Below, one piece after another: positions 1 to 64,000 of a stretch of 64,000 nt of DNA. The notes beneath the pieces were generated by a model. That model had not been told where the DNA came from. It ran no database searches and worked only from the letters and a program-made list of their open reading frames with translations. Made by a program: the position numbers and the translations under genes. Location of the stretch: assembly GCA_002118135.1 (NCBI GenBank), contig BDIU01000355.1:1-64000 (forward strand), written 5' to 3'. The stretch comes from Trebouxia sp. TZW2008. Its lineage: Eukaryota > Chlorophyta > Trebouxiophyceae > Trebouxiales > Trebouxiaceae. How positions within the stretch are numbered: the stretch's first letter is position 1; every line of letters starts with the position of its first letter.

Positions 1-1248
1 TACTAAGTCACATGTTCATGAATGGGTTGACCGAATTTCCCAGACCATGTCTATGTTTAGCACGATAACGTTTTGGACTGCAAGCTTGCGCAGGATTTTG
101 CTCTTTCCTTCAGCTATAGGCAGTCAGACGCGGGCAGCGGTTCAGACAGAGCTGGTCACGAGTGCCTGTGTGCCTTTTGACTGTTGCGCTTGTGCCTGGA
201 CGGTGTTACTGCTTTGGGCTACATACGTGGTGCTATAAAAGTTTATTCAAGGCCGTTTCTCTGCTGTCTTTTTCAGGTATACCGACTTTCGGCACTCGGA
301 ATTATTGCCTGTGCATAATCACTCGTGACCGACAGCAGCAGCTCAGCAGATAACGCAGCGCAGTTCAGAATCAACCTCCACTAGATCTATTTAACTCGAC
401 TCGACACATTTGCTGAGGCGTAGATCGTTCGCGATTTACGTCCCGGGACATCAACAAACATGACTCACAGCATGAATGCAAAGTCAGAAATTCAATGTAT
501 AATTCTATTTATGCCTACATTTGACTATGTATATGCTCACAAATAGGATCGCTGAGGCATGTTGAGCGGTTTGGGCGCGCTCGAAAGTTCTGCAATCATG
601 CGCGAGAACCCAAATCATCAAGCAATCAATGTCAAGTATCATATCCTGGGCTGGGAACAGGACCAATCGTGCGGAAGCGCTGAATCGAACCGCCGACCTC
701 CAATCTGAGGTCAAACGGCCTAACATCCGAAACCACTGTAACGGGGCGCATGAAAAGGGTGTGCTAGCTACGTATCAGAGAGCCAATTAAGTTTGCCCTG
801 TAACATGCAAGCTACATCAGCCTTACACGATCCGGTCATTGCCAGCGATTGGGTGCAAATCGAATGCATCGGTGCGTCTGCTCCACTGTTTCTTCATGCA
901 AAATACGCAGAAATTGAGAGAAACAACATTGTCACTAGGCTGTTCAATTTGCATGCAGATGCCTGAGACTCATTTGCATTGCAGATGTTCGACGTGCTTA
1001 CACTTTGAGCGAAATTTGAGCGATGACTGGCAGCATGGCTTGAACAGATTCTGACGCATGCTGCACTATCCCTCGGTCTCTTCGTCGAGTCATTGCAGCA
1101 ATATTCAAGTATCAGTGCGACTCTCAGCGCGTCGTGCATGCCTGCTACCTCCCTGGAAGTCCTTGAGGCCTGATCTGAGGCACTGAGTGAGCTTGCTTGA
1201 ACATAGCGCACACCTGACGCAACGAGGGCACTCCACTGGTGTTGTCAC
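1..1248. other. Upstream intergenic region
   Basis: I see no convincing coding exon here: the short open frames lack splice partners and family similarity. A TATA-box-like TATAAAA lies at 234-240 (+). On the minus strand around 661-735 there is a tRNA-like stretch with a B-box-like GGTTCGATTCA at 681-691 and a hairpin stem GACCTC/GAGGTC, but it does not fold into a standard cloverleaf. The promoter of the gene starting at 1249 should lie in the last few hundred bases. Confidence 0.5.
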
Positions 1249-3965
1249 ATGGCCGGAGGTCAGCAGTGGGTTGCAGGAGGCGAGCTCGGCAGCAGCGAGA
1301 AGTCTGCTCAGGACCACAAGCAGATCATCCTGGACATACTTGAAGACGGTGAAAATGTTACGAAGTAAGCTAGTCGTACTCCTTGTTTGTACAAAATTGA
1401 AACCTTCTACACATGACAGTGATTGCAAATCCCACTCCTGTACTGGAAAGCCTTGTGCTTTGCAGAGCGCTGAAGCGTCTGAAGCCACCTGTCAAAAGGC
1501 CTGCCACCAAAAGAAAGACTAGAGCAACTGCCAAGTAAGAGGCCAATGTTTCGCGTTGTCTGTCCCCACTGTCCTGCTGCATATTGCACATGTTTTCACT
1601 GACTTCTATGTATGGTTTTGTCGTGTAGGAAAGGCAATGCTAAGGCAGATGCCGGTGAAGACGAACATGGTATGCAAGCCAGGCTACGCTGCATTGTCAA
1701 AGTTGGGTCAGTTCACAAAAGGTTGCGTCAATGCAAAAAAGTTGCTGTGCAGAGCGACAAGAGAAAGACAAGCAGTTTAATCTACTCACAGAAGCAGCTG
1801 GAGAGCTCATGTCCTTAGGTTTTGAGGACATATACCAGGAGAGCAAAAGTGACATTGCTGCAAATCTGAACAAGTGAGCATCCTCCTTGCTTCTATGCAT
1901 TGATGACACTTTGCATGCATCTATCGGACGTCATAGCCTACAGTGTGAAATCAGCAGGCCAAGTCAGCAAAGCACAATTGCCCTGCAGGAATGCTCATGA
2001 AGGGGCAAACAGAGGCGGTGTGGTTTGGCATGATGACGGCACAGTCAAGGACACAGCACCGCAGGAGCATGCTATGTACCAGCGCAACACAGACAATGCT
2101 GCATTAGGCTACAATGACTCAGCTCAAGCGGCTGTCGGTGCAACAGATCAACCAGCTAGGGTTGAGGAGCAGCAGATTCCCACCCCTGCCTCAGCTGTTA
2201 TACCTGAGCATGACCAGGCAACACTGGACAATGCTATGGCTGCAGATGCTTCTGCTGTAATAGACCCACCTGCAAGCACAGACGCTACAGAGGCTGAGCC
2301 TCATAGTGGGGTCACAAACGCTCAGGCGGCAGGCTTAGGCACTAGCGCTCAATCTGAGGTTGAAGTTGATGCTGATTCCGCAGCCGCTGTTCAGAATGCT
2401 CTTGTTCAGCCAAGCAACAGTTTGGCTGGCCCTGCTGGAAGCACACCCGCCAGCACTGAAGCAGAGGGTACATCAGCAAGCGCTGTGCCCAAGCAGCTGA
2501 CAGAAGCAGCCCAACCCATCGCAGAAAACCCCCCTCAGCAGCCAACAGCATCAGATGCAAACCCAGCGGCTCCCAGCAGTGAACAGATCACGCAGGCTGC
2601 TGTCAATCAGGACGCAGACGCAGCACCTGCTGTCGTCCCAGCTGAAGAGACTGCTGTGAGTCAGCATGCAAAGGCAGCAGCTGCTGTTGACTCACCCAGT
2701 GAGGAAGCTCCTCAGCCTTCAGCTGCCAAGGCAGCAGCTCAGGAAGCTCAGCTGGCGCCTGATGCCTCCGCTTCTGATGTACTCATGGCTGCTGCCAACA
2801 CTGATGCTGTGTCAGATGCTGTAGCGCATGCAACAGCTGATGCCTACACTGCTGATGTGTCAATGCCTGACAGCAATAGTGATGCTGTCTTGGATGCTGT
2901 ACCGCCTGCAGCAGCTACATCTGTGCAGTCTACTAGCCAGGCTCAAGCAAGTAGCATAGCATCAACAGAGAACGGATCAGCACTGGGACGCCCTTTCAGA
3001 GCCAAAGGGCCTGGTCTAGGGGAGTCTAGGGAGTTCGCAGGGGGTCCCATGAACTTTGAAAGGCCCAAATATAGGCATGCCCCCTATGGCCCGCCCCCCA
3101 TCAGGGGTGGGGGTGGGGCTCGATTTGGCTTTGCTCGTGCTAGATCTTCTCCTAGAGGCCGTGCCTCACCCACAGGCAGGGCCTTTGCTGGGAGGGGCCC
3201 CTTCACTGAGCCACCAAGGTCGGTCTTAGCTTTGACTTGCAATGAAACAGCATCTTCACCATGAACTGGCATGCTGAGCATGTGAAACATGTCTAGCAGT
3301 ACCCTGCCAATACAGCATGCAAGTGCATTGCTGACAAACTGCAGCCATGTCTGCTGGATGTGTACAGAGCATGCCTGAGAATGGACTGTTGTGATGATGC
3401 GCTGGAGCAGTTACAAGCAGCATTGGCCACTTTGTTGAGCAGTTAGTTGCTGGAATAACATCTGGCTTCTGTTTTCTAAAGCTACTGGCTAAAGTTGGTG
3501 AAATCAAACATTCGATTCTGAGTTCAGTCTTCTGCATCGTGTCTGATGCCTGCCTCTGCCTTGACTGTTTGATCGTGTTTGACGCGCAGGTCCTCAACCA
3601 TGCGGCCGCAGTATGGTCATCACCCACCCATGCATATGCCTCAGCATCCCTTCCCACCACCTCAAATGGGTGCTTACCAACCACCGCCGCCGCCCTATCA
3701 CCAACAGTTGCCATACCACCCCCCTCCACTGCAAGCATACCCCCCATCAGCCCAACCACAGTATTCACAGTATCAGGGCCATCCAGCATACCCTACACCA
3801 CCTCAGCAGCCGCACCCAGGGTATCATGATCAGCAATATGCTGCACCTGGTCAGCCGCCACAGTATGGTGCTTCGTGGCAACAGTATCAGGGTGCACAAG
3901 ATCCCAATGCTGCTTTTCAACCGCTTGCTGCTTACCCTGGTCCTCATTTTCCACCCCCAGCATAA
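1249..3965 (+). CDS. CD2BP2/Lin1-like N-terminus with Ala-rich and RG/Pro-rich tail
   Basis: Six exons fit in phase: 1249-1364, 1466-1534, 1629-1669, 1792-1873, 1989-3218, 3590-3965 (637 residues). The start is the ATG in TCACATGGCC opening MAGGQQW. Residues about 25-110 contain ILEDGENVTKALKRLK, a Lys/Arg-rich stretch, then LMSLGFEDIYQESKSDI. This order recalls the N-terminal part of CD2BP2/U5-52K/Lin1 (a U5 snRNP factor), where a GETV..ALRRL motif precedes a LM..G...IYxExKE motif. The GYF domain that normally ends that family is not visible. Instead there is about 300 residues of Ala/Ser/Gln-rich sequence, an Arg-Gly patch (RGGGGARFGFARARSSPRGR), and a Pro/Gln/Tyr-rich C-terminus. The splice pattern and continuous phase support a real gene; the family call is inference from motif order. 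It may be a general RNA-binding low-complexity protein. Confidence 0.72.
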
Positions 3966-4363
3966 ATTGTGCTTCTATTTGGGAGTCCAAAGTCTTTTAT
4001 TTGAAAGCTGTACATTTCATACTCTGGGACCCTGAGCAGGCATTGCTGTGCAGCTTTAAAGATGTCATGGTGCCGACATGCAGCAGACTTCATTGTGCGC
4101 GCGATGGGTTTGCTCATGCGAATGTTTGCATCAGTAAAGCAATCACCTTCAAGGCTGCAGGAAACCAAAGTAAGGAGGATTATCCATTGTATGAAATGCT
4201 TTAGTCAGAGTGTGAGGGACACAGGCCTGTTCTGGCTACGCGCGAGCACAGGGCATGTTGCGAGTTCGGTCAAAGGCAAGCTGATCAGTCGCTGCGCGAA
4301 GCCAGATCGGTACTGTTCATCAATAGCCATTTGCCGCCTCGTGCTCGCAGCTTGCTTTCGATT

Positions 4364-7300
4364 ATGTCTTCGCAGCCAGAGCCAGACGCAGGGCCAAGCA
4401 GTGACGGCAGTCACGACCGGTCCAACAAACGTCAGCGGCGTCAGGTACGGTTGGATGACCGTGCCATGATGCTCGAGTCACATCGTGATGTTGCACTCTT
4501 TCGCAACGTTCTTGTTGCATACTACAGCTTCAAACACGTTTGCCCAGTGAAGGCAAGGGCCTGCATAAGTGTCTGATCGGCAGCACAGTCTAGGAGGCTG
4601 TTCGCGTCACACACGGCCGACACTATCTCTGCCGATGTCGATGAATTGATGTATCGGTGCCTGACTGCAGGTCCCTGCAGAGCAAGCCCAGGCTGCACCT
4701 GCAGTGTCACCACCACTGCACGTACTGCCCAATGCTGGTGCTGTCCCTGCGCCAGGCTCCCTCCTGAATGTGCAGAACCTGTACCACTTGCAACTGGCTC
4801 AAGCTCCGTTGGTGCAGCCTTCTCTGCTCAACAGAACACAGCCTAGCTTGCTGCACCTTACACAGCATCTTGAACACGACCCACAGCACCAGCAGCAGCT
4901 TCAGCAGCCGCCTCACCAGCAGCATCAACAGCAACAGCAGCAGCAGCCGCAGCAGCAGTTGAGTCATGGTGATCAGCTAGAACAGCAGCACAACATGTTG
5001 AACCGTCTGGATGATACAGATGCTGCAGAAGCAGGCATGTCTCTGCCAGCTAACACTGACTATAAGCACAAGCCGCGCCGGAAAGCCACTGAGAGACCAT
5101 CGGTAAGTGCACTGCCCTCCTCCCACAACATTCCTGACATGATGTACATCAGTTTGCTCAATCAACACTGCTTGCTTGCTGCCGACCACGTTTACAGGCC
5201 TCAAATGCCAAATATGGCAATTGACATGGTAAGCCAAGGGATGTCAGTGGCTATCACTGTTACACAATCACTTCAGTTTGTAAGGACACTCAATGTGAGG
5301 ACATTCTTGGCGCAAGGATAGGCGGAGCCAATCACTGCATGCTGACTGCACCTAGTACCTCTGAGTAAGGACGATTCATTTTGTGGACAAGTTTGTCGGG
5401 AACCAAAGCAGTCGTTACAAAGAGAATTCACCGTAGATCCATACCATTGTCAGTGTCTCTTGCTCAGCCTGCTTGTAATGCTTGCAGGGAACAGACCAGA
5501 TCAGGCAAGCATTCAGCAAGCGCAAGAGGGGCCTGGCTCTCAAGTGTTATCAGCTACATAAGTTAACAGATGCAAAGGTGATTAGCATCCCTGTCACTGC
5601 ATACATGGCAGTTGCAAGCTGCCATCACGATGTCAACAAGCTGTGATGAGCAATCTTTCTGGCATGAGAGCTCATCTTGCCTGTGCCAACAGAACAATTT
5701 CGCTACATTTGCTCTGAGTGGGCTTACATAAGCTGACAGATGCCAAGGTGCTGCCATTTCCCTTCGCTGCATGCATTGCAGTTGCAAGCTGCCATTTAGA
5801 TCTCATTGAGCTGTGCGAAGCAACCTACGGTCATGACAGCATATCTTCCCGCGCATCTTTTGACTTTCTGTGCCCCCGTCACTGCATGCATCACAATTGC
5901 AAGCTGCCATTCAAATGTTGCTGAGCTGTGATGAGCAATTGCCTATGTGAATGTGTATCCTGTGCCATCAGATCATCTGTGGTGCATTTGCATTTAATGT
6001 TGTTGTCAGTTTTGCAGGCGTCAGCACATGAGCATGCAGGTAATTGTGTTGATTTCTGAGCTGTGGCTGGTTTGTTTTGCACTCAGAGCGCTTTTTGCAG
6101 AAAGACAGCCTTGCCTTCATGCACACACCCAAGTGATCTGCAGTTGCCGGCATCTGACTCGGTTGTATATAGATTGCATTAAGCTGCCTTCAGAAAGCTC
6201 TGCCTGTCGAAGTCCTGTGTCACTCTCAATGTTCCATATTTGCGCTTGTCCAAGACACAAATGCATGGCCTGCACAGGTGCGCTGCTGATGATCCTTGCA
6301 TTTGCCAGAACTGCTGTTGTCTCACGCACAAATGCATGGCCTGCACAGGTGTTTTGCTTCATCATGAAGGAGAAAGGCACTTCTTGGGCTTATGCAACAC
6401 CTGGATTTGGCGCTTCCCTCTCTGCATCCAATCTGAGACAGCTGCGGCAGCTGACCGGTACAGTGATTTCTCTTTGCAACGGCTACTTTGGTTCCCAACA
6501 AACTCGTCCTTACATCAACTGTCCTTGCTCAAAGGTGCCATTGCAGTCAGAATGCAGTGATTGACTCCCCAATTTGTTGTCCTTACATCAAGATTGTTTT
6601 CACATCAAGTGTCCTTACAAAGAGAAGTCATTGTATGCTAAATTTTCTTTTTAATCGTTTCCTGAGGTTGCTGCTACTCACTGAGGCGTCTGTCATGATG
6701 CCGTGCAACACAGAAAGTTTGTTTAAATCACAGATTGACCACACTCATACATGCTGGACGGTTGAATGCTGCTGATGGTGTAAGAATCTGGCTAAGCAGT
6801 TGCAGCACCAATGGGCCAACACTACAAGCATGTCGACTTTGGGAAGCATACTGCATTATGCGTTGCACGTTCTTCAGATGCAGCTGTGAATTCAAAGCTT
6901 GCCGCACATTCAGTTTACCCTATCAAACATGCTGACTGCTGCAGGTTTGTTGCAGCAGGCTGTGGCTTTGGAGGACAGCATGCTGCTTGCGACATCATCA
7001 GCGCTGTTTCGAATTGAAGAGCAGCTGTCACAGCATGTTGTCAAGTCTGTCACTGTATACAATGCAAACGTGTTTTGATGCAGGCTTTGACCAGGCATCT
7101 GATGGTGGCAAGCAGATCACAGAGATCATGCCCCACCCTGCTGCTGGTGACGCTGATGACAGGGATGCGTATGCTGGGACAGTTCAGTCCATGCAGCCAT
7201 CAATGGCACAGCCCAGTGCAAGCCTGATTGGAGGGCCAGACTTTGACCCTGAGCCTGACGTCACTGATCATGGCACAACAAGGGAAATTGGTGTGCAGGT

Positions 7301-8337
7301 AGCTTGATCAGTCGTGGTGATGCTGTTTGATGCACTACCCTTTGCTGATCGTTTGCCGACTAGCACACCTACATGCTGTCAAGATTGCAATATGCTTTGG
7401 AGAATGCACAGCTTGTGTTGTGACAGAGGTTGAATGCTGGAGCCATGCTGCTCACTGATTTCTGACGGCTTACTGATTGGTGCATGCAATCTAAACTTAC
7501 ACTTGAGATCTCAACATATGTTGCAAAGTGTAGCACAGGAGTCATGAGACTCTGAGGGCTGCATCACAGTGTGCTTGAGTGGCAGCATCAACAATAGTGC
7601 TTGTGCAGGTCACTTCTCATATACAGACTGGATATTCTGGCATGACAGATGAGGTCGCATCAGCTTCAGAAGCACAACAACCAGCAGGTACTACTGACAG
7701 CTCGTGGCATCGTTCACTGAAGGTCTCTTTACAGGTCTCACCATGCTTGCTTGTCATAAGAGATCAATTGCGCCAGAGACACCATGATGCTCTGGGCTAT
7801 TCCCCCCTGTGTAACACAGCTTTTAGTGCTCACATGCAAACTGCAACAACATTCGTCGTGCAGCAGCTGCCGGTGGCGTTCTTGATGATGCACATTGATG
7901 AGTCATAATCACTCGACTAATAAATGCTTTCTGTGCTTGCAGATGAGGTCAGAAACTTTGTGACAGAGATGGCTCATTTGGCATACAGTCGGGGGGTCCC
8001 AGTTGGCCCCATACCTACCCCCCCTGCTGCTGACACCCCTCATGGAGGTCACCTTGTCAACCTGCCCTCCTCCTCTGGCCACCTCCTGCAACAGCCTGCA
8101 ATCAGTCTGCCTCCTCACCTCACTCCTGGTCACCCTAGCTTTGACCAGCACGCTTATCAGCTGCTCCTGCAACAGCAGCAGCAGCAGCAGCATCAGCAAC
8201 AGCAGCCGCCAGCTCAAGCACAGTTGCAAGAGCGCTCAGAGCAGCCAGAGGCACGTCATGACGGCTTGCCAGAAGATGAAAAGCAGGCACTTCAGGGTTT
8301 GCAACCCATGCAAGTCTCAGGACATGTAGGGCCTTGA
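4364..8337 (+). CDS. MADS-box transcription factor with polyQ tracts
   Basis: Model: 4364-4444 (or to 4546), 4671-5102, 5488-5577, 6349-6457, 6945-7039 (or to 7054), 7095-7298, 7609-7687, 7943-8337; all phases close (about 494 residues). The MADS domain spans residues about 160-235 and is built from three exons: RRKATERPS, then GTDQIRQAFSKRKRGLALK and CYQLHKLTDAK, then VFCFIMKEKGTSWAYATPGF. This matches the SRF-type pattern TFSKRK-G-KKAYEL-LTG-V-TG-Y-FATP. It should bind CArG-like DNA as a dimer in the nucleus. Unlike most plant MADS proteins the domain follows a Gln-rich extension of about 155 residues; a second polyQ block lies near the C-terminus (8166-8205). No keratin-like K domain is visible. 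Introns 2 and 4 carry MITEs, and intron 3 carries partial copies of the MADS exon end. A TGTAA poly(A)-like motif lies at 8393-8397. Confidence 0.82.
5263..5433. mobile_element. MITE copy 1 (Tc1/mariner/pogo-like ends)
   Basis: A 171-bp non-coding element in intron 2 of the MADS gene, flanked by TA at 5261-5262 and 5434-5435. The right end GTCGTTACAAAGAGAATTC is inverted-complementary to the left-end consensus CAGTAAACTCTCTTTGTAAG; the left end here is degenerate but keeps TTTGTAAGGACAC. It shares interior segments (for example GGAACCAAAGCAGTCGTT) with the 15.4-kb copy. Confidence 0.7.
5557..5940 (+). repeat. Partial copies of MADS exon 3 end in intron 3
   Basis: The last bases of exon 3 plus the intron start (CATAAGTTAACAGATGCAAAG then GTGATTAGC, 5557-5655) recur at 5726-5822 with CATAAGCTGACAGATGCCAAG|GTG. 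The intronic portion recurs a third time at 5878-5940 (TTGCAAGCTGCCATT). The second copy keeps both the coding sense (HKLTDAK) and the GT donor. Confidence 0.7.
6461..6633. mobile_element. MITE copy 2, abutting a 5' splice site
   Basis: A 173-bp element flanked by TA (6459-6460 and 6634-6635), with left end CAGTGATTTCTCTTTGCAAC and right end CTTACAAAGAGAAGTCATTG as imperfect terminal inverted repeats. It starts immediately after MADS exon 4. The donor GTACAG is made of one host G, the TA target and the first bases CAG of the element, so the insertion appears to provide the 5' splice site of this intron. Confidence 0.72.
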
Positions 8338-9735
8338 GGGCAACACGGCACGCAAGACAGACAGCTTGAACATTCTGCCAACTTGAGCCATATGTAATGC
8401 CTGTTTTTGATACTGACTGTTAAGTCTGGAGGCTCACATGCTTCAAGGGCTGCTATTTTGCAGCTGACCCTGCTTATGTGTCATGCATAAATTGATTCGA
8501 TCTCCGATATTTGTGCTTGTGAACATGACGATTTGTTGTCAATTGCAAGTCAGTGACCCACTTCAGCACCCAATTGGTAGTTTGCAACCCTAAGCCCGAT
8601 GTCTCAGGCTGCATGAAATTTGTGCAGGTATCATGCCAGCACGAAATTGGCAGCGACGTCATACGATTGTACAGCTGTCAGCATGCGGCATGGCCTTTGG
8701 TCTGATCTGATGCAGCAGCACTTGTTGCTTCTGAATCACTGTTGCTGCTGCTGGCATTGGCAGTGTCCAGCGGCTCCTACCGAACTGCAAAATTGATAAT
8801 GCCTGCACAGGCAAACGCTGATGATCATGGCTTATTGGCTTATGCTCGAAATGATGGGCATTGCGAACATAAGCCAATATGCAGCAGACTCTGAAATTAT
8901 TTACAGCTGCCTTAACTTGATGCAGCAGCATCAGCAGCAGCAACTGTGAACTCTATACTCTGTGCGGTACTGTGCGGCATATGCATCAGCGTAGGTGTGA
9001 GTGGTGTCACAGATACTCTCATGCCCAAGTGACCTCTGAGTCTCAGACTTGATGCCGGGGCGAGGTCGGTTTTTGCTGAAGCGCCCTATAAATGACCTGC
9101 ACGAAGTAGCCCCTGCATTTCCGATATGCAGCTTGACAGTTGATCTGTTAGGTGCGGGCAGCTCCGGCAACACGCTTGCCGAAAGCTTGTCGAAACATTA
9201 CTTGGACGCGCAAGTGTCATTTACTGATCTCAAGAGTTGCTTCTCATAAGGGGCCTTTTCCAGAGCTGATCTTCAAAATCAACACATCTGCAGCGTAAAA
9301 GCCTCTGAGGTCAGGGACGGGTCGCATTGCGTTCGAGACCTCCTACACCAAGCATTGGAGCAACTGCTTTTGCGTTTGCCTTGTCTTGCGCATATCAGCG
9401 GCTGTTCGGCGTGATTGTCTCTGAGGTTTAGCTAATCCTGCCCGTGTAGCAAGACCGGCGCTCCACCGGGCACTCACGCCTGCGTACTAGCAGCTGTCGG
9501 ATCTGGCAAATTGCCCCGCGTCAATGCCGCCCTGATCGCAGCTTCGGCCGTGCGTCACAGCAGCACCGGCCGAGAGATCAGTCAACACACTCAGAGCAGC
9601 GCACGGTTGTAAGGTGGATTTCAGCTTGCTGAGCAATGACAAGTTTCACCGTTACAGCGATTTATGATTTCGGGCCTGCCACAGCTGCAAGCTGGTGGAC
9701 CTGAAAGCCCCAGCACCTTGTGCCCCTGCTACTTC
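8338..9735. other. Intergenic region between MADS and cyclase genes
   Basis: No supported gene. It holds the TGTAA motif at 8393-8397, CAG/TGC-rich patches around 8910-8945, and a 70-bp segment at 8970-9039 that recurs at about 40961-41031. An in-frame ATG at 9664 upstream of the chosen cyclase start is possible but would bury the signal peptide. Confidence 0.5.
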
Positions 9736-12700
9736 ATGGTGCAGAGGTCAAAGCTGTGGGGTCAAGCTTTCCTTTGTATACTGCTTTCAGCCTGGGGTTT
9801 CACCTCACAAGCCAGTCCAGAAGACAAAGCTGCTCTCCTTGCTTTCAAAGCTGCCATCAGCAGTGACCAAGGATTGCTTGCCAGCTGGACCAACACTACA
9901 GACCCCTGCTCTGACGTTTGGCTAGGAGTCTCCTGCAACTGCTCAGACCTTGAGCCAAGCCTATCAGCTGCTGCATGCACTGCAGCTACCAAGTCATCAG
10001 GGCAGCAAGCAGTAGTCTTACTTAATTTGGGGAACCAAAGCGCTGCATCGGGCAAATTCATGACTGGCAGCCTGACGCCTCAGCTGGGTGACTTGGCTCA
10101 GCTTCAGCAGCTACGCCTGGACAGCCACAAGCTTGAGGTGTGGTTCACTGGCACCTTGCAAGCATAGCTCAGTTACCTTTCGTGCTGCCATACCATGCGT
10201 TTTGCATTACTTTGTAACCCTGTGTGACATGCACATTCTTGCCTGTTGACCACCCTTGCAGCATGTACTTATGAAGCGACATGAACTAAAGCTCATTCAT
10301 TGTCATTTCCATAATTGCCAAAGCAAAGATCATAATGAAGAATCAGTGAGCAATGAGTCAATTTGCAAGTGTTCCGATTGCAGGCAGTTCAGTTCATGGA
10401 AGCTGTTCTGGTGCATGCTGCCTCAGATCAGGCCATGTCATACGCTTAGGCTTCCTGTAAACTCATCGGAACTGCTGCCGTCTGTGCAGCTGGCCTCAAT
10501 TATGATGATGCAATGAAACGCCCGTTGCTGCTTTAGGGGAACACGCCCATCTGAAAGCTTATCAGAAATACCGCTGCTTTTGCAGTCAGCTGCTTTCAGT
10601 CATGCAATGGCAGTGGGCCAATATCTGTTGCTGCTCCAGGGGAACATACCAAGCGAGCTAGGCGCTCTGAGTCAGCTTCAGCTACTCAACCTCAGCAGCA
10701 ATCAGCTCACCGGCACCTTGCCAATTGCCCTTGGTCAGCTACAAGCCGCTGCTGGCGTCTGGCTAGACCACAATCAGCTCACAGGCACCATTCCTACGGC
10801 CTGGTGCAATGCATCAATCACCTCAGCTGTCCACGTGGACAGCAACTCAGGGCTGTTTGGGGAAGTGCCACAGTGCATGCAGAACAGGCTGCAGGGCAGG
10901 GGCTATGCCGGGACACAGCTGAGTAATCAGGAGGCGCCCACCTTAGCAGAGTTCAACACCACTGTCAATGCAAGTGCTGCTAGCAGTGGGTTGGGCAGCA
11001 TCGCAGAAGCGCCTCTGTGCAGCACATCAAGCTGTGGGTCAGTCAGCTCTCTATGCATACATGTGCATGCCAACCAAAAACTGCGCAGAACATGTACACG
11101 CCGCTGTGTAGCAGTTGCAGCTGTGGGTCAGTCAGCTCGCTATGCATATGTATGCACACTGATTGGAGTGCTTGCCCTGCCGAGTGAACCTTGCTGAGCA
11201 TGATCATGCATGTGTTGGGAGAGCTGCAGCATGCAGAAACATGCACTCAATCTCGTGTCCCCATGAGCCAACAAGCAAAAAGGCAAGCAATGCTCATTTG
11301 TGACCCACCTAGTTGCTGTGAGTCAATGCAGCCAACCCAATATGTATATGCAAGCTTGTCTGAGCATTGGTCCATTCAGCTTTTGTAAACAGAGCAAACC
11401 CGTACTTGTCGCACATGGCTGCACAGCAGAGCAAATCCTGGCTGCATGGGCCATTCAAGTCCCTGGCAAGCAATTGTTAGCTTGCCACACTGCCACACAG
11501 CACAACAGCTTGAGCCCAGCAAACACCTACGTGCAGCGTTTGTGCCTGTCCAAGCATGTTGCATGCCGGAATTCAGCAGGCTGCTGCCATGCAGGGTCAC
11601 AGTGCCGGCATTTTGGACCAACACCAGTCAGATCACCTTCAACTTCAGCGGCTTCCAGCCAGCTTCCCCCAGCCATGCCCTTCAGTACCAGTGGGGCTTG
11701 GGAACCAGCCCTAGCATGACTAATACCATCCCATTCAGCCCTTTCACTGGCAGCCTGATTGCCAACACTGTCTTCATAGCTGCCGGCCACCTGTTGAGGA
11801 ATGTCACAGTCTTTCAGCAGTCGTACAGCCTGACTAATGCTACTGCATTGGTGGAAGGGCAGGAGTACCATGTGACAGTGCAAGCCTTCTACAGCGACTC
11901 ATCAGCTTCTGCCACAGCGACTCAGTCTGCAGTTGTCAAGGTCAACTGCACATGACTTGCGCTCTATCACACTAGATGCTGATGCATGTAGCTGCTCTAT
12001 CTAAGTTGCACTGTCAGCATTGCACTCCATACAGGGTGAAGCCTCAAAATCTGTCATGCTCAAGCAATGTTTCTGAAGTAGCGCCTTGCAAATGCATGAA
12101 AGGTTGTGTTGGCTAGCGCTTCAGCCCCTGCATGGCATTTTGATCACTGAAGGTTTTGTTGCACAAGAAGAAAAGATGCACGACATTGAGGCTATGTGTG
12201 CTGGCAAAATCTAAGCCTCTGTCTGCAGTTTACGCTGCTTTCAGCCGCATGCAATCAATCTGCTATGCATGAGACGTGACACCACAAAACTTGATGTTGC
12301 GCCTGTTCAGGCTGATTCCACTCCGCCTGCCATGTCTGCTGGAGGAATGGTGTACAGCTCTGATAAGTGCCTCAACCATACAGCGGAGTCCACAACCCAC
12401 GACACAGACTCCATGTGGTGAGCCACTCTTACATTATGACTGGTCCAGTTCAAAGTGGTCACATCACAACTGGTACCACACACATGAATTCTGACATGTC
12501 TTTGTTGAGCAAGTTGCTAGCTCAAAACAATGTCAGTACTCAGTTGCAAGGTACCTCAGCATCATTGCCCACTGCAGTCTATATAATCAGTCAGATATCT
12601 GCTTCATCAAGCAGTGCCCACACATAGCTACCAACACCAAGACTACAGCTCATGACCAAGACTGTTGAGGGCGGTCTGCAGATTCCAATGTTCACAAATC

Positions 12701-15700
12701 TTACTTAACGACAGTCGTTGATTTTGCATTGCTGCTTGTAGCAAAGCCTGTACATGCCAGGCGTTCTTTGCACCAAGTTTTATGTGTTTCAGCAGTGTTA
12801 ATGCCTGCCAAGAAGCTGAGTCTCGTCAGCATCCTGTTTGCAACTGCTTGCTATCCTCAGAACTTGCAGCAAGTAGACCCCTTGCTGCCGTACATGTTTC
12901 TCTTCACATTCAGGTGATATGCTTTGGCTCCAGGCTGATGTGCACAACATCAGCATAGGCCTTCACATCGCACAACAGTATTGGCATCGCGCCTTGTCTA
13001 CGTACAGTGTTGCATGTTGCTCCATGTTTATTTGCATTCAAACTTAATCTATGTCTAGACCGCATGGCTGCAACAGAATTGTGCACCTAGAGAGAGATAA
13101 AGAGAGTAAATTCACATGCTTTGACCAGCCAACAAGGCTTATCGCAAGTGCCACAAATTGGCACTGTCTATTTTTCCATGAGGTTTAGGCAGTCTAGCAT
13201 CGTCATGAAATTTTGATAGTGTGTGAGCATTGGTGATGTATGTGAGTCTCTGCCATGCACAGGATCTGCTGGGACGCCTTTGAGGACCCTGAAAGCGGTG
13301 TTGCAACATACAGCTACCAGATCTTTCAGATCAATCCCCCACCTTCATCCTCGGCTAATCTTACAGCCGCTGGGCCAGCTCCCTCAGCTTCCCGTAAGCT
13401 CCTGCAGACCCCAACAGCAGCCCCAGTGACCCCCTCAGTAACCCTGGACGCCAGCACGGCACCCAGAGCACAGCTGGTGTCAGGCCTCAAGTTACAGTAC
13501 GGCGCCACGTATTATGCGAAGGTTACAGCCACCAACAACGCTGACTTGACCACCACTTCAAACTCCCCTCAAATGTCAGTCAACAAGAGCACTGGCTTCC
13601 GTGGTCTGCTGATTGCCATTGTGGTGCTGGTGTCTATTGGCGTGAGCATGCTGCTGGTGGCTTGCTTGGCTGCCTTCATTGTGAGGAGACGGTGAGCCTC
13701 TGTCTGGCTTCACTTCTACAGCATTATGTTGGTTTTGTTCGGCTGTGCGCATTGTGCAGTTGTGAAACAGGAATGTTGACCGCTGTTTAAACCAAGAGCA
13801 ATCCTGGTGGATCTGGACCCAGAAAATGTGCAGACGTATCAGCTTTGAAGCTTTTCAACCGAGATAGGTGTTGCTGCATGTTTGAGACAACTTTTCTAGC
13901 TTGACAGCGAAATTGTCAGGCTGCCAATCTTGTTGCATTCTGTGCAAAGCACAGTGCAAAGCACAAGACTGCTGGACTAGCATAATGAATGCGTTGCCTT
14001 GACAGTGAGACTTGACCGTCTCTCAAAATCTGCTGCTTTGCCCAGATCAAAAAGTCTGACCATGCTTAGCACGCTTTGCTCAGGCTGGTGCGGCAGCAGG
14101 AGGAGACCAGAGCACAGTGTGGCCAGATGAAGCAGCTAAAGGGCCTTATGCACGGCTTAGTTGACGTAACAAAGTGTAAAAAGTTGAAATCAAGATTTGA
14201 CCATGCTGTGCATGCTTTGGGCAGGCTGGTGTGGCAGCAGGAGGAGACCAGAGCACAGCGTGGCCAGCTGAAGCAGCTGAAGGGCCTCTTGCATGGCTTG
14301 GTCACCAGTTTCAACTGAAAAGCCAGAGACGCTTTGAGAATGCTGACCCTGCTGTGCATGCTTTGCACAGGCTGATGTGGCGGTAGGCCGAAAACAGAGC
14401 ATAGCGTGGTCAGATGAAGCAGCTGAAGGGCCTCTTGCTGTTCAGCTTTTGCCCCTGCTTTGCACACATTGTTGTGGCAGTTGCAAGTAACCAGAGCAGA
14501 GCAGAGCTAGAAGTTCCAAGTCTAGCCATGCTGTGCACATTTTACACAGGCTGGTCCGCGGCAGGAAGAGATAAAAGCACGGCATGGCCACACGAAGCAG
14601 CTGAGAGGTCACCAGTTACGAAGAGATGCTTTAATAGTGCTGACTCTGCTGTGCATGCTTGGCACAGGTTAGTGCGACGGCAAGAGGACATCAGAGCACA
14701 GCAAAATCAAATACAGTAGCCGAAGGGGTGAATGCTCTCCAGCTGAAGCAATCCCATGCTGTTCAAGTTTTGACCCTGCTGTGCATGCTTTGCACAGGCT
14801 GGTGCGGCGGCAGGAGGAGACTAGAGCACAACGTGGCCAAATGAAGCAGCTGAAAGGCTTCATGCATGACACAACAGAGAAGCAAGAGACGCTTCAGGAA
14901 TGCTGATCCCGCTGTGCATGTTTTGCACAGGCTGACTCAGCGGCAGGAGGAAACCAGAGCGCAGCATGGCCAGATGAAGCAGCTGAAGTGTCTCGTGCAT
15001 GGCCTGGTCAACGTGACAGGTGACCCAGAGCAAAAACAGCAGCTGGAGCTGATTGGCTTGCTTTTTGACCTTTGACCCTGCTGTGCATGCTTTGCACAGA
15101 CTGGTGCGGCGGCAGGAGGAAACCAGAGCACAGCGTGGCCAGATGAAGCAGCTGAAGGGCCTTATGCACGGCTTGGTCAACGTGACAGGTGACCCAGAAA
15201 AACAGCAGCTGGAGCTGATTCGCAATGCGCGTCAGCTGGCGTTCCTGATCACCGACCTGCAGGACTCCACTGCCATGGCTTCAGCCAATGCAGCAGCGTT
15301 CAGGAAGGTTCAAGACATCCACGACACGGTAAGTCAGCTTGCATCCAGTGAAATTTCAGTAAGTCCACCTCATCATGAGGCAACGGTGTTTTTTTCCTGC
15401 CCTTTCCTTTTTAAGCAAAGGGCAAAGTACAGTAAACTCTCTTTGTAAGGACACTTGACGCAAGGACAATCTTGATGTAAGGACGACCCTATTGGGTACC
15501 AATCACTCATTTCAACTGCAGTGGTCCCTCTGAATAAGGACAATTTGATGGAAGGCAATATGTCTTGGTAACCAAAGCAGTCGTTGCAAAGAGAGTTTTA
15601 CTGTAATAGGAAGGCCTAAGGCGACATGACTTGATGAGTCCGATCAGGTATGCAAAATTGGTATGACAAAGAGGGATATTGGTGAGCTTCAAGACGTGCA

Positions 15701-18700
15701 TGACACGGTGAGTCCATTCAATAAGAAGGCAAAAGACACAGGAGTAGGGATTGCAAGTCATGCTTGACACAGTCAATCCACTCAACCTTGCGGCAACAAT
15801 AGAACAATAAATCAGTGAGGTCAAAAACATGTAGAGTCTGTACATCAACACGGCAACAATGAGTTTGCAAAAAGCAGCTAGTCCAGGACATTTACAGTAT
15901 GATGACATGTATTCACGACAGATGATACAACAATGAGACACAGGCACAAAGTGCACGTTGTTGCAGCTGCCGTTCCCCATGTTGCCAAGAAGAACTCAAG
16001 CTGGCACAGCATCTGCATGTCTGTCTTTCGCCTGTGGTTTCTTTTGCAGCTCAGCCACAGTGCGTGTGACCTTCCCTGTCAATTTTGTTGCAGGCTTTTC
16101 CATCTGTTCTTCACACTTTTGATAGTTTCCAAAGGAAGATCAAGTTCTGTCACTTGCGGAACACTGAAGCAAAAGAATGATGCACAAAATTGCTGCAGTG
16201 CATTTGGCCATTTAGCCACATATGTTTGTTTGAGGAGCATTGCAATAGGGACATGGCTGCTACCATGCTGCCTTATAGATGCATGTGGGCAAACGGCCAA
16301 ACGCACTATAGCATGTCTTTTTGCCATTCTGCCTGCAGAATCTGCATGATGCTTGCATACCCAGCGTGTTGATGCCACGAATTGTGGCAAGGGAAGTTTG
16401 ACAAGCCACTGCGATGTGTGTGAGGGCTGCTGCCTCTTTGAACAGAAGCTCAAGCTGCTCTGCCCTTGGGAGCTTGTACAGTAGCTTCTCTTTGTAACGA
16501 CTGCTATCATTCCCAACAACGTTCTCCTTATATTAGATTGTCCTTATTCAGAGGGATTGTTGAAGTCAGAGTGCAGTGACTGGTTACTAATAACATTGTC
16601 TTTGTCGATTGTCCTTACAAAGAGAAGTTTTTGTAGTGACAGTACGCTGACAGAGCAGCCAAGCTTCTGCTCATGCAGAGCCAGGCTACAGCTTGCAATT
16701 GCAGAAACCTTTGATGATGTTGCAGAACCTGGTTAGTCTCTGAGATTCCCCACTCAGGGGTTTCTTTAGTTCCCCTTGAGGGGTCCATTACACCCTGTCT
16801 GCATCAATCTTTGTATAAGTCTTCTTTCACCTACACTTGCTGTCCTGGGTACCCAATTGCTGCACAGGGGCATTGCATTGTATTCAACAGGTACAGATCA
16901 ACACAGACAAATCACGCCTGAGGTTTGTGTGACGCTGTTTGTGTCACTGCGGTTTCTTTTGCGTTCAACTGACTGCATGACCACTATACAGTTTGTGTAC
17001 TGAAGACCCTGTCCTTTCTTCTGTCAAAATGCACCTCTTTCTCAACACTTTCTGTGACGTCCACCCATTTGCTTCATATGGATTTGCCAACTTCAGTGGG
17101 TATGAGATCAGTACAGAGGGGGACTCCTTCCAGACCGCCTTCACCTCAGTGGCAGCTGCAGTGCTCTTCTATCACAGCAAAAGTTTCACCTGACATTTGC
17201 TGTTGTGTTTTGAGTTGCTGCATGAGGGCATCGCCAAGTTCAATGGGAGATCAACCCAGCGGAAGACTCCTTCCAGATTGCCTTCACCTCCGTGGCAGCT
17301 GCAGTGCTTTTCTGTCACGGTCCAAACCCTTCTTGACACTGGCTCCTATGGGTGTGCAGTTGCTGCATGAGGGCATTGCAAAGTTCAATGGGTATGAGAT
17401 CAACACAGAGGGGGACTCCTTCCAGATCGCCTTCACCTCAGTGGCAGCTGCAGTGCAAGTGGCCATGGAGACCCAAGTGCGTCTGCTGGACTCTGACTGG
17501 CCCAAGGATGTGCTCAAGCTCCCAGCCTGTGGCCAGGTACCAACCTGTCTGCTATGCGCAATAAGAGTCTGGATGCCTATGAATACAAGTTCTTCAAGGG
17601 GGTTTCCTTAGGGCAGGTTCTGATACACTGATCATTTATCACATGCATGCACGCATGCTGCAATGCTATGGCTAGCTCGCATGTCTGCACTGAAACGTAG
17701 GCTCGGTCCTGATCCATCAGTCAGCATTTTTCACCTTAAGTGCCTGTTTCTTGAAGCACAGAGACCCATTTTGATCTTGCAGCATGCTTGGTCGTGCTCA
17801 CACCTTTTCTGCCTACAGCAATGCTTGGCATCTGCAGTGCTTCAGCAGGCTCCAATGCATTGAACACATCATGTAACATGGCATCAACAGTCACTCGTTT
17901 TTAATCTGGAGTGCAGGAGAAGGATGACAGAGGGGAGAAGGCGTTCAGGGGTCCCCGTGTGCGCATGGGCATCCACTGGGCTGTGGAAGGCACCGTTGCC
18001 AACAGGTGCCTGATCCTGCTCCTTGTCTTTGCCCTGCCCCTCCTCTGCGTTATTGACTCTGTAACGCAAGGAAGATTCTTGAGATGGCGACTGCATCATC
18101 AGCAAGGAAAGTTTCACTAGCCTCTGAGGTACAGGCTAGCAGAATTCAGCTTGCCAGCAGTGTTGGCACCCATTGGGCTGTGGAAGGCACAGTTGCCAAC
18201 AGGTCCTGCCCTTTTCTTTGCCTGCTTTCACAGGATCTGCATTGCTGACAAGTCGCTGATATAATCTGATGAAGTGAGTACGGTGGCATTTTTTGAAGTT
18301 ACTTTGAGTGGTATTGAGCTTGCAAGCATGGGCTGTCATGAAATGTCAAGAGTAGGGCGCAAAAAGGTCAAGGCAGTGGCCTAACATGCGTGCATGCATG
18401 ATTGCCAAGCCTCTGCACAACTGCAGCATGCTTGCCACATTGTTTACAGCAAGGCAACTCAGCTGACACAATCAGGAGTGGTAAGAGCCCAGCGCATGCC
18501 AGCATATGCATCTCAGACCACAGGGGTGTTTGATGGTTCAGCTTTGGCTCTTCGAAATGAAAGCACCAGGTGCAAACCACTTCGCAATGATGCAGATTGC
18601 ACCTGATCACAAAGCACAGGGTGTTCAGCGGCCCAATTTCTGCCCTTGCGGAAGAATTAGAGGCCAGGTGCTGTTGAGCAATGATGCCTGGCTGAACCTG

Positions 18701-21700
18701 AGGCACAGTACGTGCCATCACAGAGCCCCTAAACCGATTGTCTCAAACACGATGCAGGTTGCACCTGGTGACAAAGCACAGGGTTTTCAGCGGCCCAGGT
18801 TTTGCCCTGGCGCAAGAGCTGGGGGACGCTGCTGATGGTGGCCAGGTGCTGTTGAGCCATGATGCTTGGCTGAATCTGAGGCACAGCATGTGTGATGCTG
18901 GCTTCCCTCAGGTGGAGCAGCTAGGGATGTACAAGCTGGAAGCTTGGCCCGCACCGCTTTGGATCTACCAGGTAAGAACCTTGTCACTATCTGCCTTTGT
19001 TCTTCCTCGTACTGTATCTTGCCTGTTGAATGTTTCTCCCTAGCCTGTCACCCTCTGTACCAACTTGGCAAGCACCTGCCTCCCATCATTTCCCTTGTGC
19101 CTCATGCCTTTCCTGACAAGCTGGAAGTCTGGCCTGCAGCACTCAGGATCGTTCCAGTCTGAGATCTTCTCAATGTGTGCTTTGCATCTCGTCTCCTCTT
19201 GCGCACCTTTCTCGACTCTTCAGACAAGCTGGGGCATCAGTCTGCTCCCCTCTGAATCATTCTGGCAAGAGGCTCCTCCCAATTTGTCTTGCTCAAACTG
19301 GCTTTGGCCTTGTGTCTCCCTCGGTCTCATCTGCACAGCACAGCAGCTACTACAACCATGCATGTCACTCTGGCAGGCAGCCAACTGGATAGCAATTTGC
19401 CTGATGCAGGTGAGCCATCAGCTGGGGCGACCACTGAACCGCAAATTCCATGCGCCGCGCAAAATTGAGTTTGTGGAGCAGGGCTGGGGTCTCAACATTG
19501 CGCCCCCACCCGAGCCCAGACCCCCCAGGGTATGACAAAGAAATAGTGTCATATAGCACCACTTCACATTGTCAAGTGCATGTTGCTGCCTTGCATTGCC
19601 TTGAGTTCACAGGCATTGTGTCATACATCATGACGCTACATCACTATGTGTACATTGCTGCTATGCATTGCCTTGAGTGCTTTCATGTAATAGCATCTGC
19701 TGCTACAGCTCAGCACTGTCCTCTGGCACTGCTTTAACGTCACGAGATGATAACATAAGGCAGGGCTTTGCCAAGGACTAACCCTGCTCATTGCCCTGTT
19801 GTTTGGTTGCATTCGATTTTGATATCTTCGGTGTGCTCTTGAAATGAAACCATCATGCCAATACAGCAGCTATTGATCACAGTGCAACCATTTAGTTTGG
19901 CCAATACCTATTGCTCCCTGTTGCAATTGCTCTACAGTGCCACAACAGAGGATACGGACTCAACTACACCAGAGACAAGCGTGCTGTGCAGAACTTGTTA
20001 ACCTTTGTGGCGGTGAGGTTGTTCCTGCCCAAGGGCGCTACCAGGCTGCCCCGCCCTGTTGCAAACGCCCTGTACCAGATTGTGGCCATGGTGGCTCAGC
20101 AATTTGAGGGTTACATCTTCACAGTCAACATAGACGAGGTGAGCATCAATGGCACACAGCTCAGCCAGTGTTCATTTTGTGAATCTTGAAGACCTCAGCT
20201 GAGGCAGATCCAGCAGCGCTCAGGGTGGTAGAATGGAACCGCTATTTGGCAACACGGACTCATGTGATGCAACAACAACAGCCCAGCTGCAAATAGTGTG
20301 TGCTGTTTGCATGAGGACACAAGCTGATGCAGCCATCTGTCATGCTGCACATATGCAACTTCCATATGCAAAAAGTTAGCACTCACGCATTGAGCTGCAT
20401 CTATTTTTGGCTCATTGTTGCCAGCTCACCTTTGGCAAGACAGTGATGCAGTCAACCTGTGTTGCTGGGCATGACAGTGTGTCAATTTCAGCATGTATGA
20501 CAGCATGATAGTGTCTCAGCATAATAGTATCTCAGCATGATAGTATGTCAATAGCCAACTTGCCTCTTGCTTTGCAGGGCAGGTGCATGCTAACCTTTGG
20601 CAAAACAGTGGATGCCGTCAGGTTCTGCCATGCGGCACAAACCAATGTGCTGTTCCACAGATGGCCGCCAGAGGCTTTGGACATGTGTGGACCCATTGAG
20701 CACACTCCTGATGGCCGCCTGCTGTTCAGAGGACCTCGTGTTGCCATGGCTGTGCATGAGACTGATGACTATGAGTAAGCTCCCTTGTCTTGCTCTTGAG
20801 GTTTTCCAGCAGACCATACCAGTAAATCAGTTGTTTGGGCTCTCTGCTGATGAGGGCCTCCTGCTACCAAGCCTCGTGGCTTTGCATGAGACTGATGACT
20901 GTGAGTAAGCCTTACATTCCTGCATGGAAAATCTTTGAGTTGTTGAGACCCTGCTACAGTTGATCATCTCTGTGAGGACAGCCTGTTGGGCGCCTCTTGT
21001 TCTAAGGGCCCTTGAGTAGTCATGGCTGCACATGAAACTGATGATTATGAGTCAGCTCAACTACTTTGGGTTTGAGTAGGTTGCATTTTGTACATGCAGC
21101 TACTGTTTAGAGCACTCCAAGCTGCCATGGCTTTGGATTTGAAAAAGGACTACAAATGAATAACATCTTTTGCAAAGCACTGCTTGAGCTTGATGTGGGT
21201 AGCATGAGTTTGAGAGGTCCAAACTTGCCATGACCATGCTATGCTGATACACAACTCTCCATAAAGCCCACAACATTGAACATGGCGCACCTTGTTGCAG
21301 GAAGGAGGTACATACAGCGGGTCCCATGACAAGTCAGAGGGATGATGCTGTGGTTTACCAAGGGGAGGGTGAGAAGTTTGCGCGTCGTCTGAGCAAGGTC
21401 ATTCATGGCGGTCAGGTGGTGTTGAGTGAGACAGCTTGGGCCTCCATTCAGGATCAAATCCCAGGCCAATCTCAGGCAAGTGACAACCTCTGCGCTCAAG
21501 ACAATGGTACATTAACATGGATATTCTAGGCTTAACAGGAAAGACAGCCGGGTGGGTCTGAGTCAGACAGCCTCGGCTTCCATTCAGGACCAAGCTCCTG
21601 GCCAGTCCTAGTCAAGTGACACCAACCCTTTGGCCCTGAACCTGAATTGCCCCTTTGAGCTCAGCACAAAAGAAGCTGTGCCCATCTGCATGACAATGGA

Positions 21701-24700
21701 TCACCAGCACTCCTTTGCTTGAGATCTTGTGCCAGGCAAAATTACAGGCAAACAGATCATCTGCCACGCTGTGACGTAGCTCCCCAGTTGAAGCATAATA
21801 TTGCAGTATGTCAGGCCTGCGGCGTATTTGACAAAATCACCAGCTTCAGCATTTGCAGCACAGATGCAGACTCTGAGCAAACAGTGTTGTTGATGGAGCT
21901 GATGCCTGTTCTGCTGCACCAAACAATCATCGCCAGTGTCTGTTATGCAGATCATCAGCTTGGGGAGCCTTAGCATAGATGCAGACTTGAAAAAAAAAAG
22001 AATAAATGAAAGAAGAAGAAGAAGACAACAGGCGGTGCTGCTGATGGAGGTCATGCCCAGCCTGCTGCACCAGACGTCAGGGCTGAAACCTGCTGTGCAA
22101 ACTCACAATTGACATCCATCCATATCATACAGCGTGCAAATTCAGCAGTGCATTCTGCAGATCATCAGCTTGGGCAGCCATGTTATCAATGCAGACTTTG
22201 AGCAGGCGGTGCTGCTGATTGAAGTGATGCCTAGCCTGCTGGCCCAGCACAACTACAACCCCCTCAAGACCCTGACCCAGTTGGAGTCTGACTACCGAGA
22301 TGGCCCTCTGTCTATTGCCTATGTTGCTTCACCAAGACTCACAGCTGAAAATTTTCATCTTGTGCAGATCATCAGCTTGGGAAGCCACAGCATAGATGCA
22401 GACTTTGAGCAGGCAGTGCTGCTGATGGAGGTCATGCCCAGCCTGCTGGCCAAGCGCAACTTTGACCCCCTCAACACCCTAGCTCAGCTGGAGCCTGGCT
22501 ACCGAGATAGCCCTGAGCCTAGTGAAAACATGGCCATCGTTTTTGTTAAGGTCTGCTACCCGCTGTCGTTTCCGTTGCCTTTGCCAAGATGTGCTACCTA
22601 GTTTCATGTCATTGTCTCTGGGTTGCTTGTTGTCATGTCTGCTCTTTGTCTTCCCCTATCCGTACCTGCTCGCCAAGCGCAACTTTGGGCCCCTGAACAC
22701 CCTGACTCAGCTGGAGCCTGGCTACTGAGATAGTCCTGAGCGCAGTGAAAACATGCCCATCATCTTGTCAAGGTAAGTCATGTCTGTTTGCTTCTTGTGA
22801 AGGTGTGCTGCCTGTTGTCATGTTTTTGCATCTGCTAGCCAAGCGCAACTTTGATGCTGTCAAGACCCTGGCTCAGCTGGAGCCTGGGTAGAGAGACAGT
22901 CCTGACACCATTGAGAACATGGCCATTGTCTCTGTCAAGGTAGGTTTCATGGCCCCTTTCTCTGCGTACCTGACTTGCTTCTGCTATGCTACCTGAGCAA
23001 TTTGATGAGCATAGTTGCTTGCTCTTCAATGTGTCATCTGAGTAGACATGCTGAGTTCCAGCGAGACATCTCTGTTGTCTGTGTGCAGCATATCGCATAC
23101 TTGCCAGAGCCTTGCTTCAGCATCCTGTTGCAGAAGTTGCAGACAAGCGCGCTGTCAAACGCAGCAGGTCAAGCTCAAAGGGGCCAAAGAAGCTATGCAG
23201 GCCAACTCAGCTAGCTCATTTCACAACAGCAGTTTGCAGTAAAAGCTGCTGCTCCGATCAGGTTGCAGAGAGGTGAAAGATGCTGAGCAGCCCGACTTGC
23301 CTGACAGGGCTATCACATCTCATATTGACAACTTACAGGATGCTGTAAATGCCGGCGCATCTTGCATTGACCACCAAAAGGGTGCTTATGCATTCATTTG
23401 CTTAGGCGGCCAAGTGCAACGAGGTGAAAGCCGCTCAGCAGACCACTCTCCATGTCCATTCTAGCACACTCAATGTCATGTGCATACATTTGCTTCAGGT
23501 GGCAAAGCCCAAAAAGGTGAAGGACGCTGAGCAGGCCAGCTCGCCTGTCAGTGATGACGACATCCACAAAGTCATGACAGCATTCAATGTGGGCGCATGC
23601 AACTACACTAAGCTAGCTCGCCGCCTGCTGCCCAAGCATGTCACAACAACCTGGCTTGACTTCAGTACCTGATCACTAAAGCTGCAACGGGTGCTATTTC
23701 CTATCAGGTGGCCAAGCCCAAAGAGGTGAAGGACGCTGAGCACGCCAGCTCGCCTGTCAGTGATCAGAACTCAGTAAGGTCATCACAGCCTGCAGCATTC
23801 AGTTCACCAAAAATGCAACGGCTGCTCAATTCTTGAGTACAGGTAGCCAAGCCTCAAGAGATCAAAGATGCTGAGCAGGCCAGCTCACCTGTCAGTGATG
23901 ATACCAAAAGGTCATCACTGCCTTCAATGCGGGCATGGGCAGATACACCAAGCAGGCCTTGTCAATGCTTACACATCTCCCACTGATCACTACAAGGTTG
24001 CTGTTAGCACCAGTAAATTTCATGTTGCTCGCTCAGACATTGCTAACACGCTCGCTGCAGGTGGCCAAGCCCAAAGAGGTCAAAGACGCTGAGCAGGCCA
24101 GCTCGCCGGTCAGCGACGACACCATCCGCAAGGTCATTACCGCCTTCAACGTGGGTGTGGGCAAATACACCAAGCTAGCTCGCCGGCTGCTGCCCAAGTA
24201 TGCTGGCTATGAATGCAAGGAGCCTGAGCCTGGCAAGTTTACTCTCAGCTTCAGGTATGAGACACAAATCTTCTGTCACATGTGCGACTCAAGTGCCGAG
24301 TGTGTATGGCCCAAGCCCTGTCTTGCCAGCTTGCTGTGGGCATCACAACAAGGCCTTCGTAGTGGGCGTGGGCAAGTCAACCAAGCTGGCTTGCCGTCTG
24401 CTGCCCAGGTATGCTGGTTATGAATGCAAGGAGCCTGAGCCTGGCAAATTCACTCTCAGCTTCAGGTATGCACCAGCATCAGTCAGCTGCACTTCAGTGA
24501 GTCCTTCCACTTCTGGTCTCCACGTGACTGCTTGGAGCTCGGGGTCTCTCCGATTACCCTGATCTGGCTCATTGGCCAGCCATTTAGTCAAGGAGTTGAT
24601 GCAATCTCATTACATGCAGCACCATGCTGCTGAGGGCGATAATCAGCATTGTCATCCTTGGCAGGAATTATTGGTTTCAATAATGAAACATCGTGTGAAT

Positions 24701-27700
24701 TAATTGTTGCAACATCCCAGTCAGCAGACCATCTGCTGCTTACACAAAGGCAGGCTGTCAAGTGATGATCAACATATCTGCTCATCCAAGAAACAGATGC
24801 CCAGACCATCATGCACCGCATCTTTGCCCTGCTCAGCGTGACAGCAGTCAGGCTCAAGCTCAATCAGCGCATGAGCACGACTCAAGTCACCCCCAACAAC
24901 TTGTGTAGGTGAGCAGAACAGGCAATGCGATGGAGCGCAGCATCGCAGAAGGTGTTCCTGCAGATGCTCTATCTGCTTGCCAGTGGGGAAAAATATCTGG
25001 CACATGTCATGCATTCAATCTGCAGTTTGCAAAGCAACGCGCAGATGACTGCAGCAGCCTGTCAAAGGAGCCTCTGCTCCTCGTTAATTAGGCTTTGTGA
25101 GAGGCCCACAGAACCCAAAACTTCTTTGCATGTTTGCACAGGCGACTAGAAGAGGCAGTACGGTGGAGCGCAGCGCTGCAACAGGCGTTGCTGCAGATGA
25201 ACTGGCCTGAAACGCTGTTGCAGTGGGGTGACTGCCAACCCTTGCAGGACCCAGACACGGGGACTCTCATATGGAGGGGGCTCAGGGTGCGCATGGGCAT
25301 GTCCTGGGGCCGTCCCTCCTACAAAAAGCCCCTCAACACAGGTACATCTTTCATGGTCATGGCATGTCCACTCTTGCGTCCTTCACCCCTGGTGAAACTC
25401 TGTCTTACTACCAGTGTCACGCATCAGCTGAAACAAGCGATGCACATGCTAGCAAGAGGTCTGTGGAACAAGCAGTCAACTTTGTAATATCACTGTATTT
25501 TTGAGTTCCGAGACCACTCACTGCCTGTGCTGGTACCCAGCAATCAAACAAATATCAGCATCTCATGTAGCCATTTCTGCAGGCCGAGCTGACTACTTTG
25601 GGAATTTGCCCAATTTGGCAGCTAGGGTCATGGCCCTAGCAGCGCCAGGGCAAGTCCTGCTGGAGGGCTTCCACGGCTTTGGCCCTGAGTTGCGGCACAA
25701 GGATGAGCTGACTGCCCTGCTGCCCCAGCAGCCCAGCAGGATACCAGGGGACCCTGATTATGAGGCTGTGGAGGTTCTGCAGCTGGGCAAGTTCCCTATC
25801 AAGGCAAGTCTTGCATGTTTGCTCACAGTCGTCTTATTGACCTGACAAGTTCAGCAGCCTAGTAGCATCCAGAGACAACACGACTATGAGGCTGTGGAGG
25901 TTCTGCAGCTGTGCAGGTTTCCCATCAAGGCAAGTCTTAGCTGTCTGCTCATTGTTCTGTTGATGATTGCTGCATGGCTGAGCAGTCCGCAGGATACATG
26001 GGATCCCGACTATGAGGCTGAGGAGGTCTTGAGGCTGAGCAAGTTCCCATTGAGGCAAGTGTCAGCTGTCTGCTCAGTGTCTTGTGTTTGACTGAGCACA
26101 TTTCCAGTCAAGAAAAGCTTCCCAACAAGGCAACTCACAGCTGACTGCCCTGCTGCCCCAGCAATCCAACAAAAACCAGCTTGACCCTGACTTTGAGGCT
26201 GTGGAGGTTCTGCAGCTGGGCAAGATCCCCATCAAAGGAAGTCTTGCCTGTTTGCTCACAATCTATTTAATAAAACCAACGCCGTCTCCTAGGTACTGTA
26301 CAACGGCTCTAGCTGTCTCTGCATTTTGCCTGTTCTCCCTCTTGCTGTTTAATCATCCACGGCAACCACAGAGACAACTCCTGTGACCTGCAGGGATTGG
26401 ATGATACCAAGCTCATCCACCAGGTGCTACCGGTGTCACTAGCCAGCCGCACCCTTGCGTTGAACAGTCACGCAGAGCGAAAGCCTGGTGATGCCTGCCT
26501 CATTGCTTTGCTGAACTGCACCTCTTGTTTCTCTGTTCTCGACGATATTGTGGTCAGACAACTGCCACGTCACCTGCAGGGACTGGATGATCCCAAGCTC
26601 TTCTTCCAGGTGCTGGCGGTTTCACTATCCAGCCGCACCTTTGAGCTGGCCAGCAATACAGAGAGGGTGCCTGGTGATGCCAGCCTCTGTCTTCAACCTG
26701 CACCTCTTGTTTCTCTGTCCTCAACAATCTAGGGGTCTGACAATGATCACGTGACCTGCAGGGACTGAATGATCCCAAGCTCATCTTCCAGGTGCTCCCA
26801 GTAACCCTGGTCAGCCGCACATTTCAGCTGGCCAGCAATGCTGAGAGGGTGCCTGGTGATGCCAGCCTCTGTCTTCAAACACCTCTGCACCTCTTGTTTT
26901 CCTGTTGTCAATAAGTTTGAGATCAAATTCTTCCTATGTGACCTGCAGGGGTTGGATGATCCCAAGCTCATCTTCCAGGTCTTGCCGGTGTCCCTGGCCA
27001 GCCGCACCTTTGAGCTGGCGAGCAACGCAGAGAGGGTCCCTGGAGATGCAAGCCTCAAGCGCCTCAAGATGGGTGCCAGCTTTGTGTCTGGTGAAGACAG
27101 CCCTGCCAGAAGCCTCATCATTGCTGCCAGAGCCAACAGCAAACGCCTTACATGTAAGCTATATGCCATGACTTTCTACACAATTAATGTATGCACAGAT
27201 TGTGCTGTTGGCTGCACGTGCTGAGTAATGCATGTTGGATTCATGTCTGGGGAAACAGCCCCGCCAGAAGTCTCTTCTTTGCTACAAAAGCCGACCGCAA
27301 ATGTCTCACACGTAAGCTGCAAGCTTGCATGCAGGACACGTCAGCACGTTTGATGTTGTCTGCAAACATATTGATGCATGCTGGGGATGTTGAAAGGAGA
27401 GTGATGGCTGGTGGCTTTGTGTCTGGCGAAGAAAGCCCTGCTAGGCAGCGCATCATTGCTGCCAGAGCCCAAAGCAAATGCCTCATCCGCTGTGCTTGAA
27501 CATTGCATATTGTGTCTGTATGTGTGATTTTGTCTGCATTCAAGTTGGGGCACATCATAATAGCCTCAAGCGCATGAAAACGGGCGCCAGCTTTGTGTCT
27601 GTCTTCAACAGACACATTGCTGCCAGAGCAACAGTAAGCACCTGACATTCAACTGCCATGCTTCCAGACATTTCGCAGTGGAAGTTGCCTGCATATCAGC

Positions 27701-30454
27701 ATCTTGTTTCATGTTTTGGGGATGCTGGCTGCAAGTGCAAACAGGTGGTGGCTTTGCACATGGTGAAGACAGCTCTCACATGTTTCGCATCATTGCTGCC
27801 AGGGCTAAGAGCAGGCGCTTTGCATGTAAGCTCAATGGTTTCAGGGTGCATAGGGTGGTTTTCTGCATATAACTGTTCCAGAATGTCTGTTGGGTGTGCT
27901 CCATGCCATGTCCAACGACAGTGAAGTGTTTGAGCTGACATCATGTTTTGTGTTGTGCAGCATTGTTTGGGATGATATCACGGTCCAGCAGCAAGGAGAC
28001 CAAGCCATCTGGTGGCAGTGACCCCCATGTGGGTCGGGTGGGGTCCACCATCATTCTGCCCTCACCCAGAGAGCTGGAACTCGTCAGGTCAGTCCCTGCT
28101 ATTGCATCTGTGCCACCCTTCACTACACGCCATCTTGCATGTGTCCTGGCCGCAATTGCAGCAGCGTGTCCTTGCTGTGGCTGCAAGGCGTGCAAAATCA
28201 AGCCTATGCTGCAGAGAATTGCATGAGATGTTGCATGTGCGCTGCCCGCACTTTCTGCAGTATCACTTGTACACTGACTACAATGCATGCAAAAGCAAGC
28301 CTAAGGTGCTCACAACTGCGCGCAAAAAACCCATGTGTGCTGACAAATCTGTGCACTATCAGCAACTGCTATGCTGGTCGAAGGTAAGACTCTGCTTCTG
28401 TAGAAATCAGAACAGTCAGCTGGTGTGAGGGGCTGCATCTCCACCTTCTTCAGGGCCTCAGCCACTCCCCCAGGATCCAGGGGGGCAACTGATATGAATA
28501 TCGGTGATGACAAAGCTGACTTTTGGTGGAGATCATTCGCTTGCGTCAGCTGAGATCTTTGTTTGCAGGAGTCACAACAGTCAGCTGGTGCCAGGTGCTG
28601 CAGCACCTGTGCAGGCCTATGCTCCCTCCCCCCTGGGGTCCATGGGGGATCTAGCCCAGGCCGTCATCAACAGGGTGAGGGGTCTCAGAACAAGCCAGGA
28701 CCGGGATAGCCCTAGGGCAGGGGCTGGGAAACGCACCCTGTCCCTGCTGTCCAGAGGGGCTTTTGGGCGGGACAGCTGCCCGGCTACCCCCATGGCAGGA
28801 GAGGGGTCAGGCCAAGACCCGTCCTCTTCACTGGGTATGTTTATTCAATCCATTTGTGATGATAAGTTGAGGAAAACCAAAGAAAATGATGGGTCTTTGT
28901 CGTTGGGTGTCCTCCTGCAAGCATATGTGATTGAAAGAACCTGAATTGTGACTACGCAAACACCAGAAGGTTGTTTGTGTCCTGCAGCGCCAGTTTATGG
29001 GAGTGTTGATTACAGAATAGAAATGATGCACAACATGAACTAGTCATCTCACTTAAAGTCACTGCCAAGGTCTCAGCCTTGAGTTGTGTCATGTGATGCA
29101 GAAGCCTACCCCCACTTGAGCAGGGGTGTCCCCCCACCAGTCAAGGTGCCTGGGTCCAGGCTGAAGAAGCAGAGGAGCGCCTCCGAGGGAGAAGACTCAC
29201 CTGACAGCCGCAATGCCTCAGGTTTGCCACCTGTCCAGTCACAGCAAATGCTGCTTAGGACGACACTGGGTGTGATGACAACCTCGACATGTTGACCAGA
29301 ACTGTGGAAAGAGGCTTTGCTCCACTTGACAATGCACTGACTGTGATGCACTGGCTGCAGTGTAAGTATGGCCTTTTGTTTGTCGTCTGTGTGTCTTCTT
29401 CTGTCTGTCTTCCAACACATGCATAATCACCATCTGCATCACCATTTCCAGCAGAACATGGCTTGAGGTGTAGTGTGTTGTGGTTTGCCGTCTGTGAGCA
29501 GTACCATTGCCTTGCAGGGTCTGAGTTTCAGGAGGGTGGGGACAAGGAGGGGTCTACAGGCTCCCCCCGGCTTCAGCACTCACACTCAGACATGTCTCCT
29601 CACCACTCGCTGGACTCAGCCTCTATGTCTCCAGTCTATGCCAGCTACCTGCTAGCGCAACAGGTTGATGTAGCTCTCCTTGCTTCATCTCACAGACCCA
29701 AGTCCTCAAACCTGACCCAATGTTTTCCTTGGTCTCACCAGGGGCTTATCGCAAACATTGGCAAGCTCCATTGCAAGATGCTGGCATACAATGCATTGGC
29801 AAGCTACACTACAAGATGCTGGCATACAATGGGAAACTGTCTACTTCCAAATCAATCATGCTCAACAACAAGTATCCTGCCAGCGTGTTGCGTAGCAGGT
29901 GACCAAACTGCCATGCCTGCATCATAAAGGCTGACAACTGCATGTTGTGCATTGCAGGTGCCACGAGTACCGTCTCGGCATCACAAGGCAATGACAATGG
30001 GGCATCTAGACTGGCCCCGAGGTCAGAGCAGGGGGGGCGAGGGCGCTGGGGGCCGCAGGGGGGACTGGGGTGGGGTCACACAGCCGCTGCAGATTACTAC
30101 ACAGGAGCCAGCAGGGGCTGACGCAATGCAGAGAAGGCTCAGGGTAGATGTTCATTCTCCGGTGAGTTGCCGAATGCGCAGCAAACTGACATTCAATGAC
30201 TGATCACCATTGACATCACATGCTTGATGATGCATTTCATCAGCAAGCAGTTCACGGTTGATCATTGTCACATGATTCATCATGTTATTAGCGTAGCAAT
30301 TTTTTGTCTTGTGCAAGCTGTTACAACTTGGTTAGCATTGCCTTGTGTTGAGGGGGACCGCTCCCAAGGGTCCCCGGCGTCATCTTTGTCTGGAGACCAT
30401 GAGGACCTGCTGGATGGGGCTTGCAATTCAAAGCCAACGTCCACTGTTCAATGA
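9736..30454 (+). CDS. LRR receptor-like adenylyl cyclase with three class III cyclase domains
   Basis: Twenty-five exons join in phase to 5091 bases (1696 residues): 9736-10137, 10640-11037, 11595-11940, 12311-12417, 13263-13691, 13797-13835, 15100-15328, 17360-17536, 17917-18005, 18758-18971, 19410-19529, 19938-20138, 20578-20774, 21301-21475, 22368-22550, 24061-24254, 25142-25341, 25583-25803, 26949-27153, 27961-28087, 28569-28834, 29102-29221, 29518-29663, 29958-30161, 30353-30454. Order: signal peptide (MVQRSKLWGQAFLCILLSAW); LRRNT_2-like cap (SPEDKAALLAFKAAI); LRRs with SNQLTGTLP repeats; Ig/FN3-like region (DPESGVATYSYQIF); membrane helix near residues 535-557 followed by RRR; coiled-coil segment; three cyclase-homology domains; basic Ser-rich tail. 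Domain 1 keeps metal Asp (about D626, D669); domain 3 keeps K1155, D1237, N1244, R1248. It should convert ATP to cAMP under the plasma membrane in response to an extracellular cue. Two introns use GC donors. The 39-base exon 6 has a weak acceptor. Several introns carry copies of exon edges, so some exon choices (exons 7, 15, 16, 19) could be alternatives. Confidence 0.85.
10537..10560 (+). repeat. Decayed copy of LRR exon 2 start
   Basis: In intron 1, CTTTAG followed by GGGAACACGCCCATC echoes the true exon start at 10640 (CCAG followed by GGGAACATACCAAGC). It encodes GNTPI and then stops. Confidence 0.55.
11085..11150 (+). repeat. Copy of cyclase exon 2 end and donor
   Basis: The exon-2 end AGCTGTGG|GTCAGTCAGCTC at 11030-11050 recurs about 90 bases downstream with the same GTCAGT donor and the following TATGCATA intron sequence, so a unit of about 90 bases spanning the 5' splice site has been tandemly duplicated. 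Confidence 0.65.
14060..15192 (+). repeat. Array of ~8 copies of the coiled-coil exon
   Basis: Eight imperfect copies of a unit that starts GCTGTGCATGCTTTGCACAG (acceptor) and runs into LVRRQEETRAQ-GQMKQLKGL coding. Copies begin near 14085, 14220, 14362, 14545, 14664, 14799, 14932 and 15100. Only the last opens uninterrupted into the rest of exon 7. The earlier ones vary from nearly intact (14220-14316, 14932-15040) to badly decayed (14545). They could be cryptic alternative exons or debris. Confidence 0.8.
15430..15603. mobile_element. MITE copy 3
   Basis: A 174-bp element flanked by TA (15428-15429, 15604-15605). Ends CAGTAAACTCTCTTTGTAAG and TTGCAAAGAGAGTTTTACTG are near-perfect terminal inverted repeats, the best preserved of the family here. 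It sits in cyclase intron 7 and contains no transposase frame. Confidence 0.82.
15682..15716 (+). repeat. Copy of cyclase exon 7 end and donor
   Basis: CTTCAAGACGTGCATGACACG|GTGAGTCC repeats the true exon end TTCAAGACATCCACGACACG|GTAAGT (to 15328). It lies beyond the MITE at 15430-15603. Confidence 0.65.
16479..16633. mobile_element. MITE copy 4
   Basis: A 155-bp element flanked by TA (16477-16478, 16634-16635). Ends CAGTAGCTTCTCTTTGTAAC and CTTACAAAGAGAAGTTTTTG are inverted repeats. It lies in cyclase intron 7. As with copy 2, the base before the TA is G, so a GTACAG donor-like hexamer exists at the insertion edge. Confidence 0.75.
16845..17330 (+). repeat. Three partial copies of cyclase exon 8
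   Basis: Copies of the LLHEGIAKFNGYEI-EGDSF exon start occur at about 16852-16905 (LLHRGIALYSTG), 17063-17172 (FANFSGYEISTEGDSF, metal Asp retained) and 17215-17318 (ELLHEGIAKFNG with a one-codon loss and frame break). The true exon begins at 17360. Confidence 0.78.
18163..18720 (+). repeat. Copies of cyclase exons 9 and 10
   Basis: 18163-18203 repeats the end of exon 9 (CATTGGGCTGTGGAAGGCAC through CCAACAG|GT). 18588-18716 repeats the start of exon 10 (GATGCAG acceptor, CACAAAGCACAGGG, CAGGTGCTGTTGAGCAATGA) with several frame breaks. Confidence 0.72.
19938..21475 (+). other. Cyclase-homology domain 2 (degenerate)
   Basis: Exons 12-14 keep the fold signature (LLTFVAVRLFLP, FRGPRVAMAVHE, FARRLSKVIHGGQVVLSE). 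The first metal Asp is absent in TFVAVRL, and the second aligns to Arg in DEGRCMLTF. The Lys, Asp and Asn catalytic positions are also changed; only one Arg remains. It is probably a structural or regulatory pseudo-cyclase domain. Exon 14 ends at a GC donor (CAG|GCAAGT). Confidence 0.7.
20425..21610 (+). repeat. Copies of cyclase exon 13 and 14 edges
   Basis: 20425-20470 copies the exon-13 start (CACCTTTGGCAAGACAGTGA). 20850-20908 and 20985-21057 copy its end (CATGAGACTGATGACTGTGA|GTAAGC and CATGAAACTGATGATTATGA|GTCAGC). 21536-21610 copies the exon-14 end (SIQDQAPGQS). Copies of the exon start lie upstream and copies of the end lie downstream. Confidence 0.72.
21850..22945 (+). repeat. Copies flanking cyclase exon 15
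   Basis: Exon 15 (22368-22550, IISLGSHSIDADFEQAVLLMEVM...) is preceded by copies at about 21855-21935, 21947-22080 and 22159-22304. The last of these is an intact open frame (DFEQAVLLIEVMPSLLAQ) that lacks a GT donor. It is followed by copies of its end at 22672-22772 and 22843-22940, each with a good donor (AAG|GTAAGT, AAG|GTAGGT) but an in-frame stop. Confidence 0.8.
23270..24466 (+). repeat. Copies flanking cyclase exon 16
   Basis: Exon 16 (24061-24254) is echoed upstream at about 23270-23340, 23405-23450, 23500-23645 (acceptor TTCAG, VAKPKKVKDAEQASSPVSDD), 23706-23775 and 23846-23960. It is echoed downstream at 24365-24466, where KYAGYECKEPEPGKF-type coding ends in the same AG|GTATG donor. 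The 23500 copy is open for about 55 codons. Confidence 0.8.
24905..25000 (+). repeat. Decayed copy of cyclase exon 17 start
   Basis: GGCAATGCGATGGAGCGCAG and the following CAGATGCTCTATCTGCTTGCCAGTGGGG parallel exon 17 (CGGTGGAGCGCAGCGCTGCA ... TTGCAGTGGGG). It has frame breaks. Confidence 0.6.
25875..26240 (+). repeat. Three copies of cyclase exon 18 end with GC donors
   Basis: The exon end DYEAVEVLQLGKFPIK|GCAAGT (to 25803) recurs at 25878-25935 (CCCATCAAG|GCAAGTC), 26005-26057 (CCATTGAG|GCAAGTG) and 26128-26240 (CCCCATCAAAGGAAGTC). The non-canonical GC donor is copied with the exon sequence in the first two. Confidence 0.82.
26397..27835 (+). repeat. Copies flanking cyclase exon 19
   Basis: Upstream copies of the exon start follow CCTGCAG acceptors at about 26395, 26580 and 26762 (GLDDPKLFFQVLAVSLSSRT and variants), each ending near GDASL. 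Downstream copies of the exon end occur at about 27236-27316, 27400-27498, 27562-27635 and 27745-27832 (FVSGEESPARQRIIAARA and variants). Two keep the GTAAGC donor. The true exon is 26949-27153. Confidence 0.82.
28400..28490 (+). repeat. Copy of cyclase exon 21 start
   Basis: CAGAACAGTCAGCTGGTG with a following CCAGGATCCAGGGG parallels exon 21 (CACAACAGTCAGCTGGTGCC). It contains an early stop. Confidence 0.6.
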
Positions 30455-31717
30455 AGTGAAAACGCTTGATTCCTGCGCTCTGATAGCCTATCATTGAAAC
30501 AAACAGTAAGGAGCACTACTGATCAATTGTCATGGCACATTGGTGCTGTCAATGTTCACAGCGCAAATGTTATGCCATCTCTGTAGTGCATCAGAATTAG
30601 ATTGCTTCCACAGCATTGCTCTACAAGGTCTACTTGTCAGTTCTCTACAAGGTCTTGAACAGATGCACACAGTCACAGTTGCTAGCCAGCTAAGAGATAG
30701 CCAAGGCTTTTGTTCATTCACTGATTTGACATGCATGCTAGACAGGCTCAGCAGGCCTAGATAGGTACGTCCTAAAGCAGTGACTTGTTTTCCATTAGTA
30801 TTGGGATGAGGCTGTAGGGCATGGCTACTTCTACAGTAGAGCGCATGCCTTGGAAGAGCAGGCTCAGATACCCACACATGCTTAGGATACAGTCATGTCA
30901 ATTTGGTCAACTCATACGCGGGTAGTGGCTTGCAGCTCAGCAGTTGACTTAGGCTGTGGGCGGCTTATGACTTGAATTGAGAATAGAGCTTGTGGCCTGC
31001 AGTAATTTCTATCATGCATTGCTGCTGGCAACTCCAGCATTGCGTGGTAGTCATTGCTGCAAAATTGTCATTTCATGCTATATTCAGGTCATCATCGCCC
31101 GTAGCAGAATGTGTGCACACCACCTGATGGACTGACTTGCAGGTGAGCAAAATCTAGGTTGGAGCACGTGAGCTTGCGTGACACGCACACACATTGGGCC
31201 AAGGCCTAGTCTGTTGCATTGCTTCCTGCCTGGTCCTGACGTTCAACTGCATGCTGACTGGTAACTTTGCACCATTACACGATTGAAGTAGTACCACCAG
31301 AGATTTGACAATCAGTGAACAGGTCAACATGCATACAAGCAGCAGCCAGCAACTCAGGCTCAGATGAGACAACACGCTTTACACCTCGGAGCGACACCTG
31401 CTTGCATCAGCTGTCAGTCTGGCTCAGATCTGGCCACATCAAATAACTGCTACCGTTCAGGTGACACCAATAGTACTCGCTGAAAGCTTCGCAAACTGTG
31501 TGCAGGCGGTTGCGAGAGACTCAGCAGATGACTCAAGCTAAGATGTGGCTACCCCGAGAACAGAGCACGGCCTAGGTGACACGATGTTTCAAAGTCTGCA
31601 AAAGTGAAAGCGACCACAAGTACTTTCAAACTGGAAAACAACATGCAAGGCATCTAGGGTCTACTGAACCATAAGCAGTAGATGAGGTGATCATTGGTTG
31701 CTGAATGAAAAAGTGAC
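30455..31717. other. Intergenic region after the cyclase gene
   Basis: No supported coding exon. 30732-30782 (ATGCTAGACAGGCTCAGCAG) matches a segment inside the next gene's intron (about 32947-32995). 31325-31360 and 31500-31560 are decayed copies of the start of the next gene's first exon (ACTCAGCAGATGACTCAAGC). The downstream gene might therefore be longer at its 5' end than I modelled, or be part of the cyclase tail. Confidence 0.45.
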
Positions 31718-33808
31718 ATGCAGGCAGCCGCCAGCGACTCAGCAGATGACTCAGGCTCAGATGTGGCCACACCCAATACAGTGTACGCCCAGGAAGTAGC
31801 GCAGCTGTTTGTATCGGGACGGCGCAATCAAACGCGCGACACCAGCCGGTTTGGCAGCCTGGAGGGATCGCGTACAATGTCCAGCCGGGCTCTACATGCG
31901 CTCCATGGACCCACCCCTAGCCTCCCCTCAAACGAAAGCATAGGTGCAAATAGTATCCAGTTTCTGGCCCTTTCCCCTGATTTTTGCCATCTTTCATTTC
32001 TGGTCAAAGATCATGTCGGAACCTGGAAGGGTGACATACCCTTAGCAGTCAGGCCCTGCACGCTCTTTATGGGCCAATTCCTCTCTACTCAAGCGAAAGC
32101 ATAGGTGAGGCTGCTGCTTTGTTCTGAATGACATTTCCCCTTGCTCTGCTTTTCCGAAAGTCTATCCTGGACACAGTCTATTTGCGCAACTCCAGCCACT
32201 TTGGAAGCCTGGAGGGATCGCGCACTTTGTCCAGCCATGCCCTACATGGGCCCAAACCCAGATTCCCTTAGAGCAAAAGCACAGCTTTGCTCGGTGGTGT
32301 AGTTTTTGTATACTTCTCCTTGCTCTGCTTTTCTGAACATGTCACATGGCATTGGTTCAGTTGCGCGACACCAGCCAATTTTACAGCCTGGGGGGAAATC
32401 ACGCAGCATGTCCCGTGGGGCCCTGCACGCTGTTTGTGTACGCACCCCTAGTCTCCTCTCCAGCAAAAGCATAGGCGCGGCAGATGTTCTGCTTTTATCC
32501 CTTGTCTTCTGACAGTGACATGGTCTCAGTGCAAGTCTGCCTTGACGCAAAAGCACAGCAGTCATCCATCAAATTGTAAATTCGGTGGCTGCAGGGCCTC
32601 ACCATACATTGAGCTTGCCTCCAGACCTGATGGGCGTTCCTGGAGGCCCTGCCCCTCAAAGCCGCCCTGGCCCCCTTCAGCAGCGCCATGCTCGGCTGCA
32701 GCAGCCCCTGGTAGCCACTCAGTCAGTGCCCGCCAGCAGTAGACTGCAGGCTGTTAGTCAGAGCCCACTTTTTGACCCTACCAGGCTCACAGTGAGCAAT
32801 TTGGGAGCTCAAGATCAGCAGCAGCAGCAGCAGTCACAGATCTCAGGCTTTCTGAACAGTGATCGCTTGGCTGGCTCGCAAGCTCTACGGCGGTTCTCAC
32901 ATGTAAGGCCAGAGCATGCTGTGCTCTGTGATCACTCATTTCTTTCATTCATGCTAGACAGGTTCAGCAGACCCAGCTATGTACGTACTGAATCGTGCTG
33001 TTATGCAAAGCAGCAGAAGGCTTGTCATGGCTCAGCAAATTTGCTCACCATTGCTGACTCCTTGAGTCATGCACAACAAATGAGCAAGCAAGCACATGCT
33101 GTGGAGTATCCTTTGAAGCCAACTTTTCAAGCATGCTAAGCGATTCTCAGGTGGTTGCTGGAGCGCAAATTCATAACTCGCATGGACAAGAAGTCTACTG
33201 CAAACATGCTGCCTTGGTGTGTGTACTGGAATTTCTCGTGGATGCATGGCAGGTTGTTGCTTTGAAGGCGGCAATTCCGGGCTGCCTCTTTAGACAGAGG
33301 CTCCCGCTATGACGCCTAACAGCGTAGACTTTTCTTTTCTTTTCATGGCAGTTTCATACTGAAGGTCACTAGGGCATGAAAGTAAATGTGACACCTATCG
33401 TCATGCATTTGCCACGCATTTCCTCAATCTGCATAGTTGTTACAGTTGCTGCCTTTGAGGCTGCTGCATGTTTTGTGTGGCTGTCTGTTGATAATGATAA
33501 TATCAACAAAACCTAGTACACATTACAGTACTTGTCTTAAGGGGTGTGTTGTTATGTATCTGATCAAATCTTTGGTTATGCAGAGGAGAACAGCTTCTGT
33601 AGAGAGCGCCGGGGGTCAGTCAGCTTATGGAGATTTGTACCCAGAAACATCTGAGTCCAGTTGGGTCTCTGAAGCTGGCAGCTTTTCTCGGCATGGTGGC
33701 TTCAATGCTTCAAACTTGGCTGTACATTTTGAAGGCGATGAGATTGTCGAAATTTCTGACATATCAACAGGCGTGATGGACTCAGATCACCATATAGAGC
33801 AAGTCTAG
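31718..33808 (+). CDS. Ser/Gln-rich low-complexity protein of unknown function
   Basis: Three exons close in phase: 31718-31943, 32595-32902, 33584-33808 (252 residues). The first encodes MQAAASDSADDSGSDVATP and ends at a good donor (ATAG|GTGCAA). The second is Pro/Gln-rich with a (CAG)n tract at about 32816-32832. The third begins RRTASVESAGGQSAYGDLYP and ends acidic (HFEGDEIVEISDISTG). No domain is recognisable; it looks intrinsically disordered with possible phosphorylation sites (RRTAS). The start codon is uncertain because copies of the exon start with an upstream CAG suggest an acceptor could precede it. Confidence 0.55.
31950..32480 (+). repeat. Copies of the preceding exon end in intron 1
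   Basis: The exon end (SRALHALHGPTPSLPSNESIG) is echoed at about 32050-32104 (CCCTGCACGCTCTTTATGGG ... GCATAG|GTGAGG), 32170-32285 (GGAAGCCTGGAGGGATCGCG) and 32345-32475 (AGCAAAAGCATAG|GCGCGG). Confidence 0.7.
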
Positions 33809-34937
33809 GCAGTGCAAGTATGTCAGTTTTTGGTCGTATGACTATTCCGCTAGTGAAACAGCCCTGAGAAGTGAATCACACAAAACATCAACAAGTTCAT
33901 TGCAGCCTGTGATCAATGAGATGAATGCAATCAGGTACATATAAGTCTTTACAAGTCTCTGAGGGCTCATAGCATCTTTGCACATGTTCAGTATTGGGCG
34001 TCAGGAGAGCTGTTTTATTTATGGGCCACCTCCAACACGACGCCCCAGTAATGATGCTGCCAGTGGTTCTCGTCTATGCATATGTACTGAAGGCATTCGA
34101 CAGCTGTTGCATTAGTCAAATGTTAACTTTGGTCTTGCGTAGCATGTGACGTGCAATGATGATGGGGTGTGACAGCTTAACGTGTTGCGCTGCAGATAAC
34201 ACATTGAGGCAAAGCCATTGCAGGCTTGCAGTTGCCAGCTTCTGACTTTTACATGCTGCTTTGGCTGAAACTTTTCACATAATGAAAGATTGGTGCAGCA
34301 AGCACAGTGCTGCAAGAAAGAGTGAGCACAGCCAACAAATTGGTTGCAGGGCCATGCAGTCAACAGCAATCTACGTGCCTTCAGACCAGTTTTCCTTACT
34401 GTTTTCTGTGACACACCTCATAAGAGCACTGGACAAACATGAGTTCAGAAAGCCACAAATCCGGCTTGATGTCTGTTGCAACGACAGCCACAACATGCTG
34501 CAAGCCCAAGCATGCCACAAGCCAAGTCAATCAGCATCAGCAGCATTGCCAGCGCTGTTAGCAAGACACTCTGTGTAAACGAGCTGTTGTCAAAACAATG
34601 CCATCTAGATGGCATTGAAAAGCGTTTGCAAACATGCTGTGCTAGCTGTATATTGGCTGTTAGCAGCAATCAGCGCTGCCCCTGGCCAAATGGCTGAGCT
34701 GCATATTGCATATTCTTTGTGCATGAAGCCAGCATGGTCACAGCGATGTTCGCAGCTGCAGCAGGAATGCTAGCCTGGGTTCCTGTGCAGCAGGATGCTG
34801 TGCCTAGCCTATTCCTCTGCATCACCCTGCATGAGCTTCACATTGTCAGAGCAGCTTAATGACAGCACATTGCAGGCTAGACATAGAGCAAGGCAGTGAT
34901 GGCCGGGTAGATTGCTGTGCGAGACGGCAGTGACTGA
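33809..34937. other. Region between convergent genes
   Basis: No coding exon is supported. It should hold the 3' UTRs of the plus-strand gene ending at 33808 and the minus-strand gene ending at 34938. No clear repeat or TGTAA motif in the expected orientation was found. Confidence 0.4.
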
Positions 34938-35381
34938 TCACCGTTGCCTGCTCACCTCGGGATTGATCTGCTTTGGTGGCGGCAGGAAGGCCAAAGCTTT
35001 TATGACAACGGCACCAGGCTCCTTTTTGAGCTCATCTACACTCTCAAAGTTCAGAGTTGGCTTGGCCAATGACTCCTGCAGCGGGTGCATGTTGCTTGCA
35101 TGCATACATATGGGAGCCGTCCGACGTCGACACACAACTGAGGTCCTTACCGGAAGGTACAGCTTTGTGCCGTCCTTCTCAACGATCAAATCTTGGATGC
35201 CTAGAAGCGCTACATGATCGTCTTCCTTCACTGCGTACCAGGTGTAGTTCCGCTGCTCGTATGGTAGGTCACGCACGTATGCAAAGCCGTTTGGCTTGAT
35301 CTCCTGATCCTGCACCACTTCTGAGTGCTTGGGTATCTTATCATGCTTGGCGTTGGCAATCTCGTAAACCGGAATCGACAT
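34938..35381 (-). CDS. Small conserved-looking protein of unknown function
   Basis: Two exons on the minus strand: 35381-35151 and 35075-34938, separated by a 75-base intron with GTAAGG donor and CTGCAG acceptor; 122 residues if translation runs to the TGA at 34938. The protein starts MSIPVYEIANAKHDKIPKHS, contains PYEQRNYTWYAVKEDDHVAL, and exon 2 reads ESLAKPTLNFESVDELKK. A second donor (GAG|GTGAGC at 34956) would allow more 3' exons, but I could not find one. There is no signal peptide or membrane helix. The charged, balanced composition differs from the low-complexity neighbours and suggests a folded protein. I do not recognise the family. Confidence 0.6.
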   Translation of the reverse strand: MSIPVYEIANAKHDKIPKHSEVVQDQEIKPNGFAYVRDLPYEQRNYTWYAVKEDDHVALLGIQDLIVEKDGTKLYLPVRTSVVCRRRTAPICMHASNMHPLQESLAKPTLNFESVDELKKEPGAVVIKALAFLPPPKQINPEVSRQR

Positions 35382-35699
35382 TGCGGCGTGTGGCTGAATA
35401 GACTCTAGTCCGAGACCAGAAAAAGTCTCAGCAAAAATGGCACGCGAGTTTCATGCAAGTCTCGTCAATGACCTGCGTCTTCTTCTTCACAGTGAGTGTG
35501 CATTATCTGCTGAGCAAGCTTGCAAGCCGCAGACCGGCACCCTTGCGCCATGTAGAGTGAGCCAGGGGCGTGGGATGGGGGTCAGCTTTCTTTGTATCTG
35601 TCCCCCTAAAAGCATACAGTTTGAGCCGAGCAAAGACAACTCGCGGGCTGAGATCTCTGCACGCCTAGCTGCTGTTGACGCTTTCCAAACCCCAGAAGC
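35382..35699. promoter_or_regulatory. Divergent intergenic promoter region
   Basis: About 318 bases separate the start codons of the minus-strand gene (35381) and the plus-strand gene (35700), so their promoters must share this interval or overlap the transcripts. No TATA box stands out. A plus-strand ATG at 35437 (MAREFHASL) exists, but the frame does not join the downstream domain. Confidence 0.5.
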
Positions 35700-38600
35700 A
35701 TGTCAACTGATTTGCCCAGGCGCAGGCCTTGCTTACCTACCGTGTCCCGACCTTTCTATAAAGGTCGAAGTGTCTTGTTTTGCTGCTTTCAAGGGGTAAG
35801 CGAGCTGGCCGCACTGCTGGATCACCGCCACTCCTCAAGCGTGCGCTGCCTGACATACCGCTGCTTGTACAGGAAGCTTGAGAACTATGCTTACCTCGTC
35901 CGCAAGTATTGCGCTAAGCGGTTGCAGCAGGACGACTTGCCGACACTCAACCAGATAAAGGAAGCCGCGCCTCTCTCTGTAAGCTTGGCTTCACTTTCCC
36001 CGCAACGTATTCCCTGACGCTTGTGCCTTTTCTTTTGACACTCGAACCTGATCTGTAGCCAGCGGAGGTGGTCTGCGAGCTGTACCAGACACTTGGCACA
36101 ACTTTCTTGCCAAAGCTGAAAGGAGACTTTGCCTTCGTGTGCTTTGATAGCCGGAAAGTAAGCTTCATTTTAGCAAACACTGTGATGTTTGCTGAGACAC
36201 CCTCAACAAACTGTGATCTATGATACACAACATCGTCAACCCCTTCTGTTCATCACCATCGTACTCTTGAGGCTCATGCTTGACAAATGTGCGTCACTGC
36301 AGGTAAGAGTGCTTGCAGCCCGTGCTACAGCTGGAGGTGTCAGTCTCTGGCAGGCAAGAGGACCAGATGCCTGTCTATGCATTGGCAGCGGCAACTGTGA
36401 ACCCTCAGGCTCTCACAGCAAGCTTGACATACAGCCAGGCTTCTTCAAGTATGGCTGGTACGCTGACCCCCAGCGCTTCGCCACAGCAGTCCCAGAAGGC
36501 AGCACCAGCGCAGCTGCTCAGGCTGCACAGAAGGCCATGCAAGGCATTGCTGTGACAGCCAAGCCGCCCAGCCTTCAGAGGAACAGCACAGGCTCAGGCA
36601 TGTCAAGCGTGAGCACCTCTGACTTCATGCTGAGGTCGGTGTCCATGACGTCAGCAGCGCCCATTGCTATTGGCAGCAACAGCAACAGCAAGGAGAGCAG
36701 CAATGACAACTCTCTGGTCAGCAGCATGTACACAGACACAGTTTTGGATGGCAGTTTGACCAGTGATGCTAGCATGATGACAGCTAAGACTAACAAGACC
36801 AGACGTGGCAAGCGGGGTGGCAAGAAACAGCGCGAGAACAGCCAGATGCGTAGGATGCAGTCAACACCTCAGTCTGTCTCCCCTGCCATGGTAAGGCCTG
36901 CCTTCCTGAAGCAGCGCTGTGCTTGCATTTGCCCTCACTGCCCTGAGCTTGCAGTGTGCGGTACTTCTCTCCCTTGTTGCGTTGCATGTCGCAGTTGACC
37001 AGCAGTGTTTGTGTAGAGCATGCAGTCTGTGAGTGTAGTCGCAACGTGGTCAGCTGCAGCGTGTTGAGGGCATAGCAGGCATGCTGAGCAGGCGCCATGT
37101 GTCCGCTTTCAAGTTGATGCATGCCTGCATGATGTCTGAAGTTTGACACGACGCCGCACCTCCAAATTGTGGCACGGGTTTCCGTGCAAATACTGTCATG
37201 TCTGTCTACACTGTTTGTCTGCAGTATGAGTACAGCTGTCTGCTCAGGCTGCTCATTGAGTGGCATATGGCAGCAGCTAATTGCCTAGTCTTACCCTTGA
37301 TCAAATCACACCAGACATTCACACTTTTGACTGCTAGCAAATGAGTCAACATAAGGTATGCACTCCCTTAACAGTAAGCTATTGAGATTGTTGTTGCAGG
37401 CATTATCATCCTTGATAGCACTCAGGCATCCTTGATAGCACTAAGGCCAATGTTTGTATGTTGACAATTGAGACTGTTTGCGTCACAAGCAGACCAGATC
37501 AATATCAGGCATATGCACACTTGAGTGACGTCTGGATTTGTTGTTGCAGGCTTCAAGAAAATCAACGTCACAGCACTCAGCACATGATGAAGCACTGCCA
37601 TTTCTGACTGATAGCATTTGGTCTGTTGTTGCAGGCATCAAGCCCATACGGGTTACAGGCAGACCGGAAGGGCTGGTGCTGCAGATCACTGGACTGATAG
37701 GGAGCGTTTGATGTTGCAGGCGTCAGGTTCGTCTGGCTCACAAGCAGACCAGAAGGGCTGGTGCCACACACTTGACTGCTCACAATTCTTTGTTGTTGCA
37801 GGCATCAAGCCCACTCGGGTCACAACCAGACCCAATCAACAACAGGCATCCTGCACTTGACTAATGACAACTGGATTGTTTGTTGCAGGCATCAAGTCCG
37901 TCTGGGTCGCAAGCGGATCAGAAGGGCTGGTGGCGCAGCTCAGCATCAGGCAGAAACACCTCCCCACTGTTGCAAGCAGTCAACTCATCATCTCGGCCAC
38001 CCTCTCAAGCAGGCTCCCAGGCCGGTGACAACAGCGCAGATGACGCATCACAGGGCGACACCATGTCAAGCATCTCATTGGCTGATGTCCCCATGACCAG
38101 GGCCCTCTCAAGCCCTGCTGCTGCAAGTGCCCTCGACCCTGCGCAAGCCCCAGGTCACGCTGATGCTGCATGGGGCCAAGACACTGTAGACGCCACTGCT
38201 GACGAGCTGCAGTTTCGCTTGTCTTCTGGATCAGGTCTGGGCCGCCTACCAACTGTGGTGGAACACACAGACGAAGGCATGTCAAGGCCTCAGTCTCTGG
38301 CTGACCTCAGCAAGGCAGGCTGGACTGTTGACAATGCCCTGTCAAGATGCAGCTCACAGGCAAACATCAGCCGCATGACAAGGATCAGCTCGTTTCCTGA
38401 GTTGGGCACTATGCCCGAGGTCAGCATCAGCTCTGGGAGCTCCCCGCCTTCGGCCTTGCCTCATTACCCATCTCACAGACAGCTGGCAGACCTCAGCACT
38501 CGCATGTCTGCTGCCTTCTCAGGCCTCAGCAGCAGTGAGCTGCCGAGTGAGGCAAGACAGAAACCCGCTTCGGTGTTGAACCCACATGCTGCGTCCTTTC

Positions 38601-39055
38601 AGCCTGGTGTTGCTCAAGGGGAAGCGTCAAGACCTAGTCAAGCTGCAACAGCAAGAGAGGCAAAAACCCAAGCTGCAATAAAGGGCCCTGTGGCTGATGG
38701 GTTGTCTGTCCCAGCCTCAACGCAGAAGCCAGAAGTGGTAGTGGGCTTTGCGTCACCGTCAGATGTTCACATGAGCAGTGACACTGATGTGCAACAAGCG
38801 TTGGGAGCAGGAAGCGACTTGAGCAGCTTGCCTCAGGACTTGCAGAAGGCTACAAGCATGTTCAACAGGGTTCCATCTGGCTTGAGCGGTGCCATTGCTG
38901 GTGAGAAAGCAGACAAGGCTGTGGCCCGCAGGCTGCTGCTCAAAAAGCGCACACCCAGTTTCAGCAAGTCAAAGAGCTGCAACGACCTTGTGGCTGCTGA
39001 GCCAAAAAGCTCCGCCAGATCGCCTTTTGCCCCCTTGGCCCATCTTGCTCAGTGA
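35700..39055 (+). CDS. Class II glutamine-amidotransferase-like domain protein with Ser-rich tail
   Basis: Four exons close in phase: 35700-35978, 36059-36157, 36303-36890, 37889-39055 (710 residues). Residues about 90-180 read PAEVVCELYQTLG, LKGDFAFVCFDSRK, VRVLAARA, LWQARGPDACLCIGSGN and QPGFFKYGWYADPQR. This matches the Ntn-type glutamine amidotransferase/asparagine-synthetase N-domain pattern (G-FAF-VLYD-R--VLAARD). The catalytic N-terminal Cys (MCG) is absent; the protein begins MSTDLPRRRP, so glutaminase activity is unlikely. The rest is Ser/Ala-rich with a basic patch (KTNKTRRGKRGGKKQRE) and a C-terminal LLLKKRTPSFSKSKS. Six tandem acceptor-like copies precede exon 4. Confidence 0.72.
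37390..37888 (+). repeat. Tandem ~85-bp array of 3' splice-site/exon-start copies
   Basis: Units ending TGTTGCAG|GCATCAAG... repeat with CAG ends at about 37467, 37549, 37634, 37719, 37801 and 37888 (spacings 82, 85, 85, 82, 87). Each continues into CAAGCAGACCAGA-like coding that parallels the true exon-4 start (SSPSGSQADQKGW). A more distant GTTGCAGGCA lies at 37399. Confidence 0.85.
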
Positions 39056-40199
39056 GAGCTATGGGATTTCCGTCATAACCACAGTTTCATAGTTTTTCAG
39101 CAAACATCCGCTTTTCATCTGTTCAGAAATGAAAATGTACCATTGGTGCAAGGGAAGTGTAGCAAGGTCTGTCTGGAAGAGCAAGTGATGCTCTCTCAAG
39201 CATATGGTTGCTTGACAATTTTGATGATGATGATGATGATGTGCATTGTAGCTCAATTCTGGATGAATGGAGTGTGGATGAATGTACATTTTTCAGAAAG
39301 ACTGGCAGGATTTGAGACCTGAACCTTATTGTTTGGCACGCTGTACGTTTTCAGTGCTCACAGTCTGTGCACTTACCTTGAGGTTTGCAATATTGTATGG
39401 CTATGTCGAACAAGAGGCCTCAGTATTTTGTGATGCTTGAAGCTAGCATGCGTGTCAGGGTCGTGAGATGTGAAACTGTACAATAAACGTCAGGACAAAC
39501 TTCATCTCTCTGAGTGCGTGCGTTTCCAGGTGGCGTGTGTGCGCTTGGTGACCGTAGCGAGATTTTTTGAACTCCTCGCTCTGTGCAACAACAGTTTTGC
39601 AAGCTGGTTAAAGGACGTCTATGCAAAGGCCTGTGCTCATTTATGTAAAAAATCTGTGCCTGGTACCAAAACCATTGTGTCAACCAAAAACAGTACCGGT
39701 TTGCATGCTTTAGCTTGGACTGCAGCTGAGCATCCGTCAATGCTTCAAACCTTTGCCTTGAAAGTCGGCAATAACAATGCACAAAGTCCCGCTATTTGAC
39801 AGCAAAGCACAGCCACTATTTGCAGCACAGCCTTTGCACATACCAGTGTAGCAGCATCACATACCTGCAAGAATTGAGTGTGACTTGAGCACCCAGTGGG
39901 CACAATATATGTGCAGTAGAACAGCTGAGCGTCACTGCATGGCAGACACTGCTGTATTCAGACCATAAACGGGCTGTCTTCAGCTGTACTGCCCATCAAA
40001 TTGCATTCCAAACAAGAGGCAACATAGCTAAGCCTACACCATGCTGCCCACAGCATGTTTGAGCAGCAAATTGCGCTGTGCAGAGCTGTGTGCGCCTGGT
40101 TCTATGGCTAAGCCCTAATCTTGCAATTATTTAGGGTCTAGGGGACTAACATTCAGCATTAGCATTGTGTGTGCCAATACATAGTGGACATTTGGCTGC

Positions 40200-40770
40200 T
40201 GACAATTCAGCAGTAGCCTGTGCGCTGGCTATTCAAGCAGGCACCGCACTGCCCATCATGTCATCATGGGCATTGTATATGATGACTGCAGCGCATATCA
40301 TCTCATCATTATCATTGTGCGTGACGCTAGGCTGACCAGAATGCTGCTCTTATGCAGCAAAAGCGTGTGTGCTCAGACTGTACAAGCAGGCACTGCACTG
40401 CTCAAGATGTTTGTGATGTGTTTGTGATGCTACAGGCTGGACAAACTGCTGTTGATGATGCAGCAATAGCCTGTGCCCAGCCTGTTCCAGCAGGCACTTC
40501 ACTGCCCATCATGTCATCTTTAGCATTGTGCGTGATGCTACAGGCTGGACAAAACTGCTGATGATGCAGCAGCAGCCTGTGCTCAGGCTTTTCAAGCAGG
40601 CACTGCGTTGCTTACCATATCACCACAGGCGTTTTGCGTGACGCTACAGATGGAAGACTTGCTGCTGATTGTCTGTGCCCTTTCTTTCAGTTCTTACTCT
40701 TTTCTTTGCTTTTGTTGTTGCTGATAATGCCACACAGCCTGTGTCCAGGCTCTGCAAGCATGCATTGCAA
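40200..40770. repeat. Degenerate tandem repeat array
   Basis: About five imperfect copies of a 110-190-base unit containing CAGCCTGTGCTCAGGC, TCAAGCAGGCACTGCACTGC, CATCATGTCATC and GTGATGCTACAGGCTGGACA. No continuous reading frame is conserved across units, so it is probably non-coding. Confidence 0.7.
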
Positions 40771-41226
40771 GATGCAACATCCATAAATGTTGCTATGATA
40801 TGTGGCGATTTTTCAAAGCCTATTGATCAGCGCACTTTTGAAAGTCTGCTGCCAGAGCACCATTCAAGCAAGCTGCTGTGCTGATTGAGCAGCATGCTAT
40901 CTGCCAAACAGGTCTTTCCCAGCATCAGAAACGTTGCCAAACACTTCGTTTTGTGCAAATCTGTGCAGCATTTGCATCAGCTTGGGTGTGAGATGTGTCA
41001 CAGATGCTCACTTATGCCTGAGTGACCATTAGAACACAAAGAGCTTGCTTCCACCTATGACATTGGAGCTGCCAGATGCAGCACACAGCTCTTTTGGACC
41101 CTGTAGCCTCTGTTGATGCCAAACGTGTGTGAGACCAAGGGACTGGTCAATGATTCTGTTAAGGTCACACAGAGCAGTGATGATCAGGAACACAGCTATT
41201 TGTCTGTGCTGGCACCGTGACTACAT

Positions 41227-41316
<90 letters not shown>

Positions 41317-41433
41317 GAGCAGGAGCAATAGCAGGAGCAACAGCAAGCACATAAGTAACAGCAGCAAATGCAACAGAAACAGCAAAAGCCACAACAGCAA
41401 AACCACAAGCAAAAGCAGCAGCAGCAGCAGCAG
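41227..41433. repeat. Interrupted CAG trinucleotide array
   Basis: Roughly 200 bases of (CAG)n with GGAGCAACAG and similar interruptions. On both strands it gives homopolymeric frames (Ser/Gln; Leu/Ala/Cys) that are artefacts of the repeat. No gene around it is supported. Confidence 0.9.
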
Positions 41434-43047
41434 CACACCTAGCCAAAGTCATTTAGCATGCATAACACCTTGATTGACACTTGACAGCCCAGGATCTACA
41501 GCTTGTTGATGGTGCATTCATGCAAAGGCTGATGCTGCAGCAGCTCAAAGCATATGCATACCATGAGGAATCTGCATTACAACAGGTTGGAGCGGACAGA
41601 CATCATGCAAGTCATCATCATTATTTACATGCGTTCTAGTGAGGTTCCATGACCTGGCTAGGTGCATACAGAAGCAGTGACTTTTGCATCCAAACAAGTG
41701 TGTCCAAAGCCAACTTGTATCGGTGCAAAATGCATACCTATTCACTCAACTCTCTGCTTGCTGTCTCACAAATGAATTGAACTCACAAATTTCTGCGTGA
41801 TCTTGATATTAGACAATTCTGCTCTAAAAAACTGAAGAGAGATCATGAAATCTGTCCAGCAGCCCCTACTACAGCCGGCATCCAAACATTGCAAGTTGTT
41901 CAAAAAATAAACTGGCAGCAAGTTGTGCCTGCATCAAGCATGACTATTCAACATCCAACATTTGCAGCGCAGCCTGCCATGAGCACTCAATGCAGCTTGC
42001 TTAGCAAATTGCATGACTAAGACTGCGCATGCACTTAGCCACATGACAGACAGAAATTTATGACTGTTTGATGTCTGTCTTAAACACCCAGCACTTTAGC
42101 ATCGGAATTCGTGTGCACTATCCAGCACTGCTCTACTCATGGAAAGCCATGCAGCAAGCTGACAGCACAGACCCTGATATGACGCACAGTCATCACATGC
42201 ATGTCATGCAGCATTAGCGCTGACACTTGCTGCAGAAGCGCAGTGCTGTTATATGAAGCAGAACAGCATTTATATGTCAGCATTGCAGTGCCATGCCAAG
42301 CAGCAAGAAGTCACATCTTGTGCAAAATGCAGAACTGGCCATAGCAGATCTAGAGTGGGCACTTGTGCATGAGAGCATTGGCAAAGTGTGCACAAATCAC
42401 GACTATGCCAGATGCACATGCCGTACAGAGATTGAGTATTCACACATGCTGTGTCTGGCATGCATGTTGTGCATTGCTTTAGCTTGTGAGACATGCTGTC
42501 CCAATCAGATCCCTTGCCAGTCAGACTCAGCACTAGCTTGAAACCTAGGAACACCATGTACATGCAAGAATTGTGTGCAAATTGAGCACTTGGTGGATAC
42601 TGCATGGTGGCAAGCACAATGCTGATATCAATGCATACCAGCAAACACTTGCTGCTGCAGAAACAACACACCAGCAAGGTAGTCTATGCTTGCACATCAA
42701 AACCAAATCTGGGACTGTAGCAACAGCATCTTTACAGGAATTTGATGATGGTGGAGGTGGTGAGCATGATGGACAACAAAATCAGATCCGCTTGCAATCC
42801 AGGCAATCACTGCCTTTGCAACCTATAAGTCTATCCCACTGCTGCCCCAAACACACAATTGCCTGACTACAACGCAGTACACTAGCAAGCCTAGCAAGCA
42901 CACAAAGATGTTTCCTAGTGATGCAACCATTGAAGCAAAGGCGCCTCAATGAGAAGCTGCAGCTGGCTTAGCGCATTCAGAGCAAGGACCCCTACATGCG
43001 GCATGATCAGAAGCATGCGCTACCCAGAATCTGCGGATCTGCTTCTG

Positions 43048-44499
43048 TCAAAAATAACCCTTTCTGGCAGCTGGTGCTGGCGCAGGTACAGGACCTGGCG
43101 CAGTCACATTGACTGCCACCTCAATGTCAGTTGGCACAATCAGCCCTGCACAGCACACCACATTGCTTGCCACCTATGCTGTCCATAGCACATTGCCATT
43201 GTACCTTGTCAGCCTCAGAGTTTGCTATGTCGCATGCTTTGTAGCGAAACGCAGGGGACTAGCATACATTGCATCTGCTGCATTTGTGGAGCACATGCCA
43301 TGCAGACAAGTCTAGCATAGGTTCAAGGTAGCAAAGAGTTGCTCAGCATGGACATGCAGGGCTTGATGCTGCTGACTGCATAGACTACTTGTATAATGCC
43401 AGAACACAGTGATGGTGTAGCTGAGTGAATCACACAGAAGCGTATTCTCTGAAAGATGCATGTGGTTGGGCTTACCTTTGGAAACCACAATATTGACCAG
43501 AACGCCGGCAGCGCATTGGCCAGGCCCAGATGACGTGAACACAATCACGCCAGGGGTTGTCATCCTCAGGGTGACAGTGGCAGCTGAGTGCAGAGACACC
43601 AGCTGGGAAAAGCCGCTTGCTGATGCGCTGTAGTTGGCAGGGCAAGTGTCTGCAAAGTGGAGCAACACGTTGAAACATCAGCTACACCCACTATACCATT
43701 GCTGCTTGCTGTGGTACCCAATCGCATGTGGCAGTCTACACAGCTCTGAGGTGTGCTGCTGCAACACTGGCTTCGCGTTGGCAAATTAAACTGTCAATCC
43801 TGTCAAATGCTGGAGTGCAAAATGCTGTTTTAATCACACAGAATCTCAAATAGCGACAGTGGTAGCCATGGTACTTTTGTGCTAGAGCAGCCCTGACAAT
43901 CATAGCTCAGCAGTGTGTCAGATATGCAGTTGTTCAGATGGTATGCCTCAAACGTTGATCAGCATTGCACCTGTAGGAATCTTCCACAAGGAGAAGGGGC
44001 CACCAGCAGTGTGGTTCCAGTGGATGGTTACTGTGTCACCCACGTTGGCAGCAACATCTCTGTATCTTGAGGCATTCTGACTGGCAGGAAGGCCCCAAGG
44101 AACATCAATTGCCTCTGCAAGCAAGCATCACCTCATGTGAGCGTATTTGGACTCATTCAACCATGAACCAGGATTTTACATTGGGCTGTGCAGTGTTCAG
44201 CAGCAGGTGAAAGCATAAAATGACGCTGTGTAGCTCAGAAGAGTATTCGAATTTGAACGCAAATGCTTACTTAGCAGTCTCCTGCCAGGTCCTTGAAGAG
44301 ACTGCTCAAACTTTGCTGGACGAGCTTGTACTAACCCTGCACAATCAGAGCAGTTGTGAGCAATCCCAATCATATACTGAGCAGAATGATCCAACTTGCA
44401 AGTCAATAGCTTGTACTGAAAGGCAAAAAGAAATAGACAGTCACCTGCAAAGAGAGATACAGTCACCAGCAGGCAGGCACAGGCTGCTGCCGTTCTCAT
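43048..44499 (-). CDS. Secreted cupredoxin-like (phytocyanin-type) protein, ligand-poor
   Basis: Five minus-strand exons close in phase: 44499-44445, 44315-44271, 44114-43971, 43649-43476, 43112-43048 (160 residues). A signal peptide (MRTAAACACLLVTVSLFA) is followed by a basic SLQGPGRRLL segment. A phytocyanin-like fold then follows: VGDTVTIHWNHTAGGPFSLW, TCPANYSAS, TVTLRMTTPGVIVF and GPGQCAAGVLVNIVV. It ends in a short Pro-Ala tail (VNVTAPGPVPAPAPA) with no hydrophobic GPI signal. Of the usual blue-copper ligands (His, Cys, His, Met) only the first His is evident; the later positions read Ser, Gln and Val, so copper binding is doubtful, as in early-nodulin-like proteins. It is probably extracellular or cell-wall associated. 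An upstream in-frame Met at 44541 is less likely. It is divergent from the gene starting at 45084. Confidence 0.78.
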
Positions 44500-45083
44500 T
44501 TTGACCTGTGGCAAATCACTCAAGTCTTTACAGACGATCATGCATCAAATTCCGACAGTTTGATTTGTACGGCATGCTAGAAAACCCGGCTGTTCCGGGC
44601 CACTAGATACGATAACACGCCAATGCCTGTATGAGTGGCGGCTGCACCGCACAAGCGCTTGTGCAGCACAAGCGCTGGGCGAGGAACTCATCAAGAAGCG
44701 GAGCTTGCCTGACAACTATAGTAGGTTGATGATGTGCTTGACAATACACCTGTCTGAGACAGCAGGCCGGGGCCACACAATGACGGCTTTCGGCTTGCAA
44801 TCAGGAGATGCCTGTGGACCAGGTTTGACGCTCTAGCTTGTGTCGGATCTCGCCTTGCGCGATGCTGCTACCTGTGTGAAGCTGCTGCAAAAATTCTAAA
44901 GAAGGGTTCTGCCAATTTGCAAAAGGCAGATCATCCTGCGCTAGCTGGTGCATGCACTTCAGCGCAGCGCTCTGTTTGAGCAACATTCCGATGAGCGAAT
45001 GAGCAAAGTCGTTTTGTGAATATTGCAAAAGGTTATTATCGCATTGATCTGACTTTCTCAGTACTAAGGGTGGACCTGGCAGC
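44500..45083. promoter_or_regulatory. Divergent intergenic promoter region
   Basis: A 584-base interval between the start codons of two divergent genes. I see no TATA box or repeat of note; CACAAGCGCTTGTGC-type inverted symmetry occurs at about 44646-44672 (ACAAGCGCTTGTGCAGCACAAGCGCT). Confidence 0.45.
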
Positions 45084-48000
45084 ATGGCATCAGCAGATAT
45101 CGATCTGTTTGACAACTGGTTTCGGGTCGCTGATAAGGACAGGGATGGCGTTGTCAGTGGCGGAGAGGCAGTGGAGTTCTTCCAGCGCTCGAAGCTGCCT
45201 CAGTCTACGCTGTTTCAGGCACGACATAGACATACTGACTGGCCTTCTCTGAGCACTCCTCTCCTGATGTTGAGCTGCATTCAGTACAAGACCTCACGAT
45301 GTCTCCTGCAGGTGTGGAACATGGTGGCTGGAGACAGTGCTGCATTGAACAAGCCACAGTTCTACAGCACTTTGCGCTTGATCTCTTTAGCACAGGTATG
45401 CACGCTTATCTGCCAGGAAGTTCTCTGAACACATTTAACAGTTGTACTGTCTGAGCACCACCACCCTGCAGAGAAGCGGAGGCCAATTGCAAGAGGCTCA
45501 GGCACGATCAGTCCTGATTGGTGTGGGGCCACAAGTGCCACCTCCTCAGATGACTGGTCTGGAAACCAAAGTCCCAGCTTCGATCAACTCATCCTGGACC
45601 CACAGTCCTGCGGTGTGGGCCTTGCCTTTGAATATGTCCGCTCAGCTTTCATCTGCCTGGGCAAATTGCATCTGCGCTTGACAAAGTTCAAGTGATGCGG
45701 TCAGGTCATGTACACAAAGCTGATATGGCTCAGGACAAGCATCAGCATGAACTGGGCAATCAGTGCATGCAAGCACTGAACATGCTTGCAATGACTTGAG
45801 TCAGCCACATGTGGCAACTGCTTATCGATGATTCCTGGCATATCAATGTTGTGCTGCAACAATCAGCAGAATCAGTTGTCTCCTAGATTGGCCTTGTGAC
45901 CTAAATTTAGATGCCGCATGCAACTGCAGCAGCCCACAGCAGCTGTAACTGTTCACTCTATCACGAGACAACGAGGCTGATCAGCAATGTAGCAGGGAGC
46001 GGCATACCTGTCTGCTATGGCGTCTTCTGCACTTCTCAACAGACAGTCAGATCTGGCGGTACAGGTCTTGCATCCTTGGCTTAGTCATGATCCCTGCATG
46101 CAATGTAGGGCCCAAGTCAGCAGGCGCAGCCAGAGAGCAATTTCCCTCCTATGCAACAGGCTGATGCTATCAGATACCAGAGCATGTTCCAGCAGATGGA
46201 CAACGACCGGGATGGCTTTGTCCAGGCAAGTCCATGGCTGTTTGACTGCATGTTCATAGAGGCGGTCTGGCTTGGAGCAGTGCTGCAAGTGCATCAGCCC
46301 CTGCATTGTCGTCAGCTGAGAGAGCTGTTGAGCTACAATTTGTGACTTGTACATGTATGGTGATTTGTATGATTGCATCACCCGTGTTTGCATGGGACTT
46401 CTGCCATTGATGATGCAAACCCATGAAGTGCTCTGCCAGCCTTTGAACATCAGCTTCTGCACACCATGCCACAAGCTGCCGCCAACATCAGTGTCTGCAG
46501 CAGATTCTTCTTCTGCAATTGCATCTAGACACAGCTTGCATGATGCGATTGGATGAAGATTGTGGGACGTAGGGTGGTGACTGCTTTGGGGCGTTCATGC
46601 AATGGGGCTTGCCCAAGGGGACCCTCAAAGACGTGTGGGCTGCAGTGGCAGGGGATGAAGGCTTCTTAAGTCAGCAGCAGTTCGTGCAGTGCCTGTACCT
46701 CATGGACAATGCGAAAAGGGTAAGGCCCTTCAAGTCAGCAGTCGGTGCAATGCCTCTTCCTCCAGGTCTGGCCAATGCCAAAAGGGTGACGGTCACTGAT
46801 CAGCAGCATGGCACCAACTGCATGCACATCGTCTTCAGTCAGAGCTGCCATAATTAGCTTGTACATGCATGCGGCCTGTGAAGCAAGAATGGACGGCTGG
46901 TGTTTGGCATGATCATGAATGGTTGTACACACACTGAGCAATGCTTTCAGATGATCATTTACTGCAGCTCTCACTGTGATTGTGTCAGGAAGCCTCATGC
47001 AGGCCACTTTGCTGCTCATTGCAATCACCTAGCGCTGCCTCAGAGACACATGCAGTCCCTGCGAGCCTCTGCCCTTCAGTTTGGCATCATGTTGTCTGCA
47101 GCTTCACCCACTTTATCTCACCTGTCAGCCATTGCTTGTAGTCTGTCCAGATTGTGCAAAGTTGGTTGCAGATATACACGCACCCCTTGGTTCATACTTC
47201 ATTGACATGCAGTTGGTGCCTTGAGAACTTATGTACATGATGTTGTGAGATCTCGCACAAAGTTGCCTGTCATACAGGGCATCCCACCTCCTCCCAAGGT
47301 ACCTTCAGGGCCCTTCCCCCCAATGGCCTCAGCCTCAGCCTCCACCCCTCAAGCAGCCCAGAGGCCTTCAGCCCCCCCACCAACCCCCACCCAGTCCAGC
47401 AACGAGCCCTTTGACGTCTTCTCTCAAGACATGGCGTTCCCAACGCTTCCTGGCCCTGCCGAACACCAGCCCACAAAGGCTGCAGACTACCAAGCCAAAG
47501 TGCCTGAGATTGACGCTGCTGGGTTGGCTGGCTTACCTGCTGCACAGCGCACTAGGCTGCAGACTGAAAGAGACGCAGCCTTGCAAATGGACCAGCAGCT
47601 GCACAAGGTGAGAAGCTCACTGACCTGTTGTGCTTTTTCTTCCTGCGTGGGTGTGCTAATCTTGACATGGCAATGCGCACACTCAGCAAAGAAGCAAACA
47701 AGAGGTATTACTGCTCAGGATGTGTCATTGCTAGCTGAGTTGATGAAGGTGTAGTGCCTGCATGCTGAACAAAGGCATGTGTGATAGCTGTTGGCAGATA
47801 CTGTCCAGATGCACTTGTGTGATGAGTGGTGAGTGATGGTCTCAGACAGGATGAGTGATATTGAATGATGAGAGTGATGCTCTAGCAATTGTTGCTAGCC
47901 TGCATACGCTGCTTGTAGCCAGCATGGCAATGCCGTGCTATGTGACTCACGCAGTTGTGTATCCTTGTGAACACAACAGTCCTGCAGCATGCCATTGGTG

Positions 48001-48785
48001 TCATGCCCAGCCTCAGCATCATTTCCAAACAAGGACAGACAGCTGAACTTGTGACAGTTGTTTGTTGCTTCCCATTTTGATCTATCAGTGGTGTCCTGCA
48101 GAATCAAACGAGTAATGAGGCCAATCAGGCAAAGGAAGTCTTCTTCCAGAAGGCTTTGCAGGACCTCATCCTGTTCAAGAGCAAAACCAATGCGGCTCTA
48201 CTACAGGTCTTCAATCTCCCCACATGTTGGTCAGCCATGTGCTTTGTGCACTCTGCAATTCATGGGACAGATGGCTTCATACTAAGCTGTCAGACACATG
48301 GGTCATTTGTGCAAACTTGGTCGCTGCATTGCTGCACCCAATCTGCCACAATATGCATCAATGCTGCAGCACCCTGGTAATCGATTGAGCAAAACCTGCA
48401 CTGCAAACAAGATACTGTATGCCTCTTATGTAGCCTTGATGTTTGTCAACAACAGCACGCTTACGAGCAAAGAGTTTCAGGCCACAATGCAATCATGCTG
48501 GACTGTTGCTGTGCTTTCCTTGCCATTTAGTGCTAAACCCTAAATAAGAAGCGGTCTTGTAAATTGTTATATTGTCAAGGCTGGCTGCTGATTGGAGTCT
48601 CATCTACAGCAGAATCTCATGACTCTGCTTTGCCTCAAAAGCACACAAGCATCCTCTTCAGGATGTGTGGTGTAAGGCACTCTGCACTGTCAGTGGCTGC
48701 CATTGACTGCAGTGAAATTTGCCACACAACGCTGATAATGCTTGCTTGAGATCTGAGCATGCACTCCCCGCTGATGCTGCCAATG

Positions 48786-48819
<34 letters not shown>

Positions 48820-51800
48820 GGGCTGAAAGATGTAGAGATACTATGTTGCAGGCAGCTGAGAGGAGCGAGAAGTTGGAGAGTGAAGCCAGTGCAATGGAAG
48901 GGCAGTACGCCAGTGCCTATGCAGGCGCCAGGCAAACCTACACTCAAGGCAGAGCCCGCCTAGATGCCATACAAGCGGTATGCCTCTGCCCACTCTGTGC
49001 TAACCATGTGATGACGCCTTGATGCCATCCCAGCTGTACGCTTCTGTCAATGATGTACCTTACAGTGAGCCTGCCTGGACGCCATTCAAGCCATGTGCTT
49101 CTGCTCAATAGGTCAGCGCAGCAAGTTTGCCTTGGTGCCTTTCAAGCTACCTGCTTCTGCACATGATGTGTCATCACAGTGACTCTAAGTAGATAGCATC
49201 CAAGCTGTATGCCTCTGCCCACTGTATGCCAGCACAGAGAGTTTGCCTTGGTTCCCTCTGAAGTTGTATGCCTCTATCCATCTGATGGCGCCTTGTATGT
49301 GCTCTGCAGGCAAGGACACGCAAGCTGGAGGCTGAAAGCAAGCTGGCGGGGCTGCAAAAGGACCTGGCAGAGCTGGGCACTGTGTCTGGGGACCAGGTGG
49401 AAGCTGAAGAAGCACAGACCCTGCAGCTGCAGCAGGTACACTTGCTGATCAATTGCTCATGCCATGAAGTCATCTTGCAACAGGCTGCCAGAGGGAAGTA
49501 GCTCCAATATGACTAACCCGTTCCGCAATTGCCAAACTTTTAATGAGATGGGGTTCTGAAACTCATCTGAGGATTTTTTGCCCACTTGCTGTGGCCCACA
49601 ATTTCTGCCAACAGATGGCAAGTGGGACTGCCCTGGGCAGTGATATTGAGTGGCTTGTTGCAGGCATGACTGATATGAGCTTGACACAAGCATGCAGATG
49701 TAAAGATTGAGCTGTTGTATATCACAGCCCTGATCATTACAAGAGATTGCAACTGCAGAGGGCAAGAAAGCAGCGCTTGAGATGAGCGCCAGAGCGGTGC
49801 AGGAGGAGCATGAAGACCTGCAGAAGGAGCTGGAGACAGTGCAGGATCTGGAAATAGTTCAACTTGTGAGTTCACTTAATTGACATCAGAGCGCTGCTGC
49901 TTGCAGGAGATTGCAACTGCAGAAGGCAAGAAGGCAGCACTTGAGATGAGCGCCAGAGCGGTGCGTGAGGAGCATGAGGACCTGCAGAAGGAGCTGGAGA
50001 CGGTGCAGCTGAGCGTGGAGGCAGCCAAGGCAGATGTGGCCACCGCCCAGCGTGAGCTGCGCACCCTCAGAGACAAGGTAGACAGTTGCCATATCAAAGT
50101 ACATCTGATTTGCCCAGTCTCACCAAACCTTTGTAGCAAGTGACAGCTATTCAAATATTGCCTTGACACCACAATACCATAAACAAGGCAGCTAAGACAG
50201 ATGTGGACGCTGGCCAGCGCAAGCTGTGCATCCTCAGAGACAAGGGTTACACATACAGCTCAGTTGTTTGTAGCTGTTTGAAGCTCAAGCAAAGAATAGC
50301 CTTTGTGGCATTAATTTGATGTGCATGACATGTAGAGCTTGAATGCATCACAGCCATTGTAGCATACCTGGTCTCTGGCAGATGAGGCCACAGCCAGATG
50401 TAAGTCGTGCAAGGACAAGGCAAGCATTCTCAACATACCTTTGCTGCAAAGTACAGCCATGCTGGGCAGCCAAACCAGATGTGGCCAATGCCTCGTACAA
50501 GCTGCGCACCCTCAGGGAGAAGATAAGCAAATACAGCTCTGGGCTGAGTCCTAGGTCTGCATGCAGCTGCTGCTGAGCAGCAGCTAGCTGTGACCCCCGC
50601 CCAGCACAAGAGAGCTGCAGAGCCTTTTCAAGCAGACAGCTGAGGTGGTACTGCAACTTTCTGCATCGGTGTTCAGCTGTGACTACCTGTCAGTTGCAAG
50701 CTCCTTGCAAATTGATAGTCTTGCCTACAAGTCCTCCTGCAGCTGTTATGGAATCAACTCATTTGGAATGCAGCTGCGTGGGGAAGATAGGACTAGCGTA
50801 ACAGAGCTGCAGAGCCTGTTGAAGCAGACAGCTGAGGTGTACCGCAGCCTGGTGCAGCATGCCAAGGCAGCCAGCGTGCCAGTACCCCCAGAGGCCCAGC
50901 TGGGCTCTGGAGGGGTCAAGAGGGGTCCTGAAGAGCTGCAGTATGATGAGTTTGCTGCTGCCAATGCAGCTGACTGGGATGACTTCCAGGATGAAGGTGT
51001 GTCATGGAACAATGGGCTGCGTGTAGTCACAGAAGCTTCTGTTCTGACGTCGCATAGCATCTGTAGTTCCTAGACTGTTAAATGTGGCTGCAGCCCTGGG
51101 CACTTGTTGTTTGTCTGTACATTTTGCACCGCCAGGCCAAATTCTGAGAGACATGACAGAAATGCTCTTGCCACTATGCTGCGCCCAGTAGACGGGTCAT
51201 GCCAGCAGTCTCACAAAAGAGAGTTGAGCATCTCTTGACCTTTGATGCCTGCTGTCTTCACTGTGGCATTGGCACCAGCTGTATGTGTATGAAGAGGCTG
51301 CTCTTTGCGTGCAGCATGCTGGCTACCCACATGCTTTGCACAGCTCCCTGCTCTGTGAACTCATCCTCAACTTGCATCGCCCACTCTGTGCACTTACAAG
51401 TGCTAGCCCTCAATGCTCCACAGCAGCAACAGAAATGGCATGGGAGAAGCATTCTGACCCTTTCAAATGGTTGATGCAAAAAATATGACCAAAACAGTTG
51501 TAAAAGCATGCATGATGCAGGATTTGTGGTGGTGAGTGCACTACCCAATGACAGCCGCTATGTGAGCCCAGCTAGCACAACTGCCCCCTCCCCCATGGGC
51601 AGCCGAGGGGGTTCCTTTACAACCCAGGGGCAGGCGCAGAGGGGCACCCCTATGAAGAGTGGCTTGAGCAATCAGTCTGCTCAGTCTGCACAGTCCACTG
51701 GCCGGGCTTCTGACTTTGGTGACACAGCATCATCAGGTGAGAATGGTTCAGACTGCAGCACCTTTTTGGATTAGCACAATGGAATTGTCATCACAGAGAG

Positions 51801-52554
51801 GTGCTTCAATGAAGAGTAGCTTGAGTGTTCAGTCTGCTCAGTCTGCGCAGTCCTCAGACTGGCCATCTGACTTTGGCGATACAGCATCCTCAGGTAAAAC
51901 TGGCTAACCCGTGCATCACCGCTTGTCACCAACAGCTTCACGTCCCATCAACTCTCTTGCTGAGGTGTATAAGTGTTTGCAATCACACCAGGGAAAATTA
52001 CAATACTGCTGGGGTTGCAGCTTCAAGGTCTCATTCCAGGCACAGTTTGCGTCAAGTCTTGTACTTGAGCAGAAGGTGATCATTCTTGCAACACTTCAGC
52101 AAAAAATCTGTACGGCTTGTGTTTTGCTGATGGGCAAAGACAAGTTTGATTGCATCGCCTGTAGTTAGCATCCCATCTCTGACAAAAGGCGAGGGTAATG
52201 CCGACAAACATTTGGCAGACAATCATGTATACACACCTGCCCACCCTCTTGATACAGTACAAGTGGTTCAAGTTAGCACAGGATTGAAGCGCTTGGAGAC
52301 AGTTGATTGCTCCAACATGTACCTGGCTGAGCCTGTGTAGCCTGCGTGCTGATGGAACGAATGAATGAATGCAAATGACACAGGGTGCTGCCTGGAACGC
52401 AGGTCTTGGCAAGTCAACTGGCACATTTGGGTCAGGCTTTGGTAGCTTTGGGTTCGGCAGCGGCAGTGCATCAGCTGACAATGCTTCTAGAGGACAGAAA
52501 GCAGCAAGACCGGCTGAGCAAGACTCTTCAGCAAACAGCTGGGCAGCGTTCTGA
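45084..52554 (+). CDS. Eps15-like endocytic protein with two EH domains and coiled coil
   Basis: Supported exons: 45084-45218, 45312-45395, 45472 to about 45570 or 45612, 46160-46225, 46573-46719, 47278-47607, 48102-48206, 48852-48977, 49310-49435, 49907-50077, 50774-50996, 51521-51736, 52384-52554. EH1: IDLFDNWFRVADKDRDGVVS...LPQSTLFQ|VWNMV; EH2: YQSMFQQMDNDRDGFVQ|GGD...DVWAAVAGDEGFLSQQQF. Each has an EF-hand loop and the Trp that lines the NPF-binding pocket. A Pro-rich linker (PPPPKVPSGPFPP), about 190 residues of heptad-rich coiled coil (EIATAEGKKAALEMSARAV), an acidic ADWDDFQDEG motif and Gly/Ser tails follow, ending NSWAAF. It should bind NPF-containing adaptors in clathrin endocytosis. 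Two introns use GC donors (45219 GCACGA, 46226 GCAAGT). The phase between 51736 and 52384 does not close, so an exon is missing there or one edge is wrong. Confidence 0.82.
46735..46795 (+). repeat. Copy of EH2 exon end
   Basis: GTCAGCAGTCGGTGCAATGC ... GCCAATGCCAAAAGGGTGAC repeats the end of the preceding exon (GTCAGCAGCAGTTCGTGCAG ... GACAATGCGAAAAGG|GTAAGG). Confidence 0.65.
48786..48820. repeat. Intronic CTG microsatellite
   Basis: About eleven GCT/CTG units just upstream of the exon beginning at 48852. It is non-coding in the gene model and could affect the polypyrimidine context of the acceptor. Confidence 0.8.
48979..49290 (+). repeat. Tandem copies of a coiled-coil exon end
   Basis: The exon end (CTAGATGCCATACAAGCG|GTATGC) is echoed at about 49020-49045 (CTTGATGCCATCCCAGCTGT), 49076-49105 (CTGGACGCCATTCAAGCC), 49138-49165 and 49190-49225 (GTAGATAGCATCCAAGCTGT), with shared CTTCTGCAC intron sequence between them. 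Confidence 0.7.
49738..50645 (+). repeat. Copies flanking Eps15-like coiled-coil exon 49907-50077
   Basis: Upstream, 49738-49855 repeats the exon start (GAGATTGCAACTGCAGAGGG). Downstream, 50190-50245 and 50468-50528 repeat its end (GACGCTGGCCAGCGCAAGCT, CTGCGCACCCTCAGGGAGAA). About 50608-50645 repeats part of the next exon (GAGCTGCAGAGCCTTTTCAA). Confidence 0.78.
51760..51893 (+). repeat. Copy (or alternative) of the SAQSAQS exon
   Basis: An open 134-base segment with acceptor GACTGCAG and donor CAG|GTAAAA encodes RGASMKSSLSVQSAQSAQSS and SDFGDTASSG. It closely parallels the exon 51521-51736 (GTPMKSGLSNQSAQSAQST, SDFGDTASSG). It could be a genuine tandem exon. Confidence 0.65.
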
Positions 52555-53282
52555 TATTGCTTCAGGTCCTGGTCGCAGATCCAAAAGTGCTGCAGGAGCT
52601 CAATCTTGTGTGTGCTTGTAGCACAGCTGATCAACTCAGAGTTGAGTCTGTAGAAAGCCACGTTGTGAGCTCTTGTCTGTGCTGAGTGACAGCTTGCTCT
52701 GTGTGCAGAAGCAAATTACATGCATTTGGACGTGGGATATGCTTCTAGAATTTGCGGTGCATGACAAGAGAGTGCATTGCACTTACTAATATGAGCATGA
52801 CTAATTAGTCCTGAAAGTCTCCGCTACTCTGCTGGCTGTAACAACATTGTTAACGTTAGCGCGCGTCAGGCTCTTGTCTGCGTTGACCCATCACACACAG
52901 CTGCAGTTGTCGCTGGGCTACATGGCGCTTCTGCGCAGCAATTCCTCGAGTCAACGCAGAGCGCCATGGAAAACGCCGCTGCACGCTTCAGCACGGCTCA
53001 CATGCACAGCACATTTTTAGAATCCTGCTGTTTGACCGGATTTTGCACGCGCCAGCACGTGCAGTGTCGCTGGGGAAAAATACGTGATGGTAACAAGTCA
53101 TTGTTTTACAGAACGCTGTCGCACTGCGTTGCTGCGAAGGGCGCGACTAGTTTGTGACGCAGAACCTTTGGTCGAACAGGTCAGCAGTTTCTTCTTGCGC
53201 ACATTTACTGTATTCAACGGCGTTGCAGGGATCATATGCACGCTGCTCGTTGACTATTGACGCAGTGGTTGCACGCGCAGAT
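52555..53282. other. Intergenic region
   Basis: No supported gene. A TGTAA poly(A)-like motif is at about 52836-52840. The remainder should hold the promoter of the dioxygenase gene. A plus-strand frame at 52966 (MENAAARFST) has no splice partner. Confidence 0.45.
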
Positions 53283-56200
53283 ATGGCTCCTCCCGAGTCA
53301 GCTGTGGAAGGATTTGGGTATGGTGACCCGAAGCGCGACATCGACCGCAGCAACTATGTACGCAAAACCGACGAATACGTTAGAAGAGCCGAGGCATACA
53401 AGCTGCAGCCGCGAGTGCCTGACTTCGAAAAGCTGAGGTTTGGTTCGGATGTCATGCCACATGTACAGGGAATTTTGGCATTGTATGACAAAGTGATGAT
53501 ACGGTGTTTGCGCTGTCGCAGACGCTCTGGTCCTCAGGGCAAAGTCGAGCCTTTGACCATTATCGATGACCCAGCAGACTGGAGGGCTGCTGATCTCAAG
53601 GTGGGTCATGTCACTAGATGTGTTGCATGTGGAACTTGCACTGATCCAGTTGTGCTTCCCTTGCCTTTTCCAAAAGGTGACCTGTTTGTGTGAACACATG
53701 ACTAAGGCAATACTGCAATTTCTGAAGCATAATGCCAATGGGCAGCATAGCAAATCATTCAGCAGCTCGCATCAAGAAAATGTGCCCACAGGGGCGCGAG
53801 GATGAATACACCTACCAATTCACTCAGAACGACATCACAGAACTCACAGCTGCTGTCAGCAAGGTCAAAGCCTCTGGCGTCACCACCGAGCGGCAAATTC
53901 TGCAGGTCAGATACTATTCGCCTGTGACTTTGCTAATGGCACACTGAATGCTGTTCAGCAACATGTTGCAAGAAATCAACACAGCAGGTCGCCACTGCCC
54001 AATTTCATGCTGCACTGCAACAGTTCTGGGGAAAAAACCCAAAAGTGACACAGGTTTCCTCACTATTGGTGCCAATCTTCAGATCTCCAGCAGCATGCAT
54101 TATCGCATTCTGGCGGGCACTGTCCTTTTTGTGTGCTCATTGCACCGCTGTCAAGCTGTTGTCATGTTCGGCCCTTGGTGCTACAAGTGATAAGAGACAA
54201 CCTGCCTTCGTCTGCAATGAAGCTGCAGGCATGACAGGACCAGTGTCACACATAATTAGTAGCCATGCTGAAACACGCAATCCATTCATTCATTCTCTTT
54301 GTCAAGCGGCAGTTATCTCTGTATACTGGTGCTGCAGTTGACCAGGGATGATCTGCCTTTGCCCAGCCTAGCACCTAAGCTGATTGCAATTGGAAAGGAA
54401 GTCAACTCTGGCAGAGGATTCCACGTGCTCAGGTTGGTGCCTTCCATTGTTTCACCATCTGCATACTGCACAAGCAATACATGAGCCCTGACATGCAAGC
54501 ACTGTCTACGTGCATGTGTTGCACATACAGTCTGGAGCATTTGACTTTGGAGCAACATCGAGGCCAAGCAGCGAAGACACTCTGACATTTTGACACTCAA
54601 CTTCAAAACGAGTAATAGCCACATGAGCTGACAAGGCTGAGAGGCTCAGAGCAAGCCAGCAAAACATGATGGGCATGTGACATCTGCACCCTGTGGAATT
54701 TGTTTTGCATGCGTGCGGTGTCATGCATGTTTGCTACTTGTTTTCGCATTTGAGCTTGCTGTGGTCATACACAACAATATCTGTTCATTAAACAGCCTCA
54801 AATGCTGGACCACAATGAAACAAAATGCTCCCATTTTGTGCAGGGGCTTTTCAGTGCAGCAATACGGGAAAGACAGAGTGGGCTAAGTCATAGCTTTTTG
54901 GGCTTTTGGGCATCATTTGGGCAGACCTCTAATTTCTCAGATAGACTACCAAGGCGGACGGCTCCATGTTCCTGCTGTTCTTCCCACATCAAGCAACCTG
55001 ACTAAATGGCGCATGGCTCAATGTCTGCCGTTGCTATGTGCAGGGCCTTTCCAGTGCAGAAGTATGGTGAGGACAGAGTGGGATTGATCATAGCTTTCTG
55101 GGCTATGCAACGTGTCTCAACTTGATACACAGCATATGTTTCCTAATGTCTTGTTGCTGCTTTGTACAGGGGCTTTCCTGTGCAGCAGTATGGAGATGAC
55201 AGAGTGGGCTTGGTCATAGCTTTTTGGGCTTTTGGGCTTCATTTGGGCAGACCTCTGATTTCTCAGACAGACTACAAGGCGGACGGCTCAATGTTCGGGT
55301 CAGTTCTCAACCATGTCACTGATGGCAGGTGGCTAAAAGGTAAGACTGCATGTTGTGTGCTGTTTGTTTTTTGCGCATTGTCAGCTAATGCAGAGCTCCC
55401 AGCTCTTGGGACTCCTGTTTATTGTGCGTATTTCAGAAAAACGCTGATAATTTTGGGGTTATATTGATTGTATCTTGACATACAGGCCAACTGACAGCTT
55501 GTTGTGTTGATGATTGTTCCTTTCAGCTGGCTGACCATGCTGTGAACTGCCTTTAGTGGATTGAGGAAATGGTGGGCTAGCTGTGGCTGACAGGAGGGGC
55601 AAGATTGACAAGATACGCCTGGCATTCTGTGGTGACCGAGGGGCTACTGACATCATTGCCCTGTTGTCGATCTGAGTTGTTTTGAGTCGCAAGTGTTCCA
55701 TCCACAGTGTTTTGGAAACCATGTGAAGGCTGACTATGCTATGTACTACGTTCAGTGGATCAAGGCAATGGTGGGCTAGCTGTGGCCGACAGGAGAGGCA
55801 AGATTGACAAAACACGCCTGGCATTCCATAGTGACCAAGGGGCTATTGACCTTATTGCCCTGTTGTCCCTTGGGGCTGCCCCACAGGGTGGAGAGAGCAA
55901 GTGGGTCTCTGCTATTGCCATACACAATGAGCTGCTACGACGGGGCAGAAAGGTGAGCAGCAGAACAATGGTTGCAGTCTGATCATTGTGATTGCAGTCT
56001 CAATCTAAAAGGTGATTGTGGACAGAGCAAGCGGGTTGCTGTTATTGCCATCCACAACGAGCTGCTACGGCGCAGCAGAACGGTGCAAAGCTTCCTTGCT
56101 ATAGCCACTACAGCGACTTCAGGAGACTGCCAGACATGAAATTAATCCCACTCGGAAGTATTGCTGCATCCTGTAGCAGTGCTTGTTTCCTTTTGCACTG

Positions 56201-58057
56201 TCCTCACAATGAGAACAGAACGATGACAACAATAAAACATCACGTCAAGCGTCCTTTGTAATTGTGGGTATTGTTGTTTGTTACTACTTCAGTAGAGACA
56301 ATGGCACTGATAGTCACAACTATCATATCTTAGTGTCTATCAGCAACCCTCATGCAGTAGCAATTCTCACAGCAGCCATCATCACACAGTGTTGAAAACG
56401 AAAATGGCATTCTTACCAAGGCGCAATGCTGTAACATGGCAGTTGTGGGGTGCAGGATCTGGTAGAAGAACTGAGCAGGGCAAAAACGTGGTACACTCCA
56501 AGGAAGCTGTCGCAGCAAGCCTATGAGCGCAATCAGGACGGCAGCTTCAAGGGGTATGAAGAAGAGGTATACTATGCATGCATACTGGCTGAAAATGCTC
56601 CCTTATGCATTGTGGTGGTGATGTCAGCTTTCATGATGCGCTGAGACATGTGTGGCTTGAATCACAGCTGCATTACTTATCAGCCATGTTGGTAGCTTTT
56701 GTGACAACAAACAAGAAAACAGCTTCAAGAGATATGCACAGGAGGCATGATAGTACGTGTGACACTTGCAAACTTTGGTGCAGATCCCCTTTGCATACCA
56801 TGAGGGCTATCTTTCTGTGCACTATGAGGCCAACAAGTATCAAGACATCAAGCTCTCGCCCCTGCAAGAAGAGGCTGTCTGGTGAGACCTCATTGCTGGC
56901 CGCACGTTGCACTTCTTGATGATTCTTTGGGTTGCTGGATTGGCCGCAGCATTTGCAGCATCGGAGTGTACTGGTTATACTGAAAAGGCTTAGTCAAGTC
57001 AACAACACATTTGTGTAATGAGCACAAGCAGCTGAATTGTGCACACATCAGACAATTCTCTGCCCATCATACAGTAAAAAGCAACAAGCATCTAATTAAA
57101 TTGCATGCTGAAGCTCAATTGTAATAGCAACTGATGTGGGTTATACGATTCATCAGATTGTCAAAACCATGCACCACAAAAAGTTTTTTGTGTGTTACAT
57201 GAGATATATGCCCAAACTCATACTGCAGGGCTGTGGCATCTTTGGCTGAAAGCCCAGAGTTCCATCTCTCCAAGAAGTTGCAACCTGGCGACATTGAAAT
57301 TGTACACAACCCAACAATTTTCCATTCACGAGGGGAAGTCTTTGACGGCGAGGTGAGTTCGTTCCTTAATCCTGCCTTTTTTGGTCAAAGGCTTTCTCAG
57401 CTGTGATTGTCAAGTCTGCAGTCTGACATAATGCTTCCTGGGCAAAGCTTTCTACAACTGTGTTGATCATGTTTGCGGTCTGGCTTGACGCCTTCTGATG
57501 CCTTTGTAACTTGCTGTAGTTGAGTAAGGCCTTCATACAAATCTTGCGTAGATTGTACTGTTACTTTGCCACGCCCAACACATTGATTTGTGTGACCAAG
57601 TTGGATGTTCAAAGATACCTATTGCAAAATGGGCACATATTTAACATGCACTGTCGTACATACTGCTGCAAAACTTGTGGCCTCATGCATACTACATTTT
57701 CTGTTGTGTCACAAAATGTTCCAAGTGTGTGGATGCAACCTGGCATGTACAAATGCTTTGTTTGGCTGGCTCACTTGCTTGCTTTCCTGCCCGCTTGCCT
57801 GCATGCTTGCTTGTGGGCTTGCTTACTTACATGACGTGTCCTGGTTGCAGACACCAAAGGAGAAGCGCCACTTGATACGGTGGTGGATAGCTTCAGACGC
57901 TAACAAGAGACCCATTTCTCCTCTTTTTGCACCCAGATCCAATGTACAGGCCACAGGGGGTTTCAGGGTACCAGAAGGGTCTCAAATTAGGTTACCTCTG
58001 TACCCATACTCCAGGCACGACGGGCTTGGCCAGTCTCCAGCCGAGATTGAAGAGTAA
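53283..58057 (+). CDS. TauD/TfdA-type Fe(II)/2-oxoglutarate-dependent dioxygenase
   Basis: Nine exons close in phase: 53283-53600, 53792-53905, 54338-54432, 55170-55328, 55793-55952, 56456-56566, 56784-56881, 57229-57352, 57851-58057 (461 residues). The catalytic core reads LPLPSLAPKLIAI, GRGFHVLRGFPVQQYGDD, AFGLHLGRPLISQTDY, then TRLAFHSDQGAIDL (His-x-Asp iron ligands), GGESKWVSAIAIHNELL, FAYHEGYLSVHYEANKY, KLQPGDIEIVHN and FHSRGEVFDG (distal iron His). HLIRWWIA carries the Arg expected to bind 2-oxoglutarate. Residues 1 to about 106 begin MAPPESAVEGFGYGDPKRDI; the end of this part (IIDDPADWRAADL) resembles the usual family N-terminal DPxxWxxxDL motif, so only the first ~90 residues are extra. 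The substrate is unknown; there is no targeting signal. A TGTAA motif at 58319-58323 probably marks the 3' end. Confidence 0.86.
54842..55110 (+). repeat. Two copies of dioxygenase exon 4 start
   Basis: 54842-54965 repeats nearly the whole exon-4 start (GGGCTTTTCAGTGCAGCAAT; later frame break and TCAGATAGACTACC). 55042-55110 repeats its first part (GCCTTTCCAGTGCAGAAGTA). Both follow GTGCAG acceptors; the true exon is 55170-55328. Confidence 0.78.
55582..56092 (+). repeat. Copies flanking dioxygenase exon 5
   Basis: 55582-55675 is an upstream copy of the exon start (GACAGGAGGGGCAAGATTGA; the His-x-Asp equivalent reads CGD, so iron ligation would fail). 56020-56092 is a downstream copy of the exon end (ATCCACAACGAGCTGCTACG). 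Confidence 0.78.
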
Positions 58058-58897
58058 AGCCAGAAACGTATGCAGCAACAGAAAGTTTTGGCAGTGTCAT
58101 CGACATGTTTTGTTGGGCTGCTGCCAACAGATTCAGGCAGCAAAACATTTGATTTGATTTCGTGAATAGATAGTATAGCCACATCGAGATGGTCTGGCAT
58201 TTGTTGACGCAATGATTGCAGCTGCAGACAGCTAGCTTTGACCACACTAAGATCTCTAGAATTCAGATTAATCACATGCGTGCAGGTTTGAGCTGTCATT
58301 TTCAATGCTTGCACTTACTGTAATCAACACTGGCTCAGAAACTTTATGTGCTTCAAGAAAATTTCGACTTACTCCTCAGTCAATGTTTGCTGGTTCATGA
58401 TCAGCAGTTAGTTTGCAAAATTTTTCATTAGGACGGCTGTCCACCATATAATGCTCAGAATGTGAACAGCACTGCCTAGATAGAACGCTGACGCGTCGCT
58501 CAGTCGTGATCTGTCCACTCACCAATACTGACTACGATGAACGAAGACAAACAAGACAAGCATGAGATGTGCCATTGCAAGCAGGGAGGGTGCAGTGGAG
58601 TGACCGTTTCGGAACCCTAAGCAACCCTTCATCGCCTTGCTCTCGACTGTGCTGTAAGCGCGCTGCGCAAATCACTGGCGTCGCTGACGTTACAATCTCC
58701 ACCGCTTGCCTTTCGGACTATCTGCTGGGCTTGCCCTGAGATCTCGTTCGGCTGCCCCTCTCGCAGTGCACGCCTGCCTGCAATGGCACTTCTAGTTTGA
58801 CTTGGCTTTCCCTGTCGGTTCGACCTCATCTGCTCCGCGCCGACAACGCAGCTGCCAGCGCAGCCAATGATCCAAAGCTTGAGCTGAGCTCTTCGGC
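58058..58897. other. Intergenic region
   Basis: No supported gene. It holds the TGTAA motif at 58319-58323 and presumably the promoter of the PLP-enzyme gene. A minus-strand frame at 58629-58946 overlaps the next gene's transit-peptide exon and is a shadow. Confidence 0.45.
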
Positions 58898-61800
58898 ATG
58901 TTGAGGTCCTCAAGACTCGGCTGCCCCCCAATACCCAGACACTCACTGTCTACAAGCTCTGCCGTGCCGGTCACATCACGAGGCATTGCTCGGACCCGTC
59001 GCAATGTTGGGCTTCAAACCGTTGCCGGCGAGGGCAGATCCTTCAATAGGACGACGTGGACCTCACAACAACTGCCTGCATCACCTACAGTCCTTGATCA
59101 ACCCAAAGATCAAGCCAAACCTGGCAACGCTGCTGAGCTGGTAAGATTTGCTAGCATTCACGTTGCCAAGCCTTCTGCATCAGCCCTGACTTCCCTATGT
59201 ACAGCAGTGTGTATAGCACAAGGCATCAACGTCTTGCAAAATATGTGCATGTTAACATAGGTGTGGCAGGCATCCCAAAATCTGCAGCCAATCTTTGCCG
59301 GCATTGACCAGCTAGTGGGAAGGAACCTACGTCGGGTGCAGACAGCTATGCGTAGGCACAGAATAGGACCTCACCACTTCAGTGGTTCAACAGGCTATGG
59401 CCATGGGGACCTGGGGCGCGAAGCATTTGACGAGGTACTTTTGTTGACGGTAGCAAACTTTACATGTGATAGCACAAGTGCTAGGGGTGAGGTACAAACC
59501 CTGTCTTGCCAGGTCAGCTTGACAAAGTGCTTGCTGGCTTGCACTGGCAGCTTGAGAACCATGGCTCATGTGCCATGAAACCATGACGTCGTGTCAGGTC
59601 AAGGATGATGTTTGTTCAGGTCGTCCTGACAAGAGTTGCAACAGCAACAATCTGCTTATCAGCATGTCCTCTACAGGTGTATAGTGCATGCTCTTGCTGT
59701 GGCGCTCAAGACAAGCTAGCTTGCCAGATCAAGGCCAGTTTCATGGCAGTTGCTGTCATGAACAAGAGCTCAGACATACAGGGACTATTTTCATTTGTAT
59801 GTTGGCAACCTGCATGTGATAGAGCAACCTCCTGACCATACAAACTGCACGTCATCAGCTTTGACGCACAGTCCACATGTAAGTCTGCCCTGCGAACAAC
59901 AGTGGTAGGCAAGCTGTTTAGCACTTAATGACGCCTCAACTCGTCATTCCTGCTTGACTGCCCCCCTCTGAGGAGTTTGCTGCAATGCAGGTGCTGGCAG
60001 AGATGCTGCCTGCCGAGGCAGCGCTTGGCTGCACGCCAATGTCACCGCACTTTACTACATCCTGCTGCCTGGTTGCGAGTTGTACATGTGGGTACATGCA
60101 CATTACAGAACTTTCTTTGTTGTAGGTGTTGGCGGAGTTGTTGGGTGCGGAGGCAGCGCTTGGCTGCATTCAGTTTGGGTCGGGAACCCATGCAACTGCC
60201 ACTGCCTTGTACTGCATTTGCTGGCAGGGCTGTACATTCCCATGCCACAAAACTGCACATTTATATGTTGTAAAGTGCACGTTTTTGTTGATGCAGGTGC
60301 TGGCAGAGGTGTTGGGTGCAGAAGCAGCATTAGGCCGCATCCAGTTTGTATCAGGCACCCATGCCATTGCCACCGCCCTTTATTCTGTGCTGCGGCCTGC
60401 TGATGAGCTGCTGGCAGTGGCTGGTAGGTGGGCTTTGCACATCATACCACCTTCTTCTTCATTTTCATGTTTGTCTTTTTCATTTCCATGATCTTCTTCT
60501 TCAGCTTTCTATCCTGCCACGAGGCATCATGTCCATTGCCACCGCCCTTGATTCTGTGCTGCGGCCCGGTGATGAGCTGCTGGCAGTGGCCGGTAGGTGA
60601 GCCTTGCACGCCACCTGTTCCTTTTGTTCTTCTGTTGTTGTTTAGCAGCTTCTTCTGCTTCTTCTATATGGCATCATGTACTTTGCCACTGCCCTGCATT
60701 CAAATCTGCGCCCCAGCGATAAGGTGTTGGCAGTGGCCGGTGGGTGGGCCTTGCGCACCATTCCTTCTTCTTGCTCTTCTTCTTGCTATTGTTTAGCTGC
60801 TGCTTCTTCTTCTATATGGCAGCATGTACTTTGCCACTGCCCTGTATTCAGTTCTGCGCCCCGACCATGAGCTGCTGGCAGTGGCCGGTAGGTGGGCGTT
60901 GTACACCACTTCTTCTTCCTGCTATTCTTCCTCTTCATGTTGTTCAGCAGCTTCTTCGTTTTCTGTATAGCATCATGTATTTTGCTACCGCTCTACACTC
61001 TGTGCTGCAACCCGGTGTTGAGCTGCTGGCAGTGGATGGTAGGTGGGTTTTGCAAGTCTTCTTGCTCTGCCTGTCCTTCTGATTGTCAGTCATGTCTCTT
61101 TTGGCGCTGTGCACACTGCGTAGACTTCTGTGCAACATGCACGACAATTTGTGCACACTGCGTAGACTTCTGTGCAACATGCACGACAATTTGTGCTTCC
61201 ATGAGGCTGTATATTGTGTTGCAGATGCCGTACATCAATTTGTGCATGACACTCTTGCTTTTGGTGACAGGCTGCAAGACACCATGATGGGATGAGGGGT
61301 TGAGGGGCACATCCAGGCATCCCACACAGTCACAGACAACAGTGTCATCATCATCTGCTTCTTCCCAATCTTCTTCTTCTCATGGTCTTCACTCATCATG
61401 TTTCTCTTGAGGACTAGTCAAAGACTGATCAACGCAAACTTTTGGTAACAGGCCATATGACACTATGGAGAAGGTGATAGGATTGAGGGAGACACCTGAG
61501 CATGGCAGCCTCAAGGAGTGGGGGGCCACCCTCATCTTCTTCACATTTGTCATATGCTTCTTCCCCATCTTCATCTTCTTCACTGGGGTTCTTCTGTTCC
61601 GGTGACAGGTCATATGACGCCATGAAGGAGGCAGTAGGCTGAGGGAGACCCCTGAGCATGGCAGCCTCAAGGAGTGGGGTGTCACCTCCTTCTTCTTCAT
61701 CGTTGTCACACCCTTCTTGTGCTTCGTCCCCGTGGTAGGCTGTATGACACAATGGAGGAGGTGATAGGGTTGAGAGGAACTCCTGGGCATGGTAGCCTCA

Positions 61801-64000
61801 AGGAGCAGAGGTCACCCTCATCTTCTTCATCATTGACGGACCCTTCTTCTGCTTCATCTTCTTCACTGAGGTTTTTTTTGCTTGGTGGCAGGCCATATGA
61901 CACAAAAAAAGGAGGTGATAGGGTTGGGGGCACCCCTGAGCATGGCAGCCTCAAGGAGCGGGGCTCCACCCTCATCTTCTTCATCACTGTCATGCCCCTC
62001 TTCTGCTTCTTCTCTTTGTTCCTCTTCTTCACTGAGATTCTTCTTCTTTGGTGGCAGGCCATATGACACAATGGAGGAGGTGATAGGGTTGCGGGGTACC
62101 CCTGGGCATGGCAGCCTCAAGGAGTGGGGGGTCACTTACCGAGAACTGCCGCTGGCTGAACAGGGTCTCATTGACTGGACTGCCCTCCGCACTGCCATTA
62201 CGCCCCGTAAGTCACTGTTACTACACCATGAGTCACCCTTACTCAGTCACTTATAATTTGGGCCTTGTGAAGTAAGCTGCCCTCCGCTGTGCCATCTCAC
62301 CCAGTGAGTCATCCATCAGTTACTCCTTGCAAGACAACATGAGTCACTGGCTTGACGACTATGTCTTTGATGTTGTTTGGGGGCTGCCATCCAATTTGTC
62401 ATGTGCCTGCCATATCCTGTCACGTGGCAGTTGTCACTCTTGCAGGCAGATTGTCGTCAAAAAATATGCCATGCTTTTGAGGCAACCTCCTGGCAAGCTA
62501 CATGCATAAGCCACGTTGAAGATTGTCGTCTGAAAATATACCATGCATTTGAGATAGCCTCCTGGCAAGCTACATACATAGAACACAGTGCAGATTATTG
62601 TCAGAAATTATGTCATGCTTTTCAGGCAAGTTCCTGGCAAGTTACACGCATTAGACACGACCACATGTTTCACGATCAATGCCTCAAGACACAGTCAGGC
62701 TTTTGCAAGCGTTGATCAGACAGCACAGTCGCACCACCAAAGGCAGCTTTCAGGAAGACTGGTGACCTGCAAGGTCCTCTTTACAGCATTTGGCATAGTC
62801 GCATCAGCAATGACAACAGCAGTGACACTACCAACATACTGACCAGCAATATAGGAACATTGGTAAGCACACTGGTGACAATAGATATGACAACAGCACT
62901 GATAATGGTGCCGGTACTAGCGACAGCAACAGCAACAGCGACAGCAACAGCATGTACATTGTCTTAATGCTCTGGATGTTGCAGAGACAAAGGTGGTGGT
63001 GCTGACGCTTCTTGACCAACTCTGGACATCGCTGAGATTAATATGGCTGTGCAAGTCATCAAGGCTCAGGGCCCTGACTGCATTCTGGCTGTGAACAACT
63101 GCTGTTGGTGCCGTCACTATTGATTGTTATTGTTGTTGGTGATTGTGATCACTGTCATTGTTGGTGTTCACTGTAGTCAACATGATTTGTTCAGGCACAA
63201 AGGTGGCGCTGATACAGAGGTCCTGTGGCTACGCCTCACGCCCAACTTTGGACATTGCCGAGATTGACATGGCCGTGCAAGTGATCAAGGCTCAGAGCCC
63301 TGACTGCATTGTGGCGGTGGACAACTGCTATGGGGAGTTCACAGCTGACAAAGAGCCCTGTGCTGTAAGTGCTCTTTCTCTGCCAATCATCTGCAATGTC
63401 TTTCATTCCTTGTGCAGCCAGACAAAGTCACAGTTGACATAAATTCTGTGCTTCTTGTGTCCTTACCATTGTGCCTTCTCAAGATTGTTTGCATTGCCAG
63501 CTGTGAACAACTGCTACAGAAATTTCACAGCTGATAAGGAGCCTTGTGCTGTAACTGCCCCCCTTCCTGTCAGCGGTCTATGGTTACATCTGCATTGTTA
63601 GCATGAGTCATCGCATTGACTGACTCATCATGTGGCTATGCCTCACGCACGCCCAAATTAAGACATTGCTGAGGTTGACATGGCGGTGCAAGTCATCAAG
63701 GCTCAGAGCCCTGACTTAATTGTGGCTGTGGACATCGTCCCCATTCAATTGAAGCCACGCTTGCCTTGACAGGTCGGGTTTGACTTGTGTATGGGCATCA
63801 GCATGAAGAACCCAGGGAGCACCATAGTAACAGCGGGATGCTACGTTGTTGGTAAAGCAAGCTTAGTGGCTGCAGCACAAGCTCGCCTGATAGCACGGTG
63901 TAACTTGGCTACAGAGTACTTTGAGCAGTGCGACTGAACTTTGTGTTTTCCGTTATAGGTTGGGGCTGACTTGTGTATGGGCAGCCTGATCAAGAATCCA
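58898..64000 (+). CDS. PLP-dependent aluminum-resistance/methionine-gamma-lyase-like protein (partial)
   Basis: Exons 58898-59140, 59270-59434, 60297-60427, 62058-62206, 63195-63364 and 63959 to the window end close in phase (300 codons visible). The Arg/Ser-rich start MLRSSRLGCPPIPRHSLSTS looks like an organelle transit peptide. The body matches the Alr family (Pfam Met_gamma_lyase): HHFSGSTGYGHGDLGREAFD, QFVSGTHAIATALYSVLRP, RPYDTMEEVIGLRGTPGHGS, TKVALIQRSCGYASRPTLDI, IVAVDNCYGEFT, and the cofactor Lys in GADLCMGSLIKNP. It is a fold-type I PLP enzyme; the substrate is not established from sequence. The exon-3 donor is the second GT in GGTAG|GTGGGC, the only choice that restores frame. Exons 3, 4, 5 and 6 all have neighbouring copies; a complete alternative for exon 6 lies at 63773-63851. 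Confidence 0.85.
59982..61046 (+). repeat. Copies flanking PLP-enzyme exon 3
   Basis: Upstream copies of the exon start begin at 59989 (GTGCTGGCAGAGATGCTGCC) and 60126 (GTGTTGGCGGAGTTGTTGGG). Downstream copies of the exon end lie at about 60525-60600, 60670-60748, 60823-60898 and 60967-61048 (GAGCTGCTGGCAGTGGCCGG then TAGGTGGGC). CTTCTTCTTC-rich tracts separate them. Confidence 0.85.
61109..61192. repeat. Exact 42-bp tandem duplication
   Basis: Two adjacent identical 42-base units (61109-61150, 61151-61192) starting GTGCACACTGCGTAGACTTC, in the intron between exons 3 and 4 of the PLP-enzyme gene. Confidence 0.9.
61452..61975 (+). repeat. Four upstream copies of PLP-enzyme exon 4 start
   Basis: Copies following CAG/TAG acceptors at about 61453, 61609, 61738 and 61890 each read CATATGACACTATGGAG-like sequence and ATGGCAGCCTCAAGGAG, spaced about 130-170 bases. 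They carry frame shifts; for example the 61890 copy has an A-run expansion. The true exon starts at 62058. Confidence 0.85.
62449..62655. repeat. Three-copy ~68-bp intronic tandem repeat
   Basis: Units containing AGATTGTCGTC, ATGCCATGCTTTTGAGGCA and CCTCCTGGCAAGCTACATGC repeat three times in the intron after exon 4. They do not resemble any exon I can identify. Confidence 0.75.
62991..63735 (+). repeat. Copies flanking PLP-enzyme exon 5
   Basis: 62991-63112 is an upstream copy of exon 5 (ACAAAGGTGGTGGTGCTGAC ... ATCAAGGCTCAGGGCCCTGA). 63489-63560 and 63610-63730 are downstream copies of its end and middle (AACTGCTACAGAAATTTCAC; GTGGCTATGCCTCACGCACG). All carry frame damage; the true exon is 63195-63364. 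Confidence 0.8.
63773..63851 (+). other. Alternative candidate for PLP-enzyme exon 6
   Basis: Acceptor TTGACAG, open coding VGFDLCMGISMKNPGSTIVT and AGCYVVG, donor G|GTAAAG: a complete exon-like unit in the correct phase. Compared with the exon starting at 63959 (VGADLCMGSLIKNP) it changes GADLCMGSL to GFDLCMGIS but keeps the cofactor Lys. Whether it is used, or is an echo, cannot be told here. Confidence 0.55.

Follow-up and report, generated by a model that had tools for sequence, protein, structure and literature searches.

Copies of exon sequence lying beside their originals are known from several systems. In the available parts of PMC9013439, a similarity search for tandem and mutually exclusive exons gave extra exon-like nucleotides amounting to 2% in human, 0.08% in fly and 0.06% in worm. 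Human proximal repair duplications, as presented in the accessible sections of PMC2671141, have a mean length of 162 bp, a median of 147 bp and a maximum of 619 bp, with filler of 1-68 nt at the breakpoints; that set left out copies within 50 bp, and one captured exon in opposite orientation is described there. According to the available text of PMC8355091, small duplications are the commonest insertions under 100 bp. Tandem duplication is also a known mechanism of intron gain, reviewed in PMC3443670, which in its available text cites Gao and Lynch 2009 and Hellsten 2011. By a term search of their accessible text, the pattern reported below is undescribed in the Trebouxia genome papers PMC11523091 (no mention of intron, exon or tandem) and PMC12712428 (intron once, in a reference; exon and tandem not at all), and it is likewise undescribed in the open-licence literature searched, as far as its available text goes.

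The window, that is, the whole stretch of 64,000 nucleotides analysed here, is nearly all of one contig (64,708 bp) in a genome assembly of 68.5 Mb and 527 contigs. A sequence-only reading had reported that introns in most of its genes hold decaying copies of the neighbouring exon edge, which we call echoes. Self-alignment of the window (E<=1e-5) gave 88 direct pairs no more than 1 kb apart and 1 inverted pair. The same kind of pair was sought by self-BLAST in 20 other 10-kb loci (200 kb; L010-L029, bases 100001-110000 of 20 contigs, a choice that favours long contigs), which yielded 202 near direct pairs and no inverted one, so that the ratio for window and sample together was 290 to 1. Such pairs were present in 17 of the 20 loci, all except L019, L023 and L024. 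Direct repeats within 1 kb covered 17.9% of the window and 15.7% of the bases of the 20 loci, while dinucleotide shuffles of the window and the sample gave no near direct pair and no coverage. These results indicated that the echo pattern is real and extends beyond the window into the sampled loci. We explain it by frequent local direct duplication of DNA pieces of ~70-600 bp, filtered by selection on the mRNA, and give this reading a probability of about 0.78.

Grouping of the repeats produced 104 clusters with a median size of 2 pairs. The window held 29 of them (4.5 per 10 kb), and the sampled loci had a mean of 3.75 per 10-kb stretch (variance 6.9), which would correspond to ~25,000 clusters in the genome if the 20 loci are typical. 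Coverage by near repeats was 13.6% in intergenic DNA, 15.7% in introns (16.4% in the 220-intron count) and 19.5% in predicted exons; the duplication process is not specific to exon edges. The nearest copy typically lies ~160 nt away, and the size and placement of the duplicated pieces agree with the local copies of ~50-600 bp that repair or patch duplication leaves. The clusters do not fit minisatellites, which have units of ~10-60 bp in many copies: no direct pair here had a distance under 60, and the median cluster has 2 pairs. Separate short-unit arrays exist as well, with a period of 10-59 in 65 of 128 TRF rows. CAG/TGC-type repeats occur in the window at 4884-4958, 8169-8206, 41227-41435 and 48787-48818 and are partly polyglutamine in the predicted proteins. 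On a plastid-type contig (L009, 717-1217), a repetitive reading frame with SRKDTGYEK-like units lies beside a chlorophyte-type rbcL.

Within the window, the clusters fall in five gene regions, namely the cyclase gene, 36-41 kb, the EH-domain gene, the TauD gene and 59.9-63.7 kb, the last without assigned exons. Two further clusters lie within predicted features, an intron (5555-5939) and an exon (2759-2916). Of the seven predicted genes, three (1915-3962, 34673-35381 and 43051-44373) have no echoed exon. The earlier estimate of at least six affected genes in ten could thus not be confirmed as a count, while its figure of one to seven copies stands, as does its statement that the copies differ in age: the identity of window pairs lies between 67% and 97% when an exact 25-bp pair and an exact repeat of a 42-bp unit are not counted.

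The position of echoes relative to exons was determined with a gene finder self-trained on 264 kb (the window and the 20 loci), which predicted 49 genes and 224 introns with the splice consensus CAG/GTAAG at donors and TGCAG/G at acceptors. It merges neighbouring genes, calls some echoes exons and misses short exons, among them TauD exons near 56781-56882 and 57230-57355 that are seen in homolog matches; outside the cyclase and TauD genes, it is the sole source of the exon positions given here. Of the 254 exons with a length of 60 nt or more, 93 had a same-strand copy within 2 kb, some of these copies falling on predicted exons, compared to 1/254 on the reverse strand and 1/254 in unrelated flanks. 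Among the 270 alignments, those upstream of the exon reached its 5' edge in 95 cases, its 3' edge in 6 and both in 29, and 23 were internal; those downstream reached the 3' edge in 65, the 5' edge in 14 and both in 22, and 16 were internal. Counted per exon, the side rule was 50:5 in favour of the 5' edge upstream and 38:10 in favour of the 3' edge downstream (p 1.4e-13), with exceptions in 15 of 103 exon classes. Nearest echoes were full-length in 0 of 63 cases for exons above 110 nt (6.9 expected) and in 6 of 9 for shorter ones (6.5 expected), a count of 72 of the 73 nearest echoes from which full copies may be missing because they had been called exons. Exon-intron pairs numbered 111 compared to 76 ± 10 expected by random shifting of pairs along the loci, and intron-intron pairs 58 compared to 89 ± 12. 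A constrained partner should slow the divergence of a pair to about half, so that this excess would need no targeting of exon edges. Echoes mislead gene finding, since exons had been predicted at 77 of the 177 echo alignments measuring 60 bp or more, and this is a warning for annotation.

The gene at about 10000-34000 combines LRR with a class III nucleotide cyclase, is receptor-like and has full-length relatives in Trebouxia and Myrmecia. The ortholog of this gene in Trebouxia sp. C0005 (1891 aa; best block 88% over 38%) places most of the exons and has the echoed segments once, compared to six further copies in the window of the part starting at residue 577. The exons and echoes of this gene described here lie on the plus strand. 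Upstream of the true exon 15098-15331 (ortholog residues 577-654, 94% identity to C0005) is an array of at least six decayed copies of its 5' edge (14052-15057); several keep an AG acceptor, and three of six matches contain stops. The true class III cyclase exon at 17360-17536, which is 98% identical to the C0005 ortholog and matches solved cyclases too, is preceded by two copies of its 5' half (17066-17307). An upstream copy of the exon beginning at 18756 lies at 18589-18733, and downstream copies of the 3' edges of exons 20575-20775 and 21305-21475 lie at 20956-21054 and 21549-21621, respectively. Exon 22365-22550 has three upstream copies (21833-22337) and two downstream copies (22660-22942); the nearest upstream copy, 22158-22337, spans the whole match of the exon, and the gene finder fused the two. 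Copies flank exon 24061-24254 on both sides (23488-24470), where the choice of the exon follows the gene finder. Exon 25583-25803 has a donor of the GC type, and its 3' edge recurs three times downstream, at 25852-26263. The true exon 26949-27153 (93% identical to the C0005 ortholog) is preceded by three copies of its 5' edge with a period of ~184 (26383-26869), all three of which keep the acceptor CTGCAG, and followed by four matches to its 3' part (27244-27832). Finally, the 3' part of exon 31727-31945 is repeated downstream at 32184-32280.

Mapping of the C0005 protein listed 32 extra matches. Set aside were exons missed by the chain, as judged by the gene finder (17914-18237, 19341-19529, 23950-24255, 27732-28115 and 29505-29738), and 23908-23970, where chain and copies were confused. 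In the remaining 26, all 18 upstream matches start at the first residues of the exon or continue such a match, and all eight downstream matches extend to 0.89-1.00 of the exon match. Three of these 26 matches, at 22158, 23478 and 27293, span nearly the whole match and are uninformative on side.

The TauD-like protein (53.3-58.05 kb) is closest to proteins of Trebouxia sp. C0009 and C0006 (73% over 75% and 79% of the query), followed by an Asterochloris entry, Myrmecia and others; the genome is accordingly treated as that of a Trebouxia, probably a lichen partner, or of a near relative. The features of the TauD gene given here, too, lie on the plus strand. The exon 55170-55339, supported by the gene finder and homologs, has two upstream copies (54835-55104). 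Acceptor-like sites lie in them at 54844 and 55044, and the first copy, read by eye, contains a stop in the frame of the exon. The exon 55756-55952, supported in the same way, has an upstream copy of its 5' edge at 55529-55672 and a downstream copy of its 3' edge at 55993-56085, where GT is kept in a weak donor. Among eleven homologs, ten matched the exon at 55162-55332, and the same ten also matched 54836-54952, though less strongly by E-value. All eleven matched the exon that ends at 55952, nine its copy near 55589-55672 and ten the one near 55993-56079. All seven TauD homologs inspected carry each echoed segment once. The pattern is also present in a different genome, where an ORF from an ENA contig (P0138, 16 kb) has the same TauD exon edge twice, with the additional copy downstream.

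Elsewhere on the plus strand of the window, upstream copies with a period of ~82 (37482-37832) repeat the 5' edge of a predicted exon that starts at 37889, and an array of ~106-bp units surrounds the predicted exon 40544-40670 (40153-40669). In the EH-domain gene, the predicted exon 49907-50077 has one upstream copy of its 5' edge (49721-49844), which has lost the acceptor AG and is followed by a 40-nt spacer without detected homology, and two downstream copies of its 3' edge (50186-50525). Arrays of ~135-170-bp units (59986-61054) and ~157-166-bp units (61441-62135) and two local direct-repeat clusters, 62446-62659 and 62981-63734 (together 62446-63734), were assigned neither exon nor strand. 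A Pfam scan of 10 stop-to-stop frames gave only LRR models above the cut-off.

The proposed mechanism would account for this arrangement as follows. Local direct duplication would have been frequent in the lineage and would have hit DNA everywhere, exon edges among other places. Where the piece spanned an acceptor, splicing at the downstream acceptor, the one attached to the exon body, would turn the upstream repeat of the exon's beginning into intron; where it spanned a donor, continued use of the upstream donor would do the same to the downstream copy. Such a duplication would be tolerated because splicing still yields the old mRNA and discards the spare copy, and selection would retain the copy joined to the exon body and let the other decay. 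The choice of splice sites would probably be aided by truncation, since an echo with only one splice site would not be defined as an exon. The orientation ratio, the side rule and the copied intron flanks described next uphold local direct duplication across exon edges as such, and the single copy in orthologs and the neutral-like decay are further parts of the mechanism that were observed.

Copying extended beyond the exon edge into the intron flank in 33 of 69 copies on the acceptor side and 28 of 50 on the donor side, judged against the 97.5% point of unrelated controls (2.5% of which pass), and in eight of ten acceptor-side copies of at least 90% identity. In those cases at least, unspliced sequence was duplicated across the splice site; about half of all copies have an intron flank without detectable copying. 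A plain regular array exists at 26372-27056 with a period of ~184. Between copies of at least 83% identity separated by 30-130 nt (22 pairs), the spacer matched a flank in one pair at z>=4 and in six at z>=3; simulated tandem copies were recognised in 78-100% of trials for spacers of 45-90 nt and in 58-95% for 30 nt. Since spacers rarely match flanks, many copies are not plain head-to-tail. Fully homologous copies leave no gap, so the choice of these 22 pairs exaggerates the share of spaced copies, and the spaced class still exists. Spacers of 40-93 nt that match neither flank are seen, for example, at 49845-49884, 24260-24352 and 55669-55727. The unmatched spacers may be filler DNA or reflect later deletion.

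The rival that fares best is that breaks were repaired by capture of nearby DNA as a patch (synthesis-dependent strand annealing) instead of by tandem duplication. Its size range is that of the human proximal repair duplications in the available text of PMC2671141, and the spacers without homology would suit it. We consider it possible but unlikely, because capture can insert DNA in opposite orientation, whereas near pairs here are 290 direct to 1 inverted, and because regular-period arrays such as 26372-27056 look tandem. Breakpoints are decayed, and spacer homology at z>=4 is absent in 21 of the 22 pairs, a choice that favours such pairs. Under local direct duplication, the copying step would most likely be fill-in end joining of staggered breaks or replication slippage.

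Another possibility is that selection maintains the echoes as functional alternative exons, either mutually exclusive ones or poison exons that lead to decay. Echoes not called exons keep the acceptor AG in 56 of 69 cases and a GT or GC donor in 32 of 50, those called exons in 31 of 33 and 17 of 27, and 41 of 100 echoes are open and in frame. Nevertheless, we regard such a role as improbable for the set as a whole. Neutral decay was estimated to keep the AG in ~79% (0.89 squared), near the value observed, most echoes are partial, and the inspected orthologs have no second copy. Mismatch rates at codon positions 1, 2 and 3 were 0.122, 0.100 and 0.222 (~1:1:2), and the third-position ratio of 2.00 (bootstrap 1.76-2.29, n = 100 echoes) is the value expected for one constrained and one neutral copy; it was somewhat higher, 2.36, in the 41 open echoes and 1.85 in the 59 broken ones. 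A frameshift was present in 42 and a stop in 33 of the 100 echoes, so that 59 are broken and 41 have neither. Overall the copies carry no sign of coding constraint, and single cases may differ. Selection against echo splice sites is not indicated by the same acceptor count, which is close to the neutral estimate. Donor retention is somewhat low, and many donor-side copies may end before the donor.

Differences between copies comprised 797 transitions and 495 transversions. Among the 99 clusters that contain a pair of 60 bp or longer, the best identity per cluster peaked at 80-85% (40 clusters), and young copies were scarce, with one cluster at 95-98% and none above. With constant birth the youngest class would be the largest, so a steady process would not give this profile. 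The rate may have fallen, early divergence may be fast, or the assembly may have dropped near-identical copies; some exact short-unit repeats persist (42-bp unit, 61108-61196), which argues against wholesale collapse. RIP-like hypermutation was rejected as the cause of the missing young copies, as only a CpG excess was seen: C in the exon was T in the echo at 25.5% of CpG sites compared to 5.5-10.3% in other contexts. For seven exons and 22 copies with two or more orthologs each, few sites were informative; the echo shared the derived state of its own lineage in six cells (four exons), the ancestral state in one and another state in one. Barring parallel change, some copies therefore postdate the split from the sampled relatives.

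Near repeats were held by 91 of 220 introns and made up 16.4% of intron bases, with none in shuffled introns. Much of the intron length had been attributed to echoes, which these figures confirm only in part. Introns with an echo (76) had a median length of 557 nt compared to 422 nt in those without (148), and the lower quartile was 193 compared to 272; this reversal probably arose where the gene finder took echoes for exons and so split introns. Enlargement of introns by duplication is supported by these data. Creation of new introns by duplication across exon edges was also suggested; both intron ends would then lie in two copies of one AGGT-bearing exon piece. Although tandem genomic duplication is an established route, this is very improbable here: among 204 introns, none had a start resembling the start of the next exon, and one had an end resembling the end of the previous exon, with a borderline score. 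Introns grow by duplication and are not visibly created.

A mobile element or introner family carrying the repeats is hardly credible. A dispersed element does exist in the window, but the one unit region tested (26372-27060) occurs at a single place in 68.5 Mb, whereas introners put the same sequence into the introns of many genes, and echoes resemble the adjoining exon while unrelated flanks match 1 of 254 exons. The dispersed element has inverted arms and lies at 5264-6634, also at 15438-15597 and 16476-16583; its ~100-bp end has at least 41 matches on other contigs at 73-87% identity. Equally hard to credit is a false duplication of haplotypes or reads, for which the 527 contigs might speak, because copies of 60 bp or longer are about 4-40% divergent, and the differences between them include indels and follow codon structure.

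If local direct duplication is genome-wide, duplication across splice sites would be an important source of intron length in this alga. Each event would leave a neutral pseudo-copy beside a constrained original, an internal clock for neutral change, and the duplicated acceptors would be a direct test of how the spliceosome ignores them. A bolder proposal, which we put forward tentatively and hold to be somewhat doubtful, is that a past wave of duplication rewrote the introns with truncated exon copies and left thousands of competing, often intact acceptors that the spliceosome must ignore. If true, it would be a natural genome-wide experiment on exon definition and intron growth.

The following comparisons refer to the available parts of the cited papers. 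With tandem genomic duplication as a source of introns (PMC3443670), the echoes share short direct duplications that carry splice signals and are hidden by splicing; here, in contrast, the piece spans an existing splice site and the old intron grows. With fill-in end joining (PMC8355091) they share direct copies of the kind made at breaks with overhangs, although the pieces here are about 70-600 bp and the breakpoints too decayed to read. Like tandem and mutually exclusive exons (PMC9013439), they are exon-like copies in adjacent introns found by similarity search, but they are mostly partial, 59 of 100 are broken, their codon pattern is neutral-like and they are denser: non-exonic nucleotides that are exon-like at >=80% identity amounted to 12.3% per exonic nucleotide (254 predicted exons, 2-kb flanks), a value for which the published ratios are only a rough guide because program, annotation and flank size differ. 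The primate repair duplications (PMC2671141) share unit size, local placement, filler-like spacers and an intensity falling towards the present, whereas the copies here are in direct orientation, form multi-copy arrays and are apparently far denser. The kind of process is thus known and its density is high, and its extent together with the side rule is the noteworthy part.
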